Assembly: GCF_007994135.1 (NCBI RefSeq)
Contig: NZ_VLKF01000001.1
Location: 3,286,001 to 3,350,000, forward strand
DNA length: 64,000 bases
Source: Modestobacter roseus
GTDB lineage: Bacteria; Actinomycetota; Actinomycetes; Mycobacteriales; Geodermatophilaceae
Direction: 5' to 3'
Part shown: one piece after another, positions 1 through 64,000 of the stretch
Position numbering within the stretch: the first letter of the stretch is position 1
Layout of the letters: every line of letters starts with the position of its first letter
The notes under the pieces: model-generated
Database searches by the model: none
The model's input: only the letters and a program-made list of their open reading frames with translations
What the model was told of the DNA's origin: nothing
Position numbers and translations under genes: made by a program

Positions 1-226
1 CACGCTGGACGGCGCCCCGGTGCAGGGCGACGCCGGCAGCACGGTCAGCTACATCCCGACCGCCGCCGGGCCCGCGCTGCAGCTGCGCCAGTGCCTCAGC
101 CCGACGCTGGCGATCGCCGCCCCCGCCGGGGACGGGCCGCACGAGCTGGCGATGCTGCGGGTGGCGGCCGACGGCAGCACCGAGCAGGTCGCGGCGGTGA
201 TCGTCACCGTCGACGGCGTCCGGTAG
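1..226 (+). CDS. C-terminal end of an unknown protein (5' truncated)
   Basis: An open frame enters from the left edge, read from base 2, and stops at TAG 224-226, so only about 74 C-terminal residues are visible. The segment is hydrophilic to mildly hydrophobic with beta-strand-like alternation and ends in VIVTVDGVR. I see no membrane segment and no catalytic motif and do not recognise the family. The protein could be an extracellular or scaffold domain, but nothing here proves it. A palindromic element follows directly after its stop codon. Confidence 0.6.
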   Translation, partial: TLDGAPVQGDAGSTVSYIPTAAGPALQLRQCLSPTLAIAAPAGDGPHELAMLRVAADGSTEQVAAVIVTVDGVR

Positions 227-289
227 TGGGAGGACCACCCTGCCCCCCGCCACTCGCAGGCTAGCGGCGGGACCCTGCAGAGTGGCCTG
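227..289 (+). repeat. Stop-anchored palindromic element, family A copy 1 (possible terminator)
   Basis: The element starts at the base after the TAG stop of the preceding frame with a GGAGGACC leader. Outer arms CCACCCTGC (about 236-244) and GCAGAGTGG (about 277-285) pair with one mismatch. It closely resembles the copy at 30865-30923, where the arms are CCCCTCTGC and GCAGAGGGG, so the C-to-A and G-to-T changes preserve a pair. Terminator function is inferred from position. Confidence 0.55.
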
Positions 290-1255
290 ATGCTGCTGCA
301 CCTGCGGATCTCCGTGCCGGTCGACCGGACGGCGGCCGTCCTCGACCTGATCGACGACTGCCCGGGGGTGGCCCACCTGGCGGTGCTCCCCGGTGGGTCG
401 CTGCGCCCGGCCGGTGACCTGTTCCTGGTCGACGTCGCCCGCGAGTCCGCCGACGCCCTCCTCACCGGGCTCCGCCGGCTGCACGTCGACACCGACGGCG
501 GCATCGCGATGGAGGCGGTCGACGCCGCGGTGTCCCGCCGGGCCGAGGAGGCCGAGCGGCTGGCCCCGGGCGACGGCGCGGACGCCGTGGTCTGGGAGCA
601 GGTGGTGCGCAACACCGACACCGACGCCGCCCTGTCGGTGTCCTACCTGGCCTTCCTCACCATCGCCACGCTGCTGGCCGCGGTGGCGATCGTGAACGAC
701 TCGGCGGTGCTGCTGATCGGCGCGATGGTGCTGGGCCCGGAGTTCGGCCCGCTGGCCGCCGTCGCGGTCGCCGTCGTGCACCGCCGCCGGCTGCTCGCCC
801 GCCGGGCGGTGACGGCGCTCGCCGTGGGGTTCGCCGTGGCCATCGCGGTCACCACGGTCGCGGTGCTGGCCGCGCGTGGGCTGGACTGGTTCGGGCCCGA
901 ACTGCTCGCCGAGGCCCGCCCGGCCACCGGGTTCATCACCCAGCCCGACCGCTGGTCGGTGGTGGTCGCGGTGCTCGCGGGGGTGGCCGGGGTGCTGTCG
1001 CTGACCTCCGCCCGCTCGGGCGCGCTCGTCGGGGTGTTCATCTCGGTGACCACCGTGCCGGCCGCCGCGGACATGGCGGTGGCGGTGGCGCTGGGTGGCG
1101 GCACCGAGTTCCGCGAGGCGGCGACCCAGCTGGGCATCAACCTGGTCGGCATCCTGGTCGCCGCGCTGCTCACCCTGCTGGTGCAGCGCGCACTGTGGCA
1201 CCGCGTCCCGGCCGCCGTCCCCCGGCTGCAGCGGGTGGGGCGCACCCGCGCCTGA
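290..1255 (+). CDS. DUF389 family membrane protein
   Basis: A 321-residue protein of the DUF389 (TIGR00341-like) family. The N-terminal ~95 residues form a soluble alpha/beta, ACT-like domain (LHLRISVPVDRTAAVLDLI). The rest holds about five to six hydrophobic segments, with conserved LLIGAMVLGPEFGPLAAVA and SLTSARSGALVGVFISVTTV. The family is found in bacterial inner membranes, with no agreed function. ATG 290 lies one base after the preceding hairpin and has no clear ribosome binding site, so the true start could be different. It is monocistronic here; the next gene is 48 bp downstream. Confidence 0.85.
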   Translation: MLLHLRISVPVDRTAAVLDLIDDCPGVAHLAVLPGGSLRPAGDLFLVDVARESADALLTGLRRLHVDTDGGIAMEAVDAAVSRRAEEAERLAPGDGADAVVWEQVVRNTDTDAALSVSYLAFLTIATLLAAVAIVNDSAVLLIGAMVLGPEFGPLAAVAVAVVHRRRLLARRAVTALAVGFAVAIAVTTVAVLAARGLDWFGPELLAEARPATGFITQPDRWSVVVAVLAGVAGVLSLTSARSGALVGVFISVTTVPAAADMAVAVALGGGTEFREAATQLGINLVGILVAALLTLLVQRALWHRVPAAVPRLQRVGRTRA

Positions 1256-1303
1256 CCGCCCCGGTCCGCCCGGGCGGGGAGGGCAGGAGGAAGATGTGGG
1301 CAC

Positions 1304-2614
1304 GTGACCCGCTCCGCCCCCGACGCGCCGGCCGCCCCCGCCGGCCCGGCCTCCTACGGCGCCGTCCTGGTCGGCACCGCGATCGTGCTCACCGGCTTCA
1401 ACCTGCGCACCGCGATCAACAGCGTCGGGCCCGTGCTCGCCGAGATCGAGCGTGGCCTGGGGATCTCCTCGGGGCTGGCCGGCCTGATCACCAGCCTCCC
1501 GCTGCTGTGCTTCGCCGTGATCGGCTTCGCCGGCCCGCCGCTGGCCGCCCGGTTCCGGGACGGGCACGTGCTGGCCGCCGCCCTGCTCATCATGGTCGTC
1601 GGTCTGCTGGTCCGGGTGTCGACCGACAGCGTGTGGGTCTTCCTGCCCGGCACGGTGGCCACGATGGTCGGCGGCGCGCTGGGCAACGTCCTGCTCCCGG
1701 GCCTGGTCAAGCGCTGGTTCCCCGGCCGCACCGGGCTGCTGGTCGGCGCCTACAGCACGGCGATGGCGATCGGCGGCGCCGTGGCCAGCTTCTCCGCCGC
1801 GCCGATCGCCGCGGCCGCCGGAGCCGACGGCTGGCGCTGGGCGCTGGGCATCTGGGCGGTGTTCGCCCTGGTGGCCGCCCTCCCCTGGCTGCTCGTGCCG
1901 GTGCGGCCCGGCGCCTCGCGGAGCACGCACACCGCGGTCCCGCTGCGGGCGCTCACCCGCAGCCCGTTGGCCTGGACGATGGCCGCCTTCTTCGGCCTGC
2001 AGGCGATGCAGGCCTACGTGATCATCGGCTGGACCGCCCAGTACCTGCGCGACCAGGGCATGTCCGCCGCGGTCGCTGGTTCGCTGGTCGGGCTGAACAC
2101 GCTCGTCGTCATCCCGCTCAACGCCCTCATCCCGCTGGGGGCGGTGCGCCAGCGGCTGCAGCGGCCGCTGCTGCTCGGCTTCCTGGCCTGCTACCTGACC
2201 GGCTGGACCGGGCTGCTGCTCGCCCCGCTGACCGTGCCGTGGTTGTGGGTCTCCCTGCTCGGCGTGGGCATGGGCAGCTTCGCCCTGGTGCTGGCGTTGT
2301 TCGGCCTGCGCGGCCGCACCCCGGAGTCGGTCTCGGCGCTGTCGACGATGGCACAGGGCTGGGGGTATGCGCTGGCCGGCGTCGGGCCGCTGCTCGTCGG
2401 GCTGTTCCGCGGGCTCACCGGCGGCTACACCGGCATGTTCGTGCTGGTCTACACCGGCGTCGCCCTGCTGGGGGTCACGGGGTGGGCGATCTGCCGGGAG
2501 CGCTACGTGGACGACGAGCTGCCCGGCCCGCCGCCGCGGGACACCGGCCTCGCGGCGGAGGTGGAGGTCGCCGGGGCGGAGCCGCCGATCGCCGTCCCCC
2601 GGGCCCCTCGCTAG
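1304..2614 (+). CDS. MFS transporter, CynX/NimT (YeaN-like) type
   Basis: A 436-residue protein with about twelve membrane helices and the family hallmark FNLRTAINSVGPVLAEIE near residues 29-46. CynX/NimT members export or import small organic ions and drugs (cyanate, 2-nitroimidazole); the substrate here is unknown. GTG 1304 was chosen because AGGAGG lies at 1285-1290; an ATG at 1294 is out of frame. The acidic tail after residue ~400 is cytoplasmic. The 3' end overlaps the convergent methyltransferase gene by 4 bp. Confidence 0.85.
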   Translation: MTRSAPDAPAAPAGPASYGAVLVGTAIVLTGFNLRTAINSVGPVLAEIERGLGISSGLAGLITSLPLLCFAVIGFAGPPLAARFRDGHVLAAALLIMVVGLLVRVSTDSVWVFLPGTVATMVGGALGNVLLPGLVKRWFPGRTGLLVGAYSTAMAIGGAVASFSAAPIAAAAGADGWRWALGIWAVFALVAALPWLLVPVRPGASRSTHTAVPLRALTRSPLAWTMAAFFGLQAMQAYVIIGWTAQYLRDQGMSAAVAGSLVGLNTLVVIPLNALIPLGAVRQRLQRPLLLGFLACYLTGWTGLLLAPLTVPWLWVSLLGVGMGSFALVLALFGLRGRTPESVSALSTMAQGWGYALAGVGPLLVGLFRGLTGGYTGMFVLVYTGVALLGVTGWAICRERYVDDELPGPPPRDTGLAAEVEVAGAEPPIAVPRAPR

Positions 2615-3384
2615 ACCGGCAGCTGCAGGGCCCGCAGCAGCTCCACCGCCCGGTCCCGGCGGAGCTCGGGCGAGCGGGTGAGCAGGGCGACCGCGACGAC
2701 GTACTCGTCCTCACCCGCCCAGCCGCGTCCCTCCGCGGTGAGCCGCGAGATGTGTTCACGCACCTTCGGCTCGCGGCTGTACACGCCGAACTCCAGGCCC
2801 ATGGCGAGGAAGTTCGCCACCCGGAAGCCCTGCTCCGCGGCCACGGCCAGGGTGCCGGCCGGGTCGGAGTAGCTGGGCAGGGCCACCAGCAGGTGGTCGA
2901 AACCGGCCTTGAGCAGCCGCAGGGCGAGGTCGTTGCCGTACCACCCGCCCCACAGCTCGGGCATGAGCAGCTCGCCGTCGGGCGCCGGGAGGTAGGGCGG
3001 GTTGGCGATCACCGTGCTGACCCGCTCGCCCCCGGCGGAGTCGGCCCAGGCGAAGAAGTCGCCGTGCTCGACGGTGTAGCGGTCGGCCACGCCGACCCCC
3101 TCGATCGTCTCCCGGGCGCGGGCCACCGACGACCCGCTGATGTCCGTGCCGTGCACCCGCAGGGCCGGCACGGCGCGGACGACGTGGGCGATGGCGCGCG
3201 CGTCGCCGCTGCCGAGCTCGGCCACGCCCTCCCGCTCCCAGGGCACCAGGGAGGCGTACTGGGTCAGCAGCAGCTGCACCCCGAAGGCGTAGTGCGCCGA
3301 CTCCTCGGCGCAGTCGAAGAAGCCGTCCGTCACGCGGTCGTCAGAGGCCGGCGGCAGCAGAACGGCAGTGTCCCGGGGGTCCAT
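2611..3384 (-). CDS. SAM-dependent methyltransferase with NPPY motif
   Basis: A 257-residue class I methyltransferase. The SAM-binding motif I is AELGSGDA (residues ~55-62), followed by an acidic residue in GTDISG (~79-84), and NPPY sits at 128-131. NPPY is the hallmark of enzymes that methylate an amide or exocyclic amino group (PrmC/RsmC/RlmG-like), so the substrate may be a protein glutamine or an RNA or DNA base. A dedicated PrmC N-terminal domain is not evident. ATG 3384 is the only good start. The substrate cannot be assigned. Confidence 0.75.
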   Translation of the reverse strand: MDPRDTAVLLPPASDDRVTDGFFDCAEESAHYAFGVQLLLTQYASLVPWEREGVAELGSGDARAIAHVVRAVPALRVHGTDISGSSVARARETIEGVGVADRYTVEHGDFFAWADSAGGERVSTVIANPPYLPAPDGELLMPELWGGWYGNDLALRLLKAGFDHLLVALPSYSDPAGTLAVAAEQGFRVANFLAMGLEFGVYSREPKVREHISRLTAEGRGWAGEDEYVVAVALLTRSPELRRDRAVELLRALQLPV

Positions 3385-3459
3385 GGCGGCCTCCCTACCC
3401 CGCAGGGCGGGCCGTCACCCCATCGCGGACGACTGTTCACCCACCGGTCGCGAACGAGG

Positions 3460-4062
3460 TCAGGCCAGCGGGGCGGCGTCGGGCCGCCGGGTCTCGGTCC
3501 GGCTGAAGTTGCGGAACGAGCGGGACGGCGTGGGGCCGCGCTGGTCCTGGTAGCGGGAGCCGTAGACCGACGAGCCGTAGGGGTGCTCGGCCGGTGAGGT
3601 CAGCTGGAACAGGCAGAGCTGGCCGATCTTCATCCCCGGCCAGAGCGTGATCGGCAGGTTGGCCACGTTCGACAGCTCGAGGGTGATGTGCCCGGAGAAC
3701 CCCGGGTCGACGAAGCCGGCGGTGGAGTGGGTGAGCAGGCCCAGCCGGCCCAGCGAGGACTTGCCCTCCAGCCGGGCGGCGAGGTCGTCGGGGATGCTCA
3801 CCACCTCGAGGGTGCTGCCGAGCACGAACTCCCCGGGGTGCAGCACGAACGGGTCCTCGCCGGTCGGCTCGACCAGCGTGGTCAGGTCGTCCTGCTGCTG
3901 GGCCGGGTCGATGTGGGTGTACCGGGCGTTGTTGAACACCCGGAAGTACCGGTCCAGCCGGACGTCGATGCTGGAGGGCTGCACCATCGCGTCGTCGTAG
4001 GGCTCGATGGCCAGCCGGCGGTCGGCCAGCGCGGCCCGGATGTCGCGGTCGGACAGCAGCAT
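3460..4062 (-). CDS. dcd: dCTP deaminase
   Basis: A 200-residue deoxycytidine triphosphate deaminase, which converts dCTP to dUTP in thymidylate synthesis. The N-terminus [12 protein letters not shown], the [11 protein letters not shown] segment (100-110), and HITLELSN with the catalytic glutamate at ~129 are all conserved. The homologous mycobacterial enzyme is bifunctional (deaminase plus dUTPase), so dUMP may be the product here; the sequence alone does not settle this. ATG 4062 was chosen over an upstream in-frame ATG because family members begin at this MLLSD. The gene diverges from the PAS/chemoreceptor pair. Confidence 0.95.
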
Positions 4063-4087
4063 GCCGCGGAGTCTAGGGACCGCGTGC

Positions 4088-4113
4088 CGGCTCGGGACCT
4101 TGGTCCCGAGCCG
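4088..4113. promoter_or_regulatory. 26-bp perfect palindrome resembling a DevR/DosR box
   Basis: Perfect 12-bp arms CGGCTCGGGACC and GGTCCCGAGCCG flank a central TT. The core GGGACCTTGGTCCC closely matches the GGGAC-centred palindrome recognised by DevR/DosR response regulators in actinobacteria. It lies between divergent dcd and the PAS-chemoreceptor pair, 95 bp before the PAS start. It could also be a hairpin, but its position between two divergent starts argues for an operator. Confidence 0.5.
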
Positions 4114-4208
4114 ACGCCTTCGGTTCAACACCGATTGCGCACTGCCGATGTACGCCTGACACGACGGAGTGCCGGAACGGCACTTGGATGGAAGCAGGCG
4201 GCGTGGTC

Positions 4209-4781
4209 ATGACACGTCCGGCGCCCAGCGCGCCGAGGACCGCACGGACGGCGGTGCGCCCGACGGGGGTCGAACGCACCTTCGCCGAGGACGAGCTGAT
4301 CGTCTCCAAGACGGACGCCCGAGGGGTGATCACCTACGCCAACGACGTCTTCCTGCGGGTCGGCGCGTACTCCCTGGACGAGGTGATCGGCCAGCCGCAC
4401 AACCTGATCCGCCACCCCGACATGCCCAAGGCCGTGTTCAAGCTGCTCTGGGACACCCTGGCCAGCGGCAACGAGCTGTTCGCGTACATCAACAACCTGG
4501 CCGCGGACGGGGCCAACTACTGGGTGCTCGCGCACGTGACGCCCTCCCGCGACGCCGCCGGCCGGGTCGTCGGCTACCACTCCAACCGCCGCCGCCCGGC
4601 GCCCGGCGGCATCGCCGCCGTCCGCCCGCTCTACGAGCAGCTGCTCGCCGAGGAGCGGCGGCACCCGAACGGCCGGGCCGCGGTCGAGGCCTCCTCGGCG
4701 CTGCTGGGCCGGCTGGTCGCCGAGCAGGCCGCGAGCTACGAGGACTTCATCTGGTCGGTCATCTGCGAGAAGGGCCGCTGA
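4209..4781 (+). CDS. Aer-like PAS domain protein
   Basis: A 190-residue soluble protein. Residues ~20-130 form a PAS fold of the Aer type: [17 protein letters not shown], then the diagnostic [14 protein letters not shown] and [12 protein letters not shown]. In Aer-type proteins this domain binds FAD or haem and reports redox state or oxygen; the cofactor here cannot be told. The C-terminal ~60 residues are helical and have no output domain. ATG 4209 was preferred over ATG 4188 because AGGCGG precedes it by 7 bp. It ends two bases before the chemoreceptor gene, which suggests the two proteins work as sensor and signaller. Confidence 0.85.
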
Positions 4782-4783
4782 CC

Positions 4784-5734
4784 ATGGGACGACGGGGCAA
4801 CCGCGACGAGGCCGGGGAGCTGGCCGTGTACCGCGCGTTCGTGCAGTCGCTGACCGAGGTGTGCGACGCCGCCGCCCGGGGCGACCTGGAGTCCCGCGCG
4901 CGGCCGGTGCCCGGGTCCGACGACGTCCCGGAGCTGGTGGCGCTGCAGCACGCGGTCAACCGGGCGCTGGACGTCTCCGACGCGTTCGTGCGGGAGTCGA
5001 GCGCCGCGCTGACCTCGGCCGCCGACGGTCGCTTCCACCGCCAGGTGCTGCTCACCGGGCTCTCCGGCGCGTACCGGAACGGCGCCGCGGACATCAACTC
5101 CGCGCGGGAGGCCATGGCCGCGACCCAGGGCCGGGTGCACGAGGCCCGCGACTCCCGGCTGAAGCTGGCCGACGACTTCGAGTCCGTCGTCCTGGCGATG
5201 AGCGAGGGTGTGGCCACCGCCGCCACCGAGCTGAGCGCCAGCGCCGCCGGGCTGACCGGCGCCGCGGGCGCGGCCAGCGCGGAGGTCGGGCGGGCCCGGG
5301 AGACGATCGTCTCGCTCAACCGGTCCTCGACCGAGATCCAGCAGGTGATCGCGCTGATCGAGACGGTGGCCGACCAGACGCGGCTGCTCGCCCTCAACGC
5401 CACCATCGAGGCGGCGCGGGCCGGCGAGCTCGGCAAGGGCTTCGCCGTCGTCGCCTCGGAGGTCAAGGACCTCGCCGACCAGACCGCCCGGGCCACCGAG
5501 CGGGTGACCACCCAGGTCGCGTCGGTGCGGGTGGCCTGCGACGACGTCGCGACCGTCATGACCAACGTCGGCAACACCGTGGACGAGATGACCGGCCTGG
5601 TCGACGGGATCTCCGCGGCGGTGGACGGGTCGTCGTCGCTCGGGCCGGCCGGCACGGACACCACCGGGCTGTCGCGGATGGCGGAGACGCTGCGGTCGGA
5701 GATGACCGGATTCCTGGGCGTCATGCGGGGCTGA
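4784..5734 (+). CDS. Cytoplasmic methyl-accepting chemotaxis-type signalling protein
   Basis: A 316-residue protein without any membrane segment. Residues ~10-115 look like HAMP-type helices, and residues ~120-310 are a coiled-coil signalling hairpin. The tip [20 protein letters not shown] (~195-214), followed by [14 protein letters not shown], is the CheA/CheW-contacting region. No CheA, CheW or flagellar gene is in the window. Being immediately downstream of the Aer-like PAS gene, it probably receives its signal from that separate protein: a split version of an Aer receptor. The start ATG 4784 follows the PAS stop by 2 bp. Confidence 0.85.
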
Positions 5735-5750
5735 CCGGGGGGCTGACGCG

Positions 5751-5781
5751 GCACCACGAGCGCTTGCTACGCTCGTGGTGC
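5751..5781. terminator. Perfect 12-bp inverted repeat between chemoreceptor gene and tRNA
   Basis: GCACCACGAGCG (5751-5762) and CGCTCGTGGTGC (5770-5781) are perfect inverted copies with a 7-nt loop. The hairpin lies 16 bp after the chemoreceptor stop and 17 bp before the tRNA 5' end, so it may terminate upstream transcription. It also spans a possible tRNA -10 (TACGCT 5768-5773, with TGACGC 5744-5749 as a weak -35 at 18 bp), so an operator-like role is possible. Confidence 0.55.
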
Positions 5782-5798
5782 AGGGCGTGAGCCCCGCT

Positions 5799-5869
5799 GC
5801 GGGTGTAGTTCAATGGTAGAACATCAGCTTCCCAAGCTGACAGTGCGAGTTCGATTCTCGTCACCCGCT
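5799..5869 (+). tRNA. tRNA-Gly (anticodon CCC)
   Basis: The acceptor arms GCGGGTG (5799-5805) and CACCCGC (5862-5868) pair perfectly. The anticodon stem TCAGC/GCTGA encloses the loop TTCCCAA, giving anticodon CCC, which reads GGG glycine codons. The T arm GCGAG/CTCGT encloses TTCGATT. The 3' CCA is not encoded. It is the only tRNA gene seen in the window. Confidence 0.97.
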
Positions 5870-5928
5870 CTCCTCTCCCCCCGGGCGCCCGGGCTGCGCC
5901 TCCTGGCCCGGTCCGCTTGGCTGGGTCG

Positions 5929-6474
5929 GTGACTTCCCCCGACGTCCGGCTGCGCACCGCCCCGACGGCGGACCTCTCCGGCACCGAGCTGCGCGACCTG
6001 CGCCGCTTCCTCGACACCGCCTTCGCGCACTTCGACGAGGAGCACTGGGGCCACGCGCGGGGCGGGCTGCACGTGCTGGCCACCGTCGGCGGGGAGCTCG
6101 CCGGCCACGCCGCCGTCGTCGGCCGCCAGCTGATCGCCGGGGCGACGACGCTGCGCACCGGCTACGTCGAGGCGGTCGCCACCGCGGCGGCGTTCCGCCG
6201 CCGGGGCGTGGGGACGGCGGTGATGGCCGAGGTCGAGCGGCTGATCGCCGGCGGCTCCGAGATCGGCGCCCTGGGTGCCAGCCCGGCCGGCGCGGCGCTG
6301 TACACCGCCCGCGGCTGGCTGGACTGGGCCGGGCCGACCGCCGCGCTCACCCCCGACGGGGTGCGGAACACCACCGGCGAGCGCGTCTTCGTGCTGCCCA
6401 CGCCCTCGACCCCGGCCGGCCTGGACCCGGGCGCCCGGCTGGTCTGCGACTGGCGTCGCGGTGATCTCTGGTGA
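5929..6474 (+). CDS. GNAT acetyltransferase of the aminoglycoside 2'-N-acetyltransferase family
   Basis: A 181-residue GCN5-related acetyltransferase that matches the mycobacterial AAC(2')-I family across its length by recalled sequence. It has the TGYVEAVAT strand, the acetyl-CoA loop RRRGVGTA, LYTARGWLDWAGPT, and the characteristic end LVCDWRRGDLW. AAC(2') enzymes acetylate the 2' amine of aminoglycosides; chromosomal mycobacterial copies often have another physiological role. GTG 5929 gives the family's usual length; TTG 5917 is an alternative, and no Shine-Dalgarno is obvious. It abuts the convergent polyketide synthase gene by one base. Confidence 0.85.
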   Translation: MTSPDVRLRTAPTADLSGTELRDLRRFLDTAFAHFDEEHWGHARGGLHVLATVGGELAGHAAVVGRQLIAGATTLRTGYVEAVATAAAFRRRGVGTAVMAEVERLIAGGSEIGALGASPAGAALYTARGWLDWAGPTAALTPDGVRNTTGERVFVLPTPSTPAGLDPGARLVCDWRRGDLW

Positions 6475-6475
6475 G

Positions 6476-7501
6476 TCAGGCGGGCAGCAGCAGCGTGGCG
6501 TAGAGCGTCAGGCCCGGCCCGAACGCCATCGCCACCACCGGCCCGTCGACGTCGGCGAGCTCCTCGAGCACGAGCAGCACGGTGGCCGACGAGCAGTTGC
6601 CGTGCTCGGCGAGGACCCGCCGGGACGCGCTCATCTGCTCCTCGGCGAGCCCGAGCTGGTCGCGGACGACGTCGAGGATCCGCGGTCCGCCGGGGTGCAC
6701 CGCCCAGCCGGCGACGTCCTCGATCCGCAGGCCCGCCCCGGTCAGCAGCTCGTCGACCACCCCGCCCACGTGCCGGGAGAGCACGTCGGGCACCCGCGGG
6801 GACAACCCCATCCGGAAGCCGAGGTCGGTGACGTCCCAGGTCATGTGGTCGGCGGTGGCGTAGTCGGTGCGCGCCACCGTGGCCGCGATCCGCCGACCGC
6901 GCGGCGCCCCCGGTTCCACGACGACGGCCGCGGCCGCGTCGCTGAACAGCGAGTGGTTGACCACCTGCTCCAGCTCCGGGACGGCCGGCTGCACGTGCAG
7001 GCTGGTCAGCTCCAGGCACAGCAGCACCGCGGGCCGCGACCGGGCGCTGACGTAGTCACCGACCGCGCCCAGCCCGGGCAGCGCCGCGTAGCAGCCCATG
7101 TGCCCGACGAGCAGCCGCTGGAGCCCGGCGGGCATGCCGAGGTCCTGGGCGAGCCGGATGTCCAGCCCCGGGGTGACGTACCCGGTGCACGAGGCGACGG
7201 CGAACAGGCCGACGTCGCCCGGCGCCAGCCCCGCGGCGTCCAGCGCCCCGGCCACCGCCTGCTTGCCCAGCGGCATCGCCTCGGCGACGTAGCGGAGCAT
7301 CCGGGCCTCGGTGCCGGCATCCGCGAGGTCCTCGTCGCCGGGGTAGACCACCGCGTGCCGGGTGGTCACCCCGGCGGCCATGAAGACCCGCTCGGCGGCG
7401 CGCACCCCCTCGTAGCGGGGGGCGAAGTACTCGCGCCAGACGGCGGACTGCTCGTAGGTGGCCGGCAGCGCCCGACCGGCGCCGGTGACGACCGCGCTCA
7501 C
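6476..7501 (-). CDS. Type III polyketide synthase (chalcone/stilbene synthase family)
   Basis: A 341-residue ketosynthase-like enzyme of the type III PKS family. The Cys-His-Asn triad is visible: C137 in GHMGCYAALPG, H269 in WAVHPGGPRIL and N302 in EHGNCSSATV. Such enzymes condense malonyl-CoA onto a starter CoA without an acyl carrier protein and yield alkylresorcinols, pyrones or chalcone-like products. The start is GTG 7501. The upstream methyltransferase is 28 bp away on the same strand and probably methylates the product. Starter and product cannot be predicted. Confidence 0.92.
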   Translation of the reverse strand: MSAVVTGAGRALPATYEQSAVWREYFAPRYEGVRAAERVFMAAGVTTRHAVVYPGDEDLADAGTEARMLRYVAEAMPLGKQAVAGALDAAGLAPGDVGLFAVASCTGYVTPGLDIRLAQDLGMPAGLQRLLVGHMGCYAALPGLGAVGDYVSARSRPAVLLCLELTSLHVQPAVPELEQVVNHSLFSDAAAAVVVEPGAPRGRRIAATVARTDYATADHMTWDVTDLGFRMGLSPRVPDVLSRHVGGVVDELLTGAGLRIEDVAGWAVHPGGPRILDVVRDQLGLAEEQMSASRRVLAEHGNCSSATVLLVLEELADVDGPVVAMAFGPGLTLYATLLLPA

Positions 7502-7529
7502 GGCAGGGGGCGGCTTCCGTCGGACCAGC

Positions 7530-8300
7530 TCATGACCCGACCGTACGTCCGGGGGCGGGCTTCCGCCCGCCGCGCTTGACCCCGTAGCCGGCGAACACCA
7601 CCGCCGTGGACCGCACCTGCTTCATCCGCACGACCGCCCGCCGTCCCCGGCGCCAGGCCAGCCAGTCGCGCACGGACGGCCGGAGCCCGACCAGGCGGAG
7701 GTCCAGCCCGCACCGGTCGGCGGTCGCGAGCAGCCGCTCCCGGTCGACGAAGAGCGCCGGGTCGTGGATGCCGGGCGGCGGCCCGCCGGGCACGTGTTCC
7801 CCGATGCGCACCAGCAGCAGCTCGGCCAGCCGGGTGTCGGGCAGGGCGTCGATGACGAGGGTGCCGCCCGGCCGCAGCAGCCGGGCGCACTCGGCCACCA
7901 CCCGGTCGTGGTCGGCCACGTGCTCGAGCACCTCGCCGGCGACGACGACGTCGGCGCACCCGTCGGCCAGCGGCACGGCCAGCACCGACCCCCGCACCGG
8001 CGCGACCCCGTGCTCCCGGGCCACCCGCAGCCCGGCCAGCCCGAGGTCGACCCCGACGTGCCGGTAGCCCAGCCGGGCGACGTGCGGCGCCATCAGCCCG
8101 CCGCCGCACGCGAGATCGACCAGGACGGCGTCCGGCCCGGCCGCCGGCGGCACGTGCTCGGCGCGCGAGGCGGCCAGCCAGTGCAGCGCCGCGAACCCGC
8201 CGTTGCCCTCCCACCACTGGTCGGCGAGCTCGTCGTACTGCGCCGGGTCGTTTCGGGAGAGGTCGGTGCGGGAGAGGTCGGTGCGCGGCAGCGGGATCAC
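7530..8300 (-). CDS. UbiG-like SAM-dependent O-methyltransferase
   Basis: A 256-residue class I methyltransferase with a UbiG-like N-terminus (YDELADQWWEGNGGFAALHW), SAM motif I VLVDLACGGGLMAPHVA and a conserved GEVLEHVAD. UbiG-type enzymes O-methylate phenolic hydroxyls, which fits tailoring of a type III PKS product. GTG 8300 was chosen because it overlaps the TGA of the DUF3140 gene as GTGA, typical of translational coupling; an upstream ATG at 8345 would overlap that gene by 49 bp. A near-perfect tandem duplication near the N-terminus encodes RTDLSRTDLS. Confidence 0.85.
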   Translation of the reverse strand: MIPLPRTDLSRTDLSRNDPAQYDELADQWWEGNGGFAALHWLAASRAEHVPPAAGPDAVLVDLACGGGLMAPHVARLGYRHVGVDLGLAGLRVAREHGVAPVRGSVLAVPLADGCADVVVAGEVLEHVADHDRVVAECARLLRPGGTLVIDALPDTRLAELLLVRIGEHVPGGPPPGIHDPALFVDRERLLATADRCGLDLRLVGLRPSVRDWLAWRRGRRAVVRMKQVRSTAVVFAGYGVKRGGRKPAPGRTVGS

Positions 8301-8644
8301 TCCTTCAGCGGGTCGTGGCCCCAGTTCATCAGGCTGTACCGCCACTTCGACGTCCCGACGTCCTCCTTCTTCGGCTGCTGCGCCAGGTGCCGCTGCACGT
8401 AACCGTGCACCTTCCGCATGTGTGCGAGGTCGTCGTCGGTCAGGTCGGCCTTCTTCGTGTGCAGCAGCGCGACGATCCGTCGCCCGGACTCGTGCCCGGT
8501 CGACTCCCCCGAGCCGCCGTCCTTCTGCCCCACCGACTGCGACTCCTCGGTGCCCAGCCAGCGCTCGAGCTCGCCGGCGGTCATGTTCACCGCCTCGCCG
8601 AACTCGCGGCGAACCGTGTCGGCGTCGTCCTGGTGCTGCGCCAC
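8297..8644 (-). CDS. DUF3140 domain protein
   Basis: A 115-residue soluble, charged protein of the actinobacterial DUF3140 family. Family features are REFGEAVNMTAGELERWL, the ESGRRIVALLHTKK segment and the tail KWRYSLMNWGHDPLKE. The function is unknown; homologues are small and often encoded near stress or DNA-binding genes. The GTG start at 8644 follows a GGGAG ribosome binding site. It heads the minus-strand set with the methyltransferase and type III PKS, with a 4-bp overlap to the methyltransferase. Confidence 0.85.
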   Translation of the reverse strand: MAQHQDDADTVRREFGEAVNMTAGELERWLGTEESQSVGQKDGGSGESTGHESGRRIVALLHTKKADLTDDDLAHMRKVHGYVQRHLAQQPKKEDVGTSKWRYSLMNWGHDPLKE

Positions 8645-8692
8645 GTGCGTCTCCCGGGTGTTGATCGACTGCGCCTGCGGTACCGCGCGGAC

Positions 8693-9217
8693 GTGGCAGA
8701 GAAACGGATCGAGGCCGAGCGGGCGGACGCCCAGCGGACGGCGCAGGCGCGCGGCGAGACGCCCGACGAGGTGCTGGACCGCAACGTCAGCGAGGCCCTG
8801 CAGGAGATCCGGGTCACCATCACCGCGGTCCAGGTGCTGTTCGCCTTCCTGCTGACCCTCCCGTTCCAGTCCCGCTTCACCGACCTGGGCACGTTCGGGA
8901 CGACGGTCTACGCGATCACGATGATCAGCACCGCGCTGTCCACCGTGGTGCTGGTCGCGCCGGTCTCCTTCCACCGGATGCTGTTCCGGCGGCGGCAGAA
9001 GGCGGCGATCGTCGCGTTCGCCGACCGGTCGCTCGTGGGCGGGCTGACCCTGCTGCTGATCGGCATCGGCAGCGCGGTGCTGCTGGTGCTGGACGTGGTG
9101 CTCGGCCGGGGCCCGGCGATCGCGGCGTGCGCGGTGATCGGCACCCTCGGGCTGGTGACGTGGTACCTCCTGCCCCTGCGGCTGCGCCAGCGCCGGTCCG
9201 CCGACCCCGACTCCTAG
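8693..9217 (+). CDS. DUF6328 family membrane protein
   Basis: A 174-residue protein with a charged N-terminus (VAEKRIEAERADAQ), a conserved VLDRNVSEALQEIRVT segment, and about four membrane helices between residues ~45 and 160. The architecture matches the actinobacterial DUF6328 family of unknown function. The start GTG 8693 is 48 bp from the divergent DUF3140 start, so the two promoters must overlap. The tail is basic and probably cytoplasmic. Confidence 0.75.
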   Translation: MAEKRIEAERADAQRTAQARGETPDEVLDRNVSEALQEIRVTITAVQVLFAFLLTLPFQSRFTDLGTFGTTVYAITMISTALSTVVLVAPVSFHRMLFRRRQKAAIVAFADRSLVGGLTLLLIGIGSAVLLVLDVVLGRGPAIAACAVIGTLGLVTWYLLPLRLRQRRSADPDS

Positions 9218-9249
9218 GCTGCCCCCGTGGTGATCACCGGGAGGCCCGC

Positions 9250-10173
9250 GTGTCCGTGACCGTCGTCGGCAGCCTCAACGAGGACCTGGTGGTGACCGTC
9301 GACCGGCTCCCCGGTCGCGGCGAGACCGTCGTCGGCTCGGCGGTGGCGCTGCTGCCCGGCGGCAAGGGCGCCAACCAGGCCTCGGCGGCCGGCCGGCTCG
9401 GCCGTGGCGTGCACATGGTCGGGCGGGTGGGCGACGACCCCGCGGCCGGCCGCCAGCTGGCCGCCCTGGCCGACTGCGGGGTGAACGTCGGGCGGGTGCA
9501 GCGCACCCCCGGCGCACCGACCGGGTCGGCCACGATCCCGGTGGAGGCCCGGGGCGGGGAGAACCTGATCGTCGTCGTGCCCGGGGCCAACGCCGCCCTC
9601 ACCCCGGCCGACGTCGACGTCGAGTCGGTGCACCGGGCCGGCGTGCTGCTCCTCCAGCTGGAGACCCCGCTCGAGACGGTGCGCGCGGCCGTGGCGGCCA
9701 CCGGGGGGACGGTGGTGCTCAACCCGGCACCGCCGCAGCCGCTGCCGGCCGAGCTGCTCGCCGAGGTCGACGTGCTGGTGCCCAACGAGCCGGAGCTGCG
9801 CGCACTGTCCGGCGTGCCCGACGGGGACGACTCCCCGGCCGCCCTCGTCGCGCTGGCCCGGGCAGTGGGCAGCGGTGACGTGGTGGTCACCCTGGGCGGG
9901 CGCGGCGCGCTGGTCGTGCCGGCCGGCGGCCCGGCGCTGCTGCAGGCGCCGCCCCCGGTCGACGCCGTGGACACCACCGGTGCCGGTGACTGCTTCTGCG
10001 GCGCACTGAGCAGCGCACTGGACCGCGGCGCGGACCTCGCGGCGGCGGTCCGCTACGCGGTGACCGCCGCGGCGCTGTCGACCACCGGCCCCGGCGCCCG
10101 GGGCGCGCTGCCCGACGACGACGCCGTCCAGGCCCTGCTGGACCGCACGCCGCCGGCCGAGCCGGTCGCCTGA
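9250..10173 (+). CDS. rbsK: Ribokinase (PfkB family)
   Basis: A 307-residue sugar kinase that phosphorylates ribose to ribose-5-phosphate. PfkB signature 1 is GGKGANQASAAGRLG (from residue ~37), and signature 2 is DTTGAGDCFCGAL with catalytic D247. The N-terminal NEDL and the two-glycine lid are as in ribokinases rather than fructokinases. GTG 9250 gives the normal N-terminus VSVTVVGSLNEDL; GTG 9256 is a close alternative. No ribose transporter or LacI regulator is adjacent. Confidence 0.88.
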   Translation: MSVTVVGSLNEDLVVTVDRLPGRGETVVGSAVALLPGGKGANQASAAGRLGRGVHMVGRVGDDPAAGRQLAALADCGVNVGRVQRTPGAPTGSATIPVEARGGENLIVVVPGANAALTPADVDVESVHRAGVLLLQLETPLETVRAAVAATGGTVVLNPAPPQPLPAELLAEVDVLVPNEPELRALSGVPDGDDSPAALVALARAVGSGDVVVTLGGRGALVVPAGGPALLQAPPPVDAVDTTGAGDCFCGALSSALDRGADLAAAVRYAVTAAALSTTGPGARGALPDDDAVQALLDRTPPAEPVA

Positions 10174-10215
10174 GCGGTGGGTTTCCGCACCGGCCGGCCG
10201 GGCATCCGCCCAGGC

Positions 10216-10380
10216 ATGACCGAGAGCGCACCCCAGCACAGCAGCGAGCCTGCCGAGGGCTCCGACCCCGCCGTCGACCAGGAGGGTGGCCGGACGCCAC
10301 ACGCCAGCGAGCCCGCGGAGGGGTCGGAGGCGGCCGCCGAGGACGGGGTCGACCCGGAGAACCGCATCAGCGGCGCCTGA
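10216..10380 (+). CDS. Small acidic disordered protein
   Basis: A 54-residue protein that is strongly acidic and carries two imperfect copies of SEPAEGSD/E. It has no hydrophobic core and is probably disordered. ATG 10216 was chosen (MTESAPQHSSEPAEG) over an upstream GTG at 10177. Similar small acidic proteins occur elsewhere in the window at 16915 and 56628. Function unknown; it may be transcribed with ribokinase, 42 bp upstream. Confidence 0.55.
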   Translation: MTESAPQHSSEPAEGSDPAVDQEGGRTPHASEPAEGSEAAAEDGVDPENRISGA

Positions 10381-10411
10381 CCCCGCCGGCGGCTGGCCCG
10401 GCGGGACCGGT

Positions 10412-10549
10412 TCAGCCGCGCGGCAGGTCCTCCTCGACCGGCTCCGCCCGCTCGGGCTCCGGAGGCGGCGGGGCCGGAGCCCGCGGAGCCCGGCGCGGTG
10501 GCGCGGTGGGCGGACGCACGGACGACCGGCGGTCCGGTGACAGCGGCAC
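10412..10549 (-). CDS. Possible small proline-rich protein
   Basis: A 45-codon frame starting at GTG 10549 with an excellent Shine-Dalgarno (GGAGGAGG, 5-6 bp upstream) and ending at TGA 10412. The product is rich in Pro, Arg and Ala in the middle and acidic at its end (EPVEEDLPRG). It occupies the otherwise empty 326-bp region between the small acidic gene and the zinc-uptake promoter. It could be a chance frame in GC-rich DNA. Confidence 0.35.
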   Translation of the reverse strand: MPLSPDRRSSVRPPTAPPRRAPRAPAPPPPEPERAEPVEEDLPRG

Positions 10550-10631
10550 GGGGTCCTCCTCCAGCGGGGCCCTCCGGCCGACCCGGACGACCGTCGCTGC
10601 CCATGATGGCCGTCACAGCCGGGGACCGGAG

Positions 10632-10681
10632 TCGACCGCACGGCACCGCACGGGTGATACTGGGTCTGAGAGTCATTCCCA
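10632..10681 (+). promoter_or_regulatory. Promoter and candidate Zur operator of the zinc uptake operon
   Basis: TCGACC (10632-10637) and GATACT (10656-10661), spaced 18 bp apart, form a plausible promoter. Just downstream, TGAGAGTCATTCCCA (10667-10681) is an imperfect 15-bp palindrome with the TGA-N9-TCA-like layout of Fur/Zur sites. It would cover the transcription start and lies 26 bp before the binding-protein start codon. Assignment to Zur rests on the identity of the downstream genes. Confidence 0.5.
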
Positions 10682-10706
10682 CCAGGTATCCACGTGAGGA
10701 CCCGCC

Positions 10707-11720
10707 GTGCCCCGCCCTGCCCCGCTCCGCCGCCCCGCGCTCGCCGCGCTGGCCGCCACCGCCACGCTGACCCTCGCCGCCTGCGGCACCTCCGGCGGCG
10801 CCGGCACCACGACCGCCGAGGCCGATGCGGGCAACTGCCCCGGCGAGGTGCTCGACGTCGTCGTCTCGGTGAGCCAGTGGGGCGACGTAGTCGAGCAGCT
10901 GGCCGGGGACTGCGCCACCGTCACCACCGTGCTCGCCTCCTCCGCGGTCGACCCGCACGACTACGAGGCCACCTCCGCCGACATCGCCGCCTTCACCGAC
11001 GCCGAGCTGGTCGTGGTGAACGGGGCCGACTACGACCACTGGGCGGAGGACGCGATCGCCTCGCTCGACACCGCCCCCGCCGTCGTCGACGCGGCGGAGG
11101 TCGTCGGGGTCGAGACCGAGGAGCACGCGGAGGAGGAGCACGCCGAGGAGGAGCACGCGGACGGCGAGGAAGGGCACGCCCACGGCGGGGTCAACCCGCA
11201 CCTGTGGTACTCCCCCGAGTACGTCCAGGCCGTGGCCACCGCGGTGACCGAGCAGCTCACCGAGCTGTCGCCGGACGCCGCCGACCACTTCACCGAGCAG
11301 GCCGAGGCGTGGGAGGCCGACCTGCAGGCCTACCTGGACGAGCTCAGCGCGCTGCAGTCCGCCGCGGCCGGGCGCAGCTACGCCGCCACGGAGAGCGTGT
11401 TCGAGTACACCGCCGAGGCGATCGGCCTCACCGACGCCACCCCCGAGGGCTACCGCGAGGCGGCGAGCAACGAGGCCGAGCCGGCGCCCGGCGACGTCGC
11501 CGCGTTCGAGGCCGCGCTCTCCGACGGCTCGGTCGACGTGCTGGTGTACAACTCCCAGACCGAGGGCAGCATCCCCGAGCAGCTGCGCGCCTCCGCCGAG
11601 GCGGCTGACGTGCCGGTGGTCGAGGTGACAGAGTCGGTGCCGGACGACGAGTCGTCGTTCATCGCCTGGCAGCTGTCCCAGCTGGAGCAGCTCTCCGATG
11701 CACTCGGTGGGGGTCAGTGA
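10707..11720 (+). CDS. znuA: Zinc-type ABC transporter substrate-binding lipoprotein
   Basis: A 337-residue cluster A-I (ZnuA/TroA-like) metal-binding lipoprotein. The signal peptide ends in lipobox LTLAAC, with Cys26 as the lipidated residue. Metal ligands are expected at H84 (VDPHDYE) and H165 (GVNPHLWY). Between them is a His/Glu-rich loop, residues ~138-160 (EEHAEEEHAEEEHADGEEGH), which is typical of zinc rather than manganese binders. It heads a three-gene operon; its TGA overlaps the GTG start of the ATPase gene. Confidence 0.92.
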   Translation: MPRPAPLRRPALAALAATATLTLAACGTSGGAGTTTAEADAGNCPGEVLDVVVSVSQWGDVVEQLAGDCATVTTVLASSAVDPHDYEATSADIAAFTDAELVVVNGADYDHWAEDAIASLDTAPAVVDAAEVVGVETEEHAEEEHAEEEHADGEEGHAHGGVNPHLWYSPEYVQAVATAVTEQLTELSPDAADHFTEQAEAWEADLQAYLDELSALQSAAAGRSYAATESVFEYTAEAIGLTDATPEGYREAASNEAEPAPGDVAAFEAALSDGSVDVLVYNSQTEGSIPEQLRASAEAADVPVVEVTESVPDDESSFIAWQLSQLEQLSDALGGGQ

Positions 11721-12514
11721 CCGACGTCAGAACGGCCGACCCGGCACCCGCGGCACCTCCGGCGCTCGTCCTCGACGACGTCTCGGTGGTGCGCGGCGGC
11801 CGGACCGTCTGGTCGCAGGGCACCCTCACCGTGCCCACGGGCGCGGTCGTCGGGGTGATCGGCCCCAACGGGGCCGGCAAGACCACGCTGTTCCAGCTGG
11901 CCCTCGGGCTGCTGCCCCCGGCCACCGGCCGGATCGAGGTGCTCGGCCGCACCCCCAGCCGGGGTGACCGCCGGATCGGCTACGTGCCGCAGAACTACAC
12001 CGCCGCGCTCGGCGAGACGGTGCGCGCCCGCGACCTGGTCATGCTCGGCCTCACCGGCGGCCGCTTCGGACTGCGCCGCGCCTCCGCCGAGGAGCGGGCG
12101 CGGGTCGACGGGGCCCTGGCCCGGGTCGGCGCGTCCGGCTACGCCGACCGGCGGATGTCGGAGCTCTCCGGCGGCCAGCAGCAGCGGGTCGCCATCGCGC
12201 AGGCGATCGTCGACGACGCCGAGCTGCTGCTGCTCGACGAACCCCTGGCCAACCTCGACCTGCGCAACCAGCACGAGGTGGTGACGCTGCTCGGCGAGCT
12301 CACCCGCTCGCGACAGGTGACCATCATGGTCGTGGTGCACGACCTCAACCCCCTGCTGCCGGTGCTCACCGACGCCGTCTACCTGCTCGACGGGCACCCG
12401 CACCACGACCCGATCGACGCCGTCGTCACCGAGGACCTGCTCACCCACCTGTACGGCACCCCGGTCCGGGTGGTGCGCACCGCGCAGGGCGATCTCTTCA
12501 CCCGGGGCGGCTGA
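11717..12514 (+). CDS. znuC: Metal ABC transporter ATP-binding protein
   Basis: A 265-residue ABC ATPase with Walker A GPNGAGKTT (49-57), Q-loop GYVPQNYTA, signature LSGGQQQR (150-157) and Walker B LLLLDEP (~170-176). It energises uptake with the adjacent binding protein and permease. The start GTG 11717 overlaps the znuA stop by 4 bp, and 3 bp separate it from the permease gene, so the three are co-translated from one message. Confidence 0.92.
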   Translation: MTDVRTADPAPAAPPALVLDDVSVVRGGRTVWSQGTLTVPTGAVVGVIGPNGAGKTTLFQLALGLLPPATGRIEVLGRTPSRGDRRIGYVPQNYTAALGETVRARDLVMLGLTGGRFGLRRASAEERARVDGALARVGASGYADRRMSELSGGQQQRVAIAQAIVDDAELLLLDEPLANLDLRNQHEVVTLLGELTRSRQVTIMVVVHDLNPLLPVLTDAVYLLDGHPHHDPIDAVVTEDLLTHLYGTPVRVVRTAQGDLFTRGG

Positions 12515-12517
12515 ACC

Positions 12518-13399
12518 GTGGTCACCTTCCAGGAGAACTGGCTGCAGGTGCTGCAGACCACGTTCATGCAGCACGCCCTGATCGGCGGTTCGATGGTCGC
12601 GCTGGCCGCCGGGCTGATGGGCTGGTTCGTCGTCACCCGGCAGAACGCCTTCGCCGCGCACGCGCTGGCCCACATCGGCTTCCCGGGCGCCACCGGCGCC
12701 ATCCTGGTCGGCGCCCCGGTGACCCTGGGCCTGGCGGTGTTCTGCGTCGGCGGCGGGCTGCTGATCGGCCTGCTCGGCAAGCGGGTGGCCGACCGCGAGG
12801 TCGCCACCGGCACGATCCTCGCCTTCGCCACCGGCCTCGGGGTGCTGTTCGCCTCGCTCGCCACCGCCAACGCGAGCAGCACCACCACGGTGCTGTTCGG
12901 CAACCTGCTGGCGATCTCCACCGACCAGCTGTGGGTCTTCGGCGGCTTCACGCTGCTCGTCGTCGGGGCGCTCGCGGTGATCGCCCGCCCGCTGGTCTTC
13001 GCCTCCGTCGACCCGGCGGTGGCCGAGGCGCGGGGCGTGCCGGTGCGCGCCCTGGGGGTGGCGTTCATCGTGCTGCTCGCCCTGACCGTCACGATGGCCG
13101 TGCAGGTCGTCGGCACGCTGCTGCTGTTCGCGCTCGTGGTCACCCCGGCCGCCGCGGCCCTGCGGATGACCGCCCGGCCCGGGATGGTCGCCGCGCTCGC
13201 CGTGGCCATCGCACTGGGCAGCGTCTGGCTCGGCCTGGTGCTCTCCGCGATGGTCAACCTGCCGCCCAGCTTCTTCGTGACCACCCTCGCCGTCCTCACC
13301 TGGGTGCTCACCCTGCTGGTCACCCGCGACCGGACGCCCCGCGGCGCCGCCGTTCCGGTGGCCGACCCGGCGCCGCTCGCCGCCCACCCCGCCGGCTGA
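12518..13399 (+). CDS. znuB: Metal ABC transporter permease (ABC-3 family)
   Basis: A 293-residue permease with about eight to nine membrane helices and family features AFAAHALAHIGFPGATGAI and ALVVTPAAAALRMTARPG. It forms the membrane channel for the zinc binding protein and ATPase encoded immediately upstream. The start is GTG 12518. The cytoplasmic tail after residue ~275 is short. Regulation is presumably by the operator before znuA. Confidence 0.92.
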   Translation: MVTFQENWLQVLQTTFMQHALIGGSMVALAAGLMGWFVVTRQNAFAAHALAHIGFPGATGAILVGAPVTLGLAVFCVGGGLLIGLLGKRVADREVATGTILAFATGLGVLFASLATANASSTTTVLFGNLLAISTDQLWVFGGFTLLVVGALAVIARPLVFASVDPAVAEARGVPVRALGVAFIVLLALTVTMAVQVVGTLLLFALVVTPAAAALRMTARPGMVAALAVAIALGSVWLGLVLSAMVNLPPSFFVTTLAVLTWVLTLLVTRDRTPRGAAVPVADPAPLAAHPAG

Positions 13400-13508
13400 C
13401 CACCGCCCGCGGCGCCGGCCGCTGGGTGATCGACGTCTCAGCCCCCGAACGGGTTCTCCTGGCCCCGGGGCTGTTTTGCCGTGCCGGGTGCGGGGGAAGC
13501 TCGGCGAC

Positions 13509-13637
13509 ATGCCGAACAACGACACCGACCAGCAGCGGCTGGACCAGAACGCCCCCGGCGGCACCGACGAGGCGCGCGCCGAGCAGCAGCCGCTGGTGCG
13601 CATGCTGGCCAACCCGCGCCGCATCCGCCGGGCCTGA
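13509..13637 (+). CDS. Small hydrophilic protein
   Basis: A 42-codon frame, ATG 13509 to TGA 13637, encoding a Gln/Asn/Asp-rich N-terminal half (MPNNDTDQQRLDQNAPGG) and a basic tail (NPRRIRRA). It follows the zinc permease by 109 bp and is followed by a hairpin. The abrupt change from acidic to basic and the even codon use make it a credible small gene, but no family is recognised. Confidence 0.45.
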   Translation: MPNNDTDQQRLDQNAPGGTDEARAEQQPLVRMLANPRRIRRA

Positions 13638-13652
13638 CCCACCCCGCCTCAA

Positions 13653-13685
13653 CCGCACCCGATCGCATCGCCGCGACGGGTGCGG
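13653..13685 (+). terminator. Hairpin after small gene
   Basis: CCGCACCCG (13653-13661) and CGGGTGCGG (13677-13685) form a perfect 9-bp stem with a 15-nt loop, starting 15 bp after the small gene's stop. There is no U-tract, as is common in high-GC actinobacteria. Confidence 0.5.
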
Positions 13686-13734
13686 CGTCGTCCCACGAGC
13701 CTCACCGGACCCCTGTCGTCCCGGCTGGTGCCGT

Positions 13735-13749
13735 GTGCCACGATGGCAC
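13735..13749. promoter_or_regulatory. Short inverted repeat upstream of TetR gene
   Basis: GTGCCA-CGA-TGGCAC, with perfect 6-bp arms, lies 69 bp before the TetR regulator's start codon. TetR proteins usually bind palindromes of this scale in their own promoter. The site is short, so chance occurrence is possible. Confidence 0.3.
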
Positions 13750-13818
13750 TGCGTGAGCGCCTGAACACGTCGGCGTGCCGCGAACTGCTCCGTCACGGGG
13801 TGCTGCACGATCGCTGAC

Positions 13819-14454
13819 GTGACTGCCGCAGCCCTCCCCCTGCACACGGCCGACGACGGCTCGGCACCCGTCCGTCGATCCCGCGCGGAGCGCCAGGAGA
13901 TCGTCCTGGACACCGCCGAGCGACTGTTCTCGGCGCGCAGCTCGCGCAGTGTGGGCATGGACGAACTGGTCCGCGAGACCGGGCTGGGCAAGATGACGGT
14001 CTACCGGCTCTTCAAGAGCAAGGACGACCTGGTCGGCGCCTACCTGGCGCGCAAGGCGGCCACGGTGCTGTCCTACATCGACGCCGAGCTGATCCGGCTG
14101 GAGGGCGACCCCCGGGCCGCCCTGCTCTCGGTGGTCGACGCGGTGGAGAAGGACGTCACCCGCACCGGCTTCCGCGGCTGCCCGTTCACCAACGTCAGCA
14201 GCGAGTACGACGACCCGCAGCACCCCGCCCGCAGCGCCGCCGCCGACTACAAGTTCGAGCTGCACATGCGGCTGGAGCGGCTGGCCGCCGAGGTGGTGCC
14301 CGGCGGCGGGGAGGACCTCGCCGCCCAGGTGCACCTGATCATCGACGGGATGTACCTCTCCGGCGGGCTGCTGGGCCCCGACGGGCCGGCCTCCCACGGC
14401 CGCCGGCTCGCCCAGAAGCTGATCGACGCCGCCGTCCGGGACGCCACCGCCTGA
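13819..14454 (+). CDS. TetR/AcrR family transcriptional regulator
   Basis: A 211-residue regulator. Residues ~20-66 form the TetR DNA-binding domain (RQEIVLDTAERLFS, then VGMDELVRETGLGKMTVYRLF). The C-terminal helices form a ligand pocket with a GFRGCPFTNVSSEY segment like those of regulators of the YcdC/TetR_C group. The start GTG 13819 is preceded by no strong binding site. The nearest downstream metabolic gene is the acyl-CoA dehydrogenase at 15038, but a regulatory link is not shown by the sequence. Confidence 0.85.
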   Translation: MTAAALPLHTADDGSAPVRRSRAERQEIVLDTAERLFSARSSRSVGMDELVRETGLGKMTVYRLFKSKDDLVGAYLARKAATVLSYIDAELIRLEGDPRAALLSVVDAVEKDVTRTGFRGCPFTNVSSEYDDPQHPARSAAADYKFELHMRLERLAAEVVPGGGEDLAAQVHLIIDGMYLSGGLLGPDGPASHGRRLAQKLIDAAVRDATA

Positions 14455-14491
14455 ACGGGCGGCCGGGCGCGGGAAGCCGCAGGATCGGCTC

Positions 14492-14932
14492 ATGACCGAC
14501 CGCTCGCGCCCTGACCTCGACGACGACACCGTCACCGCCGTCGGCAAGCTCTCGGAGGCCCTCGAGGCCGTCGAGCACGCCCGGGGCATGCTCTACGGCT
14601 TCCACCAGCTCACCGGCCGCGCCGACCTGCTCCTGCAGGACGCCGTCGACCTGTTCCGCCAGGCGGGCCACGGCGAATTCGCCGACGACCTGGACCGGGA
14701 CCTGGTCGGCCGCAACGTCATCGCCGACCGGTGGACCTTCCAGATCGTCGAGGACTACGACGCGAACTACTGGTCCACCTTCCGCTCCTTCGACCAGCGG
14801 GCCCGCGAGGCCTTCACCGACGGCGAGCGGCACGTCCACGAGGCGCGGATGAAGCAGCGCGAACGCACCCACGGCCACCCGCACCACGAGGCCGGCCCGG
14901 TGCTCGACGAGAACGCCGCCGGGGACGACTGA
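14492..14932 (+). CDS. Conserved hypothetical protein
   Basis: A 146-residue soluble helical protein. It starts MTDRSRPDLDDDTV, has a conserved-looking core (ALEAVEHARGMLYGFHQL, RNVIADRWTFQIVEDYDANY), and ends with a His-rich segment RTHGHPHHEAGP. I recall similar unannotated actinobacterial proteins but no function. The His-rich tail could bind metal. It lies 37 bp after the TetR gene on the same strand. Confidence 0.7.
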   Translation: MTDRSRPDLDDDTVTAVGKLSEALEAVEHARGMLYGFHQLTGRADLLLQDAVDLFRQAGHGEFADDLDRDLVGRNVIADRWTFQIVEDYDANYWSTFRSFDQRAREAFTDGERHVHEARMKQRERTHGHPHHEAGPVLDENAAGDD

Positions 14933-14982
14933 GCCACGGGCGCGGTGGGTCCTTGTGCCGGTCACCGGTCGGCCCTAGCGTT

Positions 14983-15000
14983 GGTTACCAGCCAGTAACC
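14983..15000. promoter_or_regulatory. Inverted repeat upstream of acyl-CoA dehydrogenase
   Basis: GGTTAC (14983-14988) and GTAACC (14995-15000) are perfect inverted copies spaced by 6 bp, 37 bp before the start codon. The AT-containing arms stand out in GC-rich sequence. The layout fits a TetR-type operator for a fatty-acid gene; the binding protein is unknown. Confidence 0.45.
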
Positions 15001-15037
15001 CGCGCCGTCCGGCCCCGCACCCAGGAGCGCTCCGCAG

Positions 15038-16882
15038 ATGAGCCACTACACGGCCAACCTCCGCGACCTCGAGTTCAACCTCTTCGAGTTCCAGAGCACC
15101 AAGGACCGGTTCGGCACCGGGCCGTTCGCGCAGATGGACGCCGAGACCGCCCGCGGGGTGCTGGCCGAGGTCCGCCGGCTGGCCGAGGGGCCGCTGGCCG
15201 CATCCTTCGCCGACGCCGACCGGAACCCGCCGGTGTTCGACCCGGCGACGCACACGGTGACGCTGCCGGAGTCGTTCCGGGAGTCGGTCCGCGCGGTGGA
15301 GGCCGGCGAGTGGTGGCGGCTGGACCTGCCCGAGGAGCTCGGCGGCTTCGGCGCACCGTTCAGCTTGCGCTGGGCGGCGTTCGAGATGATCCTCGGCGCC
15401 AACCCGGCGGTGTTCATGTACGGCTCGGGCGCGACGTTCGCGGCGATCCTGCACTCGCTCGGCACCCCGGACCAGCAGCGGCTGGCCGAGCTGATGATCG
15501 AGCACCTCTGGGGCGCGACGATGGTGCTCACCGAACCCGACGCGGGCTCCGACGTCGGCGCCGGGCGGGCCCGGGCCGTGCAGCAGCCCGACGGCTCCTG
15601 GCACATCACCGGCGTCAAGCGCTTCATCTCCTCGGCCGAGCACGACCTGAGCGACAACATCGTGCACCTGGTGCTCGCCCGCCCGGAGGGGGCCGGGCCG
15701 GGCACCAAGGGGCTGTCGCTGTTCGTCGTCCCCAAGTTCCACGTCGACCTGGCCACCGGCGAGCTCGGCGAGCGCAACGGCGTGTACGTGACCAACCTCG
15801 AGAAGAAGATGGGCCTGAAGGTCTCCACCACCTGCGAGCTCACCTTCGGGGACGGACCGGTCCCGGCCCGGGGCTGGCTGGTCGGCGACGTGCACGACGG
15901 CATCGCCCAGATGTTCCGGGTCATCGAGTACGCGCGGATGTTCGTCGGCACCAAGGCGATCGCCACCCTGTCGGCCGGCTACCAGGTGGCCCTGGAGTAC
16001 GCGAAGACGCGGGTGCAGGGCGCCGACCTCACCGCCACCGCCAAGGACGCCCCGCGGGTGCCGATCACCCACCACCCCGACGTCCGGCGCTCGCTGATGC
16101 TGCAGAAGGCCTACGCCGAGGGCATGCGCGCCCTCTACCTCTACACCGCCACCTTCCGCGACCAGGTGATGGAGGCCCAGGCCGCGGGCACCACCGACAG
16201 CCCGGAGGCCGTGCTCGCGGCGAAGCTGAACGACCTCCTGCTGCCCGTGGTCAAGGGCTTCGGCTCCGAGCGGGCCACCCAGCTGCTCACCAGCGAGTCG
16301 CTGCAGACCCTGGGCGGCTCGGGCTACCTGCAGGACTACCCGGTCGAGCAGTACGTCCGGGACTCCAAGATCGACACCCTCTACGAGGGGACGACGGCGA
16401 TCCAGGGCCAGGACTTCTTCTTCCGGAAGATCGTCCGGGACGGCGGGGTGGCGCTGACCTGGCTGGCGGAGCAGGTCCAGGCCACCGTCACCGCGGAGGC
16501 GGGCAACGGCCGGCTCAAGGTCGAGCGCGCGCTGCTCGGCACCGCGCTGGGCGACGTGCAGGGGATGCTGACCGCGATGTTCGGCCAGCTGACCGCCGCG
16601 ACCGAGGACCGCACCAAGCTCTACGCGGTCGGCCAGAACACCAGCCGGCTGCTGCTGGCGGTCGGCGACCTGGTCACCGGGTGGCTCCTGGTCCGCCAGG
16701 CGGAGGTGGCGCTCGCCGCGCTGGCCGGCGACGTGGGCGAGCGGGACCGGCACTTCTACGAGGGCAAGCTCGCCGCGACCCGGTTCTTCTGCAGCCAGGT
16801 GCTGCCGAAGCTGACCAGCGAGCGGTACCTCGTCGAGCACACCGACAACGCGCTGATGGAGGTCGACGAGGCCGCGTTCTGA
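15038..16882 (+). CDS. Acyl-CoA dehydrogenase, FadE5-like
   Basis: A 614-residue flavoprotein longer than classical acyl-CoA dehydrogenases. It has the N-terminal helical domain, the beta domain ([15 protein letters not shown]), and the C-terminal domain with the catalytic base at about E450 in [13 protein letters not shown]. An extra C-terminal ~120-residue domain follows, as in mycobacterial FadE5, which accepts a wide range of chain lengths. It catalyses the first step of beta-oxidation. SD AGGAG lies 10 bp before ATG 15038. No partner hydratase or thiolase is adjacent. Confidence 0.92.
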
Positions 16883-16914
16883 GTAGCCGCGCCACCGCCG
16901 GGCATGCACGGGTC

Positions 16915-17094
16915 ATGACCGAACCCAGCGACAGCGGCTACCACGACTCCCCCGCCACCTCCGACCCCGACGGCGACCTGGTCGACGGCACCCCCGGCCA
17001 CGACCGCGGGGACGGCGGCGAGAAGGACACCGTGCTGCTCACCGACGACGAGGCGCAGCGCGAGGACTCGGTCGCCCGCCCCGCCAACGACTGA
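16915..17094 (+). CDS. Small acidic disordered protein
   Basis: A 59-residue, Asp/Gly/Ser-rich protein (MTEPSDSGYHDSPATSDPDG) with no hydrophobic core. ATG 16915 is 33 bp after the acyl-CoA dehydrogenase stop. It ends at TGA 17094, immediately before a family A palindromic element. It resembles in composition the small proteins at 10216 and 56628. Function unknown. Confidence 0.55.
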   Translation: MTEPSDSGYHDSPATSDPDGDLVDGTPGHDRGDGGEKDTVLLTDDEAQREDSVARPAND

Positions 17095-17095
17095 C

Positions 17096-17179
17096 GAAGG
17101 ACCCCTCTGCCCCTTCCCCGGCTCCCTCGCAGGGGCCCGCGCGGAGCGTGCGAGGCGTGGGGGGGCGAGGGGGTCCTCC
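17096..17179. repeat. Family A palindromic element, copy 2, between convergent genes
   Basis: It begins GAAGGACCCCTCTGCCCC one base after the stop of the small acidic gene. Its far end, GAGGGGGTCCTCC, abuts the stop codon of the convergent response-regulator gene. The outer GGACCCC/GGGGTCC ends pair, so it can serve both strands. At 84 bp it is the longest copy, with extra sequence in the centre. Confidence 0.6.
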
Positions 17180-17785
17180 TCAGATCCAGCCGTGCCGGCG
17201 CGCGGCCTCCACGGCCGCGTGCCGGTTCGACGCGCCCAGCTTCGCCGCGGCCGCCGACAGGTAGTTGCGCACGGTGCCCGGCGACAGGTGGGCGCGGACG
17301 GCGATCTCCTCGACCGGGGCGCCGCTCGCGGCGAGCTCGAGGACATCGGCCTCCCGCGGGGTCAGCGGGCTGTCCCCGGCGCTGATCGCCTCCGCGGCGA
17401 GCTCGGGGTCGACGTAGCGCCCACCCCGGTGCACCGTGCGCACGACGTCGCCCAGCACGGCCGCCCCCACCGTCTTGGGCAGGAAGCCCCGGACCCCGGC
17501 CTCCAGCGCCCGCTTGAGGTGCCCGGGCCGGCCGTGGCCGGTGACGATGACCAGCCCGCAGCCGGGCAGCACCGTGGTCAGCTCCCCCGCGACGCTGATC
17601 CCGTCCCGGTCGGGCATCTGCAGGTCCAGCACGGCGACGTCCGGCGTGTGCAAGCGGGCCATGGCCAGCGCCTCGGCGCCGGAGGACGCCTGGGCGACCA
17701 CCTCGAGGTCGTCCTCCAGCCCGAGCAGGGCGGCGAACGCCGAGCGGACCAGGTTCTCGTCGTCGGCCAGCAGCACGCGGATCAT
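17180..17785 (-). CDS. LuxR/NarL-type response regulator
   Basis: A 201-residue two-component regulator. The receiver domain (1-115) has acidic residues DDE at 8-10, phosphoacceptor D54 (VLDLQMPD), T84 and K104 (FLPKT). The LuxR helix-turn-helix spans ~137-195 (LTPREADVLELAASG). It is similar to DesR. Its ATG overlaps the stop of the sensor kinase by 4 bp. It probably regulates the ABC exporter genes at the head of the same operon. Confidence 0.92.
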   Translation of the reverse strand: MIRVLLADDENLVRSAFAALLGLEDDLEVVAQASSGAEALAMARLHTPDVAVLDLQMPDRDGISVAGELTTVLPGCGLVIVTGHGRPGHLKRALEAGVRGFLPKTVGAAVLGDVVRTVHRGGRYVDPELAAEAISAGDSPLTPREADVLELAASGAPVEEIAVRAHLSPGTVRNYLSAAAAKLGASNRHAAVEAARRHGWI

Positions 17786-18993
17786 GCGGCACCTCCGGTG
17801 GGCAGGGTGGCGGTCAGGGTGAAGCGGTCGCCGTCACGGGAGGCGTCCAGCGACCCGCCGGCCCCGGCCAGCCGCTCGCGGAGGCCGGTCAGGCCGTTGC
17901 CGGTGCCCGGCTCGCCGGTCACCCCGTCGTTGGTCACCGTCAGGGCGACCTCCCCCTCACCGCGCTCCAGCCCGATCCAGCAGTCGGCGGCGTCGCTGTG
18001 CCGCAGCACGTTGGTCACGGCCTCCCGCACCACCCAGCCCAGCGCCACCTGCACCGGCTCGGGCAGCCCGACCGCCGCGTCCTCGCCGTGCACCGTGCAG
18101 GCCACCCCGGCGGCGCGCAGCACCGACCGGGCGCCGGCCAGCTCGCCGGCCAGGTCGGTGCGGCGGTACCCGCGGACCACCTCGCGCACCTCCCGGAGCG
18201 ACTCCTCGGCGATCCGGCTGATGTCGGCGACCTCGTCGGCGGCCTCCGGCCGGTCCCGGCGCACCAGCTCGCCGGCCAGCTGGCTCTTGACCGCGATCGC
18301 CGAGAGGTTGCGGCCCATCACGTCGTGCAGGTCCCGCGCGAAGCGGAGCCGCTCCTCGGCCACCGCCAGCTGGAGCTCCACGCCCCGGGTGCGCTCCATC
18401 TCCAGCACCACGTCGAGCACCCACACGGTGAACCGGAAGGCGAGCACCACGAACAGGACCGTGACGGCCAGCACGACCCCCTGCGCGACGGCCGCGACCG
18501 GGTGCGCGCCGGCCAGCGCGGCGGCGACGCCGCTGACCACGCCGACGCCCACCGCGTACGGGGTGAGCTGCCGGGTCGCCCAGACCGTCGAGCAGGCGAT
18601 GAGCACGGCGGCGAGGGGCAGGCTGACCGACCACGGGACGGCGCCGGCGGAGTCGGACCCGGCGAACGCCCACGCGCCCCCGACCGCCGTCGCCCCGGCC
18701 GCCGCGAACGCCGCGATCGTCAGGCCCCCGGGGAGCTGACGACCCTCCCGGTGCGCCGCCAGTCCCCGACGGCTGAGCTGGACCGCCGCCACCCCGGTGA
18801 CGGCCGAGCCGGCCAGGAACACCAGCCCGCCGCCCCCCGGGGCCGCGCCATCGACCCCGGCGCCGAGCACCGCCAGCGCGAGGACCGGCAGCGCGGCCAG
18901 GAAGGAGTAGAAGGACCAGCGCGTGTACAGGTCGATCCGCTGGGGCGCCGTCCGGCTGTTCCACCAGCGCGAGACGGTCGGCACGGCGGTCAT
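17782..18993 (-). CDS. Sensor histidine kinase (HisKA_3 / DesK-like)
   Basis: A 403-residue membrane kinase. Around six hydrophobic helices occupy residues ~28-195, followed by a HisKA_3 dimerisation domain with H223 (FARDLHDVMGRNL) and an HATPase domain (REAVTNVLRHSDA, GNGLTGLRERL). DesK-like kinases sense membrane state or cell-envelope drugs. It is partnered by the response regulator immediately downstream. The kinase start lies 34 bp after the ABC permease gene on the same strand. Confidence 0.92.
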   Translation of the reverse strand: MTAVPTVSRWWNSRTAPQRIDLYTRWSFYSFLAALPVLALAVLGAGVDGAAPGGGGLVFLAGSAVTGVAAVQLSRRGLAAHREGRQLPGGLTIAAFAAAGATAVGGAWAFAGSDSAGAVPWSVSLPLAAVLIACSTVWATRQLTPYAVGVGVVSGVAAALAGAHPVAAVAQGVVLAVTVLFVVLAFRFTVWVLDVVLEMERTRGVELQLAVAEERLRFARDLHDVMGRNLSAIAVKSQLAGELVRRDRPEAADEVADISRIAEESLREVREVVRGYRRTDLAGELAGARSVLRAAGVACTVHGEDAAVGLPEPVQVALGWVVREAVTNVLRHSDAADCWIGLERGEGEVALTVTNDGVTGEPGTGNGLTGLRERLAGAGGSLDASRDGDRFTLTATLPTGGAA

Positions 18994-19027
18994 GCTGCCG
19001 TACCGACCGTGCCGCGGCGGTGTGGCC

Positions 19028-19855
19028 TCACCGGCGGGGAGCCCACCGGAACCCGCGCCGGGCGGCGACCGCGCCCACCACCAGCCACCCGGCGAGCACC
19101 GCCAGCGGCATGCCGGCGTGCGGCCAGACGCTCCCGTCGACCAGCTCGCCGTCCCAGGTCTGGCCGGCCAGGCCCAGCTGCAGCAGCTCCACGACGGGGG
19201 TGAGCGGCAGGAACCGGGCGATCTCGCCCAGCGTCTCGGGCAGCACGGACAGCGGGTAGAAGACCCCGGAGAGCCCGGTGGAGACGACGATGATCGGCAG
19301 CGTGGTGATCTGCGCGGACTCCGGCGTGCGGGTGAAGCTGGTGCTCGCCGCGGCCAGCACGACCATCAGCAGCGTCCCGGCGAGCAGGGCGAGCAGCGGC
19401 AGGACGACGTCGGCGGGGGCCGACCACTCACCGAGCAGCGCCACGCCCGCGGCGATGACCACCACCTGGCCGAGGGTGACGAACACGGTCGGCGCGGCGG
19501 TGCCGGCCAGCACCTCGACGTCGGTCAGCTCCCCGGTGCGCATCCGCTGCAGCACCAGGTCCTCCCGGCGGGCGACGTAGGTGGTGACCAGGTTGTAGTA
19601 GGTCAGCATCACCAGGGTGATGCCGGCGGCGGTCACCAGCAGCCGGGCGCCGATGGGGAACTCCCCGTCGTCCAGGCCCAGGGCCGGCACGACCGCGACG
19701 AACAGCAGCGGCAGGACCACCGAGTTCACCAGGGCGGTGCGGTTGCGGCCCAGTAGCCGGGTCTCGGCGGAGGCCAGGGACCAGACCCGGGACAGCCGGC
19801 CCGGTCCGCTCGTGGGGCGGTCGAGGGTGCTGCGATCGGTGGTCGGGGCGCTCAT
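19028..19855 (-). CDS. ABC-2 type transporter permease
   Basis: A 275-residue permease with about six membrane helices; the ABC-2 core includes LVLQRMRTGELTDVEVL and PLSVLPETLGEIARFLPLTPVVELLQ. It is the membrane half of an exporter whose ATPase is encoded just upstream; ATPase TGA and permease ATG overlap as ATGA. ABC-2 exporters coupled to DesK-like systems typically export lipids, antibiotics or lantibiotics; the substrate here is unknown. Confidence 0.9.
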   Translation of the reverse strand: MSAPTTDRSTLDRPTSGPGRLSRVWSLASAETRLLGRNRTALVNSVVLPLLFVAVVPALGLDDGEFPIGARLLVTAAGITLVMLTYYNLVTTYVARREDLVLQRMRTGELTDVEVLAGTAAPTVFVTLGQVVVIAAGVALLGEWSAPADVVLPLLALLAGTLLMVVLAAASTSFTRTPESAQITTLPIIVVSTGLSGVFYPLSVLPETLGEIARFLPLTPVVELLQLGLAGQTWDGELVDGSVWPHAGMPLAVLAGWLVVGAVAARRGFRWAPRR

Positions 19856-20817
19856 CGGTTCTCCTCCTGCGTCGTGCGGGGGTCGGTGCCGTCGGCGACG
19901 GCGAGGAAGGCCTGCTCGAGGGAGCCCGCGCGGGCCAGCAGCGTCCGCAGCACGACGCCGTGCTCGGCGGCCCAGGCCAGCAGCTCGGCCAGCACCGGTT
20001 GCAGCGCGCGGGTGTGCCACTCGACCCGCCGGCCCTGGCCGACCACCTGCACGCCCGTGGGCACGGGTGGCTGCGGGGCGTCGTCGTCGAGGGTGAAGCG
20101 GATGGTGGCCGGCTGGGTCTCGGCGATCTCGGCCTGGGTGCCGGACAGCACGATCTGGCCGCCGCGCATGATCGCGACCCGGTCGGCGAGCTCCTCGGCC
20201 TCCTCCAGGTGGTGGGTGGTCAGCAGGACCGCGGCGCCGTCGGCCACCAGCCCCTTCACCAGCTCCCAGACCTGCCGGCGGGACTCCGGGTCGAGTCCGG
20301 TGGTCGGCTCGTCCAGCACGACGACGGCGGGCCGGCCGAGCAGCGACAGCGCGAGGTCCAGCCGGCGGCGCTCACCGCCGGAGAGGCTGCGCACCCGGAC
20401 GTCGGCGCGGTCGGCCAGCTGCACCTGGGCCAGCGCCTCGGGCACCGGCCGCGGACCGGTCAGCGTGCCCGCCCAGGCGCGCAGGGTCTCGGCGACCGTC
20501 AGGTCGCCGGGCAGGCCGCTGGTCTGCAGGAGCACCCCCAGGTGCGGCCGCACCCGGGCCCGGTCACGCACCGGGTCGGCGCCGAGCACCCGCACCGCGC
20601 CGGCCGCGGGCGGGGCCAGGCCCTCGAGCACCTCCAGCGCGGAGGTCTTGCCCGCCCCGTTGACGCCGAGCAGGGCGAACACCTCACCGGGCTGCACCTC
20701 GAACGAGATGCCGCGCACCGCCTCGAAGTCGCCGTAGCTGCGGCGCAGGTCGGTGACCTCGATCGCCGGGGCCGCCGTCGGTGCGATGGACGGTGAGCGG
20801 GTGGGGGTGGGGTGCAC
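19852..20817 (-). CDS. ABC transporter ATP-binding protein (DrrA-like)
   Basis: A 321-residue ATPase with Walker A GVNGAGKTS (~51-59), signature LSGGERRRL and Walker B VVVLDEP, plus a ~90-residue C-terminal extension as in drug and daunorubicin exporters. GTG 20817 is preferred because GAGGAGG lies 5-6 bp upstream; an ATG at 20871 lacks this. It is the first gene of the ATPase, permease, kinase, regulator operon. A short tandem repeat and a palindrome lie in its promoter region. Confidence 0.9.
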   Translation of the reverse strand: MHPTPTRSPSIAPTAAPAIEVTDLRRSYGDFEAVRGISFEVQPGEVFALLGVNGAGKTSALEVLEGLAPPAAGAVRVLGADPVRDRARVRPHLGVLLQTSGLPGDLTVAETLRAWAGTLTGPRPVPEALAQVQLADRADVRVRSLSGGERRRLDLALSLLGRPAVVVLDEPTTGLDPESRRQVWELVKGLVADGAAVLLTTHHLEEAEELADRVAIMRGGQIVLSGTQAEIAETQPATIRFTLDDDAPQPPVPTGVQVVGQGRRVEWHTRALQPVLAELLAWAAEHGVVLRTLLARAGSLEQAFLAVADGTDPRTTQEENR

Positions 20818-20948
20818 GTCGACCTCCTCGGTGCGCCGCCGGCCGCCGTCGGGCCGGGCTGTCGGACGCACCCCTCACGTTGCCGCCCGGACCCGGCTGG
20901 CACAGGTGCCGCCGTGCACCTCTTCGCGGCCTCGGCGCACGGGTGGGG

Positions 20949-20964
20949 CATGACACGTGTCATG
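20949..20964. promoter_or_regulatory. Perfect 16-bp palindrome CATGACACGTGTCATG
   Basis: CATGACACGTGTCATG is a perfect palindrome with no spacer in the 304-bp gap between the divergent exporter operon and the glycosylase-like gene. It stands 131 bp before the exporter start and 158 bp before the glycosylase start. This looks like an operator for a dimeric regulator of either unit. The binding protein is not known. Confidence 0.5.
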
Positions 20965-20981
20965 GGCGCGCGATGCGCCCG

Positions 20982-21100
20982 GTGCGCGGTGCCTCGGGTG
21001 CGCGGTGCCTCGGGTGCGCGGTGCCTCGGGTGCGCGGTGCCTCGGGTGCGCGGTGCCTCGGGTGCGCGGTGCCTCGGGTGCGCGGTGCCTCGGGTGCGCG
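20982..21100. repeat. 16-bp tandem repeat, seven full copies
   Basis: The unit GTGCGCGGTGCCTCGG is repeated perfectly seven times from 20982 to 21093, then a 7-bp partial copy follows. The period is not a multiple of three, so every frame reads through only as a 16-residue periodic string, and the array is intergenic. It ends 21 bp before the start codon at 21122. Such arrays vary in copy number by slippage and could tune the spacing or strength of the adjacent promoter. Confidence 0.95.
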
Positions 21101-21121
21101 CACCCGACCTACCCTGGCCCG

Positions 21122-22012
21122 GTGCCCCCGCTGCTCTCCACCGCGCCGACGGTGCTGCCCGAGCGGGAGTGGCGTGCCCGGGAGGCGGACCACCAGGCCC
21201 GGATGGAGACCTGGCTGGGACCCCACCGCGCACGCCGGCAGGCCGGCGCCACCCACCCGGTGCTGGACTTCCTGTTCACCTACTACTCCGAGCCCCCCGG
21301 CCGGCTGCGGCGCTGGCACCCCGGCGTCGGCACCGTGCTGGCCGGTGCGGCGGCCAGCGAGCGGCTGAACTGGCCGTTCTACGCGGCCACCGCCGACGGC
21401 GTCGGCCTGGACCGGGCCGCGTTCCTGGACAAGCGGCGCAGCGCCGTCGGCTGGATCGAGGGCCTGCTGGGCGGCACCGCGTCCCGGCCCGGCCAGTTCG
21501 GCTGCTTCGGGCTGCACGAGTGGGCGATGCTCTACCGCCCCGAGGACGGCGAGGTGCGCCACCCGCTGCCCTTGCGGTTGGGGCAGGCCGGCACCGACGC
21601 GGTGGTGGAGTCGCACCGGGTGCAGTGCAGCCACATCGACGCCTACCGGTTCTTCACCCGCGCCGGCGCACCGCGGAACACCCTGCGGCCCACCCGGGAG
21701 ACCCAGCCCGCGATGGACCAGCCCGGCTGCCTGCACGCGACGATGGACCTCTACAAGTGGGCGTACAAGCTCAGCCCGGCCGTCCCCGGCGAGCTGCTGG
21801 CCGACTGCTTCGCGCTCGCCGCCGACGTCCGGGAGCTGGACATGCGTGCCTCGCCCTACGACCTGAGCGCGCACGGGTACTCCCCGGTGGCGATCGAGAC
21901 GCCGGAGGGCAAGGCCGAGTACGTGGCCGCCCAGCGCGGCTTCGCCGCCCGCGGCGGGGTGCTCCGCGAGCGACTGCTGACCGTCTGCCGGGAGCTGCTG
22001 GACGGCGCGTAG
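21122..22012 (+). CDS. Putative 3-methyladenine DNA glycosylase-like protein
   Basis: A 296-residue soluble protein. It has conserved HPVLDFLFTYYS, LRRWHPGVGTVL, FGCFGLHEWAMLYR and LYKWAYKLSPAVPGELLADC segments. I recall this actinobacterial family as annotated '3-methyladenine DNA glycosylase'; the classical HhH-GPD signature is not apparent, so the activity is uncertain. GTG 21122 excludes the tandem repeat from the product. The gene converges with the diguanylate cyclase gene. Confidence 0.65.
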   Translation: MPPLLSTAPTVLPEREWRAREADHQARMETWLGPHRARRQAGATHPVLDFLFTYYSEPPGRLRRWHPGVGTVLAGAAASERLNWPFYAATADGVGLDRAAFLDKRRSAVGWIEGLLGGTASRPGQFGCFGLHEWAMLYRPEDGEVRHPLPLRLGQAGTDAVVESHRVQCSHIDAYRFFTRAGAPRNTLRPTRETQPAMDQPGCLHATMDLYKWAYKLSPAVPGELLADCFALAADVRELDMRASPYDLSAHGYSPVAIETPEGKAEYVAAQRGFAARGGVLRERLLTVCRELLDGA

Positions 22013-22050
22013 CGGCGCCGTGCCGCTGGCGCTCGGCGCCGTCCCGCGGG

Positions 22051-23136
22051 CTACGGGACCGCGTCGGCGGGTACCGCCTGCGGCAGCGTCCGGCGATCGT
22101 GGCGCTGATCACCGGACGCCTGGTCCCGGCCGGACGTCTTCGCCGCGTACAGGGCCGCGTCGGCGGCCGCGTAGAGCGCCACCCGGTCCCCGTCGTCGGA
22201 GGTGGCCACGCCGACGCTGATGCTCAGCGGCAGGGAGATGCCCGCGGGCAGGACCAGCGGCGCCGTCCGGACGGCGCGCACGAGCTCCTCGGCCCGCTCC
22301 AGGGCCACCGGCTGGGCGCAGCCCACGAGCAGGACGCCCAGCTCGTCGCCCCCGAGGCGACCGACGAGGCCACCGAAGCGGCGCACCGCGGCCTCGACCA
22401 GGCCGCCCACGTGCCGCAGTGCGGCGTCGCCGGCCGGGTGGCCGAACCCGTCGTTGACCGACTTGAAGCGGTCCAGGTCGACCAGCAGCAGACTGCACGG
22501 CGCCGACGACCGCTGCAGGGCGTCGTCCAGACCGGCCTCGAAGGCCCGCCGCGAGAGGAGGCCGGTCAGGCCGTCGACGTCGGCCGCATGGGCGAGCCTC
22601 GCCACCAGCAGGTCCTGCTCGTCCGCGGCCCGCGCCAGGGTGACGTGCACGAGGAGCAGCACCCCGCCGACGAAGACCACGTGCACCGCAAGGAGGGCGA
22701 TGCCGCCGTCCAGCTGGCTGGCGATCCACGCGCCGACCCCCACCGCCTCGGCCGTGACCAGCCGTGCCACCCCCCGCCCCAGCAGTTTCGCGGTGAAGAC
22801 CACGAGCAGGAACAGCACGGGGACCGCGACGAGGACGGCTTCGGGGTAGTAGACCGGCACCACGCCCAGCATCGGGGTCGCCAGGACCGTCAGCGTGGGC
22901 CAGGTCCGCGCCGGCAGCCGCGATCGCCAGCGGTACACCGCGGCACAGGCCACCAGCTGGGCCGCCAGGACCACCAGCTGCAGGCCGGCGTTCTCCGGGT
23001 CGGGACCGAGCGCAGCGACCAGCCCGACGTGGAGCAGCACACCGGCGCCCAGCAGACCCAGGCCGGTCAGGGTCACACCCTCGGCTGCGGGTCGCTCCCC
23101 GCGCCGTGGCCGGTCCACGCCACTGCTGCCTGTCAT
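22051..23136 (-). CDS. Membrane-bound diguanylate cyclase-like protein (GGDEL variant)
   Basis: A 361-residue protein. Around six membrane helices span residues ~20-170, followed by a GGDEF domain from ~185 (HAADVDGLTGLLSRRAFE) that includes LLLVDLDRFKSVNDGFGH. The signature loop is RLGGDELGVLL (260-270), that is GGDEL instead of GGDEF. The substrate-binding residues are otherwise present, so c-di-GMP synthesis is likely but not certain. No RxxD inhibitory site precedes the loop. ATG 23136 is the start; the phosphatase gene diverges 133 bp away. Confidence 0.85.
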   Translation of the reverse strand: MTGSSGVDRPRRGERPAAEGVTLTGLGLLGAGVLLHVGLVAALGPDPENAGLQLVVLAAQLVACAAVYRWRSRLPARTWPTLTVLATPMLGVVPVYYPEAVLVAVPVLFLLVVFTAKLLGRGVARLVTAEAVGVGAWIASQLDGGIALLAVHVVFVGGVLLLVHVTLARAADEQDLLVARLAHAADVDGLTGLLSRRAFEAGLDDALQRSSAPCSLLLVDLDRFKSVNDGFGHPAGDAALRHVGGLVEAAVRRFGGLVGRLGGDELGVLLVGCAQPVALERAEELVRAVRTAPLVLPAGISLPLSISVGVATSDDGDRVALYAAADAALYAAKTSGRDQASGDQRHDRRTLPQAVPADAVP

Positions 23137-23269
23137 GCTCCGGTCATCGGCGCGGGAGCACCGCTCCCTGAAGCGCTTCACCCGAGCGGGTGGCCAGCCG
23201 GGGAGTGGCCGCGATGGTGGCGCGCCGGGGCGGCCTGCCGGACGCCGCGTGACGTCGTACGGTCGGCGG

Positions 23270-24106
23270 GTGACCTCCACCCGCACGGACCGCTGGCTGC
23301 ACCTGGACGGGACGACGAACACCCGGGACCTGGGCGGGCTGCCCACCGTCGACGGCGGCACGACGCAGTTCGGGCGGGTGCTCCGCAGCGACAACCTGCA
23401 GACGCTCAGCGACGCCGACGTCCGCACGCTGGTGGAGGAGGTCGGGCTGACCGAGGTGATCGACCTGCGCACCACCGCGGAGATCCTGATGGAGGGCCGC
23501 GGCCCGCTGCGCGCCGTCGACGCCGTCACCCACCGGCACTTCACGCTGCTGCCCGAGCGGGGCCTGCGCACCGACGTCTTCGCCGCCGAGGAGGACGACG
23601 AGGAGATCCGCGCGCAGCTGCCGGCCGACTGGGCGGAGTCGATCCTGCCCCGGCAGCACGCGCCCGGCGACGAGGGCGAGCCGCCCGCCGTCCGCTCCTA
23701 CCTGGGCTACCTGACCGACAGCGCCGACAACGTGCTGGCCGCGCTGCGGGCGCTGACCGCCGGGCCGGGCGCCGCGGTGGTGCACTGCGCCGCCGGCAAG
23801 GACCGCACCGGGGTGGTGTCGGCGCTGGCCCTGGCGGTGGCCGGGGCGACGCCGGAGGCGATCGTCGCCGACTACGCGCAGACCGCGGAGATCATCGACG
23901 CGCTGGTCGCCAAGCTGGCCAGCAGCTCCACCTACGCCGAGGACATGACCCGTCGCGACGTCGCCAGCCACACCCCGCGGGCGGAGTCGATGCGCCGGGT
24001 GCTGGAGGTGCTCGACCAGCGCTGGGGTGGCCCGGTCGGCTGGCTGGAGCAGCACGGCTTCGGCGCCGACGAGCAGTCCGCGCTCCGCGCCCGCCTCCGC
24101 GACTGA
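23270..24106 (+). CDS. Tyrosine-protein phosphatase (dual-specificity-like)
   Basis: A 278-residue phosphatase of the bacterial PtpB/LipA-like family. The P-loop VHCAAGKDRTGV carries catalytic C173 and R179, and the N-terminus has NTRDLGGLPT, typical of the family. MptpB-type enzymes act on phosphotyrosine, phosphoserine and phosphoinositides. The start is GTG 23270; an in-frame GTG lies 21 bp upstream. A family A palindrome follows its stop codon. Confidence 0.88.
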   Translation: MTSTRTDRWLHLDGTTNTRDLGGLPTVDGGTTQFGRVLRSDNLQTLSDADVRTLVEEVGLTEVIDLRTTAEILMEGRGPLRAVDAVTHRHFTLLPERGLRTDVFAAEEDDEEIRAQLPADWAESILPRQHAPGDEGEPPAVRSYLGYLTDSADNVLAALRALTAGPGAAVVHCAAGKDRTGVVSALALAVAGATPEAIVADYAQTAEIIDALVAKLASSSTYAEDMTRRDVASHTPRAESMRRVLEVLDQRWGGPVGWLEQHGFGADEQSALRARLRD

Positions 24107-24107
24107 C

Positions 24108-24164
24108 CAAGGAACCCGTCCTCCTCACCCCGCACACGCTCGGGGCGAGCCTCGGGACGGGGCC
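24108..24164 (+). repeat. Family A palindromic element, copy 3
   Basis: Fifty-seven bases starting CAAGGAACCCGTCC one base after the phosphatase stop and ending GGGACGGGGCC. CCCGTCC (24115-24121) pairs with GGACGGG (24155-24161). The inner part CTCACCCC and GGGGCGAG also pairs with one mismatch. It is the most diverged leader in the set, with AAGGAACCC instead of AAGGACCCC. Confidence 0.65.
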
Positions 24165-24199
24165 GAACACCACGATCAGCACGGGCCCGGACAGCAGAC

Positions 24200-24229
24200 G
24201 ACCCCGGCTCCCTGAGGGAGTCCGGGGTC
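24200..24229. terminator. Strong hairpin between convergent genes
   Basis: GACCCCGG (24200-24207) and CCGGGGTC (24222-24229) pair, and within them CTCCC/GGAG-type bases extend the stem around a TGA loop, with one bulge. The hairpin lies between the phosphatase gene and the convergent 50-residue peptide gene, so it may act for both. Confidence 0.6.
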
Positions 24230-24278
24230 ATGCTGCGTTGCCGTGCGCGGCCCCCTCACACGGCGAGGGGGTCAGCGC

Positions 24279-24431
24279 TCAGCGGAGGTTGCTGAACTGG
24301 CTGCTGTTGGCCAGGGTCAGCAGCTCGTCGCGCATCGCCGGGCTGCTGGTGCGGGCGACGGCGGCGTCGAGTGCGCGTCGCGTACGCGCCGCCTGCCGAC
24401 GCTTCCGCCAGCTGGAGGTCACGCTGCTCAT
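24279..24431 (-). CDS. Small basic conserved protein
   Basis: A 50-residue, Arg-rich protein (MSSVTSSWRKRRQAARTRRA) that ends in a polar helix (SPAMRDELLTLANSS). AGAAGG lies 4 bp before ATG 24431, and an AT-rich stretch about 40-70 bp upstream offers a promoter. Short proteins with a similar SPAMRDEL segment are known to me from other actinobacteria without assigned function. The basic half could bind nucleic acid. Confidence 0.55.
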   Translation of the reverse strand: MSSVTSSWRKRRQAARTRRALDAAVARTSSPAMRDELLTLANSSQFSNLR

Positions 24432-24611
24432 GGTGCCTTCTCTCAGTGGTGTCACGTGGGTGTTACGCCCGTATTAAAGCAGGCGAGCTGCCGGGTATTC
24501 CATCGGAAGCAAGGTCGTGTTGCTGAAGTCGCCGATGATTCACTCATCCGAAGGGGTGAGGGCCATGGATCCGTCACCCGGCGGTCACCCACTGGCCGCT
24601 CACGGAACGCA

Positions 24612-24648
24612 CGCGGGCCCCGCCGGTCGGTGACCGGCGGGGCCCGTG
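24612..24648 (-). terminator. Strong terminator-type hairpin after ptsI
   Basis: GGGCCCCGCCGGTC (24615-24628) and GACCGGCGGGGCCC (24632-24645) are perfect 14-bp arms with a GGT loop, and three more outer pairs are possible. It starts about 22 bp after the ptsI stop on the minus strand, a standard position for transcription termination. Confidence 0.8.
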
Positions 24649-24669
24649 CAGGCGGATCGGGGTCCGTCG

Positions 24670-26382
24670 TCAGGCGCTGAGCACCTCGCGCACCGCAGCA
24701 CGTGCCGCCTGCGGGTCGGCGGCAGCGAGGGCCGCCTCGGCCGCCCGCTGACAGGTGGCGAGGTCGACCGTCGCCAGCCGGCCACCCACCCCGGCGACGG
24801 AGGAGGCGGCACAGGACAGCGAGGAGATGCCCATGCCGACCAGCACGACGGCCAGCATCGGGTCCGCGGCCGCCTCGCCACAGACGCCCACCGGCTTGCC
24901 GAGCCGCTGCCCGGCGGCGGCCGCGGCGTGGACCAGGGCCAGCAGCGCGGGCTGCCACGGGTCGGTCAGGTCGGCCAGGTCGGCGGAGAGCCGGTCGGCG
25001 GCCAGCGTGTACTGCGACAGGTCGTTGGTGCCGATGGACAGGAAGTCCAGGTGCTCCAGGAACCGGTCGGCGAGCACGGCCACCGACGGCACCTCGACCA
25101 TGACGCCGGGCGACATCCCGCGCTCCCGCACCTGCGCGGCGAAGTCTGCGGCCTCGGCGACGGTGGCCACCATCGGCGCCATCACCCACGGCGAGGTGCC
25201 GGTGCGCTCGGCGGCCTGGGCGATCGCGTCCAGCTGCCGGGTGAGCAGGCCGGGGTCGCGCCGCGCGGTGCGCACCCCGCGGACGCCGAGAGCCGGGTTG
25301 GCCTCGTCCGGCGGGGTGGCGAACGGCAGCGGCTTGTCCGAGCCGGCGTCCAGCGTGCGGATGACCACCTTGCCGGCGGGGAACGCCTCCAGCACGCCGG
25401 CGTAGATGTCGGCCTGCTCGGCGACGGCGGGCTCCTCCGTGCGGCCGAAGAAGGCGAGCTCGGTGCGGAGCAACCCGACGCCCTCGGCGTGCGCGTCGCG
25501 GGCGGCCCGGGCACCGGCGCCGTCCTGCACGTTGGCCAGCACCTGCACCTGGTGGCCGTCGCGGGTGGCGCCGGGCCCGCGGTAGCCGGCCAGCGCAGCC
25601 GCCACCTGCTCCGCCTCGGCGACCCGCGCCTTCGCCTCGGCGGCGTCCGGCTCGACGGTCACGGTGCCGTGGTCGCCGTCGACCAGGACGGTGGCCCCCA
25701 CCGGCACGTCACCCAGGCCGCCCACGGCGACCACGCAGGGCAGGCCGAGCTGGCGGGCGATGATCGCGGTGTGGCTGGTCGCCCCGCCCAGGCGGGTGGC
25801 CAGCGCGATGATCCGGCTGGTGTCCAGCCCGGCGGTGTCGGCCGGGGCGAGGTCGTCGGCGAGCAGCACCGACGGCGTCTCCGGCGCCGGCACGCCCGGC
25901 TCCCCCTGCCCGGTGAGCTCGGCGACGATGCGGTTGCGGACGTCGCGGATGTCGGTGACCCGCTCCGCCATGATCCCGCCGAGGCCGGTGAACAGCTCGA
26001 TGAACTGCTCGGCGGCGCCCACAGTGGCCACCGGCGCGGTGGCGCCGTCGCCGATGCGCTGCTCGACGGCGGAGAGCAGGCCCCGGTCACGCGCCAGCTG
26101 GGCGGTCGTGTTCAGCACCTCGGCGCTCACCCCGGTCGCCGCGGCGGCACGGGCGGCGAGCCGCTCGGCCACCGCCTCGGCGGCCGCGGTGAACCGCTCC
26201 TTCTCGGCCGCGCGCTGGTCCTCGGCCACCCAGGGCCCGGCGGTCTCGGGCAGCTGCACCTCCCCGACCGGGCGCACCACGGGACCGACGGCCACCCCGG
26301 GCACCACGGGGGTGCCCGTCAGCACGGCCGGCGCCGTCAGGTCGGCCGGGTCGATCCCGGTTCCGGTGGAGGAGGAGGACAT
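24670..26382 (-). CDS. ptsI: PTS enzyme I (phosphoenolpyruvate-protein phosphotransferase)
   Basis: A 570-residue enzyme I. It transfers phosphate from PEP to HPr. Phospho-histidine H204 is in LGGATSHTAIIARQLG, the PEP-binding motif lies in the C-terminal barrel (EGVGLLRTELAFFGR, SIGTNDLSQYTLAADR), and catalytic Cys is in PVGVCGEAAADP. ATG 26382 (MSSSSTGTG) was chosen; a GTG 90 bp upstream would add a poor N-terminus. It is transcribed away from the fruR-fruK-fruA-ptsH set, and a shared promoter region lies between them. Confidence 0.95.
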   Translation of the reverse strand: MSSSSTGTGIDPADLTAPAVLTGTPVVPGVAVGPVVRPVGEVQLPETAGPWVAEDQRAAEKERFTAAAEAVAERLAARAAAATGVSAEVLNTTAQLARDRGLLSAVEQRIGDGATAPVATVGAAEQFIELFTGLGGIMAERVTDIRDVRNRIVAELTGQGEPGVPAPETPSVLLADDLAPADTAGLDTSRIIALATRLGGATSHTAIIARQLGLPCVVAVGGLGDVPVGATVLVDGDHGTVTVEPDAAEAKARVAEAEQVAAALAGYRGPGATRDGHQVQVLANVQDGAGARAARDAHAEGVGLLRTELAFFGRTEEPAVAEQADIYAGVLEAFPAGKVVIRTLDAGSDKPLPFATPPDEANPALGVRGVRTARRDPGLLTRQLDAIAQAAERTGTSPWVMAPMVATVAEAADFAAQVRERGMSPGVMVEVPSVAVLADRFLEHLDFLSIGTNDLSQYTLAADRLSADLADLTDPWQPALLALVHAAAAAGQRLGKPVGVCGEAAADPMLAVVLVGMGISSLSCAASSVAGVGGRLATVDLATCQRAAEAALAAADPQAARAAVREVLSA

Positions 26383-26461
26383 CGGGGCCTCACTGTCTGC
26401 TCGGGCCTGTGGGCGCGGGGTGGGGGTCCGGCGCGCAACGACGATGGTGCGTCCGGTGACC

Positions 26462-26520
26462 AGAGTCACCACTCAGGCTTGACTTGTCAACTGATCCCAC
26501 GTAGAACAACACAAACAAAG
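26462..26520. promoter_or_regulatory. Divergent promoter region of the fructose PTS locus
   Basis: On the plus strand TTGACT (26479-26484) and TAGAAC (26502-26507) are spaced 17 bp. The inverted sequence TTGACTTGTCAA gives an overlapping minus-strand -35, TTGACA (26485-26490), for ptsI, with a weaker -10 near 26462-26467. The A/C-rich ACAACACAAACAAAG (26506-26520) just after the plus -10 resembles operator half-sites used by DeoR-family sugar regulators. It therefore could couple regulation of both units. Confidence 0.6.
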
Positions 26521-26602
26521 CGCCGAAACCACACGATCGGACACCGGTCGCCAGGCGCCCTCTGTCGCCGAGCCCCCACGCACCGCACCCCCGGAGGTGG
26601 AC

Positions 26603-27370
26603 GTGTACGCCGAGGAACGACAGCAGGCCATCGCCGGGCTGGTCACCCAACGGGGCCGGGTGGCCGTCACGGCGGTCGCCGAGCACTTCGGGGTGACCAC
26701 GGAGACCGTCCGCCGTGACCTGGCCCTCCTGGAACGCGCCGGGATGCTACGCCGGGTGCACGGCGGCGCCGTGCCCGTGGGCGCCCTGGCCGTCGTCGAG
26801 CCGGCCCTGGGCGAGCGGCGCAGCACCCGCACCGACGCCAAGCGCCGGATCGCCGCCGCCGCCCTCTCCCTGCTCCCGTCGGCCAACGGCAGCGCCATCC
26901 TCGACGGCGGCAGCTCCACCGCCGCCCTGGCCGAGCTGCTGCCGCCCGAGCGCGCCCTGGTGGTGGCCACCAACTCGGTGCCGATCGCCGCCCGGCTGGC
27001 CGGCGCCCCGGCGGTCACCCTGCACGTGCTCGGCGGGCGGGTGCGCGGCATCACCCAGTCGGCCGTCGGGGAGTCGACCGTCAGCGCCCTCACCGACCTG
27101 CGCGCCGACGTCGTCTTCCTCGGCACCAACGGGATCAGCGCCGGGCACGGCTTCTCCACCCCCGACGAGGCCGAGGCCGCCGTGAAGCGCGCGATGGCCC
27201 GCGCCGCCCAGCGGGTGGTCGTGCTCGGGGACAGCAGCAAGCTCGGCCGCGAGCACCTGGTGCGCTTCGCGGCCGTCGAGGACGTCGACGTCCTGGTCAC
27301 CGACGACGAGGCCGACCCGGCCGTCGTCGCCGAACTCGAGTCGCAGGGGATCGAGGTGCTCGTCGCATGA
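26603..27370 (+). CDS. DeoR-family transcriptional regulator of the fructose operon
   Basis: A 255-residue regulator. The N-terminal HTH (residues ~1-60) has VYAEERQQAIAGLVTQRGRVAV and TTETVRRDLALLERAG. The C-terminal effector domain (DeoRC) contains FLGTNGISAGHGFSTPDEAE and a VLGDSSKLG segment for phosphosugar binding. GTG 26603, after GGAGG, gives the family-typical N-terminus; GTG 26597 is two codons upstream. It probably senses fructose-1-phosphate and represses the operon it heads. Its TGA overlaps the fruK ATG. Confidence 0.9.
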   Translation: MYAEERQQAIAGLVTQRGRVAVTAVAEHFGVTTETVRRDLALLERAGMLRRVHGGAVPVGALAVVEPALGERRSTRTDAKRRIAAAALSLLPSANGSAILDGGSSTAALAELLPPERALVVATNSVPIAARLAGAPAVTLHVLGGRVRGITQSAVGESTVSALTDLRADVVFLGTNGISAGHGFSTPDEAEAAVKRAMARAAQRVVVLGDSSKLGREHLVRFAAVEDVDVLVTDDEADPAVVAELESQGIEVLVA

Positions 27371-28395
27371 AGACGCCAGCCACACCGGCGGGGCGGGTGG
27401 TCACGCTGACCGCCAACCCCAGCCTGGACCGGACGCTGGACCTGCCCGGCCCGCTGGACCGGGGAGCGGTGACCCGCCTGGGTCGCAGCTCCACCGAGCC
27501 CGGCGGCAAGGGCGTGAACGTCGCCCGCGCCGTCGCCGCCGCCGGTGCCGACGTCGTCTCGGTGCTGCCCGCCCCGGACGACGACCCGCTGGTGCGCGCG
27601 TTGCAGGCCCTCGGCCTGCCGCTGGCCACCGTGCCGATCGGCACCCCGGTGCGCACCAACTACACGCTCACCGAGCCCGACGGCACGACCACGAAGCTCA
27701 ACGAGCCCGGCGCCCCGCTGGACGACGCGGCGCTGGCCGCGCTGCAGGCCGCGCTGCTCGAGCAGGCCCGCTCGGCCCGCTGGGTGGTGCTGTCCGGCTC
27801 GCTGCCGCCCGGGGCGCCCCGCGACTGGTACGCCGCCCTGGTCCGTGCGCTGCGCGGCACCGGTGCGCGGATCGCCGTCGACACCTCCGAGGCCCCGCTG
27901 CTGGCGCTGCTGGCCGCCGGGCCGGACGCCGCCCCGGACCTGCTCAAGCCGAACACCGAGGAGCTGGCGCAGCTCGCCGGCCTGCCCGAGGCCGCCGTCG
28001 CCGACGACCCCGACGCCGCCCTCGCCGCCGTCGCCACGCTGCACGAGCGCGGCGTCGCGGAGGTGCTGCTCACCCTCGGCGCCGACGGCGCCGCGCTCTC
28101 CACCGCCGACGGCGGGCTCTGGTGGGCGCGCCCGCCGCGGGTCGCCGTCCGCAGCACGGTCGGCGCCGGCGACTGCAGCCTGGCCGGCTACGTGCTCGCC
28201 GACCTGGCCGGCGAGGAGCCGGCCGAGCGGCTGCGCACCGCGGTCGCCTACGGCACCGCCAGCGCCGCGCTGCCCGGCTCGGCGGTGCCCGCGCCGTCGC
28301 AGGTCGACCGTGCCGCCGTCACCGTCACACCCGGCCTGCCCGGCCACCCAGCTCCTGCCGCGGCCGCTCCGGCCGCCGGCGCCGACACCCACTGA
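27367..28395 (+). CDS. fruK: 1-phosphofructokinase
   Basis: A 342-residue PfkB-family kinase that converts fructose-1-phosphate to fructose-1,6-bisphosphate. It begins with the family-typical VVTLTANPSLDRTLDLPGPL and has GGKGVNVARAVAAAG and the C-terminal GAGDCSLAGYVLAD ATP/anion site. It overlaps the regulator gene by 4 bp and is 16 bp before fruA. A roughly 20-residue Ala/Pro tail is longer than usual. Confidence 0.93.
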   Translation: MKTPATPAGRVVTLTANPSLDRTLDLPGPLDRGAVTRLGRSSTEPGGKGVNVARAVAAAGADVVSVLPAPDDDPLVRALQALGLPLATVPIGTPVRTNYTLTEPDGTTTKLNEPGAPLDDAALAALQAALLEQARSARWVVLSGSLPPGAPRDWYAALVRALRGTGARIAVDTSEAPLLALLAAGPDAAPDLLKPNTEELAQLAGLPEAAVADDPDAALAAVATLHERGVAEVLLTLGADGAALSTADGGLWWARPPRVAVRSTVGAGDCSLAGYVLADLAGEEPAERLRTAVAYGTASAALPGSAVPAPSQVDRAAVTVTPGLPGHPAPAAAAPAAGADTH

Positions 28396-28411
28396 CCCCG
28401 GGGGAACGACC

Positions 28412-30571
28412 ATGCCCGCACTGATCACGACCGACCTGGTGGCGCTCGACGCCGACCTCGGTCCCGACAAGAGCGCCGTCGTGCACCGGCTGGCCGGCCT
28501 CGTCGCCAACGCCGGCCGCGCCACCGGCGCCGGCGCGCTCGCCGACGACGCACTGGCCCGGGAGGCGAAGGCGGCGACCGGGCTGCCCGGCGGGATCGCC
28601 ATCCCGCACTGCCGGTCCGCCGCGGTCACCCAGGCCTCGCTCGGGTTCGCCCGGCTCTCCCCGCCGGTCGACTTCGGTGCCCCGGACGGCCCGGCCGACC
28701 TGGCCTTCCTCATCGCCGCCCCCGAGCACGGCGACGCCGACCACCTGACCCTGCTCACCGCACTGGCCCGCGCGCTGGTGCGGCCGGAGTTCGTGGCCTC
28801 CCTGCGTTCGGCCGGCTCCGCCGACGAGATCGTCGCCCTGGTGCAGGACGTCGTCTCCCCCGCCGAGACCCCGGCGACGCAGACCCCGGCGACGCAGACC
28901 CCGGCCGCCGCCCCGGCCCCGCAGGCCCCGGCGCCCGCCGAGCCGGCGCAGGCCCGCCGCAGCATCGTCGCGGTCAGCGCCTGCCCGACCGGGATCGCGC
29001 ACACCTACATGGCCGCCGACAAGCTCACCGTCGCCGCCCGCGAGCTCGGCGTCGACCTGCACGTGGAGACGCAGGGCTCGTCGGGCTCGACCCCGCTGGA
29101 CCCCGCGGTCATCCGGGACGCCGACGCGGCCATCTTCGCCGTCGACGTGGGCGTCAAGGACCGGGACCGCTTCGCCGGCAAGCCGCTGGTGCAGTCGGGC
29201 ACCAAGCGGGCGATCAACGAGCCCGAGGCGATGATCCGCGAGGCGCTGGCCGCCGCCGACGACCCGAACGCCCGCCGGGTGCCCGGCACCGCCGCCGACG
29301 GCGCCACCCCCGCCGCGACCAGCGGGGACCGGCCCGGGATCGGGTCGGAGATCCGCCGCTGGCTGCTCACCGGCGTCAGCTACATGATCCCGTTCGTCGC
29401 CGCGGGTGGCCTGCTCATCGCGCTGGGCTTCCTGTTCGGCGGCTACCAGATCGTCAACGGCGACCCGGCCACCGACGGCGCGCAGAGCTACGCGCTGAAC
29501 TGGGCGCTGAACAACACCTTCTTCGACCTGCCCAGCGCCGCGCCGCTCGAGGGCCTCAACGACGGGTTCTGGGGCTACCTCGGCGCGCTGTGCACCGTGC
29601 TCGGGCAGGCCGCCTTCGGCTTCCTCGTCCCAGCGCTGGCCGGCTACATCGCCTACGCGATCGCCGACCGGCCGGGCATCGTCCCCGGCTTCGTCGTCGG
29701 CGCGGTCTCCCTGACCGTGGGCGCCGGCTTCCTCGGCGGCCTGGTCGGCGGCATCATCGCCGGCTTCGCCGCGCTGTGGATCAGCCGCTGGAAGCTGCCG
29801 GCGTTCGCCCGCGGACTGCAGCCTGTCGTGATCATCCCGCTGCTGGCCACGCTCATCTCCAGCGGGCTCATGGTGGTCGTGCTGGGTCAGCCGCTGGCCT
29901 GGGCGCTGGAGTCGCTCGGGGACTTCCTCAACGGCCTGACCGGCGCCGCGACGATCGTGCTGGGGATCATCCTCGGCCTGATGATGTGCTTCGACCTGGG
30001 CGGACCGGTGAACAAGGCCGCCTACGTCTTCGCCACCACCGGGCTCACCGCGGCCATCGCCGGCGACGGCGGCCAGCAGCAGCTGGTCATCATGGCCACC
30101 GTGATGGCCGCCGGCATGGTGCCGCCGCTGGCGATGGCGCTGTCCAGCACGGTCCTGCGGCCGAGGCTCTACACCCCGGCCGAGCGGGACAACGGCAAGG
30201 CGGCGTGGCTGCTGGGCGCCTCGTTCATCTCCGAGGGCGCGATCCCGTTCGCCGCGGTCGACCCGCTGCGGGTGATCCCGTCGATGATGCTCGGTGGCGC
30301 CACCACCGGCGCGATCGTGGCCGGCCTCGGCCTGGAGCTGCAGGCACCGCACGGCGGGTTCTTCGTCTGGTTCGCGATGAGCAACTTCTGGCTGTTCCTG
30401 CTGGCGGTCGTCGCCGGCGCGATCGTCGGCGGCGTCGCCGTCACCCTCGCCAAGGGCATCGGCCGGAGGTCCTCGGGCGGAGCCGACGCCGATCTCACCA
30501 CCGACGTCGCCGGTGGACCGGCGAGCGGGAGCGCCCCGGCGCACCCGGTCGCCGCCCGACCGGCACACTGA
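28412..30571 (+). CDS. fruA: PTS fructose transporter EIIABC
   Basis: A 719-residue fused permease in the order A-B-C. EIIA (1-145) has phospho-H66 in GGIAIPHCRSA. A Pro/Ala/Gln linker (~150-182) includes tandem PATQT copies. EIIB has phospho-C191 in SACPTGIAHTYM. EIIC (~300-690) holds about nine to ten membrane helices (ISYMIPFVAAGGLLIALGF). It imports fructose and phosphorylates it to fructose-1-phosphate. ATG 28412 follows GGGGAACGACC. Confidence 0.95.
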   Translation: MPALITTDLVALDADLGPDKSAVVHRLAGLVANAGRATGAGALADDALAREAKAATGLPGGIAIPHCRSAAVTQASLGFARLSPPVDFGAPDGPADLAFLIAAPEHGDADHLTLLTALARALVRPEFVASLRSAGSADEIVALVQDVVSPAETPATQTPATQTPAAAPAPQAPAPAEPAQARRSIVAVSACPTGIAHTYMAADKLTVAARELGVDLHVETQGSSGSTPLDPAVIRDADAAIFAVDVGVKDRDRFAGKPLVQSGTKRAINEPEAMIREALAAADDPNARRVPGTAADGATPAATSGDRPGIGSEIRRWLLTGVSYMIPFVAAGGLLIALGFLFGGYQIVNGDPATDGAQSYALNWALNNTFFDLPSAAPLEGLNDGFWGYLGALCTVLGQAAFGFLVPALAGYIAYAIADRPGIVPGFVVGAVSLTVGAGFLGGLVGGIIAGFAALWISRWKLPAFARGLQPVVIIPLLATLISSGLMVVVLGQPLAWALESLGDFLNGLTGAATIVLGIILGLMMCFDLGGPVNKAAYVFATTGLTAAIAGDGGQQQLVIMATVMAAGMVPPLAMALSSTVLRPRLYTPAERDNGKAAWLLGASFISEGAIPFAAVDPLRVIPSMMLGGATTGAIVAGLGLELQAPHGGFFVWFAMSNFWLFLLAVVAGAIVGGVAVTLAKGIGRRSSGGADADLTTDVAGGPASGSAPAHPVAARPAH

Positions 30572-30605
30572 TCACCAGGACCCTCGACACAGAAGGCAGG
30601 CATCG

Positions 30606-30866
30606 ATGCCCTCCAAGACCGTGACCGTCGGCTCCGCCGTCGGCCTGCACGCCCGCCCGGCTGCGCTCATCGCCGAGGCCGTCACCAAGTCCGGGGTGCC
30701 GGTCACCCTGGCCGGCCCCGGCGGCAATCCCGTCGACGCCGGGTCGCCACTGATGATCATGACGCTCGGTGCCAAGCAGGGCACCGAGGTCACCGTCAGC
30801 AGCGACGACGAGGCGGTGCTCGACCGGATCGCCGGCATGGTCGAGAGCGACCTCGACGCCGAGTGA
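30606..30866 (+). CDS. ptsH: HPr phosphocarrier protein
   Basis: An 86-residue HPr. It carries phosphate from enzyme I to the EIIA domain. Phospho-H15 lies in GLHARPAA, and S46 lies in AGSPLMIMTLGAK, so regulatory serine phosphorylation is possible in principle. ATG 30606 is preceded by GAAGGCAGG. It is the last gene of the fru operon. A family A element overlaps its stop codon. Confidence 0.96.
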   Translation: MPSKTVTVGSAVGLHARPAALIAEAVTKSGVPVTLAGPGGNPVDAGSPLMIMTLGAKQGTEVTVSSDDEAVLDRIAGMVESDLDAE

Positions 30867-30923
30867 AGGACCCCTCTGCCCCCCACCGCTCGCACGCTCG
30901 CGGCGGGGCCCTGCAGAGGGGCC
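30865..30923 (+). repeat. Family A palindromic element, copy 4
   Basis: GAAGGACCCC begins inside the ptsH stop codon (TGAAGGACCCC). The outer arms CCCCTCTGC (30871-30879) and GCAGAGGGG (30913-30921) pair perfectly. The centre CCGCTCGCACGCTCGCGG is also self-complementary in part. With copy 1 it forms a subfamily defined by the CTCTGC/GCAGAG stem. Confidence 0.7.
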
Positions 30924-30938
30924 GTTCCAGCAGGTGAA

Positions 30939-30978
30939 GACGGCGCCCGCCCCCTCCAGCGAGGGGACGGGCGCCGTC
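30939..30978. terminator. Hairpin between convergent genes
   Basis: GACGGCGCCCG (30939-30949) and CGGGCGCCGTC (30968-30978) are perfect 11-bp arms, and the inner CCCCTC and GAGGGG also pair. It begins six bases beyond the stop of the minus-strand flavodoxin-type gene, which it probably terminates; it may also serve ptsH. Confidence 0.75.
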
Positions 30979-30984
30979 GTCGTC

Positions 30985-31605
30985 TCAGGAGGCCGGCGGG
31001 TAGGGCTGCTCCTTGAGCAGCCGGGCCAGGTGGGCGGCGTTGCGGGCCACCGTGGCCGTCGTCGTCGCGACCGCCTCCGGGGTCTCGTCCAGGTCCTGGT
31101 AGTCGGTGCCGTGCATCGCCTCGCCGTTCCAGTACGTGGCGCCCTGGGCCGGGAGGGTGAAGCCGACGTCGTCCAGCGCCTGGAACAGGTCGGCGCTGAT
31201 CTTGTGCGCCCCGTCCTCGTTGCCGACGACGGCGACGATGCCGACCTTGCCGAACGTGTGCGGCCGGCCCTGGTCGTCGGTCTCGGAGATCTCGGCGTCC
31301 AGCCGCTCGACCACCCGGTTGGCGACGCTGCTCATCTGCCCGACCCAGGTCGGGGTGGCGATCAGCAGGATGTCGGCCGCCAGCACCTTCTCCCGGATCG
31401 CGGGCCAGGCATCCCCCTCGCCCATGTCCACCTCGACGCCGGGCTTCACGTCGTGGTCGACGACCCGGACCAGCTCACCCTCGACGCCGTGCCCGGCCAG
31501 GGCGTCGAGCACCTGGCGGGCCATCAGGTCGGCGCTCGACGGGGCGGGAGAGGGCTTGAGGCTGCAGGTCAGCGCGAGCGCGCGCAGGGGCGTCGGAGTC
31601 GTCAT
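30985..31605 (-). CDS. Flavodoxin-family NAD(P)H-dependent FMN reductase
   Basis: A 206-residue flavoprotein. It has the FMN-binding loop LTCSLKPSPAPSSADLMA, ADILLIATPTWVGQMSSVANRV and a VGIVAVVGNEDGAHKI strand as in NADPH-dependent FMN reductases/WrbA-like proteins. It may reduce quinones or supply reduced flavin. ATG 31605 (MTTPTPLR) was chosen over an upstream ATG at 31623. Both neighbouring gaps contain strong hairpins, so it is likely monocistronic. Confidence 0.82.
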   Translation of the reverse strand: MTTPTPLRALALTCSLKPSPAPSSADLMARQVLDALAGHGVEGELVRVVDHDVKPGVEVDMGEGDAWPAIREKVLAADILLIATPTWVGQMSSVANRVVERLDAEISETDDQGRPHTFGKVGIVAVVGNEDGAHKISADLFQALDDVGFTLPAQGATYWNGEAMHGTDYQDLDETPEAVATTTATVARNAAHLARLLKEQPYPPAS

Positions 31606-31664
31606 GACCTGTCCGTGCCCCATTCGATCGTGCGCTGCACATGGAGATCGCCCCGGGATGCGAC

Positions 31665-31701
31665 GGCGCCCGCCACCTCCGGTGCGGAGGTGGCGGGCGC
31701 C
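31665..31701 (-). terminator. Strong hairpin after SRPBCC gene
   Basis: GGCGCCCGCCACCTCCG (31665-31681) and CGGAGGTGGCGGGCGCC (31685-31701) are perfect 17-bp arms with a GTG loop. It starts about 15 bp past the stop codon of the minus-strand SRPBCC gene and is a clear terminator candidate. Confidence 0.8.
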
Positions 31702-31716
31702 GGCCCAGCTGGTCGA

Positions 31717-32178
31717 TCAGCCCTCGCGGGGGACGTCCCCGCGCCAGGCACCGGTCTCGGTGCCCCGGCTCTCGATGAACTCCTTGAACCGCTTCACGTC
31801 GGCGCTGATCTGCCGGTCGTCGACACCGACCGCGGCACCGACCTTCTCCACCACGCCCTGCGGCTCCCAGTCCAGCTGGACCATCACCCGCGTGGTGTTG
31901 TCGCTGATCTTGTGGAAGGTGACCACGCCGGCGTGCTTGGCCTCGCCGTCGGTGCTCTTCCAGGCGACCCGCTCGTCGGGGTGCTGCTCGGTGATCTCGG
32001 CGTCGAACTCGCGCTCCACCCCACCGATCTTGGTGACCCAGTGGGTGTGCCGGTCGTCGAGCTGGGTGATCCGCTCGACGCCGTTCATGAACTGCGGGAA
32101 GGACTCGAACTGCGTCCACTGGTCGTAGGCCTGCCGGATCGGCACGTCCACGTCGATCGACTTCTCCACGTTCGCCAC
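31717..32178 (-). CDS. SRPBCC-family (polyketide cyclase-like) protein
   Basis: A 153-residue SRPBCC-fold protein of the group with N-terminal VEKSIDVDVPIRQAYDQWTQFESFPQFM and WVTKIGGVEREFDAEITEQ. The fold forms a deep hydrophobic pocket for lipids or aromatic ligands; many actinobacteria keep stress-induced copies. GTG 32178 has GGAGG 6 bp upstream. It ends in TETGAWRGDVPREG. No enzymatic partner is adjacent. Confidence 0.82.
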   Translation of the reverse strand: MANVEKSIDVDVPIRQAYDQWTQFESFPQFMNGVERITQLDDRHTHWVTKIGGVEREFDAEITEQHPDERVAWKSTDGEAKHAGVVTFHKISDNTTRVMVQLDWEPQGVVEKVGAAVGVDDRQISADVKRFKEFIESRGTETGAWRGDVPREG

Positions 32179-32293
32179 GGGGAGCCTCCTCTGCTCGGGG
32201 GTCTCGTACGTCCGTGGGCTCCGTACCCCGGAGTGCGAGACCGGTACACCCGCCGTCACCGGACGCCCCCGTTCCGGCTCGCTCGCCGGGGCA

Positions 32294-32340
32294 GACATGG
32301 CCATCTCCGCCCCCGGCGGGAGGGCGGAAGTGGCCATGTC
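32294..32340 (-). terminator. Palindrome next to the AGE-family gene stop
   Basis: GACATGGCCATCTCCGCCC (32294-32312) and GGGCGGAAGTGGCCATGTC (32322-32340) pair with only a 2-base internal mismatch across 19 bp. It begins five bases after the TGA of the minus-strand AGE gene. Its long, near-perfect arms and stop-adjacent position recall the other palindromic elements of the window, but the sequence is a different family. Confidence 0.7.
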
Positions 32341-32345
32341 CGCCC

Positions 32346-33527
32346 TCAGGGGGTGCGGACGGCGGCGGCCACGCTGCCGGCGAGCGGGGCGTTCCGCAGG
32401 AGCAGCATCTGCGCCAGGTGGTAGGCGTCGGGCTTGCCGGTCCAGGTGCCCTCGGCGACCGCCCCCTCGGGGGTGAGCTCGTGGTGCCAGCTGCCCACCG
32501 CCTCGTCCAGGAACGACCGATCGCCCAGCTCCTCCCAACGGTGCTGCAGGGTGGCCGTCCGCGGGTCGCCGGTGACGGCGAACCGGACCGCGGCCGCCGC
32601 CACCGCCTCGCAGAGGACCCAGTGCATCCGGGCGCCCACCACCGGCCGGTCGGACCAGTCGAGCGTGTAGGGGAACCCCGGGTGCCCGTCGGCGGCCCAG
32701 CCCCGCTCGACCGCGGCGGTGAACAGCCCGTCGGCGTCGGTGCGCAGCCAGCCGGGGGCGTGCTCGCCGAGCGCGGTGTCCAGGTGCCAGCACAGCCGGG
32801 CCCACTCGAACTGGTGCCCGATCGTCACGCCGTAGGGCCGGAACGGGTCGGCCGGGCGATCGCGGTTCAGCTCGGGCAGCGGCTCCCAGCCCGCGGTGAA
32901 GTGCTCGGGCAGCCGCCAGCCCCGCTCCCGCGCCCAGCCGTGCACGACCCGCTCGGTGACCCGCAGCGCGTGCGTGCGCAGCCGGGCCGTGGCGCCGGGG
33001 TCGCTGCCGGCCAGCGCGTCGGCGGCGGCGAGCATGGCCTCCACCCCGTGCATGTTCGCGTTGGCGCCCCGGTAGTCCTCGCCGGAGGCCCAGGTCCGGT
33101 CGAAGGACTCCCGGGCCAGCCCCTCCTCGTCGTCCCAGAAGCGCTGCTCCCAGACCGCCAGCGCCTCGTCCAGCAGCTCGCGACCGCCGGCGGTCCCGGC
33201 GGTGGTGGCCGTCGCCCCGGCGAGCACCGCGAAGGCGTGCACGTAGGCGGCCTTGGTGTCGTCGTCGGTCGCGGACCGCCAGCCGCCGCGCTCGTCGTCG
33301 TGCAGCGGCCCGGTCCGCAGCGCGGCCACGCCGTGCGCGGCGAGCTCGTCCGCGCCGGCGTGCCCGAGCAGCGTGGCCAGCCCGAAGACGTGCGTCATCC
33401 GGGCGGTGATCCAGGTCTGCAGCGGCCGATCGGGCAGGACGGCGCCGTCCCCGCCCTGCCAGCCGAACCCGCCCGGCACGCGGGAGCGGGCGGCGAAGGA
33501 CAGCAGCGGCGTCAGTGAGGTGCCCAC
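32346..33527 (-). CDS. AGE-family epimerase/isomerase
   Basis: A 393-residue (alpha/alpha)6-barrel protein of the N-acylglucosamine 2-epimerase family. Family segments are YRGANANMHGVEAMLAAAD, GVTIGHQFEWARLCW and GARMHWVLCEAVAAAA, which place conserved His and Arg/Glu residues in the barrel. Members isomerise mannose, cellobiose or sulfoquinovose; the substrate is not predictable here. It follows the E2 gene by 2 bp on the same strand, so it is co-transcribed with the oxoacid dehydrogenase operon, which is not an obvious functional match. Confidence 0.82.
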   Translation of the reverse strand: MGTSLTPLLSFAARSRVPGGFGWQGGDGAVLPDRPLQTWITARMTHVFGLATLLGHAGADELAAHGVAALRTGPLHDDERGGWRSATDDDTKAAYVHAFAVLAGATATTAGTAGGRELLDEALAVWEQRFWDDEEGLARESFDRTWASGEDYRGANANMHGVEAMLAAADALAGSDPGATARLRTHALRVTERVVHGWARERGWRLPEHFTAGWEPLPELNRDRPADPFRPYGVTIGHQFEWARLCWHLDTALGEHAPGWLRTDADGLFTAAVERGWAADGHPGFPYTLDWSDRPVVGARMHWVLCEAVAAAAVRFAVTGDPRTATLQHRWEELGDRSFLDEAVGSWHHELTPEGAVAEGTWTGKPDAYHLAQMLLLRNAPLAGSVAAAVRTP

Positions 33528-33529
33528 GC

Positions 33530-34957
33530 TCAGAAGGTGAGCGCGGTGCCGGGGTCGTGCAACAGCGCGCCGACGTCGGCGAGGAACCGCGACCCCAGCT
33601 CGCCGTCGATGACCCGGTGGTCGAACGACAGCGCCAGCGTGGTCACCTGCCGGACGGCGAGCTTCCCCTTGTGCGCCCAGGCCATCTCCCGCACGGCACC
33701 GAACGCCAGGATCGCCGACTCACCCGGGTTGAGGATCGGCGTGCCGGTGTCGACGCCGAACACGCCCACGTTGGTGATGGTGATCGTGCCGCCGGTCATC
33801 TCGGCGGGCTGGGTCTTCCCGGCCCGCGCCGTCGCGGTGAGGTCGGTGAGCGCCCCGGCCAGCTCGGGCAGCGACAGCCGGCCGGCGTCCTTGATGTTCG
33901 GCACGACCAGGCCGCGCGGGGTGGCGGCGGCGATGCCCAGGTTCACCGCGCCGTGGACGACGATCTCCTGCGCCGCCTCGTCCCAGCTGCTGTTCACCAT
34001 CGGGTGCCGTCCGACCGCGAGCAGGAGCGCCTTGGCCACGAACAGCAGCGGGCTCACCTTGACCTCGGCGAGCTCCGCGCGGGCGGCCAGCCGCTGGCGC
34101 AGCTTCATGGTGCGGGTGACGTCGACGGTGAGGAACTCGGTGACGTGCGGCGCGGTGAACGCGCTCCGCACCATCGCCGCGGCGGTGGCCTTGCGCACCC
34201 CCTTGATCGGGATCCGGGTCTCGCTCCCGGTTTCGGCGCCGAAACCCGGCCGGGGTTCGGCGCCGAAACCGGGACGGGGTTCGGCGCCGGGAGCTGGGGT
34301 CGCCCGGGCGGCGTCGACGTCGGCGCGGGTGATCACCCCACCGTCCCCGGTGCCGGTGATGGTGGCCAGGTCGATGCCGAGGTCCTTGGCGTACTTGCGC
34401 ACCGGCGGCTTGGCCAGCGGGCGCAGCGCACCGGCGCCTGGGGTGGCCGCGGTCGCCGGCGCCGCTGCGGCGGCGCGGTCGGCCTGTGCCTCCGCGGCCC
34501 GGCCGGCCTCCAGCCCGCCGTGCCGCATCGGCTTGACCGCGGTGTCCGGCGCGGTGGCCAGCAGCGGCGGGCGGTCACCGCCGCTGCCGTAGTCGGCCTC
34601 GGCGGGGACGGGCGCCGCCCGGCGGGGACGACGGCGCGGCTCGGTGGTCCGCGGCCCGTAACCCACCAGGACGGCGGTGCGCCCCTCGTCCGCGGGGGCC
34701 TCCGCGGATCCACCGCCGGTGTCGATGGTGATGATCGGCGCACCGACGTCGACCGTCGTCCCGGCCTCGTGCAGCAGCTCGACGACGGTGCCGGCGAACG
34801 GCGAGGGCAGCTCGACGGCGGCCTTGGCCGTCTCGACCTCGCACAACGGCTGGTTGACCGCCACGGTGTCGCCCACCGTGACCAGCCAGGAGAGGATCTC
34901 GCCCTCGGTGAGCCCCTCGCCGACGTCGGGCAGCCGGAACTGGCGCAGCTCGGCCAT
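33530..34957 (-). CDS. Dihydrolipoamide acyltransferase (E2) of a 2-oxoacid dehydrogenase complex
   Basis: A 475-residue E2. The lipoyl domain (1-80) carries K45 in VETAKAAVEL. An Ala/Pro linker, a peripheral-subunit-binding domain (~172-212, LAKPPVRKYAKDLGID) and a second linker follow. The catalytic domain (~245-475) has SFDHRVIDGE with H447 and D451. It transfers acyl groups to CoA. The second linker contains the repeated palindrome described separately. Its ATG overlaps the E1beta stop by one base, consistent with coupled translation. Confidence 0.93.
   Translation of the reverse strand: MAELRQFRLPDVGEGLTEGEILSWLVTVGDTVAVNQPLCEVETAKAAVELPSPFAGTVVELLHEAGTTVDVGAPIITIDTGGGSAEAPADEGRTAVLVGYGPRTTEPRRRPRRAAPVPAEADYGSGGDRPPLLATAPDTAVKPMRHGGLEAGRAAEAQADRAAAAAPATAATPGAGALRPLAKPPVRKYAKDLGIDLATITGTGDGGVITRADVDAARATPAPGAEPRPGFGAEPRPGFGAETGSETRIPIKGVRKATAAAMVRSAFTAPHVTEFLTVDVTRTMKLRQRLAARAELAEVKVSPLLFVAKALLLAVGRHPMVNSSWDEAAQEIVVHGAVNLGIAAATPRGLVVPNIKDAGRLSLPELAGALTDLTATARAGKTQPAEMTGGTITITNVGVFGVDTGTPILNPGESAILAFGAVREMAWAHKGKLAVRQVTTLALSFDHRVIDGELGSRFLADVGALLHDPGTALTF
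34223..34300 (-). repeat. Palindrome family B inside the E2 coding sequence
   Basis: The 18-bp perfect palindrome GGTTTCGGCGCCGAAACC at 34229-34246 is followed by two shortened copies, 34253-34270 and near 34277-34291, at a 24-bp spacing. On the coding strand the unit encodes the 8-residue repeat RPGFGAEP in the linker before the E2 catalytic domain (residues ~218-242). The same palindrome occurs between genes at 63905-63924. Confidence 0.85.
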
Positions 34958-35934
34958 CAGAACCCCAGCGCCCGGTCGACGGCGTCCAGCACCCGGTCGA
35001 GGTCGGGGAGGTAGTCCTCCTCGAGCTTCGACGGCGGGTAGGGCGTGTCGTACCCGCCCACCCGCAGCACCGGCGCCTCCAGGGAGTGGAAGCAGGTCTC
35101 GGTCACCCGGGCGGCGATCTCCGCACCCAGGCCCAGGGTCAACGGCGCCTCGTGCACCACCACGCACCGGCCGGTGCGGCGCACCGAGGCGTAGACCGGC
35201 TCCAGGTCCAGCGGGGACAGCGTGCGCAGGTCGACCACCTCCAGCGACCGGCCCTCCTCGGCGGCGGCCTCGGCGGCCTGCAGCGCCGTCTTCACCATCG
35301 GCCCGTAGGCGAGCACCGTGACGTCGTCGCCGCCGCGGACCACGCGGGAGGCGAACAGCGGGGCCGGCGCCCCGTCGAGGTCGACCTCCCCCTTGTCCCA
35401 GTACCGCCGCTTGGGCTCCAGGAAGATGATCGGGTCGGGGTGCGCGACCGCCTGCTGGATGCCCCAGTAGGCATCGGCGGGGCTGCTGATCGCCACCACC
35501 TTCAGCCCGGCGGTGTGCACGAAGTAGCCCTCCGGGCTCTCGCTGTGGTGCTCGACCGCGCCGATGCCCCCGCCGAACGGGATCCGGACGACGATCGGCA
35601 TCGGCAGCCGGCCCTTCGAGCGGGCGTGCAGCTTGGCCACCTGGGTGACGATCTGGTTGACGGCGGGGAAGACGAACCCGTCGAACTGGATCTCGCACAC
35701 CGGCCGGTAGCCGCGCATCGCCAGCCCGACCGCGGTGCCGAGGATGCCGGCCTCGGCCAGCGGGGTGTCGACGACGCGGTCCTCGCCGAAGTCCTTCTGC
35801 AGGCCGTCGGTGATCCGGAAGACCCCGCCCAGCCGGCCGATGTCCTCGCCCATCAGCACGACCTTGGCGTCGTCCTCCATGGCCCGGCGCAGCCCGAGGT
35901 TGAGCGCCTTTCCGATGGTCAGCGTCTCGGTCAC
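34957..35934 (-). CDS. 2-oxoacid dehydrogenase E1 component, beta subunit
   Basis: A 325-residue transketolase-like subunit that completes the thiamine diphosphate site of the alpha subunit. Features are NLGLRRAMEDDAKVVLMGED, DTPLAEAGILGTAVGLAMRG, the EIQFDGFVFPAVNQI strand and the C-terminal VTETCFHSLEAPVLRVGGYD. The GTG start at 35934 overlaps the E1alpha stop (GTGA). The beta subunit of branched-chain-type complexes is of this length. Confidence 0.93.
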   Translation of the reverse strand: MTETLTIGKALNLGLRRAMEDDAKVVLMGEDIGRLGGVFRITDGLQKDFGEDRVVDTPLAEAGILGTAVGLAMRGYRPVCEIQFDGFVFPAVNQIVTQVAKLHARSKGRLPMPIVVRIPFGGGIGAVEHHSESPEGYFVHTAGLKVVAISSPADAYWGIQQAVAHPDPIIFLEPKRRYWDKGEVDLDGAPAPLFASRVVRGGDDVTVLAYGPMVKTALQAAEAAAEEGRSLEVVDLRTLSPLDLEPVYASVRRTGRCVVVHEAPLTLGLGAEIAARVTETCFHSLEAPVLRVGGYDTPYPPSKLEEDYLPDLDRVLDAVDRALGF

Positions 35935-37070
35935 TGCCCCGCCCCCTCGAATCTGGAGTGGTACTCGACGAACTCCGCGCGCTGGCGGGCCAGCTCGGGG
36001 GGCATCTCGGCGTAGACGTGGTCGAAGATCTCCGTGGGCGCCGGCGGGGCCAGCTCCCGGGTGCCGCTGCGGATCCGCTCGGCCAGCGCGTCGGCGTCGG
36101 CCTCGACCCCGGCGAAGAAGTCGGCGTCGGCGATGCCGCTGCGGGACAGGTGGGCCTTGACCCGGGCGATCGGGTCGCGCAGCTTCCACTCCTCCAGCTC
36201 GCTGGCCAGCCGGTAGCGGGTCGGGTCGTCGGAGGTGGTGTGCGCGCCCATCCGGTAGGTGAAGGCCTCGATGAAGGTGGGGCCCTGGCCGTCGCGCGCG
36301 GCCGCGAGCGCCGCGCGCGTGACCGCCAGCACGGCGAGGACGTCGTTGCCGTCGACCCGGACGCCGGGGAAGCCGAAGCCGGCGGCCCGCTGGAACAGCG
36401 GCACCCGGGACTGCCGCTCGATCGGGGCGCTGATCGCGTACTGGTTGTTCTGGCAGAAGAACACCACTGGCGCGGCGAAGGTCGAGGCCCAGATCAGCGC
36501 CTCGTTGACCTCGCCCTGGCTGGTCGCGCCGTCGCCGAGGAAGGCCAGCGTGGCGCTCTCCGCGCCGTCGCGCTGCATCCCCATCGCGTAGCCGGTGGCG
36601 TGCAGGGTCTGCGCGCCGATGACCACGGTGTAGAGGTTGAACCCGGTGGTCACCGGGTCCCAGCCGCCCTGGTCGACGCCGCGGAACAGGCTCAGCACGT
36701 GCAGCGGATCGACCCCGCGGGTCCACGCCACGCCGTGCTCGCGGTAGGTGGGGAAGGCCATGTCGTCCGCGGCGAGCGCCCGGCCGGCGCCCACCTGGGC
36801 CGCCTCCTGGCCGAGCAGCGACGCCCAGAGCCCCAGCTCGCCCTGCCGCTGCAGGGCGGTGGCCTCGGAGTCCCAGCGACGGACGAGCACCAGGTCCCGG
36901 TACAGACCGCGCAGCTCCTCCGCAGTCACGTCGAGGGCGTAGTCGGGGTGCTCGACCCGTTCACCCTCGGGGGTCAGGAGCTGCACGAGATCGGGCTGGT
37001 CGGGCAGGTGCGGGGCACCGGCTCCCGGTACGGGGTCGACCACCTCGGTGGTGTGCGACAGCGCGGTCAT
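35931..37070 (-). CDS. 2-oxoacid dehydrogenase E1 component, alpha subunit
   Basis: A 379-residue thiamine diphosphate-binding subunit. The ThDP motif is FLGDGATSQGEVNEALIWAS followed by QNNQYAIS. The phosphorylation-loop region YRMGAHTTSDDPTRYR is typical of branched-chain 2-oxoacid dehydrogenases. With E1beta and E2 it decarboxylates oxoacids of Val, Leu and Ile, or pyruvate. ATG 37070 has GGAGGGA nearby. No E3 gene is in the window. It is divergent from the Lrp-type regulator gene. Confidence 0.93.
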   Translation of the reverse strand: MTALSHTTEVVDPVPGAGAPHLPDQPDLVQLLTPEGERVEHPDYALDVTAEELRGLYRDLVLVRRWDSEATALQRQGELGLWASLLGQEAAQVGAGRALAADDMAFPTYREHGVAWTRGVDPLHVLSLFRGVDQGGWDPVTTGFNLYTVVIGAQTLHATGYAMGMQRDGAESATLAFLGDGATSQGEVNEALIWASTFAAPVVFFCQNNQYAISAPIERQSRVPLFQRAAGFGFPGVRVDGNDVLAVLAVTRAALAAARDGQGPTFIEAFTYRMGAHTTSDDPTRYRLASELEEWKLRDPIARVKAHLSRSGIADADFFAGVEADADALAERIRSGTRELAPPAPTEIFDHVYAEMPPELARQRAEFVEYHSRFEGAGQ

Positions 37071-37212
37071 GCGCGTCCCTCCTCGCCGTCTCGCGGGGCC
37101 CGGGGTCTCCGGGCGCCCCGCGCTGGACGTCCTCGCGGGCGCCCGGGTGTGGCGCCGCTCACACATGGTGGCACGCCTGGGCATCGAGCAGCACATCACC
37201 ACGCGGCCGATC

Positions 37213-37283
37213 TGCGCAAGATCCATCCCGGGTGCTGCGCACGATGACCGGTACTAGGACGTCCACGCATGTCAGACTGCGCA
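37213..37283. promoter_or_regulatory. Three TGCGCA sites between E1alpha and the Lrp regulator gene
   Basis: TGCGCA occurs at 37213-37218, 37236-37241 and 37278-37283 within the 215-bp divergent region. Lrp proteins bind repeated short sites on one DNA face, so these could be regulator contacts, though the hexamer is common in GC-rich DNA. TACTAG (37252-37257) may be the regulator's -10. Confidence 0.35.
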
Positions 37284-37285
37284 CT

Positions 37286-37771
37286 GTGACCGCCGGCACG
37301 ACCCGACTCGACGCCACCGACGCCCGGCTGCTGCTGGCCCTGTCGGAGGACCCGCGGGCCACCGTGCTCTCGCTCGCCCAGACCCTCGGCCTGGCGCGCA
37401 ACACGGTCCAGTCCCGGCTGGCCCGGCTGGAGTCCGGCGGCGTCCTGGACCCGTTCGAACGCCGGGTCCGCCCCGAGGCCCTCGGCTACCGGCTGGGCGC
37501 CTACGTGACCGTGCAGGTGGTGCAGCGCAGCCTGGCCGACGTCGCCGACGCGCTGGCCGCGATCCCGGAGGTCCTCGAGGTGACCGGCCTGTCCGGCGTC
37601 GCCGACCTGCTGGTCCAGGTCGTCGCCGTCGACGCCGACGACCTCTGGCGGATCACCGAGCAGGTGCTGGCGATCCCGGGCGTGCAGCGCACCGACACCA
37701 ACCTCGCGCTGCGCCGCTTCGTCGACCACCGGATGGCCCCGCTGCTGGAACGCGCTGCCGGGACGGACTGA
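37286..37771 (+). CDS. Lrp/AsnC-family transcriptional regulator
   Basis: A 161-residue regulator. The HTH spans residues ~10-60 (TDARLLLALSEDPRATVLSLAQTLG, NTVQSRLARLE), followed by the RAM/AsnC ligand domain (YVTVQVVQRSLADVADALAAI, GVADLLVQVVAV). GTG 37286 was chosen because it directly gives the TTRLDATDARLL start. The divergent E1alpha-E1beta-E2 operon makes a BkdR-type role likely: control of branched-chain amino acid breakdown. Confidence 0.88.
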   Translation: MTAGTTRLDATDARLLLALSEDPRATVLSLAQTLGLARNTVQSRLARLESGGVLDPFERRVRPEALGYRLGAYVTVQVVQRSLADVADALAAIPEVLEVTGLSGVADLLVQVVAVDADDLWRITEQVLAIPGVQRTDTNLALRRFVDHRMAPLLERAAGTD

Positions 37772-37788
37772 TCCGTCCCGGCGGGCGG

Positions 37789-38043
37789 TCAGGACGGCGG
37801 GCGGTCAGGACGGCGCAGCCGTACCGGGCCGCGGGCCGTGCCGACGTCGACCACCTGCCCGCCCTGGGTGACCACCACGGCGCCTCGGGCGGCCAGCCGG
37901 CCGGCCGCCGCGGGCATCAGCGCCCGCCAGTCGTCGGCGCCGACGGCGCGGGCGGCCTCCGAGGGGCAGATCGAGGTGCCGGGGCGCCGCTGGTCGAGCA
38001 GGCCCTCGATGGTGCGCTCGAGCACCGCGTCGACCTCGTCCAC
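37789..38043 (-). CDS. DUF3253 family protein
   Basis: An 84-residue protein of the DUF3253 family. It has TIEGLLDQRRPGTSICPSEAAR, WRALMPAAAGRLAA, VVVTQGGQVVDV and RGPVRLRR, which correspond to the conserved winged-helix-like family core. GTG 38043 has GGGAGGG about 9 bp upstream. The function is unknown. The gene is divergent from the next membrane protein, with 54 bp between starts. Confidence 0.85.
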   Translation of the reverse strand: MDEVDAVLERTIEGLLDQRRPGTSICPSEAARAVGADDWRALMPAAAGRLAARGAVVVTQGGQVVDVGTARGPVRLRRPDRPPS

Positions 38044-38097
38044 CCGGCCACCCTCCCGCCGTTTCGCCTCCGGCGCGCGCCGGGTAGTGGCGGGCGC

Positions 38098-38616
38098 ATG
38101 ACGAAGCGGACCCCTCTGGGCACCATCGGCAAGGGCCGGCGCGGGATCAGCACCGTGGGCTGGGTGCTGCGGGGCGCCGCCGCCGGCGCGGCCGGGACGA
38201 CGGCGCTGAACGCCGTCACCTACCTGGACATGGTGGTGCGCGGGCGGGGCAGCAGCTCGACCCCGGAGCAGACCGTCGAGGCGCTGGCCGACAAGGTGCA
38301 CGTGCAGATCCCCGGCGACGAGGGGACCCGGCAGAACCGGGTGCAGGGGCTCGGCCCGATGACCGGGCTGGTCGCCGGGGTCGGCGTCGGGGTGCTCGCC
38401 GGCCTGGCCCGCGCCGCCGGGTTCCGCTCCGCGCCGCTGGTCGGCACCGCGCTGACGACGGTGGGCGTGCTGATCGGCTCGAACGGACCGATGACCGTCC
38501 TGGGCATCACCGACCCGCGCACCTGGTCGACCACGGACTGGGTCAGCGACGTCGTCCCGCACCTGGCCTACGGCGCGGTGGTCAAGACGACGATGGACGC
38601 CTTCGACCGTCCCTAG
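38098..38616 (+). CDS. Hypothetical membrane protein
   Basis: A 172-residue protein with a basic N-terminus and three or four hydrophobic, glycine-rich helices (WVLRGAAAGAAGTTALNAV, GLVAGVGVGVLAGLARAAG, TALTTVGVLIGSNGPMTVLG). I do not recognise a family. It ends in a 4-bp overlap with the convergent racemase gene. The start ATG 38098 is clear. Confidence 0.7.
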   Translation: MTKRTPLGTIGKGRRGISTVGWVLRGAAAGAAGTTALNAVTYLDMVVRGRGSSSTPEQTVEALADKVHVQIPGDEGTRQNRVQGLGPMTGLVAGVGVGVLAGLARAAGFRSAPLVGTALTTVGVLIGSNGPMTVLGITDPRTWSTTDWVSDVVPHLAYGAVVKTTMDAFDRP

Positions 38617-39326
38617 TCCGCGAGGGCGGCGGCGACCGCCGCCTCGACGTGCAGCCGGGTGGTGGGGAACACCGGCACCGGGCTGTCGTCCGGCCCGACG
38701 AGCAGCTCGATCTCCGTGCAGCTCAGCAGCACTCCCCGGGCACCGGCCTCGACCAGCCGCTGGATGACGGCGCGGTAGGCCTCCCGGGACCGCTCCCGCA
38801 CCACGCCCAAAGCCAGCTCCTCGTAGATGACACGGTGCACCTCGGCCCGGTCGTCGGCCGGGGGCACGAGCACCCGCAGCCCGTGCCGGGTGAGCCGGTC
38901 GCGGTAGAAGTCCTGCTCCATGGTGAAGGCGGTGCCCAGCAGCCCCACCGTGTCGAGTCCGGCTGCGGTCACCGCGTCCGCCGTGACGTCGGCCAGGTGG
39001 AGCAGCGGGATGCCCACGGCGTCCTGCACCTGGTCGGCCACCTTGTGCATGGTGTTCGTGCACAGCAGCAGCAGCTCGGCCCCGGCGGCCTCCACCCCGC
39101 GGGCCGCCGCCGCGAGGAGCTCACCGGCCTGCGTCCACTCCCCGGCGGCCTGGCAGCGCTCGATGTCGGCGAAGTCGACCGAGGACAGCACGAGCCGGGC
39201 GGAGTGCAGCCCACCGAGCCGCTCCCGGACCAGCTCGTTGGCCAGCCGGTAGTACAGCGCGCTGGACTCCCAGCTCATCCCGCCGATCATCCCGATCACC
39301 CGCGGCCCGGCCCCCGTGGCGGTCAC
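38613..39326 (-). CDS. Aspartate/glutamate racemase-family protein
   Basis: A 237-residue protein with IGMIGGMSWESSALYYRLANE, LLLLCTNTMHKVAD and LLSCTEIELLV, which carry the two catalytic cysteines of cofactor-independent Asp/Glu racemases. It probably racemises aspartate or a similar amino acid. The GTG start at 39326 overlaps the stop of the serine hydrolase gene (GTGA), so the two are translated together, with the DUF3817 gene upstream. Confidence 0.88.
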   Translation of the reverse strand: MTATGAGPRVIGMIGGMSWESSALYYRLANELVRERLGGLHSARLVLSSVDFADIERCQAAGEWTQAGELLAAAARGVEAAGAELLLLCTNTMHKVADQVQDAVGIPLLHLADVTADAVTAAGLDTVGLLGTAFTMEQDFYRDRLTRHGLRVLVPPADDRAEVHRVIYEELALGVVRERSREAYRAVIQRLVEAGARGVLLSCTEIELLVGPDDSPVPVFPTTRLHVEAAVAAALAD

Positions 39327-40654
39327 CGCGGACCCTGCCAGCCGCGCTCGTCGACCCCGCCGGGCACCGGCGCGGCCGGGTCGTAGGGCGTGCGGGTGAA
39401 GACGAACGTCGCCAGGTCCAGGTGGTCCGGGGCGATCCGCAGGGTCTCGCCCGCGTAGTAACCGTCCAGCCCCACCCAGGTCCCGTCCCCCCGGGCGGCG
39501 AACCGGCTGGCCCGGCCCGGCCGGCCGGGCAGCGGGCCCAGGTGCAGCAACCGGTCGCCCTGCGCCCGCAGCACGTGCGGGGCCGGCCCCCAGAACCACA
39601 CCCCCAGGGTCTCCAGCGGCACGGGCGGGGCGGCCGGCGTCCAGGCCTCGACCACGCGCGGTTCGGCCGACCGGAGGTCGGCCAGCAGCCCGGGGACGAG
39701 GGGGTCCAGCCCGCTGGTGGTGTTGGCCAGCACGACCGCGCCGGTCTGCTCGGCCCGGTCGACGAACACCCCGGCGAGGAACCCGGGCATCGAGCCGCCG
39801 TGGCCGACCAGCGTCACCCCGTCGGCGCGCACCACCTGCAGGCCCAGCCCGTACGCCGACCAGCCGGCCGCTGAGGCGTCGACCCCGGCCGGCACCGTCA
39901 TCTCCTCCAGCGTCGCCGGGGAGACCACCTCGGCGGTGTCGCCGAGCAGGAAGGCGGCGAACCGGCCCAGGTCGGCCAGCGTCGCCCAGAGCTGACCGGC
40001 CGCGGCCATCACCCCGGCGTCGTGCTCGGGCTCGGGCAGGACGACGTCGGCCCACGGGTGCACCGCGTGCCCCTGGGCGGCCGCCCCGCTGGGGCGTGGG
40101 GTGGTGCGGGTCATGCCGAGCGGCAGCAGCACCTCGGCGCGCACGACGTCCGCCCATGGCGCCCCGCGGTGCCGGGCGACGAGCTCACCGAGCAGGCCGA
40201 AGCCCAGGTTGGAGTAGTGGAACCGCCGCGCCGCACCGAGCACCACGTCGTCGTCGCTGAGCGGGAGCTCGTCCAGGGTGCCGCCGGGCACCCGCTCCCA
40301 CCAGCCGCCCGGGCTCTCCGAGCCCGCCCCGGCCAGGTGGGAGAGGAGCTGGCCGACGGTGCGGTCGCCCAGCGGGGTGCCCGGCACGTGCTCGTCGAGC
40401 AGGTCGTCGAGGTGCAGGGCGCCCTCGTCGCGCAGCCGCATCACCACCAGGGCGGTGACCGTCTTGCTGATCGAGCCGAGCCGGTACTGGACGTCGGTGT
40501 GCGACTCGGCGACGTCCCCGCGGCCCGCCGACCAGGCCAGCCCACCGCCCCGGACGACGCCGGCGACCAGGCTGGGCGCCCGGCCGTCGCGCTGCACACG
40601 GGCGGTGCGCGCCAGCAGCGTGCGGGCGGTGGAGGGCAGCACGGGGTCGGCCAT
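39323..40654 (-). CDS. Serine hydrolase of the beta-lactamase class C family
   Basis: A 443-residue hydrolase. The SxxK motif is S61-I-S-K64 (LGSISKTVTAL), the YxN motif is HYSNLG with Y146, and HGG occurs in LVGHGGSMPGF. Such proteins are D-aminopeptidases, esterases or penicillin-binding-protein-like enzymes more often than true beta-lactamases. There is no clear signal peptide, so it is likely cytoplasmic. It has an extra ~100-residue C-terminal domain. It lies between the DUF3817 and racemase genes in one operon. Confidence 0.88.
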   Translation of the reverse strand: MADPVLPSTARTLLARTARVQRDGRAPSLVAGVVRGGGLAWSAGRGDVAESHTDVQYRLGSISKTVTALVVMRLRDEGALHLDDLLDEHVPGTPLGDRTVGQLLSHLAGAGSESPGGWWERVPGGTLDELPLSDDDVVLGAARRFHYSNLGFGLLGELVARHRGAPWADVVRAEVLLPLGMTRTTPRPSGAAAQGHAVHPWADVVLPEPEHDAGVMAAAGQLWATLADLGRFAAFLLGDTAEVVSPATLEEMTVPAGVDASAAGWSAYGLGLQVVRADGVTLVGHGGSMPGFLAGVFVDRAEQTGAVVLANTTSGLDPLVPGLLADLRSAEPRVVEAWTPAAPPVPLETLGVWFWGPAPHVLRAQGDRLLHLGPLPGRPGRASRFAARGDGTWVGLDGYYAGETLRIAPDHLDLATFVFTRTPYDPAAPVPGGVDERGWQGPR

Positions 40655-40663
40655 GCCGCGAGG

Positions 40664-41011
40664 CTAGCCAGCGCTGGCGGTCGCGGTCTCCCCCACCGGC
40701 AGCCGGCCGGTGCGCCGGGCCCAGTGCTCGAACCAGAGGGTGACCAGCGGCGGCACCGAGGCGGCGAGCGCCAGGACGGTGGTGCCGATCGACCAGCGGA
40801 GCACCCGCCAGGCGACCAGCGTGACGACGACGTAGGCGACGAAGACCGCGCCGTGCACCGGGCCGAAGACCTGGACGCCGACCTCGGAGGTGCGCAGCAC
40901 CCACTTGACGAACATCCCGGCGAGCAGGAGCACCCAGGACACCGCCTCGGCGACGGCGACGACGCGGAAGGCGCGGGCCACGGGGGCAGGGGCGAGCAGT
41001 CGGGCAGCCAC
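40664..41011 (-). CDS. DUF3817 family integral membrane protein
   Basis: A 115-residue membrane protein with three hydrophobic helices (VVAVAEAVSWVLLLAGMFVK, GAVFVAYVVVTLVAWRVL, TVLALAASVPPLVTLWFE). It contains the family-typical FRVVAVAEAVSWVLLL. The GTG start at 41011 is preferred; an upstream ATG at 41110 would read through a long terminator hairpin and is improbable, though TTG 41023 is possible. It is the first gene of the operon with the hydrolase (8 bp on) and racemase. Confidence 0.82.
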   Translation of the reverse strand: MAARLLAPAPVARAFRVVAVAEAVSWVLLLAGMFVKWVLRTSEVGVQVFGPVHGAVFVAYVVVTLVAWRVLRWSIGTTVLALAASVPPLVTLWFEHWARRTGRLPVGETATASAG

Positions 41012-41073
41012 GACCGGGGACAACGAACCACCGGCGCCGCGGTCTCCCGGATGTGATCGACGTCCCCCGGAGA

Positions 41074-41115
41074 CACCGGTGCCCCGGTCGCCGTGCGGCG
41101 ACCGGGGCACCGGTG
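41074..41115 (-). terminator. 19-bp perfect hairpin downstream of the NlpC/P60 gene
   Basis: CACCGGTGCCCCGGTCGCC (41074-41092) and GGCGACCGGGGCACCGGTG (41097-41115) are perfect 19-bp arms around a GTGC loop. It lies after the NlpC/P60 stop and after the family A element, and before the DUF3817 start, so it ends the endopeptidase transcript. Confidence 0.85.
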
Positions 41116-41130
41116 GTGAAGCGCTGGAGC

Positions 41131-41187
41131 GGCCCTGTCCGGGGGCTCACCCCGAACGTGCGAGGGGTGAGCGGGACGGGGTCCTTC
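41131..41187 (-). repeat. Family A palindromic element, copy 5
   Basis: On the minus strand it reads GAAGGACCCCGTCCCGCTCA from one base after the NlpC/P60 stop codon. Its length is 57 bases. The inner stem CTCACCCC/GGGGTGAG is perfect here, while the outer CCCCGTCC/GGACAGGG stem has one mismatch. The same element is followed by the 19-bp hairpin at 41074-41115. Confidence 0.7.
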
Positions 41188-41188
41188 C

Positions 41189-42313
41189 TCAGCCGGCGAT
41201 GCGGCGCATCGCGGTGATGCTGCCCATCACGTCGATGCTGGCGACCTTGACGACGTCGCCGGAGGTCGGCGCGTGCACCATCTGGCCGTTGCCGATGTAG
41301 ATGCCGATGTGGCTGACCGGGGAGTAGAAGGCGATCAGGTCGCCCGGCTGCAGCTCACCCCGGGACACCGCGCGCCCCATGCTGGCCTGGGCCCGGCTGG
41401 AGTGCGGCAGCGAGACACCGGCGGCGGCGTAGGCGTACTGCACCAGACCGGAGCAGTCGAACGACCCCGGACCGGCGGCGGCCCACACGTAGGGCTTGCC
41501 CTGCTGGGCCATGGCGGTGCTGACCGCCGTCCCGGCGGCGCCGCTGGAGGCGACGACCGGCGCGGACGGGGCCTGCGCGGCCGGAGCCGCGCCGCGGGCG
41601 GCGCTGCCGCCCCCACGGGAACCGGAGCCGGAGCCGGACGCCTGCTGTGCCGCGGCGGCCTCGGCGGCGTGCCGGCGCTCGGCCTCGGCCCGCGAGGCGG
41701 CCTGCTCCGCGGCGGAGAGGCGCTCGTACAGCGCCTGGTACTCGGCGATCTGCTTGTTCAGGTCCGTGCGCTGCGCCTCGACCTGGTCGAGCTGGGCCTG
41801 CGCCTCGGTGGCGGCGGCCTCGGCCGCCGCCTTGGCCTCGGTGGCCTGCTCGTCGGCCGTGACGGCCTCGCCGAGGATGCCGTTGTTGTGGTCGGCGATC
41901 GAGTCCAGCGTGCCGACCCGGTCCATCAGCTCGTCGGCGGACTCGCTGGTGAGCATCGCCTGCAGGGTGCTCAGCTGGTCGCCGGTGTAGGCGCTGCGGG
42001 CGACCTCGCGGACCCGGTCGCGGGCCCCGGCGAGGGCGGCCTCGGCGGCCGCGACCTGGGCGGTGGCGGCGTCGACCTCGGCCTGCTTGGTGTCCAGCTC
42101 GACGCGGGCGTCGTTGAACTGCTCGGTGACGACCTCGAGGTCGTGCGCGCGCTCGGCGACCAGGGTGGCGGCCTCGGCGGAGGTGGTGGGCTCGGCCGCG
42201 GCGGGCGCGGGGGCGAGCAGCGGGGCGGCGACGAGGGCGCCGGCGGCGATGAGGGTGACGACGGCCCGGCGGGAGACGGACCCGCGACGGGCAGGGTTGA
42301 GCGAACTCGCCAT
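41189..42313 (-). CDS. Secreted NlpC/P60 peptidoglycan endopeptidase, RipA-like
   Basis: A 374-residue secreted protein with a signal peptide ending near APAAAEP (~residue 40). A long coiled coil (~45-215) and a Ser/Gly/Ala linker precede the NlpC/P60 domain (~255-374). The catalytic residues are C287 (SFDCSGLV), H335 (SPVSHIGIY) and H347 (MVHAPTSG). RipA-like enzymes cleave within the peptidoglycan stem peptide during division. The start is ATG 42313 after GAAAGGA. Expression is likely controlled by the c-di-AMP riboswitch upstream. Confidence 0.93.
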   Translation of the reverse strand: MASSLNPARRGSVSRRAVVTLIAAGALVAAPLLAPAPAAAEPTTSAEAATLVAERAHDLEVVTEQFNDARVELDTKQAEVDAATAQVAAAEAALAGARDRVREVARSAYTGDQLSTLQAMLTSESADELMDRVGTLDSIADHNNGILGEAVTADEQATEAKAAAEAAATEAQAQLDQVEAQRTDLNKQIAEYQALYERLSAAEQAASRAEAERRHAAEAAAAQQASGSGSGSRGGGSAARGAAPAAQAPSAPVVASSGAAGTAVSTAMAQQGKPYVWAAAGPGSFDCSGLVQYAYAAAGVSLPHSSRAQASMGRAVSRGELQPGDLIAFYSPVSHIGIYIGNGQMVHAPTSGDVVKVASIDVMGSITAMRRIAG

Positions 42314-42342
42314 GTTCGGCGGGTGGTCCTTTCTTCCAACGT

Positions 42343-42490
42343 GCCGCCTACCGAGTTAGCTGACGGGTTCGGATGGGAAGACACCCGGCACCTGCGGCCC
42401 GGCTGGGCCGCGCAGTGCTTCACCCCAGTGCTGCGGTGGGTCCCCGGTCCCCTGGCCCGCCGTCGTGCGCGGGCCGTGGAGTTCGGCGGC
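42343..42490 (-). promoter_or_regulatory. c-di-AMP (ydaO/yuaA) riboswitch
   Basis: The transcript contains CCGAACCCGTCAGCTAACTC followed by GGTAGGCGGC, the highly conserved 3' part of the ydaO family, and GGGGACC and GGGGTGAA segments in the middle. P1 forms from GCCGCC (42485-42490) and GGCGGC (42343-42348). ydaO riboswitches usually turn off cell-wall hydrolase genes when c-di-AMP is high. It ends about 30 nt before the NlpC/P60 start codon. Identification is by recalled consensus, not by a covariance search. Confidence 0.85.
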
Positions 42491-42545
42491 GGTCTGGTCG
42501 GTCGCCACCGAGGGGTGGCTGAGGTGCCCGTCCGGACCGCCGCCC

Positions 42546-42574
42546 ACCGTAAGGGCGTTATGGGCTCGTGACAA
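42546..42574 (-). promoter_or_regulatory. Promoter of the NlpC/P60 gene and riboswitch
   Basis: On the minus strand TTGTCA (rc of 42569-42574) and TACGGT (rc of 42546-42551) are spaced 17 bp. Transcription would begin near 42539 and yield a ~225-nt leader that contains the riboswitch. The AT-rich sequence upstream supports this location. Confidence 0.7.
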
Positions 42575-42936
42575 AGGCTCATTGCGATTTTGTTGAGAAA
42601 CTCCGGTGGTGTGCTCCAACACGCTCACCGAGGGTGACTGGCGCGCCGGGATTCGCGGCTCCCGGACCCGACCACTCTCCCCGGGCTCCGGGTCCGGACC
42701 GGCGACACGCGACCCGACCTGGGCACCCGCGGGCGCCCGGTCGGAGCCCCCCCCCGACCCCCGGCCGGTGCTGTCCCCCCGGCCCCGGCGACCGTCTGAT
42801 CACGCTCCGCGATCGCACGGGCCGCCCACGCGCCGGCTCCGCTGGGCGGCCCGACGGGCTCCCGGCGCGGCGTTGCCCGGGAGCGTGCGCCGGACCTGCT
42901 AGCGCCCCGCGGTCCCCGGCCCGCCAGGATGACCCG
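42575..42936. other. Intergenic region with no gene seen
   Basis: About 360 bp between the riboswitch promoter and the FAD oxidoreductase region. It contains an AT-rich patch at 42571-42600 that belongs to the endopeptidase promoter, a C-run near 42748, and otherwise very GC-rich sequence. TTGCCC and a weak TGCTAG, about 18 bp apart and near 42893-42900, might be a promoter for the downstream genes. I see no RNA gene. Confidence 0.5.
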
Positions 42937-43050
42937 GTGCCGACCCTTGCCACCGCCCCCTGGGCCGCCCCCCACCTCGCCGTCGCGGTGCCGTTCGGGC
43001 ACGACGTCGACGCCCCGTTCGCGCCGCGCCCCGCCCGGGACCTGGCGTGA
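42937..43050 (+). CDS. Possible 37-residue leader peptide
   Basis: A 37-codon frame, GTG 42937 to TGA 43050, whose stop overlaps the GTG start of the FAD oxidoreductase (GTGA). The product is hydrophobic to neutral with many Pro/Ala residues (VPTLATAPWAAPHLAVAVPF). AGGAT lies 6 bp upstream. Translational coupling to the large gene is the only argument for it; it could be fortuitous. Confidence 0.3.
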   Translation: MPTLATAPWAAPHLAVAVPFGHDVDAPFAPRPARDLA

Positions 43051-44597
43051 GCACGGCGGCGCGGTACGACGCGGTCGTGGTCGGCGGCGGGCACAACGGC
43101 CTGGTCGCCGCCGCCTACCTGGCCCGGGCGGGGTGGTCGGTGCTGGTGCTGGAGCGGCGGGACGTGCTCGGCGGCGCCGCGGTCAGCCAGCAGGTGTTCC
43201 CCGGCGTCGACGTCCGGCTGTCGGCGTACTCCTACCTGGTCAGCCTGCTGCCCGACCGGATCGTCACCGACCTGGGCCTGCCGCTGGACCTGCGCGACCG
43301 GGCCGTGGCGTCCTGGACCCCGCTGCGCCGCGACGGGCGGCACCGGAGCCTGCTGGTCGAGCGGGACGAGGGGCCCGCGACGGCGGCGTCCTTCCGCGCG
43401 CTCACCGGCTCCGACGCCGAGCTGGCCGGCTGGCAGCGCTTCTACGGCCGGCTGAGCACCCTCGCCGAGGACCTCGCACCCACCCTCACCGAGCCGCTGC
43501 CCGGCGAGGCGGAGCTCGCCGGGCGGCTGCGCGACCCGGGCATCTGGCACGACCTGCGCGAGCGGCCGCTGGCCGACGTCGTCGGCGACCACCTGACCGA
43601 CGACGACGTGCGCGGCATCGCGCTCACCGACGGGCTGATCGGCACCTTCGCCGACGTGCACGCCGCCGACGGGCTGGCCGGGCGCTGCTTCCTCTACCAC
43701 CTGGTCGGCAACGGCACCGGCCGCTGGCGGGTGCCGGTCGGCGGCATGGGCGCGGTCAGCGGCGCGATCGCCACCGCTGCCCGGGCCGCCGGCGCCACGC
43801 TGCTGACCGGGGCCACGGTGACCGCGCTGGAGACCCGCGCGGACGGCGTCACGGTGCACTGGACCGACGCGGACGGGGTCGCACACGCGGCCGACGCCGG
43901 GCACCTCGTGGGCGGCGCCGCGCCGGCGGTGCTGGACGACCTGCTCGGCGCGCCGGCCGGCCCGCGACCGTCGGGTTCCCAGCTCAAGGTCAACATGGTG
44001 CTGCGGCGGCTGCCCGGGCTGCGCTCCGGCGACGACCCGCACCGGGTGTTCAGCGGCACGGTGCACGTCGACGAGTCGGCGTCGGCGATCGACGCCGCGT
44101 ACGCGAAGGCCGCGGCCGGGCAGCTGCCGGACGTCGTCCCGTTCGAGGTGTACTGCCACTCGCTGACCGACCCGTCGATCACCGGCGGCACCGGGCTGCA
44201 CACGCTGACCCTCTTCGGCCTGCACACCCCGGCGGAGCTGTTCGCGGCCGACCCGGTGGGCACCCGCGAGGAGGCGGTGCGCCGGGTCGTCGCCCAGTTC
44301 GACGACCACCTCACCGAGCCGCTGGCCGACTGCCTGGCCATCGACGCCGAGGGCCGGCCCTGCCTGCAGGCGGCCTCGCCGCTGGACGTCGAGGCCGCAC
44401 TGGCCATGCCCGGCGGGCACATCTTCCACGGCGACCTGTCCTGGCCGGTGGCCACCGACCCGGCCCAGGCCGGCACCTGGGGCGTGGCGACGTCGCACCC
44501 GCGGGTGGTCGCCGCGTCGTCCGGGGGCACGGTGCGCGGCGGTGCGGTCAGCGGGCTCGGCGGGTTCGCCGCGGCCCAGCACCTGCTCGGCCGCTGA
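43047..44597 (+). CDS. FAD-dependent oxidoreductase, phytoene desaturase/PYROXD2-like
   Basis: A 516-residue flavoprotein. The N-terminal dinucleotide-binding motif is DAVVVGGGHNGLVAAAYLAR with the downstream ERRDVLGGAAVS FAD contact. The C-terminal half has GGMGAVSGAIATAARAAGA and a conserved end STGG-type segment SGGTVRGGAVSGLGG. It belongs to the carotenoid-desaturase-like oxidoreductases. No carotenoid genes are adjacent, so its substrate is unknown. The start is GTG 43047. Confidence 0.85.
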   Translation: MSTAARYDAVVVGGGHNGLVAAAYLARAGWSVLVLERRDVLGGAAVSQQVFPGVDVRLSAYSYLVSLLPDRIVTDLGLPLDLRDRAVASWTPLRRDGRHRSLLVERDEGPATAASFRALTGSDAELAGWQRFYGRLSTLAEDLAPTLTEPLPGEAELAGRLRDPGIWHDLRERPLADVVGDHLTDDDVRGIALTDGLIGTFADVHAADGLAGRCFLYHLVGNGTGRWRVPVGGMGAVSGAIATAARAAGATLLTGATVTALETRADGVTVHWTDADGVAHAADAGHLVGGAAPAVLDDLLGAPAGPRPSGSQLKVNMVLRRLPGLRSGDDPHRVFSGTVHVDESASAIDAAYAKAAAGQLPDVVPFEVYCHSLTDPSITGGTGLHTLTLFGLHTPAELFAADPVGTREEAVRRVVAQFDDHLTEPLADCLAIDAEGRPCLQAASPLDVEAALAMPGGHIFHGDLSWPVATDPAQAGTWGVATSHPRVVAASSGGTVRGGAVSGLGGFAAAQHLLGR

Positions 44598-44687
44598 CTC
44601 CCGCGATCCGTGCGTGATCAGCCGCTCACGGGGAACGGAGGCTGCAGAGCCAGGGGCCACCCGGCCCTGACGACGACGGGAGCCGCC

Positions 44688-44837
44688 ATGAGCACGCCGC
44701 CGAACGACCCCTCCGACCCGCAGCCGACGTCGAAGTCCCGGCAGAACCGCAGCCGGGCGATCGTCGCCGGCGCCATCGCGCTGATCCTGGTCGTGATCTT
44801 CGGCTACATGCTGCTGGTCGGCGGCCTCGTCGACTGA
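44688..44837 (+). CDS. Small single-pass membrane protein
   Basis: A 49-residue protein: a polar, basic N-terminal half (SKSRQNRSR) and one membrane helix (AIVAGAIALILVVIFGYMLL). ATG 44688 is preceded by GGGAG. It ends in VGGLVD. Likely a small inner-membrane protein of unknown function. Confidence 0.7.
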   Translation: MSTPPNDPSDPQPTSKSRQNRSRAIVAGAIALILVVIFGYMLLVGGLVD

Positions 44838-44889
44838 CGCCCGGCCCGCCGCTGCGCGGTCCCGGCCCGCGGCGTGGTCACATGACCCG

Positions 44890-45720
44890 GTGCGGGCGGC
44901 GGAGGAGGTGCGGGGGCTCGCGGCGTCGGTGCGCCGCCGGCTGGGTGGGCGCGACACCGCGCTCATCGCCGCCGGGCTCACCTTCTACGCCGGGATCGCC
45001 GTCGTCCCGGGGCTGGTGCTCTCCCTCGCGCTCACCAGCTGGGTCACCGGCGGGGACACCGTCGAGCGGCTGACCGCCCGGCTGGCCGACGTGCTGCCCG
45101 CCGAGCTCGGCGCCCCCGCCGCGCTCACCCGGCTCGCCGAGGCCGGCACCGGGCTGTCCCTGGTCGGCGGGCTGCTCACCCTGCTGCCGATCTCGCTCTA
45201 CGGCGAGGGCCTGCGCCGGGCGCTGCTGCGCTTCAGCCCGGCGCACGACCGGTTCACCGCCTGGCGCGGCCGGCTGCTGGCGCTGCCGCTGCTGCTGATC
45301 GCCCCGCTGCTCACCTGGCCGCTGCTGCGGGCCGGTGAGGCGCTCGCGGAGCTCTCCGCAGAGCCCGGGGTCAGCAACGGGCTGGCCGCGCTGGCGGTCG
45401 GCTACTACTCGGTGCTCGCCGTGCTCACCGTGCCCCTGGCCTGGGTGTTCGGCGTGGTCGCCGCCGGCCGGTTGCGCTGGACGGCGGTGCTGTCCGGGGC
45501 GCTGTTCACCGCCGCCTGCCTGTCCGGCTTCCTCCAGGGCTTCGTGCTGTTCCTGTCCCTGCCGCTGGACCTCGGCGCCCCGTTCGGCGGGCTGACCGTG
45601 GTCGGCGGGGTGGTCGCCGTCGGGTTCTGGCTCTTCCTGCTGCACCTGGTGCTCATCGCCGGCTGGCTGTGCACCGAGGCGCTGGACGAGCGGCTCGCCC
45701 GGCGCCCGGTCAACCGCTGA
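44890..45720 (+). CDS. YihY/BrkB-family membrane protein
   Basis: A 276-residue protein with about six membrane helices and the family-typical AAGLTFYAGIAVVPGLVLSL and GALFTAACLSGFLQGFVLFLS. YihY (once called RNase BN) is an inner-membrane family of uncertain function. The GTG start at 44890 gives a soluble N-terminus. It overlaps the convergent polyphosphate kinase gene by 11 bp. Confidence 0.82.
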   Translation: MRAAEEVRGLAASVRRRLGGRDTALIAAGLTFYAGIAVVPGLVLSLALTSWVTGGDTVERLTARLADVLPAELGAPAALTRLAEAGTGLSLVGGLLTLLPISLYGEGLRRALLRFSPAHDRFTAWRGRLLALPLLLIAPLLTWPLLRAGEALAELSAEPGVSNGLAALAVGYYSVLAVLTVPLAWVFGVVAAGRLRWTAVLSGALFTAACLSGFLQGFVLFLSLPLDLGAPFGGLTVVGGVVAVGFWLFLLHLVLIAGWLCTEALDERLARRPVNR

Positions 45721-46561
45721 GCGGCTGCTCCTCGACGAGCCGGTCACGCTGCTCGTCGACGTCCCAGGTCGGCTCGGGCAGCCGCGGCTGCAGGGCCGTC
45801 AGGGTCTCCAGCAGCAGCCGGCCGACAGCCCAGTTCCGGTACCACTTGCGGTCGGCCGGCACGACGTACCAGGGCGTGGTGTCGGTGTCGGTGCGCTCCA
45901 TCGCGGTCGCGTAGGCCTCCTGGTACTCCGGCCACAGCGCTCGCTCGTCGACGTCGGAGGGGTCGAACTTCCAGCGCTTGGTCGAGTCGTCGAGCCGGGC
46001 CAGCAGCCGCTGCTTCTGCTCCCACGGCGACAGGTGCAGGAAGACCTTGACGACGGTGACGTCGTCGGCGACCAGCTGCCGCTCGAACCGGGTGATCTCC
46101 CGGTAGCGGCGCTCGATCACCTCGGGGGCGGCCAGCTGCCGCACCCGGCCGACCAGCACGTCCTCGTAGTGCGAGCGGTCGAAGACGCCCACCTTCCCCG
46201 GCCCGGGCAGCGCCTTGCGCACCCGCCACAGGAACGAGTGCCGCAGCTCCTCCGGCGTCGGCCTGCCGAAGGAGACCACCTGCACGCCGTGCGGCTCCAT
46301 CGCGCCGACGACGTGCTTGACCACCCCGCCCTTGCCGCTGGTGTCCATGCCCTGGAGCACCAGCAGCACCCGGCGTCGGCCGCCACCGACGCCCTCCGCG
46401 TAGAGCCGCTGCTGCAGCTCGGCCAGGCGCTCGGCGTCGACCCGCATGACCTCCCTGGTCCGCTCCTTGTCCCCGGGCACGAGCGGCGTCGACCGCGGGT
46501 CGAGCCCGCTCAGCCGGACCGGGGCGGGGGGCACGCGGAGGGCTCGGCGCAGGGAGGACAT
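45710..46561 (-). CDS. Polyphosphate kinase 2 family protein
   Basis: A 283-residue PPK2 of the single-domain class. It has Walker A GMDTSGKGG (71-79), the conserved FDRSHYEDVLVGRV, and a lid region with FLHLSPWEQKQRLLARL and the C-terminal TTPWYVVPADRKWYRNW. Such enzymes use polyphosphate to phosphorylate nucleoside mono- or diphosphates. The start is ATG 46561. It is a likely separate unit from the HelD-like gene, with a palindrome between them. Confidence 0.92.
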   Translation of the reverse strand: MSSLRRALRVPPAPVRLSGLDPRSTPLVPGDKERTREVMRVDAERLAELQQRLYAEGVGGGRRRVLLVLQGMDTSGKGGVVKHVVGAMEPHGVQVVSFGRPTPEELRHSFLWRVRKALPGPGKVGVFDRSHYEDVLVGRVRQLAAPEVIERRYREITRFERQLVADDVTVVKVFLHLSPWEQKQRLLARLDDSTKRWKFDPSDVDERALWPEYQEAYATAMERTDTDTTPWYVVPADRKWYRNWAVGRLLLETLTALQPRLPEPTWDVDEQRDRLVEEQPLSG

Positions 46562-46600
46562 CCGTGCAGCCTAGGGACGACGACCCCCGGCTTCCTCGCG

Positions 46601-46658
46601 GCATAGGAGGCTCTGCACCCGGTTTCGGGGCCGAGAGTGGGTGCACAGCCTCCTATGC
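46601..46658. repeat. 58-bp near-perfect palindrome containing the HelD-like stop codon
   Basis: GCATAGGAGGCTCTGCACCC (46601-46620) and GGGTGCACAGCCTCCTATGC (46639-46658) are 20-bp arms with one mismatch, separated by 18 bp with a GGTTTCGGGGCCGAG core. The right arm supplies the TAG stop (rc of 46653-46655) of the HelD-like gene. The core resembles palindrome family B with two changes. Confidence 0.85.
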
Positions 46659-48707
46659 CTGGGCCAGGAGGTCGGGGAGGTCGCCGCGGTGCAGCACGAC
46701 CATGCTGCTCACCGCCCGGGTGAGGACGACGTAGAGCCGGTGCAGCCCGCGCGGCTCGGCGGCCACGATCGCCGCCGGCTCCACGACGACCACGTGGTCG
46801 AACTCCAGCCCCTTGACCAGCGTCGCCGGCACCACCGACACCCGGGTGGGCGCACTGCCGTCGTCGGCCAGCGCCGCCAGCTCCAGCCCGGCCGCGGCCA
46901 GCATGCCGACCACCTCGGCGACGTCGGCGTCGGCGCAGACCACGCCGGTCGACCCCTCCGCCCCGGCCAGCTCGGTGACCACCCCGGCCAGCGGCCCGGC
47001 GAGCGTGGCCACCGGCTGCAGCCGCAGCGCCCCGGGCTCCGAGCGCGCTGCGGTGGCCGCGGGCAGCCCGGGCGCGATCCGCGGCAGCAGCCGGTTGGCG
47101 AAGTCGAGCACCTCACCGGGCACCCGGTAGCCGCGGGTCAGCGGCCGGATCGTCGTCGCCGGCCGCCCGAGGCCGGCCAGCGTCTGCGCCCAGTCCGGCG
47201 CCGACCAGGGGCTGGTGGCCTGGGCGAGGTCGCCGAGCACGGTCAGCGAGCCCGCGCCCAGCCGCCGGGCGATGGCGCGGCACTGCATCGGGGAGAGGTC
47301 CTGCGCCTCGTCGACGACGACGTGCCCGTAGCCGGGGGTGCGCTCCAGCAGGCCGGCGACCTCGTCGACCAGCACGGCGTCCGCGGCGGTCCACGGTGCG
47401 CTCCGCACCGACCGGGGCGCCTTCGGCCAGCGCAGCAGCGCCTGCTCCTCGTCGGTGAGCACGCCCCGGGCGGCGCGGGCAAGCCGCTCGGGGTCGGTGA
47501 GCAGGTCGTGCACCAGCCCGGCCGCGTCCACCGCGGGCCAGACGCTGTCGCAGAACGCCCGCACCTCGGCGCTGCGGGCGCACCGGCGGGTCTCGGCGTC
47601 GGTCGGGCTGCCGCCCCCGGCCTCCTTCAGCCGGCGGGCGTACTCGGCCAGCCCCATCGCCAGCCGCTCCCGGCCGGCCGCGTAGTGCACCAGCTGCTGC
47701 TCGTCGGCGCCGCTGGTGCCGGCCCGGCGCAGGTCGTCGACGAACCGCTTGAGCCGGTCCTCGCCGATCCGGTACTTCCGCCCGGACAGCGTCACCTGCA
47801 CCGACTCAGCGGGCTTCCGGACGCCGCCCCACAGCGCCCGGCGCAGCACCTCGGCCAGCCGCGGGTCGCCCTTGAGGACGGCGACGTCCGGCGCGTCCTC
47901 GGCGCGGACGGTCACCCGGGCGGTGAGGTCGGCGACGGTGGCCTGGTCGACCTCCACCTCCCCCAGCGCGGGCAGCACCTGCTCGATGTAGCGGAGGAAC
48001 GCCCGGTTCGGGCCGACCACCAGCACGCCGGTGCGGGCCAGCTGCTCGCCGTGGGTGTAGAGCAGGTAGGCCGCCCGGTGCAGCCCGACGGCGGTCTTCC
48101 CGGTGCCCGGGGCGCCCTGCACGCAGATCGACTCGGTGAGCGGCGCCCGGACGATGTCGTCCTGGTCGGGCTGGATGGTGGCCACGATGTCGCGCATCGG
48201 GCCGCTGCGCGGGCGCTCGATCTCTTGCCGGAGGAACGCGCTGTCGTGCTCCTCCCCGACCGGCTCGTCGCCTGCCGCCAGGACCTCGTCCTCGTAGCCG
48301 GTGAGCTCCCCAGCGGAGAAGCCGAACCGGCGGCGGCGCACCAGACCCTGCGGTTCGGCGGCGCTGGCCTGGTAGAACGGCCGGCTCATCGGCGCCCGCC
48401 AGTCGATGACCACCGGGTCGCCGGCGGCGTCACGCACGTGCCGGCGGCCGATGTGGAAGGTCTCGGCGGCACCGTCGGTGCGGCCGAAGAACGGCGGCAC
48501 GCCGGGGTCGGTGGCCAGGGAGCGCAGTCGTTCGGCGCGAGCAGCACCGAGCCGCTCGGAGGCCCAGGCGTCCACCCCGGCGTCGGTGACGGCGACGGCC
48601 GCGGTGCGCATCTGGGTCAGACAGTCGGCCGCGCGGGCCAGGTGGGCGCGCTCGGCGGCGAGGACGGGATCGGGGGTGGTCTCGGCGGGGGCGGGAGTCG
48701 GAGACAC
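46653..48707 (-). CDS. HelD-family ATP-dependent helicase-like protein (HelR/UvrD-like)
   Basis: A 684-residue superfamily 1 protein. Walker A is QGAPGTGKTAVGLH (198-205), Walker B region is VVVDEAQDLSPMQC, and motifs LTRGYRVPGEVL and VVPATLVKGLEFDHVVV follow. The N-terminal long helices and the CVQGAPG form are as in HelD proteins that bind RNA polymerase. In actinobacteria one HelD branch, HelR, displaces rifamycin, but I found no rifamycin-associated element upstream. It starts at ATG 48707. Confidence 0.85.
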   Translation of the reverse strand: MSPTPAPAETTPDPVLAAERAHLARAADCLTQMRTAAVAVTDAGVDAWASERLGAARAERLRSLATDPGVPPFFGRTDGAAETFHIGRRHVRDAAGDPVVIDWRAPMSRPFYQASAAEPQGLVRRRRFGFSAGELTGYEDEVLAAGDEPVGEEHDSAFLRQEIERPRSGPMRDIVATIQPDQDDIVRAPLTESICVQGAPGTGKTAVGLHRAAYLLYTHGEQLARTGVLVVGPNRAFLRYIEQVLPALGEVEVDQATVADLTARVTVRAEDAPDVAVLKGDPRLAEVLRRALWGGVRKPAESVQVTLSGRKYRIGEDRLKRFVDDLRRAGTSGADEQQLVHYAAGRERLAMGLAEYARRLKEAGGGSPTDAETRRCARSAEVRAFCDSVWPAVDAAGLVHDLLTDPERLARAARGVLTDEEQALLRWPKAPRSVRSAPWTAADAVLVDEVAGLLERTPGYGHVVVDEAQDLSPMQCRAIARRLGAGSLTVLGDLAQATSPWSAPDWAQTLAGLGRPATTIRPLTRGYRVPGEVLDFANRLLPRIAPGLPAATAARSEPGALRLQPVATLAGPLAGVVTELAGAEGSTGVVCADADVAEVVGMLAAAGLELAALADDGSAPTRVSVVPATLVKGLEFDHVVVVEPAAIVAAEPRGLHRLYVVLTRAVSSMVVLHRGDLPDLLAQA

Positions 48708-48809
48708 GGTTGGAGGACGCTACGCGCGGGAGCGCAGCGGCTCAACGGGGATGCGTGACGGCGCGCCGGGGCATGTGTAGCCGGGGTCACCCCGGAGCAC
48801 CCACGAGGC

Positions 48810-49586
48810 ATGACCACTGACTCCGCGCCGCCGCCCGTGATCGGGGCGACCGTCGACGACCGGGACGGCACCGCCCTCGGCACCGTGACCGCGGTCTTCC
48901 TCGACGACGTGACCGGCCGACCGACCTGGATCGGCCTCACCGAGGGACAGCACGCCGCGCCCGACGACGAGGAGGTGCCGGTGATCGCACCGATGGCCGG
49001 TGCCGAGTTCGACGGCGGGCGGCTGCACCTGACCGTGCCCGCCACGGCGGTCCGCACCGCCCCGCGCGTGGCCCGCCCCGACCACCTCAGCCCGGACGAG
49101 GAGGCCACGCTGCAGGCGCACTACCGGGTCGGCGCGGCCGCCGGCACGGGACCGGAGCCGGCGCACGCGCGCACCGCCCCCGTCCCGACCACGCGTGACG
49201 GCGCCGGCGACGGCACGATGACCCGCTCGGAGGAGCAGCTTGAGGTCCACACGGTGGTCGAGCCGTGGACCCGGGCGGTGCTCCGGATCGAGGAGGTCAC
49301 CGAGGAGGTCATGGTCCCGGTCACCGTCACCCGGCAGCGCGCCCGGATCGAGCACCTCCCGCTCCGCGCGGGCGGGGGCGCCGACGGCGACCGCACCGAG
49401 GTGGGCGGCGACCGGACCGGGGAGTGGGTGACCCTGTTCGGCGAGCGGCCGGTGGTCTCCGTCGAGCGCGAGCCGGTCGAGCGGGTCCGGCTGACGACCT
49501 CCTGGACGACGGAGGAGCACGAGGTCGGCGAGCAGCTGCGGCGTGAGCGGGTCGAGCTCACCACCACCGAGGACCCGCGGGGCTGA
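48810..49586 (+). CDS. PRC-barrel / DUF2382 stress-response protein
   Basis: A 258-residue protein. The N-terminal PRC-barrel-like domain (1-85, VIGATVDDRDGTALGTVTAVF) is followed by a ~100-residue DUF2382 (YsnF/AvaK) region with MTRSEEQLEVHTVVEP, VTEEVMVPVTVTRQ and RERVELTTTE. These proteins are induced by stress and may contact membranes or other proteins. It is divergent from the HelD-like gene. Confidence 0.85.
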   Translation: MTTDSAPPPVIGATVDDRDGTALGTVTAVFLDDVTGRPTWIGLTEGQHAAPDDEEVPVIAPMAGAEFDGGRLHLTVPATAVRTAPRVARPDHLSPDEEATLQAHYRVGAAAGTGPEPAHARTAPVPTTRDGAGDGTMTRSEEQLEVHTVVEPWTRAVLRIEEVTEEVMVPVTVTRQRARIEHLPLRAGGGADGDRTEVGGDRTGEWVTLFGERPVVSVEREPVERVRLTTSWTTEEHEVGEQLRRERVELTTTEDPRG

Positions 49587-49609
49587 CCCGGATCAGGCGC
49601 GGAGACCCG

Positions 49610-50293
49610 TCAGACCCGGGGCCCGTCCAGCCACCAGCGCAGGGCGCCGGAGACCAGCCGTGGCGGGAGGTCGTGGCCGCCGGCGAACTCGTCGTAGGTG
49701 ACGACGTACCCGTCGGCGGCCAGCTCGGCCGCCACCCGCCGCCCGCAGCGCGCCACCGGCAGCACACGGTCGTCGGTGCCGTGCGCGATCCAGAACCGCG
49801 GGCGCCCGTGCCGGCCGGGTGGGGCCGCGAACCCCGGGGAGAAGGCCAGCACCGCGTCGGCGAGGTCGCCGTTGGCGATGCCCAGCGACAGGGCGTAGGA
49901 GGCGCCGTCGCTGAACCCGCCGATCGCGACCCGGTCGACCGCCGTGCGCGCGAAGACCTGGGCGAGGGCGGCGTCGATGGTGGCGATGTCGCGCCCCGGC
50001 CCACCGGCGACGAGGTCCCAGGTGAACGCCGTCGACGACGGCGCGAGCACCAGCGCCCCGCGGTCGGCGGCGAGCTCCCCGACCTCGGCCAGCGAGTCGG
50101 CCGCCGAGCCCCCGGCGCCGTGGCAGAACACCAGCAGCGGCCGGGGCACCGGGTCACCGGGTGGGACGGCGAGCACCGCCTGCGCCGACGTCCCCAGCTC
50201 CAGGGTGGTGCGCCCCGGCGGGAACGGCTCCCCGGACGGCTCGGCGAGCGGGCGGCTGTCGAGGCGGCCGTCGGCGGCGCGGGGAACGGTCAC
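49610..50293 (-). CDS. Alpha/beta hydrolase (phospholipase/carboxylesterase-like)
   Basis: A 227-residue serine hydrolase. The nucleophile lies in GGFSDGASYALSLG, the oxyanion region is LLVFCHGAGGSAAD, the acid in HGTDDRVLPV and the His in GGHDLPPR. It is probably a small esterase or phospholipase-type enzyme; the specific substrate is unknown. No signal peptide is evident. ATG 50293 is the start. Confidence 0.85.
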   Translation of the reverse strand: MTVPRAADGRLDSRPLAEPSGEPFPPGRTTLELGTSAQAVLAVPPGDPVPRPLLVFCHGAGGSAADSLAEVGELAADRGALVLAPSSTAFTWDLVAGGPGRDIATIDAALAQVFARTAVDRVAIGGFSDGASYALSLGIANGDLADAVLAFSPGFAAPPGRHGRPRFWIAHGTDDRVLPVARCGRRVAAELAADGYVVTYDEFAGGHDLPPRLVSGALRWWLDGPRV

Positions 50294-50412
50294 CCGGCGG
50301 CACTACCCACGGGCCGGGCGCGCCGCACGGCCCGAGTGCGCAGTCCTGGTCGCGGACACGCACCGACACGCCGGTACTGGCGACCGGAAGCGCTCACTCG
50401 GCCAGCCGGGGC

Positions 50413-51084
50413 TCAGTCGGCCGGTCGCTCGCCCGGTTCGACGATGTGCACCCGCACGGCGCGGAACTGGGCGGGGGTCTGCAGCAGCACCGCCTTCGTC
50501 GGCTCGCCCACCTCCAGCGGGGGCAGCCGGGGCAGCTCGGCCAGCCGGCGCAGCCGCGGGTCCTCGAGCACCTCCGCGACCAGCCCCCGGTCACCGCCGG
50601 GCGCCAGCGCCTGGAGCCGGCCGGCGTGCGGCAGCAGCACCCGGGCCGTGGTGTCGGCGGCCGCACCGACCACGGCGTCGGTCTGGTTGGCCCGCCGCCG
50701 GGCGAACCGCTGCTGCGACCAGCCTCCGGCGGCGGTGCGGCCCTGGACCTGCCGGGTGTCGACCTTGGAGACGACGAGCGCGGCGCCGTCGAACACCCCG
50801 ACCGCCCACCGGCCCCGCCGGACCAGCAGCACCGCGGTGCGCCGGGGCGCCTTCGCCGCGACGGTGAGCGAGGTGAGCAGCGCGGGCCCGGGCGTCCAGC
50901 CCGGCGGGCCGGTCACCCGCAGCCAGGTGGTGTCGGCGCAGGTGACCACCACGTCGCCGTCCTCGACCCGGACGTCGGTGAAGGCGCCGTGCCGGTCGGC
51001 GACGCCGTCCAGCCAGCGGCCCAGCCGTTCGGGGGCCACCCCGAGCAGCCGGCCACCGCCCGCGGCCGGGCGGGGGGCGGTCAC
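50413..51084 (-). CDS. acVLRF1-family peptidyl-tRNA hydrolase (Vms1-like release factor)
   Basis: A 223-residue protein that I recognise as the actinobacterial VLRF1 branch of the eRF1/Vms1 family. The loop RTAAGGWSQQRFARRRANQ (from ~116) carries the catalytic-type glutamine (Q124/Q125) that replaces the eRF1 GGQ. Vms1 cleaves peptidyl-tRNA on stalled ribosomal subunits, so this one probably rescues stalled complexes. It follows the MFS transporter gene by 4 bp on the same strand. Confidence 0.75.
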   Translation of the reverse strand: MTAPRPAAGGGRLLGVAPERLGRWLDGVADRHGAFTDVRVEDGDVVVTCADTTWLRVTGPPGWTPGPALLTSLTVAAKAPRRTAVLLVRRGRWAVGVFDGAALVVSKVDTRQVQGRTAAGGWSQQRFARRRANQTDAVVGAAADTTARVLLPHAGRLQALAPGGDRGLVAEVLEDPRLRRLAELPRLPPLEVGEPTKAVLLQTPAQFRAVRVHIVEPGERPAD

Positions 51085-51088
51085 GGCC

Positions 51089-52324
51089 TCATCGGGCCAG
51101 CGCCGGGTCGGCCACGTGCTCGGCGGGCACGTGCAGCAGCCGCTGCCCGAGCGCGACGACGACGGCCGCGACGACGGCGGCGGCGGTGGCCACCAGCACG
51201 CTCGCGTTCGCGCCCTCGGCGTCGACGATCTTGCCCGCCAGCGAGGCCCCCACCGCGACGCCCAGGGCGAGCGCCGTGCCGATCCAGGTGAAGGCCTCGG
51301 TCACCGCCGCCCGCGGGACGAGCACCTCGGCCAGGGTGAAGGCGCTGATCAGCGACGGCGAGACGGCGATCCCGGCGACGACCACCAGCGGCAGCATCAT
51401 CCAGTAGCCGTCGACGAGCAGCAGGGGGACGGTGCAGACGCTCAGCACCAGCAGCGCGGCCACCAGCCGGTGCCGCAGCGGCAGCCGCCAGTGCACGGCG
51501 CCCCAGCCGATCCCCGAGGCCATCGACCCGGCGGCCAGCCCGGCGATGAGCAGCCCGGCCAGGGACCGCTGGTCGACCTCGTCGGCGAAGGCCACCAGCG
51601 CGATCTCCAGGGTGCCGAGGACCGCCCCCACCGCGGCGCCGACGACGAACAGCACCCGCAGCCCGCGGATGCGCATCGCCGAGGGCCCGCCGCGGTGCTC
51701 GTGCTCGGCCGGCGGCGGCTCGGTGCGCTGCTGGACGGCGAAGAGCACGCCCCCGACCGCGGCCAGCGTGAACGCGGTGACCAGGCCGGAGGTGGTGTGC
51801 CCGGTCGTGGACAGGAACGTGACCAGCACCGGCCCGACGATGAAGACGAACTCGTCGACCACCGACTCCATGGCCAGCGCGGTGGGCAGCCGCGGCGTCC
51901 CGCGCAGCAGGTGCGTCCAGCGCACCCGGATCATCGAGGAGACCGGCGGGATGCTGGCCCCGGCCGCGCCCGCGCTGAGGAACACCGTCCACAGCGGCCA
52001 GTCCTGGCGGACCGAGGTCAGGAAGACCACGCCGGAGGTGACGAAGACGGCCAGCACGGTGAGCAGCACCCGCCGCTGGGCATGGGTGTCGGCCAGCCGG
52101 CCGATCACCGGGCCGGCGACGGCGGTGGCCACCGCCCCGACGGCGGCGACGGCACCCCCCAGCCCGTAGGAGCCGGTCTCGGCCTGGACCAGCAGCACGC
52201 TGCCCAGGCCGAGCATCGACAGCGGCAGCCGGCCGATGAGGGCCGCCAGCACCATCGGCACCGCGTGCGGGGTCCGCAGCACGTGCAGGTACGGGTTGGG
52301 CACGAGCGGGACTGCCTCCGTCAC
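51089..52324 (-). CDS. MFS transporter
   Basis: A 411-residue protein with about twelve membrane helices. A central loop carries a charged His-rich stretch (PPPAEHEHRGG). The first half has GRLADTHAQRRVLL and VRWTHLLRG in the motif A-like position. GTG 52324 gives 411 residues; GTG 52300 with GGAGG upstream is an alternative. The substrate is unknown. It could share a transcript with acVLRF1. Confidence 0.8.
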   Translation of the reverse strand: MTEAVPLVPNPYLHVLRTPHAVPMVLAALIGRLPLSMLGLGSVLLVQAETGSYGLGGAVAAVGAVATAVAGPVIGRLADTHAQRRVLLTVLAVFVTSGVVFLTSVRQDWPLWTVFLSAGAAGASIPPVSSMIRVRWTHLLRGTPRLPTALAMESVVDEFVFIVGPVLVTFLSTTGHTTSGLVTAFTLAAVGGVLFAVQQRTEPPPAEHEHRGGPSAMRIRGLRVLFVVGAAVGAVLGTLEIALVAFADEVDQRSLAGLLIAGLAAGSMASGIGWGAVHWRLPLRHRLVAALLVLSVCTVPLLLVDGYWMMLPLVVVAGIAVSPSLISAFTLAEVLVPRAAVTEAFTWIGTALALGVAVGASLAGKIVDAEGANASVLVATAAAVVAAVVVALGQRLLHVPAEHVADPALAR

Positions 52325-52386
52325 GGGGTGGTGCGTGCCGGCGCCACGGTAATCGACGGATCCGTCCGGCCCCGGGTACGACGGGA

Positions 52387-52418
52387 TCCCGTCCCCGACC
52401 ACGCTGTCGGGGACGGGA
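52387..52418 (-). terminator. Hairpin downstream of pckG
   Basis: TCCCGTCCCCGA (52387-52398) and TCGGGGACGGGA (52407-52418) are perfect 12-bp arms with an 8-nt loop. It lies 55 bp past the pckG stop on the minus strand, near the MFS start, and probably ends pckG transcription. Confidence 0.6.
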
Positions 52419-52472
52419 CACCGTCCGGACCGGACCGCGACGGCGACGCTGCCGCGCGGACCGGGGTCTTCG

Positions 52473-54287
<1,815 letters not shown>

Positions 54288-54391
54288 GGCGTCTCCTCTG
54301 GGGTACGCCGGTGCGGGCCACACCGGCGCTGAGCTGGACGGCTGGGGAGCGCCGACCCGGCCACGTCGGTGGGGCCGGGGCGGATCGCACG

Positions 54392-54420
54392 AGACTAGCC
54401 GCTGATTTCAGTACGTATAA
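54392..54420 (-). promoter_or_regulatory. Promoter of pckG
   Basis: On the minus strand TTATAC (rc of 54415-54420) and TAGTCT (rc of 54392-54397) are spaced 17 bp, about 105 bp before the start codon. The AAGACGTCTT palindrome just upstream could be an operator shared with the divergent ene-reductase gene. Assignment is by pattern only. Confidence 0.55.
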
Positions 54421-54480
54421 GACGTCTTTTCGAAGTGTGACCCAGCTCGCCCCGGGATGCCCCGGGACGAATGACCTGTT

Positions 54481-55668
54481 GTGCGCCCCGTGAGCGAACC
54501 GACCACCCCCGCCCTGCTGCAGCCGCTGACCCTGCGCGGGGTGACGCTGCCCAACCGCCTCGCCGTCGCACCGATGTGCCAGTACTGCGTCACCGACGGC
54601 GTCGTCGGCGACTACCACCTGGTGCACCTGGGCCGGTTCGCGCTCGGCGGGTTCGGCCTGGTCGTGGTGGAGGCCACCGGGGTCACCGCCGAGGGTCGGA
54701 TCAGCCCCGGCGACGTCGGCCTGTGGAACGACGAGCAGGTGCCCGGCCTGGCCCGGGTGGCCGCCTTCCTGCGCGACCACGGCAGCGTGCCGGCGATCCA
54801 GCTGGCGCACGCCGGCGGCAAGGCGAACACCCTGCGCCCGTGGGACGGCAACGGCCAGGTGACCGCCGAGACCGCCCGGCCCGGCGACGCGCCCTGGACC
54901 CCGGTCGCCCCCAGCGCGGTCCCGATGGGCGAGGGCTGGACGGCGCCGCACCCGCTGTCGGTGGCGGAGCTGGCCGGCGTCCGCGACGCGTTCGTCGCCG
55001 CCGCCCGGCGGGCGCTGGCCGCGGGCTTCCAGGTCGCCGAGGTGCACGCCGCGCACGGCTACCTGCTCAACGAGTTCCTCTCCCCGCTGACCAACCTGCG
55101 GGACGACGAGTACGGCGGCTCGCTGGAGAACCGGATGCGCTTCCCGCTCGAGGTGGTCGCCGCCGTCCGCGAGGTGTGGCCGGCCGACCTGCCGCTGATG
55201 GTGCGGGTCTCCGCCGTCGACGCCACCCGGGAGGGGACGTCGCTGGCCGACACCGTCACCTTCGCCCGCGAGCTGAAGGCGCTCGGCGTGGACGCGATCG
55301 ACGTCTCCGGCGGTGGCATCGGCCCCGGCTGGGAGCACCCGATCGGCTACGGGTACCAGGTGCCCTTCGCGGCGGCGATCCGCGAGCAGGCCGGGATCCC
55401 GACGATGGCCGTGGGGCTGCTCGTCGACCCGCAACAGGCCGACACCGTCGTCGCCACCGGGCAGGCGGACCTGGTCGCCGTCGCCCGCGAGGCGCAGGAC
55501 GACCCGAACTTCGCCGTCCACGCCGCCCGCGCGCTGACCGGCTCCCACGACGCCTACCCGGTGCAGGCCGGCCCGCGGCTGGCCTCCCGGGAGCGGCTGC
55601 TGCAGCGGCTGGGGCCGTGGACCGGCCCCGACCCGGTCCGGGTCGAGCAGCCCGCCGCCCAGGCCTGA
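54481..55668 (+). CDS. NADH:flavin oxidoreductase / old yellow enzyme (YqjM-like)
   Basis: A 395-residue TIM-barrel flavoenzyme. PMCQY near residue ~31 marks the YqjM thermophilic-like class. Ligand segments are IQLAHAGGKAN, EVHAAHGYLLNEFLSP and GGIGPGW. It reduces activated alkenes with NAD(P)H. GTG 54481 is used; GTG 54490 is nearly as good, and neither has a strong ribosome binding site. A family A palindrome follows its stop. Confidence 0.92.
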   Translation: MRPVSEPTTPALLQPLTLRGVTLPNRLAVAPMCQYCVTDGVVGDYHLVHLGRFALGGFGLVVVEATGVTAEGRISPGDVGLWNDEQVPGLARVAAFLRDHGSVPAIQLAHAGGKANTLRPWDGNGQVTAETARPGDAPWTPVAPSAVPMGEGWTAPHPLSVAELAGVRDAFVAAARRALAAGFQVAEVHAAHGYLLNEFLSPLTNLRDDEYGGSLENRMRFPLEVVAAVREVWPADLPLMVRVSAVDATREGTSLADTVTFARELKALGVDAIDVSGGGIGPGWEHPIGYGYQVPFAAAIREQAGIPTMAVGLLVDPQQADTVVATGQADLVAVAREAQDDPNFAVHAARALTGSHDAYPVQAGPRLASRERLLQRLGPWTGPDPVRVEQPAAQA

Positions 55669-55669
55669 C

Positions 55670-55726
55670 GAAGGACCCCGGCCCCCTCACCCCTCGCGAG
55701 CTCGGGGCGAGCCTCGGGCCGGGGCC
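55670..55726 (+). repeat. Family A palindromic element, copy 6
   Basis: It reads GAAGGACCCCGGCCCCCTCA one base after the ene-reductase stop and ends GGGCCGGGGCC, adjacent to the TAG stop of the convergent SRPBCC gene. The outer stem CCCCGGCC/GGCCGGGG is perfect. Compared with copy 7 it differs by a G:C pair in place of a T:A pair, a compensated change. Confidence 0.8.
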
Positions 55727-56217
55727 TAACGGCCGTAGGCGGGGCCGGTGGCGGCCAGGAAGTCGTCCCAGCTGCCCGGCGCGGGGTGGCCGCCCACCTC
55801 GGCGGCGAGCTTGTCCAGGTACCAGTGCCAGCCGAGGGTGTAGTCGGTGAGCTCGGTGCCGGCCGGGAAGACCTGGGTGAACAGCAGGACGGTCTGCCCG
55901 TCCGCCCGGGTCAGGTCCAGCTCGACCCGCCAGGCCTCGTCGGTCAGCCACTCGACGACCAGCCGGTGCGGCGGGGCGCACTCGACGATGCGCATCGGCT
56001 CGCCGACCAGCTCCTCCTCCTGCGTCATGGTGAAGGTGCCGGTGCCACCGACGGACCGCTCGCCGTCGTAGGTGCCGATCCAGCGGGCCATCCGGTCGGG
56101 CTCGGTGAGCGCAGCCCACACGTCCTCGACCGGGTCGGGCCAGCTGCGGCGGAACTGCAGCCGCACGCCCTCGGGCACCTCACGGACCTGCCCCAGCCGC
56201 TCGTCCTGCGTCGTCAT
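55726..56217 (-). CDS. SRPBCC/AHSA1-family protein
   Basis: A 163-residue Activator of Hsp90 ATPase-like (AHSA1) domain protein. It has RSWPDPVEDVWAALTEPDRMARWIG, RLVVEWLTDEAWRVELDL and YTLGWHWYLDKLAAEVGG. Together with an ArsR gene that overlaps its start (ATGA) this is a common actinobacterial pair. The protein binds hydrophobic ligands; the target is unknown. Confidence 0.88.
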   Translation of the reverse strand: MTTQDERLGQVREVPEGVRLQFRRSWPDPVEDVWAALTEPDRMARWIGTYDGERSVGGTGTFTMTQEEELVGEPMRIVECAPPHRLVVEWLTDEAWRVELDLTRADGQTVLLFTQVFPAGTELTDYTLGWHWYLDKLAAEVGGHPAPGSWDDFLAATGPAYGR

Positions 56218-56543
56218 CGACCGTCCTCCTGCCTCCGGGCCCGCCGGCCGCGGGCGATCTCGGTGTCCAGCGCGTCCAGGCGCTGCGCCCAGAGCCGGCG
56301 ATAGGGCGCCAGCCAGGCGTCGAGCTCGGCGAGCGGGGCGGGGTCGAGCGCGTACACCCGGCGCTGCCCCTCGGCGCGGACCCGCACCAGCCCGGCTTCC
56401 CGGAGCACCCGCAGGTGCCGGCTGACCGCCGGACGGCTCACCGGGAAGCGCTCGGCGAGCTCCCCGGCACCCTGCTCACCGGCGGCGAGCAGGGCGACGA
56501 TCTGCCGCCGGGTGGGGTCGGCCAGGGCTCCGAGCGCCTCCAT
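56214..56543 (-). CDS. ArsR-family transcriptional regulator
   Basis: A 109-residue winged-helix repressor. Helix-turn-helix residues lie in the SRPAVSRHLRVLREAGLVRV segment, preceded by ALADPTRRQIVALLAAGEQGAGE. No clear metal-binding cysteines (the alpha-3 CxCxxC motif) are present, so it is probably not metal-sensing. It heads the pair with the AHSA1 gene. The perfect palindrome ACACATGTGT lies directly upstream of its start. Confidence 0.9.
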   Translation of the reverse strand: MEALGALADPTRRQIVALLAAGEQGAGELAERFPVSRPAVSRHLRVLREAGLVRVRAEGQRRVYALDPAPLAELDAWLAPYRRLWAQRLDALDTEIARGRRARRQEDGR

Positions 56544-56544
56544 G

Positions 56545-56573
56545 ACACATGTGTAACAGAGGTTTTACGTAAA
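56545..56573. promoter_or_regulatory. Palindromes upstream of ArsR gene
   Basis: ACACATGTGT (56545-56554) and TTTACGTAAA (56564-56573) are perfect 10-bp palindromes, 10 bp apart, one base beyond the ATG on the regulator's upstream side. The AT-rich sequence stands out. They are good candidates for an ArsR autoregulatory operator and its -10/-35 region. Confidence 0.5.
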
Positions 56574-56627
56574 CGTCCAGTTACGCACGACGGTTCGGAC
56601 GCCGGCCGCCCGGGAACGGCGGGGTGC

Positions 56628-56864
56628 ATGACCGTCACCGATCCCGGCACCCCCGACCCGCTCAACGACCCCCGGACCACCCAGGCCGACCCCGGCGCCC
56701 TCGGTGAGGGGGAGGACCTCGCCTCGACCGAGGACGACGCCGTCGCCACCGGGGACGACGAGCTCGCCACCTCCCGCACCGAGGCCGACGAGGCCGGCGG
56801 CGGCGACGTCACCGGCGGGTTCGCCGGCGCGGTGGGCGAGGCGCCCACCAGCGACCGGACCTGA
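56628..56864 (+). CDS. Small acidic disordered protein
   Basis: A 78-residue acidic, Asp/Glu/Thr-rich protein (MTVTDPGTPDPLNDPRTTQA) ending in GAVGEAPTSDRT. No hydrophobic helix; likely disordered. ATG 56628 was selected. It is the third of a compositionally similar set of small acidic proteins in the window, with 10216 and 16915. Confidence 0.6.
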   Translation: MTVTDPGTPDPLNDPRTTQADPGALGEGEDLASTEDDAVATGDDELATSRTEADEAGGGDVTGGFAGAVGEAPTSDRT

Positions 56865-56974
56865 GACGGACCGGTCCGCACCACCCCCGCCCGTGCTGCC
56901 GAAATCGGCGTGCGCCGGCCCAGCGTCGTTCCGTAACCTCCCCGGGCCCCGTCCCGACGCCCAGGAGGCTCCCC

Positions 56975-57475
56975 GTGCAGGCCCTGTCCGAGGCCGCGAT
57001 CCGCCGCTCGCTGGTCAACTGCTCGCGCAGCGAGGCCGCGGCGATGACGCTCCCCCGCGACATCGACGAGTTCGACTGGACCGCGGCCGACGTGCTCGGC
57101 TGGCGCGACCCGAAGGCCGAACTGCGCGGGTACCTGGTGCACGAGCAGGGCGGCGACCTGGTCGGTCTCGCCCTGCGGGCCGCGGACACGAAGATGTCCA
57201 GCCGCCGGTCGGCGATGTGCCTGCTCTGCCACACCGTGCAGTCGGCCGACGCGATCTCGCTGTTCACCGCCCGCCGGGTGGGCGAGGCGGGCCGCAACGG
57301 CAACACGGTGGGCACCTACGTCTGCGCCGACCTGCGGTGCGCCGGCCGGGTGCAGGCCGTCCCGCCCTCGGCCCAGCACCTGGACGAGGAGCTGCAGGCC
57401 CTCGCCGTCGAGGAGCAGGCCGAGGGCCTGCGGCAGCGACTGGCGGCGTTCACCGCCGACGTGCTGCGCCACTGA
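56975..57475 (+). CDS. FBP domain-containing protein (FusB-like treble-clef)
   Basis: A 166-residue protein of the FBP/EF-G-binding group. The C-terminal treble-clef zinc site is CLLCHT...YVCADLRCAGR (~90-129), four cysteines. Homologous FusB-type proteins bind elongation factor G and release it from the ribosome; actinobacterial copies confer fusidic-acid tolerance in some cases. GTG 56975 follows AGGAGG. Function here is inferred from the zinc motif. Confidence 0.78.
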   Translation: MQALSEAAIRRSLVNCSRSEAAAMTLPRDIDEFDWTAADVLGWRDPKAELRGYLVHEQGGDLVGLALRAADTKMSSRRSAMCLLCHTVQSADAISLFTARRVGEAGRNGNTVGTYVCADLRCAGRVQAVPPSAQHLDEELQALAVEEQAEGLRQRLAAFTADVLRH

Positions 57476-57498
57476 TCCCCGGGGACGACGATGGGCCG

Positions 57499-58479
57499 GT
57501 GATCAAGACCCCGCTGACCCGCTGGTTCGACCTCGACACCCCGGTCTTCGGGGCCCCGATGGCCGGCGTGGCCGGCGGCGAGCTGGCCCGGGCGGTGTCG
57601 CTCGGCGGCGGGCTGGGGATGATCGGCGTCGGCGCTGCGACACCGCCGGAGTGGATCACCGAGCAGGCCCGGCTGTCCACCGAGGCCGACGTCTCCTTCG
57701 GCGTCGGCCTGATGGCCTGGGTGCTCGCCGACCGCCCGGAGCTGCTGGCCGCCACGGTGGCCGCCGAGCCGGCGCTGGTCTCGGTCTCCTTCGGCGACCC
57801 GGCACCGTTCGTCGGTCCGCTGCACGACGCCGGCATCGCCGTCGCCACCGCGGTGAACAGCCGCGCCGACCTGGACCGGGCGCACGCGGCGGGGGCCGAC
57901 GTGATCGTCGCCCAGGGCACCGAGGCCGGCGGCCACACCGGGCACCGGTCGACCCTTCCGCTGCTGCAGGAGGTGCTGGCCGCCACCGACCGGCCGGTGC
58001 TCGCCGCAGGCGGGGTGGCCACCGGGGCCGGGCTGGCCGCCGTGCTGGTGGCCGGGGCCGCCGGGGCGTGGATCGGCACCCCGTTCCTGGCCTGCACGGA
58101 GGCCACCACCTCGCCGGCGGCGCGCGAGCGGGTCCGCGCCGCGAGCGGCGACGACACCGTGCTGACCAGCGCCTTCGACATCGCACAGGGGCTGGCGTGG
58201 CCGGACCGCTGGCCCGGCCGGGCGCTGGTCAACGACTTCACCGAGACCTGGCACGGCCGCGAGGCCGAGCTGCGCGGAGACACCCGGGCGGCCGAGTGGG
58301 TGCGCCGCGCCCGCGCCGACGGCGACCTCGCCGCGGCACCGGTCTACGCCGGGGAGTCCGTCGGGCTGGTCACCGCGGAGGAGTCGGCCACCGACGTCGT
58401 CCGGCGACTGACCACCGACGCACGGACGGCGCTGGAGCGCGCCCCCCGTCTGCTCGGCCGGGCGAACACGATTCCTTGA
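57499..58479 (+). CDS. Nitronate monooxygenase-family flavoprotein
   Basis: A 326-residue TIM-barrel FMN enzyme of the 2-nitropropane dioxygenase/nitronate monooxygenase family. It begins TPLTRWFDLDTPVFGAPMAGVAGG and contains DVIVAQGTEAGGHTGH with the catalytic histidine, and GGVATGAGLAAVLVAGAAGAW. It may detoxify alkyl nitronates or be a related flavin oxidoreductase. The start is GTG 57499. A family A element lies immediately after its end. Confidence 0.88.
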   Translation: MIKTPLTRWFDLDTPVFGAPMAGVAGGELARAVSLGGGLGMIGVGAATPPEWITEQARLSTEADVSFGVGLMAWVLADRPELLAATVAAEPALVSVSFGDPAPFVGPLHDAGIAVATAVNSRADLDRAHAAGADVIVAQGTEAGGHTGHRSTLPLLQEVLAATDRPVLAAGGVATGAGLAAVLVAGAAGAWIGTPFLACTEATTSPAARERVRAASGDDTVLTSAFDIAQGLAWPDRWPGRALVNDFTETWHGREAELRGDTRAAEWVRRARADGDLAAAPVYAGESVGLVTAEESATDVVRRLTTDARTALERAPRLLGRANTIP

Positions 58480-58487
58480 GCAGTGCC

Positions 58488-58544
58488 GGCCCCGTCCGGA
58501 GGCTCGCCCCGAGCTCGCGAGGGGTGAGGGGGACGGGGTCCTTC
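58488..58544 (-). repeat. Family A palindromic element, copy 7
   Basis: On the minus strand the element reads TGAAGGACCCCGTCCCCC, with the first bases being the DsbA/FrnE stop codon itself. It is 57 bases long and differs from copy 6 at three positions, two of which are a paired change in the CCCCGTCC/GGACGGGG outer stem. It is also located after the convergent nitronate monooxygenase gene. Confidence 0.8.
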
Positions 58545-59238
58545 ACCAGACCGAGCAGCTGCCGTCCTCGCAGCCCTCGGCGGCCGGCACGGTGGTGAGC
58601 GGGTGGGTGTCGGCCCAGGCCCGCTCCAGCAGCTGCAGCAGCGTCTCCGCGGGCTGGGCACCGGCGGCGCCGTAGGTGCGGTCGACGACGAAGAAGGGGA
58701 CGCCGGTCGCGCCGAGCGTCCGCGCCGTCTCGATGTCCGAGCGCACCGCGGGCAGGAAACGGCGGTCGGCCAGCGCGGCGCGCACCTCCGCCTCGTCCAG
58801 CCCCACCTCGACGGCCAGCGGGACGAGCGCGTCGACGTCGAACACCGACCGCTGCTCGGTGAAGTGCGCGTGCAGCAGCCGCTCCTTCATCTCGCTGCGC
58901 AGCCCGTGCTCGGCGGCGAGGTGGATCAGCTGGTGGGCCAGCAGCGTGTTGCCGCTGACGCCGTCGGCCAGGTGGTACTCCAGGCCCTCCCCGGCGGCGA
59001 TCTCCTCGACCCGGCGCATCTGGCCGGCCATCTCCTCGACGCTGCTGCCGTACTTGGCGGCCAGCGCCGGGAGGGTCGGCTCGGTGTGCCCCTCGGGGAT
59101 GCTCGGGTCGAGCTGGAAGGACCGCCAGACCACCTCGACCTGGTCGGCGTGCGGGAAGCGGGAGAGCGCCGTCTCCAGCTTCCGCTTGCCGATGTAGCAC
59201 CACGGGCACACGACGTCGGACCACACCTCGACCTGCAT
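58543..59238 (-). CDS. DsbA-family oxidoreductase, FrnE-like
   Basis: A 231-residue thioredoxin-fold protein. The CxxC active site is C11-P-W-C14 (VVCPWCYIGKRKLE), followed by a helical insertion. There is an additional C-terminal pair (GCEDGSCSVW). FrnE proteins are cytosolic disulfide isomerases in polyketide producers and oxidative-stress genes in Deinococcus. No signal peptide is present. The MerR gene lies 57 bp upstream on the same strand. Confidence 0.9.
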   Translation of the reverse strand: MQVEVWSDVVCPWCYIGKRKLETALSRFPHADQVEVVWRSFQLDPSIPEGHTEPTLPALAAKYGSSVEEMAGQMRRVEEIAAGEGLEYHLADGVSGNTLLAHQLIHLAAEHGLRSEMKERLLHAHFTEQRSVFDVDALVPLAVEVGLDEAEVRAALADRRFLPAVRSDIETARTLGATGVPFFVVDRTYGAAGAQPAETLLQLLERAWADTHPLTTVPAAEGCEDGSCSVW

Positions 59239-59294
59239 GACCCGCGCAACCAGCGGCCGGCCGTGATCATTCCGGCCGGCCACCCGGCGCCGGC

Positions 59295-59660
59295 TCAGGA
59301 CGCAGCAGCGCCCGGCACGTACTGCGCGCCGATCCGGATGATCTCCTCCAGCCGCTCCCGGGCCCGGGTGAGCTCGTCGATCTGCCGGCTGATGCGATCC
59401 CGCTGATCGGCCAGGTGCGCCAGCATCGCCGGGGTCGCGACGCCGGTGTGGACGCACGGCAGCAGCTCCAGGACGTCCTTGCTCGACAGCCCGGCGGCGT
59501 AGAGCTGCTGCACGAACCGCACCCGGCCGACCGCCTCCTCGGCGTATCGGCGCTGCCCGCTCGGGGTGCGCTCGGCCTCCAGCAGCCCCTGCTCCTCGTA
59601 GTAGCGCAGCGCCCGGACGCTCACGCCCGACCTGCTCGCGACCTCGCCGATGCGCAGCAC
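59295..59660 (-). CDS. MerR-family transcriptional regulator
   Basis: A 121-residue regulator with the MerR winged HTH (VLRIGEVASRSGVSVRALRYYEEQ) and a coiled-coil dimerisation helix. A cysteine in LLPCVHTG could contribute to effector sensing. GTG 59660 is selected because GAGGAGG lies ~5 bp upstream; an upstream ATG at 59705 is less likely. It faces the SDR gene across a 18-bp dyad promoter. Confidence 0.9.
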   Translation of the reverse strand: MLRIGEVASRSGVSVRALRYYEEQGLLEAERTPSGQRRYAEEAVGRVRFVQQLYAAGLSSKDVLELLPCVHTGVATPAMLAHLADQRDRISRQIDELTRARERLEEIIRIGAQYVPGAAAS

Positions 59661-59689
59661 CGGACCTCCTCGGGTGTTCGGGACCACAG

Positions 59690-59721
59690 TTGACCCTGAC
59701 GTCAACGTCAGGTCCTAGCGT
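59690..59721 (+). promoter_or_regulatory. MerR-type promoter with 18-bp dyad
   Basis: TTGACC (59690-59695) and TAGCGT (59716-59721) are separated by 20 bp, which is longer than the normal 17 bp and typical of MerR-regulated promoters. Between them lies the perfect dyad CCTGACGT-CA-ACGTCAGG (59695-59712). It points at the SDR gene start at 59769 and lies 35 bp from the MerR start on the other side. Confidence 0.82.
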
Positions 59722-59768
59722 CCGCCATGCACCCACCCGAACGCAAGCACCCGACTGCAGGAGAACCC

Positions 59769-60473
59769 ATGGACATCACCGGATCGGTCGCCCTCGTCAC
59801 CGGCGCCAACCGCGGCCTCGGCCGCGCCTTCGCCCAGGAGCTGCTCGCCCGCGGGGCCAGCAAGGTCTACGCGACGGCCCGCCGCCCCGAGCTCGTCGAC
59901 GTCCCGGGCGTGCACGTGCTCTCCCTGGACGTCACCGACCCGGCGTCGGTCGCCGCCGCCGCGGCCGCGGCCCCCGACGTGACGCTGCTGGTCAACAACG
60001 CCGGGATCACCACGCACACCAACCTGGTCACCGGCGACCTGGCGGAGGTCCGGCGGGAGATGGAGACGCACTACTTCGGCACGCTCGGCGTCGTCCGGGC
60101 CTTCGCGCCCGCGCTGGCGCGCAACGGCGGGGGTGCGATCGTCAACGTGCTCTCCGCGCTGTCCTGGTTCTCCACCGCCGGCGCCAACGCCTACGCCGCG
60201 GCCAAGGCGGCGGAGTGGAGCCTGACCAACGGCGTCCGGATCGAGCTCACCGGCCAGGGGACCCAGGTCACCGGGCTCGTGCTGGGCGCGGCGGACACCG
60301 ACATGATGGCCGGCTACGACGGCCCGAAGACCGCCGCGGTGGACGTCGTCCGGACGGCGCTGGACGGCGTGCAGGCCGGCGACTGGGAGGTGCTGGTCGA
60401 CGACTGGAGCCGCGGCGTCAAGGCCGCGCTGGCCGCCGACCCGCGCGAGTTCTACGCCGCACCCACGGCCTGA
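59769..60473 (+). CDS. Short-chain dehydrogenase/reductase
   Basis: A 234-residue SDR. The cofactor motif is TGANRGLG (TGxxxGxG), NNAG occurs at LLVNNAGITT, Ser is in NVLSALSW and the catalytic YxxxK is in NAYAAAKAAEW. It oxidises or reduces an unknown alcohol/carbonyl. ATG 59769 has AGGAG upstream. Its promoter carries the MerR operator, so it is the likely target of the divergent MerR regulator. Confidence 0.9.
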   Translation: MDITGSVALVTGANRGLGRAFAQELLARGASKVYATARRPELVDVPGVHVLSLDVTDPASVAAAAAAAPDVTLLVNNAGITTHTNLVTGDLAEVRREMETHYFGTLGVVRAFAPALARNGGGAIVNVLSALSWFSTAGANAYAAAKAAEWSLTNGVRIELTGQGTQVTGLVLGAADTDMMAGYDGPKTAAVDVVRTALDGVQAGDWEVLVDDWSRGVKAALAADPREFYAAPTA

Positions 60474-60510
60474 ACCGGCGGGGGCTGCGCCGCCGTCCCC
60501 CTGCACCAGA

Positions 60511-60550
60511 GGGCGTCCCCCTGCACCAGCGTCGGTGCGGGGGGACGCCC
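60511..60550. terminator. Bidirectional terminator hairpin
   Basis: GGGCGTCCCCCTGCACC (60511-60527) and GGTGCGGGGGGACGCCC (60534-60550) pair with one mismatch over 17 bp with a 6-nt loop. It sits between the convergent SDR and FKBP genes. A direct copy of CGTCCCCCTGCACCAG also occurs just upstream. Confidence 0.8.
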
Positions 60551-60592
60551 GTTGATCAGGTCACCTGATCGAAGCCCGGCGGAGGGCCGGGA

Positions 60593-60970
60593 TCAGCGGA
60601 CGCCGACGAGGTCGACGACGAAGACGAGCGTGGCGCCGGGCTTGATCACGCCACCGGCGCCGCGGTCGCCGTAGGCCTTGTGCGGGGGGATGGTGAGCCG
60701 ACGGCGGCCGCCGACCTTCATGCCCTGGATCCCCTCGTCCCAGCCCTGGATCACCATGCCGACGCCCAGCCGGAACTCCAGCGGGTCGCCCCGGTCCCAG
60801 GAGGCGTCGAACTGCTCGCCGCCGTCGTGGGTGACCCCGACGTAGTGGGCGCTCACCAGGCTGCCGGCGGTGGCCTCGGGACCGTCGCCGACGACGAGGT
60901 CCTCCTGCACCAGGTCGTCGGGGGCCGGACCGGTCGGCGGCTCGACGTCGGGGCGGGTCAGCTCTGCCAC
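60593..60970 (-). CDS. FKBP-type peptidyl-prolyl isomerase
   Basis: A 125-residue FKBP. It has AHYVGVTHDGGEQFDASWDRG, FRLGVGMVIQGWDEGIQGMKVGGRRRLTIPP and VFVVDLVGV, the full FKBP core with conserved pocket residues. It is cytoplasmic as written, with no signal peptide. GTG 60970 has GAGGAG about 6 bp upstream. It helps protein folding. It is divergent from the hybrid sensor kinase gene. Confidence 0.92.
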   Translation of the reverse strand: MAELTRPDVEPPTGPAPDDLVQEDLVVGDGPEATAGSLVSAHYVGVTHDGGEQFDASWDRGDPLEFRLGVGMVIQGWDEGIQGMKVGGRRRLTIPPHKAYGDRGAGGVIKPGATLVFVVDLVGVR

Positions 60971-61201
60971 GGGGGTCTCCTCGGGGTCGGGCGCCGGGCG
61001 GTCCCGGCGCGGGCACTCCCCCCATCCAACCCGCCACCCGGCCGGGCCCGCAGACCGGGCCGTCCGCCTCGACGGCACGCCACCGCCCGGCGGGAGGTAG
61101 GTTGCCCAGGGTGGCCGGACGTGCACAGTCGGCTGCGGTCCTGGGGCGCGCGTGGCGCGTCGCCCCCGTCGTCGAGCCGACACCGGTCGGGAGGTGGGCA
61201 G

Positions 61202-63865
61202 GTGACGCCTGGTGCCGCATCGGCTGCAGCCGGCGACCTGTTCTCCGGCGGCGGCGAGGCGGGCCGGCTGATGGCCGCCCTGGACTGGTCGACCACCCCG
61301 GTGGGCGCCGTCGGCACCTGGTCGGCGGGCCTGCGCTACGCGGTGCGCACGGTGCTGGCCTCCCGCTACCCCATGGTGCTCACCTGGGGGCCGGAGTACA
61401 CCCAGTTCTACAACGATGCCTACGCCCCGTTCATCGGCGCCAAGCACCCGGCGATCGGCGAGGACATCCGGGTCACCCTGGCCGAGGGCTGGGCCGCGCT
61501 GGCCGACCCGGTCGACCACGCGATCACCGCCCGCGAGGCGTCCTGGCTGCCGCGGCTGCCGCTGCTCCTGGAGCGCGCCGGCTACCGCGAGGAGACCTAC
61601 TTCACCGTCTCGCACGCCCCGGCCTTCGAGGACGACGGATCGGTCGGCGGCATGCTCGGGGTGTGCACCGAGGTCACCGGTGAGGTGCTCGGGGAGCGCC
61701 GGCAGCGCCTGCTGCACGACCTGTCGAGCACCGGCGCGTCCATGACCGACGAGGACCAGCTCCTCACCGCGCTCTGCGGCACCCTGGGCAGCGACCCGCT
61801 GGACCTGCCGTTCGCCGCGGTCTACCGCCACGGCGACGGGGCCCTGCGGCGGGCCGCGGTGGCCGGCTGCCCGCCGGAGCGACTGCCGGCGGAGGTGCCC
61901 GGTCCCCAGGCGCTCCCCGACCCGGTCGCCGCGCTGGGCCTGCGCGGCGGCGCCTGGTCCGACCCGGTCACCGCCGCCGTCGCGCTCCCGCTCACCGCAC
62001 CGGGCGGGGAGCCCCTCGGTCAGCTGGTCGCCGGGGTCAGCCCCAACCTCGACCTGGACGAGGAGTACCGGACCTTCCTGGAGCTCGCCGCCGGCCAGGT
62101 CGCGACCGCACTGGGCAACGCCCGCGCCTTCGAGGCCGAGCGCCGGCGGGCGGAGGCGCTGGCCGAGCTGGACCGGGCCAAGACCGCCTTCTTCTCCGAC
62201 GTCAGCCACGAGCTGCGCACCCCGCTCACCCTGCTGCTGGGGCCGATCAGCGACGTGCTGGCCGATCCGGGCGCACCGCTGCCGGACGGCGCCCGGGAGC
62301 AGCTGACCCTCGCGCTGCGCAACGGGCAACGGCTGCAGCGCCTGGTCAACGACCTGATGGACGTCGCGGCGATCGAGGCCGGCCGCGCCGCCGCCGTCCG
62401 GGTGGAGACCGACGTCGCCGCGTTCACCACCGAGCTGGCCGGGGTGCTCCGCGCCGCCGCCGAACGGGCCGGCCTGACGCTCACCGTCGACTGCCCGCCG
62501 CTGCCGCGACCGGTCTTCGTCGACCCGCGGATGTGGGAGAAGGTGGTGCTCAACCTGCTGTCCAACGCGGTGAAGTACACCTTCGTCGGCAGCATCGCGG
62601 TCACCCAGCGCGCGGCGGGTGACCAGCTGGTGCTCACCGTCCGCGACACCGGCATCGGCATCCCCGCCGCCGAGCTGCCGCTGGTCTTCGACCGGTTCCA
62701 CCGGGTGCAGGGCTCCGTGGCGCGCACCCGGGAGGGCACCGGCATCGGGCTGGCGCTGGTCCGCGAGCTCGTGGCCCTGCACGGCGGCTCGGTCACCGTG
62801 GACAGCGAGCCCGGCGTCGGCAGCACGTTCACCGTCACCGTCCCGTTCGGGTCACCCGATGCCACACCGGAGGACGGCGCACCCGCGTCCCCCTCCGCCG
62901 CCGCGCTGGGCACCGCGGCGAGCTGGGAGCAGGACGTCACCGTGCTGCCGGACCCGGTCGCCCCGCCGGGCGCCACCGCGACGGTGCTGGTGGTCGACGA
63001 CAACGCGGACATGCGCAGCTACCTGGTCCGGGTGCTCTCCCCGCACTGGGCGGTGCGCACCTGCGCCGACGGCGAGGAGGCGTTGCGCAGCATCGCCGAG
63101 CACCGCCCGGACGTCGTGGTCACCGACGTCATGATGCCGCGGGTCGACGGGTTCGAGCTGCTGCGCCGGCTGAAGGGCGCCCCGGGCACCCGGTCGATCC
63201 CGGTGATCATGCTGACCGCCCGAGCCGGGCAGGAGGCCGCGGTGGAGGGCCTCGCCGCCGGCGCCGACGACCACCTGGCCAAGCCCTTCCAGGCCACCGA
63301 GCTGGTGCACCGGGTGCGGGTCGCGGTCGAGCGCGCGGGCCGTCACCGACCGCCACCGCCGCAACCGGCCGCCTCCCCGGTGCCCGCCCCGGACGTGCGC
63401 GCACTGGTCCCGGCCAGCCGTCGGCCGGCCACGCCCCTGCCCACGCCACCCCCACCGCCGGCCGGCGAGGGGGTCACCCGGGAGCGGTGGCGGTTCGCCT
63501 CCGTGCCGCAGTCGATCGCCGGGCTGCGCCGCGCGCTGCGCCGGTTCCTCGCCGCCGCGCAGCTGGACGAGGACCAGGCCTACGACCTGACGCTGGCCAC
63601 CTGCGAGGCGGCGACCAACGCGATCGAGCACGCGCAGGACCCGAGCGAGCCCTTCTTCGACGTCACCGCCGAGGCCGGCGCCGACACGGTCGTCATCACC
63701 GTGCGCGACTACGGCCAGTGGCGCGAGCGGGGCGCGAGCATGGACCGCGGACGCGGCGGGATGCTGATGAGCGCCTTCGCCGACATCACCGCCACCCCCG
63801 GCCCCGAGGGCACCACCGTGGTCATCCGCGCGCACCGCGCCGGCGAGGGCCCGAACTCCGCCTAG
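61202..63865 (+). CDS. Hybrid sensor kinase: PAS-GAF-HisKA-HATPase-REC-HATPase(RsbW-like)
   Basis: An 887-residue soluble multi-domain protein. A PAS-like domain (~20-165, GTWSAGLRYAVRTVLASRY) and a GAF-like region (~170-310) are followed by HisKA with H336 (VSHELRTP), HATPase with NLLSNAVKYT (~451-460), a receiver domain with phosphoacceptor D642 (VVVTDVMMPR), and a C-terminal second HATPase (~768-880) with RsbW-like ATNAIEHAQ (N806). No membrane helix is predicted. The terminal anti-sigma-factor-type kinase is unusual in a hybrid kinase. Start GTG 61202 with GGGAGG upstream. Confidence 0.9.
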   Translation: MTPGAASAAAGDLFSGGGEAGRLMAALDWSTTPVGAVGTWSAGLRYAVRTVLASRYPMVLTWGPEYTQFYNDAYAPFIGAKHPAIGEDIRVTLAEGWAALADPVDHAITAREASWLPRLPLLLERAGYREETYFTVSHAPAFEDDGSVGGMLGVCTEVTGEVLGERRQRLLHDLSSTGASMTDEDQLLTALCGTLGSDPLDLPFAAVYRHGDGALRRAAVAGCPPERLPAEVPGPQALPDPVAALGLRGGAWSDPVTAAVALPLTAPGGEPLGQLVAGVSPNLDLDEEYRTFLELAAGQVATALGNARAFEAERRRAEALAELDRAKTAFFSDVSHELRTPLTLLLGPISDVLADPGAPLPDGAREQLTLALRNGQRLQRLVNDLMDVAAIEAGRAAAVRVETDVAAFTTELAGVLRAAAERAGLTLTVDCPPLPRPVFVDPRMWEKVVLNLLSNAVKYTFVGSIAVTQRAAGDQLVLTVRDTGIGIPAAELPLVFDRFHRVQGSVARTREGTGIGLALVRELVALHGGSVTVDSEPGVGSTFTVTVPFGSPDATPEDGAPASPSAAALGTAASWEQDVTVLPDPVAPPGATATVLVVDDNADMRSYLVRVLSPHWAVRTCADGEEALRSIAEHRPDVVVTDVMMPRVDGFELLRRLKGAPGTRSIPVIMLTARAGQEAAVEGLAAGADDHLAKPFQATELVHRVRVAVERAGRHRPPPPQPAASPVPAPDVRALVPASRRPATPLPTPPPPPAGEGVTRERWRFASVPQSIAGLRRALRRFLAAAQLDEDQAYDLTLATCEAATNAIEHAQDPSEPFFDVTAEAGADTVVITVRDYGQWRERGASMDRGRGGMLMSAFADITATPGPEGTTVVIRAHRAGEGPNSA

Positions 63866-63904
63866 CCACCACCCCGCCCGACCCCACCCCGCCCGACCCT
63901 GACC

Positions 63905-63952
63905 AGGTTTCGGCGCCGAAACCTGTCCGGGTTTCGGCGCCGGAAGCCGGAA
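63905..63952. repeat. Palindrome family B, intergenic pair
   Basis: The 20-bp perfect palindrome AGGTTTCGGCGCCGAAACCT (63905-63924) is followed by a second, partly diverged copy, GGGTTTCGGCGCCGGAAGCC (about 63929-63948). The core is the same as in the E2 linker at 34229-34246. This lies 39 bp after the hybrid kinase stop. Confidence 0.85.
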
Positions 63953-64000
63953 CGGTCGTGCGACATGTGCGCCGGGTGATCGTCCGCATGCGCTCAGGGA

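What the first reader, a model, noticed from the sequence alone, without database searches (positions are those of the whole stretch)
227..58544. Seven dispersed palindromic elements anchored at stop codons (family A)
A 57-84 bp palindromic element starting (T)GA-N(0-2)-AAGGACCCC and ending near GGGGCC appears at 227-289, 17096-17179, 24108-24164, 30865-30923, 41131-41187, 55670-55726 and 58488-58544. Each begins within 0-3 bases of, or inside, the stop codon of the gene it follows and has the orientation of that gene. The genes served are unrelated (PTS HPr, phosphatase, NlpC endopeptidase, ene-reductase, DsbA, response regulator). A uniform leader and hairpin attached to many stop codons suggests a terminator or mRNA-stabilising element that spreads, or an RNA-level regulator that recognises the GAAGGACCCC leader.
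Basis: partly seen in the sequence, partly recalled or inferred. Interest (0 to 1): 0.75.

Follow-up and report, generated by a model that had tools for sequence, protein, structure and literature searches.

The report
Mobile hairpin repeats at stop codons
A group of soil bacteria carries a short hairpin-forming DNA repeat in dozens to more than a hundred copies per genome, most of them set almost letter-perfectly against the stop signals of unrelated genes and exchanged for other copies over time, which makes it an unusual kind of small mobile DNA that ends up in the tails of messenger RNAs.

Summary
The window copies belong to a palindromic family with about 90 copies in this genome. It is in 23 of 23 genomes of the genus, 0 of 16 from other families of the order. 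Stem covariation is strong: 245 cells changed on both sides, 83 in shuffles. Outside called genes, 65 of 78 copies start within -3..+2 nt of a same-strand stop codon; random placement gives 12. Records fetched without asking for a stop codon give 58 of 90. Stop types match background, so TGA is not the target word. Two related species carry different copies at the same stop; stop codons differ at 6 of 21 occupied against 8 of 237 unoccupied orthologous ends. One gene's stop needs five occupancy changes on a tree; gyrB's is occupied in 47 of 70 genomes. There is no U-tract, no REP-type (Y1) transposase in 23 genomes, no target duplication. Best reading: a mobile, REP-like palindrome kept at stop codons as a 3'-UTR hairpin. 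Strict terminator and regulon readings are weaker. Mobiliser and RNA effect are unknown.

The parts
229..287 (+). family copy, 2 nt after TAG (224-226) of a gene without Pfam match; next start codon called 2 nt beyond the copy
17096..17113 (+). remnant (leader and first arm only) of a plus-strand copy, 1 nt after TGA 17092-17094
   Evidence: read by eye; no separate model match
17120..17179 (-). complete copy, directly after the stop codon (17180-17182) of the convergent response-regulator gene
24108..24164 (+). 57-nt subtype II copy, 1 nt after TGA of tyrosine phosphatase gene
30865..30923 (+). 59-nt subtype I copy with GTTCCAG 3' extension; TGA overlaps the leader (HPr gene)
41131..41187 (-). 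57-nt subtype II copy, 1 nt after TGA of NlpC/P60 gene
55670..55726 (+). 57-nt subtype II copy, 1 nt after TGA of FMN oxidoreductase gene; its other end overlaps by 1 nt the stop codon of a convergent AHSA1-domain gene
58488..58544 (-). 57-nt subtype II copy; TGA overlaps the leader (DsbA gene); convergent neighbour stops 8 nt away

Best explanation
A Geodermatophilaceae family of non-autonomous, mobile (or copy-replacing) palindromes. The unit is about 57-60 nt: GAAGGACC leader, outer stem, unequal inner loop, inner stem, short loop, ending GGCC, with a GTTCCAGCACGTCACC-like extension in about a quarter of copies. Shown: the family, its structure, its anchoring at stop codons, and differences in occupancy and in the copy present at the same stop codon between related species. 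Inferred: new copies arrive at, or are kept only at, the junction just after (or inside) a stop codon, leader first, so that the mRNA forms a long GC hairpin whose first paired base is 3-8 nt from the first base of the stop (worked out by hand from the offsets). There it most likely works like enterobacterial REP hairpins, as a 3' boundary that blocks 3' exonucleases and/or affects the terminating ribosome, rather than as a U-tract terminator. What copies it is unknown.
For: About 90 copies in one genome. Covariation score 0.337 vs 0.114 shuffled and at most 0.075 slid. Anchoring 65 of 78 vs 12.1 expected (max of 20,000 simulations 24), and 58 of 90 vs 9.4 in public records of the family fetched without asking for a stop codon. 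With at least 30 free bases in the gap still 38 of 50 vs 2.2, and 38 of 68 vs 2.7. The gene before the copy is on the same strand in 72 of 78. Stop usage at anchored sites equals background (chi-square p = 0.45). Occupancy of orthologous stops in the genus: FMN oxidoreductase 3 of 19, DsbA 7 of 23, ABC transporter 5 of 20 with five parsimony changes; gyrB 47 of 70 genomes of the family. In 7 pairs between two species, four have copies only 73-86% alike while the 194 nt upstream are 93-97% alike; random copies of one genome average 82%. Stop codon differs at 6 of 21 ends with a copy vs 8 of 237 without, Fisher p = 0.0003. Copies inside other copies: leader motif in the 30 nt before 21 of 101 public copies, 8 in the control stretch.
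Against: No mobiliser found: Y1 transposase 0 of 23 genomes, IS1182 0 of 23 over cut-off, no convincing split long version in 3.2 Mb (7 matches), no target duplication. In the own genome nesting is not above control (leader motif 4 of 86 vs 5). Other gene ends also start a predicted stem close to the stop (median offset 4 vs 2 nt), only weaker (-29.4 vs -34.3 kcal/mol; shuffled -28.3), so folding alone does not single the family out. Gain versus loss rests on parsimony; at the ABC gene three of five copies (G014, G009, G013) share an unusual loop and could be one old insertion followed by losses. The other three of the 7 pairs are about as alike as their flanks. Seven of 47 gyrB copies are in the opposite orientation. 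No expression data: stabilisation and ribosome effects are by analogy.
Confidence: 0.55

Rival explanations
1. Intrinsic transcription terminators of an actinobacterial type (hairpin without U-tract) that share a sequence family; selected to end transcription right after the gene.
For: Strong hairpins at gene 3' ends; slight excess of convergent neighbours (61 of 150 vs 180 of 572 background gene ends, p = 0.04); at the FMN oxidoreductase stop several species without the family have a different hairpin at the same place (by eye).
Against: No U-tract. 14 of 35 anchored co-directional copies leave under 40 nt before the next start, little room for a promoter. Conserved leader and loop are not needed for termination. 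The convergent excess is weak.
Confidence: 0.2
2. Purely selfish insertions: random arrival, all copies except those just outside coding sequence removed by selection; no function and no targeting.
For: No common function among marked genes; copies nested in copies in public records; some copies between divergent genes or inside genes.
Against: Copies do not spread over the available gap: with at least 30 free bases 38 of 50 still abut the stop, against 2.2 expected; leader-first orientation dominates (72 of 78); gyrB stop occupied in 8 of 9 genera looked at.
Confidence: 0.15
3. An RNA-level regulator recognises the GAAGGACC leader and hairpin and controls a set of transcripts.
For: Leader and inner-loop bases are conserved although unpaired.
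Against: Marked genes include FtsZ, citrate synthase, RecR, YebC, HemD, Fur, RsgA and Lsr2 family proteins, without a shared function; occupancy turns over between species.
Confidence: 0.05
4. The element targets a DNA word such as TGA or CTAG, which happens to mark gene ends.
For: Empty orthologous stops are often TAG (9 of 15 at the ABC gene; 5 of 16 at DsbA).
Against: Stop usage of anchored copies is that of the background; 5 of those 9 empty TAGs are GTAG, not CTAG; all 16 empty FMN oxidoreductase stops are TGA; CTAG within 10 nt of a copy is rare (3 ends among 86 own copies, 6 among 101 public ones).
Confidence: 0.05

Closest known systems
REP elements of enterobacteria and pseudomonads (with RAYT transposases)
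   Same: Short, high-copy, extragenic palindromes that form RNA hairpins, part of them soon after stop codons. RepRanger (PMC12306157; abstract and section 8 read) reports 446 of 4,072 E. [quoted passage not shown] PMC3733652 and PMC2817692: passages read.
   Different: No conserved GTAG or CGTC tag, no Y1 transposase in 23 of 23 genomes, longer (57-60 nt against 20-40 bp in the abstract of PMC3733652 as listed), two-part stem, and one exact offset from the stop in 50 of 78 copies.
Stem-loop-replacing transposition (IS1272, IS1182 family)
   Same: Palindromes replaced, no target duplication (PMC5678879: abstract, passages and section 22 read). Here, different copies at the same stop and no target duplication.
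   Different: No IS1182 transposase over cut-off in 23 genomes. At the ABC gene the neighbouring parS-like palindrome is still present in four of the five occupied species; for the fifth the printed stretch ends too early.
Integron attC sites
   Same: Folded palindrome of similar length directly after a gene's stop codon (recalled).
   Different: Core-site words (recalled: RYYYAAC and GTTRRRY) not seen at the ends of the copies (by eye); copies are dispersed, not in cassette arrays. Integron integrase not searched.
Intrinsic terminators
   Same: Stable hairpin at gene 3' ends.
   Different: No U-tract, conserved leader and loop, presence/absence between species.

Membership tests
REP (GTAG or CGTC type) | high-copy extragenic palindrome with RNA hairpin | tested here: met
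   about 90 copies, covariation
REP (GTAG or CGTC type) | GTAG or CGTC tetranucleotide at one end | tested here: not met
   ends are GAAGG and GGCC; the base between TGA and GAAGG varies: C 18, A 13, G 12, T 9
REP (GTAG type) | REP-associated Y1 transposase (RAYT, PF01797) in the genome | tested here: not met
   0 of 23 genomes of the genus; the control rings in 5 of 14 known genomes
MITE of a known IS | target-site duplication | tested here: not met
   direct repeats of 5 nt or more across the copy: 10 of 86 vs 9.3 permuted; 18 of 101 vs 14.3
MITE of a known IS | parent element with the same ends and a transposase | tested here: inconclusive
   strict search of 3.2 Mb of held sequence gave 7 matches, none convincing; whole genomes not scanned for it
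IS1182-type stem-loop replacer | IS1182 transposase | tested here: not met
   0 of 23 over the cut-off; weak partial matches in 6
Intrinsic terminator | hairpin followed by U-tract | tested here: not met
   mean 1.16 T in 8 nt, 0 of 86 with five or more
Intrinsic terminator | transcript 3' ends at the hairpin | not testable with these tools
   needs RNA data
Integron attC | R and L core-site words (recalled) | tested here: not met
   not seen at the ends of the copies, by eye
Integron attC | integron integrase and cassette array | not tested
   no search made; copies are dispersed
Rfam family | match over gathering score | tested here: not met
   only a tRNA and a c-di-AMP riboswitch in the window; three unrelated weak matches at E up to 10 in 201 nt around one copy

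The most novel reading that the evidence does not exclude
The element is a mobile palindrome whose insertion is directed to sites of translation termination as such: it joins DNA at or inside stop codons of any type (TGA, TAG, TAA), leader first, often rewriting the stop codon, and repeatedly hits the same gene ends. A route through the terminating ribosome or its mRNA (for example copying onto an mRNA cut at the stop codon) would fit, because the DNA-level words tested do not explain it.
Probability: 0.2. Interest if true: 0.9.

Novelty: new variant of a known kind. Interest (0 to 1): 0.62.

Why it matters
Short palindromic repeats near gene ends are known mainly from REPs with their own transposase. 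Here is a high-copy family in GC-rich actinobacteria without that transposase, fixed to stop codons with nearly single-base sharpness, and with occupancy that differs between close species. This gives ready-made natural experiments (same gene, same stop, with and without hairpin, or with different hairpins) to ask what a hairpin against the terminating ribosome does, and how mobile DNA can come to sit at gene ends.

Tried and rejected
CTAG or TGA as a DNA target word: not supported. Target-site duplications: none above permuted flanks; complementary flanks (8 nt or more) also not clearly above them (5 of 86 vs 2.5; 6 of 101 vs 4.1). Y1/RAYT and IS1182 transposases: none over cut-off. Split long version of the element: none convincing in 3.2 Mb. 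Phage or plasmid carriers, with one copy as query: no phage match, one weak 35-nt Streptomyces plasmid match. Rfam: nothing. Native-hairpin control at other gene ends: not sharply discriminating. First mixed alignments were set aside because the two subtypes or one wrongly oriented copy misaligned.

Literature: six searches for a description of this family or of stop-anchored repeats in actinobacteria showed none in the rows listed; a search inside PMC9686282 met only CRISPR mentions and unrelated uses of 'repeat'. The library holds open-licence papers only.

Rows left out before counts: 86 of the 92 rows (35 bits or more) were used for the context counts; one of the six dropped, 3658214, is a copy at the gyrB stop. 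102 of 105 rows, 37 of 43 rows (six weak minus-strand rows dropped, most overlapping a better match) and 56 of 59 rows were used. In one search, 11 of 30 oxidoreductase loci are paralogs (55% identity or less) and are not in the 3 of 19. One of the 7 occupied DsbA sites (G009) is a shortened copy seen by eye, not by model. The ABC-gene states were read by eye. The 7 pairs were picked by eye as filled in both in the same orientation. In one search, 19 of 277 ends whose stop had moved are not in the 21 and 237. gyrB was examined in 70 of the 98 genomes with a match. Pfam was run on 30 of 52 eligible anchored proteins outside the window.
Full report
What was checked. The window lies in a 4.5-Mb genome; the window itself has 75% GC. 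The genus is inferred to be Modestobacter, because a contig of the congeneric genome G005 has the same length (673,508) as a record named Modestobacter sp. VKM Ac-2984. All seven places carry the described sequence. One of them, 17096-17179, is two overlapping copies: a complete minus-strand copy (17120-17179) against the stop of the convergent response-regulator gene, and an 18-nt remnant of a plus copy against the stop of the plus gene.

Anatomy. Consensus: GAAGGACC leader, outer stem, an unequal inner loop, inner stem, a CTCGCnnGCTCG-like loop, end GGCC (subtype I, 59 nt); a second subtype of 57 nt has GTCCTCCTCACCCC against GGGGCGAGCCTCnGGAC. Of 86 copies 19 continue as GTTCC (23 as GTTC or GCTC); the longer form reads about GTTCCAGCACGTCACC. 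On the alignment of 93 matches (90 distinct) 91.1% of stem cells pair and the covariation score is 0.337 against 0.114 (shuffled) and at most 0.075 (slid); 245 cells are changed on both sides against 83.2. The number of pairs with such a change, 12 of 19, is only slightly above the shuffled 10.0. Folding of single copies is clearly better than shuffles for some and not for others; L008 folds no better than shuffles.

Number and range. Model R1 gives 92 rows at E up to 1 and model R2 91 rows at E up to 0.01 in the own genome, each including two partial nested pieces. All 23 genomes of the genus have matches, 17 to 145 each, the upper values limited by the tool's first look; none of 16 genomes from other families of the order has one. 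In the family the word TGANGAAGGACC is found in 109 of 112 genomes. It is clearly above its reversed control in seven of the 12 genera (g1, g18, g19, g20, g21, g27, g28), moderately in g25, and not in g22-g24. In a scan of one genome per species, 74 of the 80 listed loci are labelled with Geodermatophilaceae names or, one, Frankiales; the six others carry no model match.

Position. Of the 92 rows, 86 have 35 bits or more, and 78 of these lie outside called genes. Of the 78, 65 begin within -3..+2 nt of the stop codon of the gene before them on the same strand, 50 of them exactly one base after it. Placing each copy at random in its own gap and orientation gives 12.1 on average and never more than 24 in 20,000 trials. 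In public records of the family (several of them Modestobacter), found without asking for a stop codon, it is 58 of 90 against 9.4. There, 14 copies that do not themselves abut a stop but look nested have an upstream same-strand stop 8 to 247 nt away, 12 of them within 33 nt. Stop types at anchored copies of both sets (106 TGA, 14 TAG, 5 TAA) match those of all called genes in the public records (458, 55, 11; p = 0.45), so the anchor is not the word TGA.

Turnover. At orthologous stops a copy is present in 3 of 19 (FMN oxidoreductase), 7 of 23 (DsbA) and 5 of 20 (ABC transporter; Pfam) genomes of the genus. On a two-gene tree the ABC case needs five changes with an empty root. There, 9 of the 15 empty sites end in TAG while the occupied ones end in TGA or TAA, including close relatives such as G014 against G005 and G001, and G013 against G010. 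Three of those five copies share a loop type, so fewer gains with later losses remain possible. Between G010 and G013 seven stops are occupied in both in the same orientation. Four of the pairs are only 73-86% alike while the 194 nt upstream are 93-97% alike; the other three are 100%, 93% and 88% alike with 97%, 97% and 86% upstream. Random copies of one genome average 82%. In convergent pairs the copy can face either gene. Orthologous stop codons differ at 6 of 21 ends with a copy and 8 of 237 without. The gyrB stop (Pfam) is a long-lived site: 47 of 70 genomes from nine genera have a copy within 45 nt, in eight of the genera; 36 are anchored leader-first and 7 are in the opposite orientation.

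Function. There is no U-tract, and 14 of 35 anchored co-directional copies are under 40 nt from the next start, which speaks against a strict terminator at those sites. Convergent neighbours are only slightly over-represented. Forty proteins were scanned with Pfam: 10 in the window (8 with a copy or remnant at their stop, 2 neighbours) and 30 of 52 eligible anchored ones elsewhere; one gene was entered twice. They include FtsZ, citrate synthase, RecR, YebC, HemD, Fur, RsgA and Lsr2 families and share no theme. [quoted passage not shown] Whether this holds here is untested.

Mobility. Copies sit in other copies, above control in the public records (21 of 101 vs 8) but not in the own genome (4 of 86 vs 5) by the leader test, although single cases are plain there too. 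There is no target duplication, no Y1 transposase in 23 genomes, no IS1182 transposase over cut-off, no convincing split longer version in 3.2 Mb, and no phage match. Stem-loop replacement as described for IS1272 (PMC5678879, abstract, passages and section 22 read) resembles the exchange of copies, but not the arrival at the ABC stop, where in four of five species the neighbouring palindrome is still present.

Verdict. A real, clade-specific, mobile or copy-replacing palindrome family anchored to stop codons; REP-like in behaviour, but not a REP by tag or transposase. Targeted insertion at stop codons is the boldest reading the data allow; selection for hairpins that abut the stop is the main alternative, and the two are not separated here.

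Noticed in passing
window 42329-42498 (-): c-di-AMP (ydaO/yuaA) riboswitch just upstream of the NlpC/P60 gene called at 41189-42313.
   Followed up: no
window 5799-5869 (+): tRNA gene (Rfam match).
   Followed up: no
window 20941-21116: Head-to-tail array of a 16-nt unit GTGCCTCGGGTGCGCG.
   Followed up: no
window 34213-34321 and 63890-63950: A different palindromic repeat, GGTTTCGGCGCCGAAACC-like, at two distant places.
   Followed up: no
L113, L115, L116, L380, L381 after the stop codons: Some species have an unrelated palindrome (CCACCAAAAGC...-like) after the same stop codons, perhaps a second stop-near family (by eye).
   Followed up: no
L374-L393, after the ABC transporter gene next to gyrB: ParS-like palindrome GTTCCACGTGGAAC (name recalled) downstream of the stop in most of the 20 species (by eye).
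   Followed up: no
L062 and L063 near 1500-1610: Two identical copies inside a duplicated 1.15-kb stretch (87% identical), apparently antisense within a gene that looks by eye and from recall like an HNH endonuclease type.
   Followed up: partly
L246, L288, own genome 825111: Copies between divergent genes whose ends lie next to TAGGCT/TAGCGT-like -10 boxes (by eye and recall).
   Followed up: no
L442 (G098, after gyrB): Several copies nested in one another after a single stop codon (by eye).
   Followed up: no
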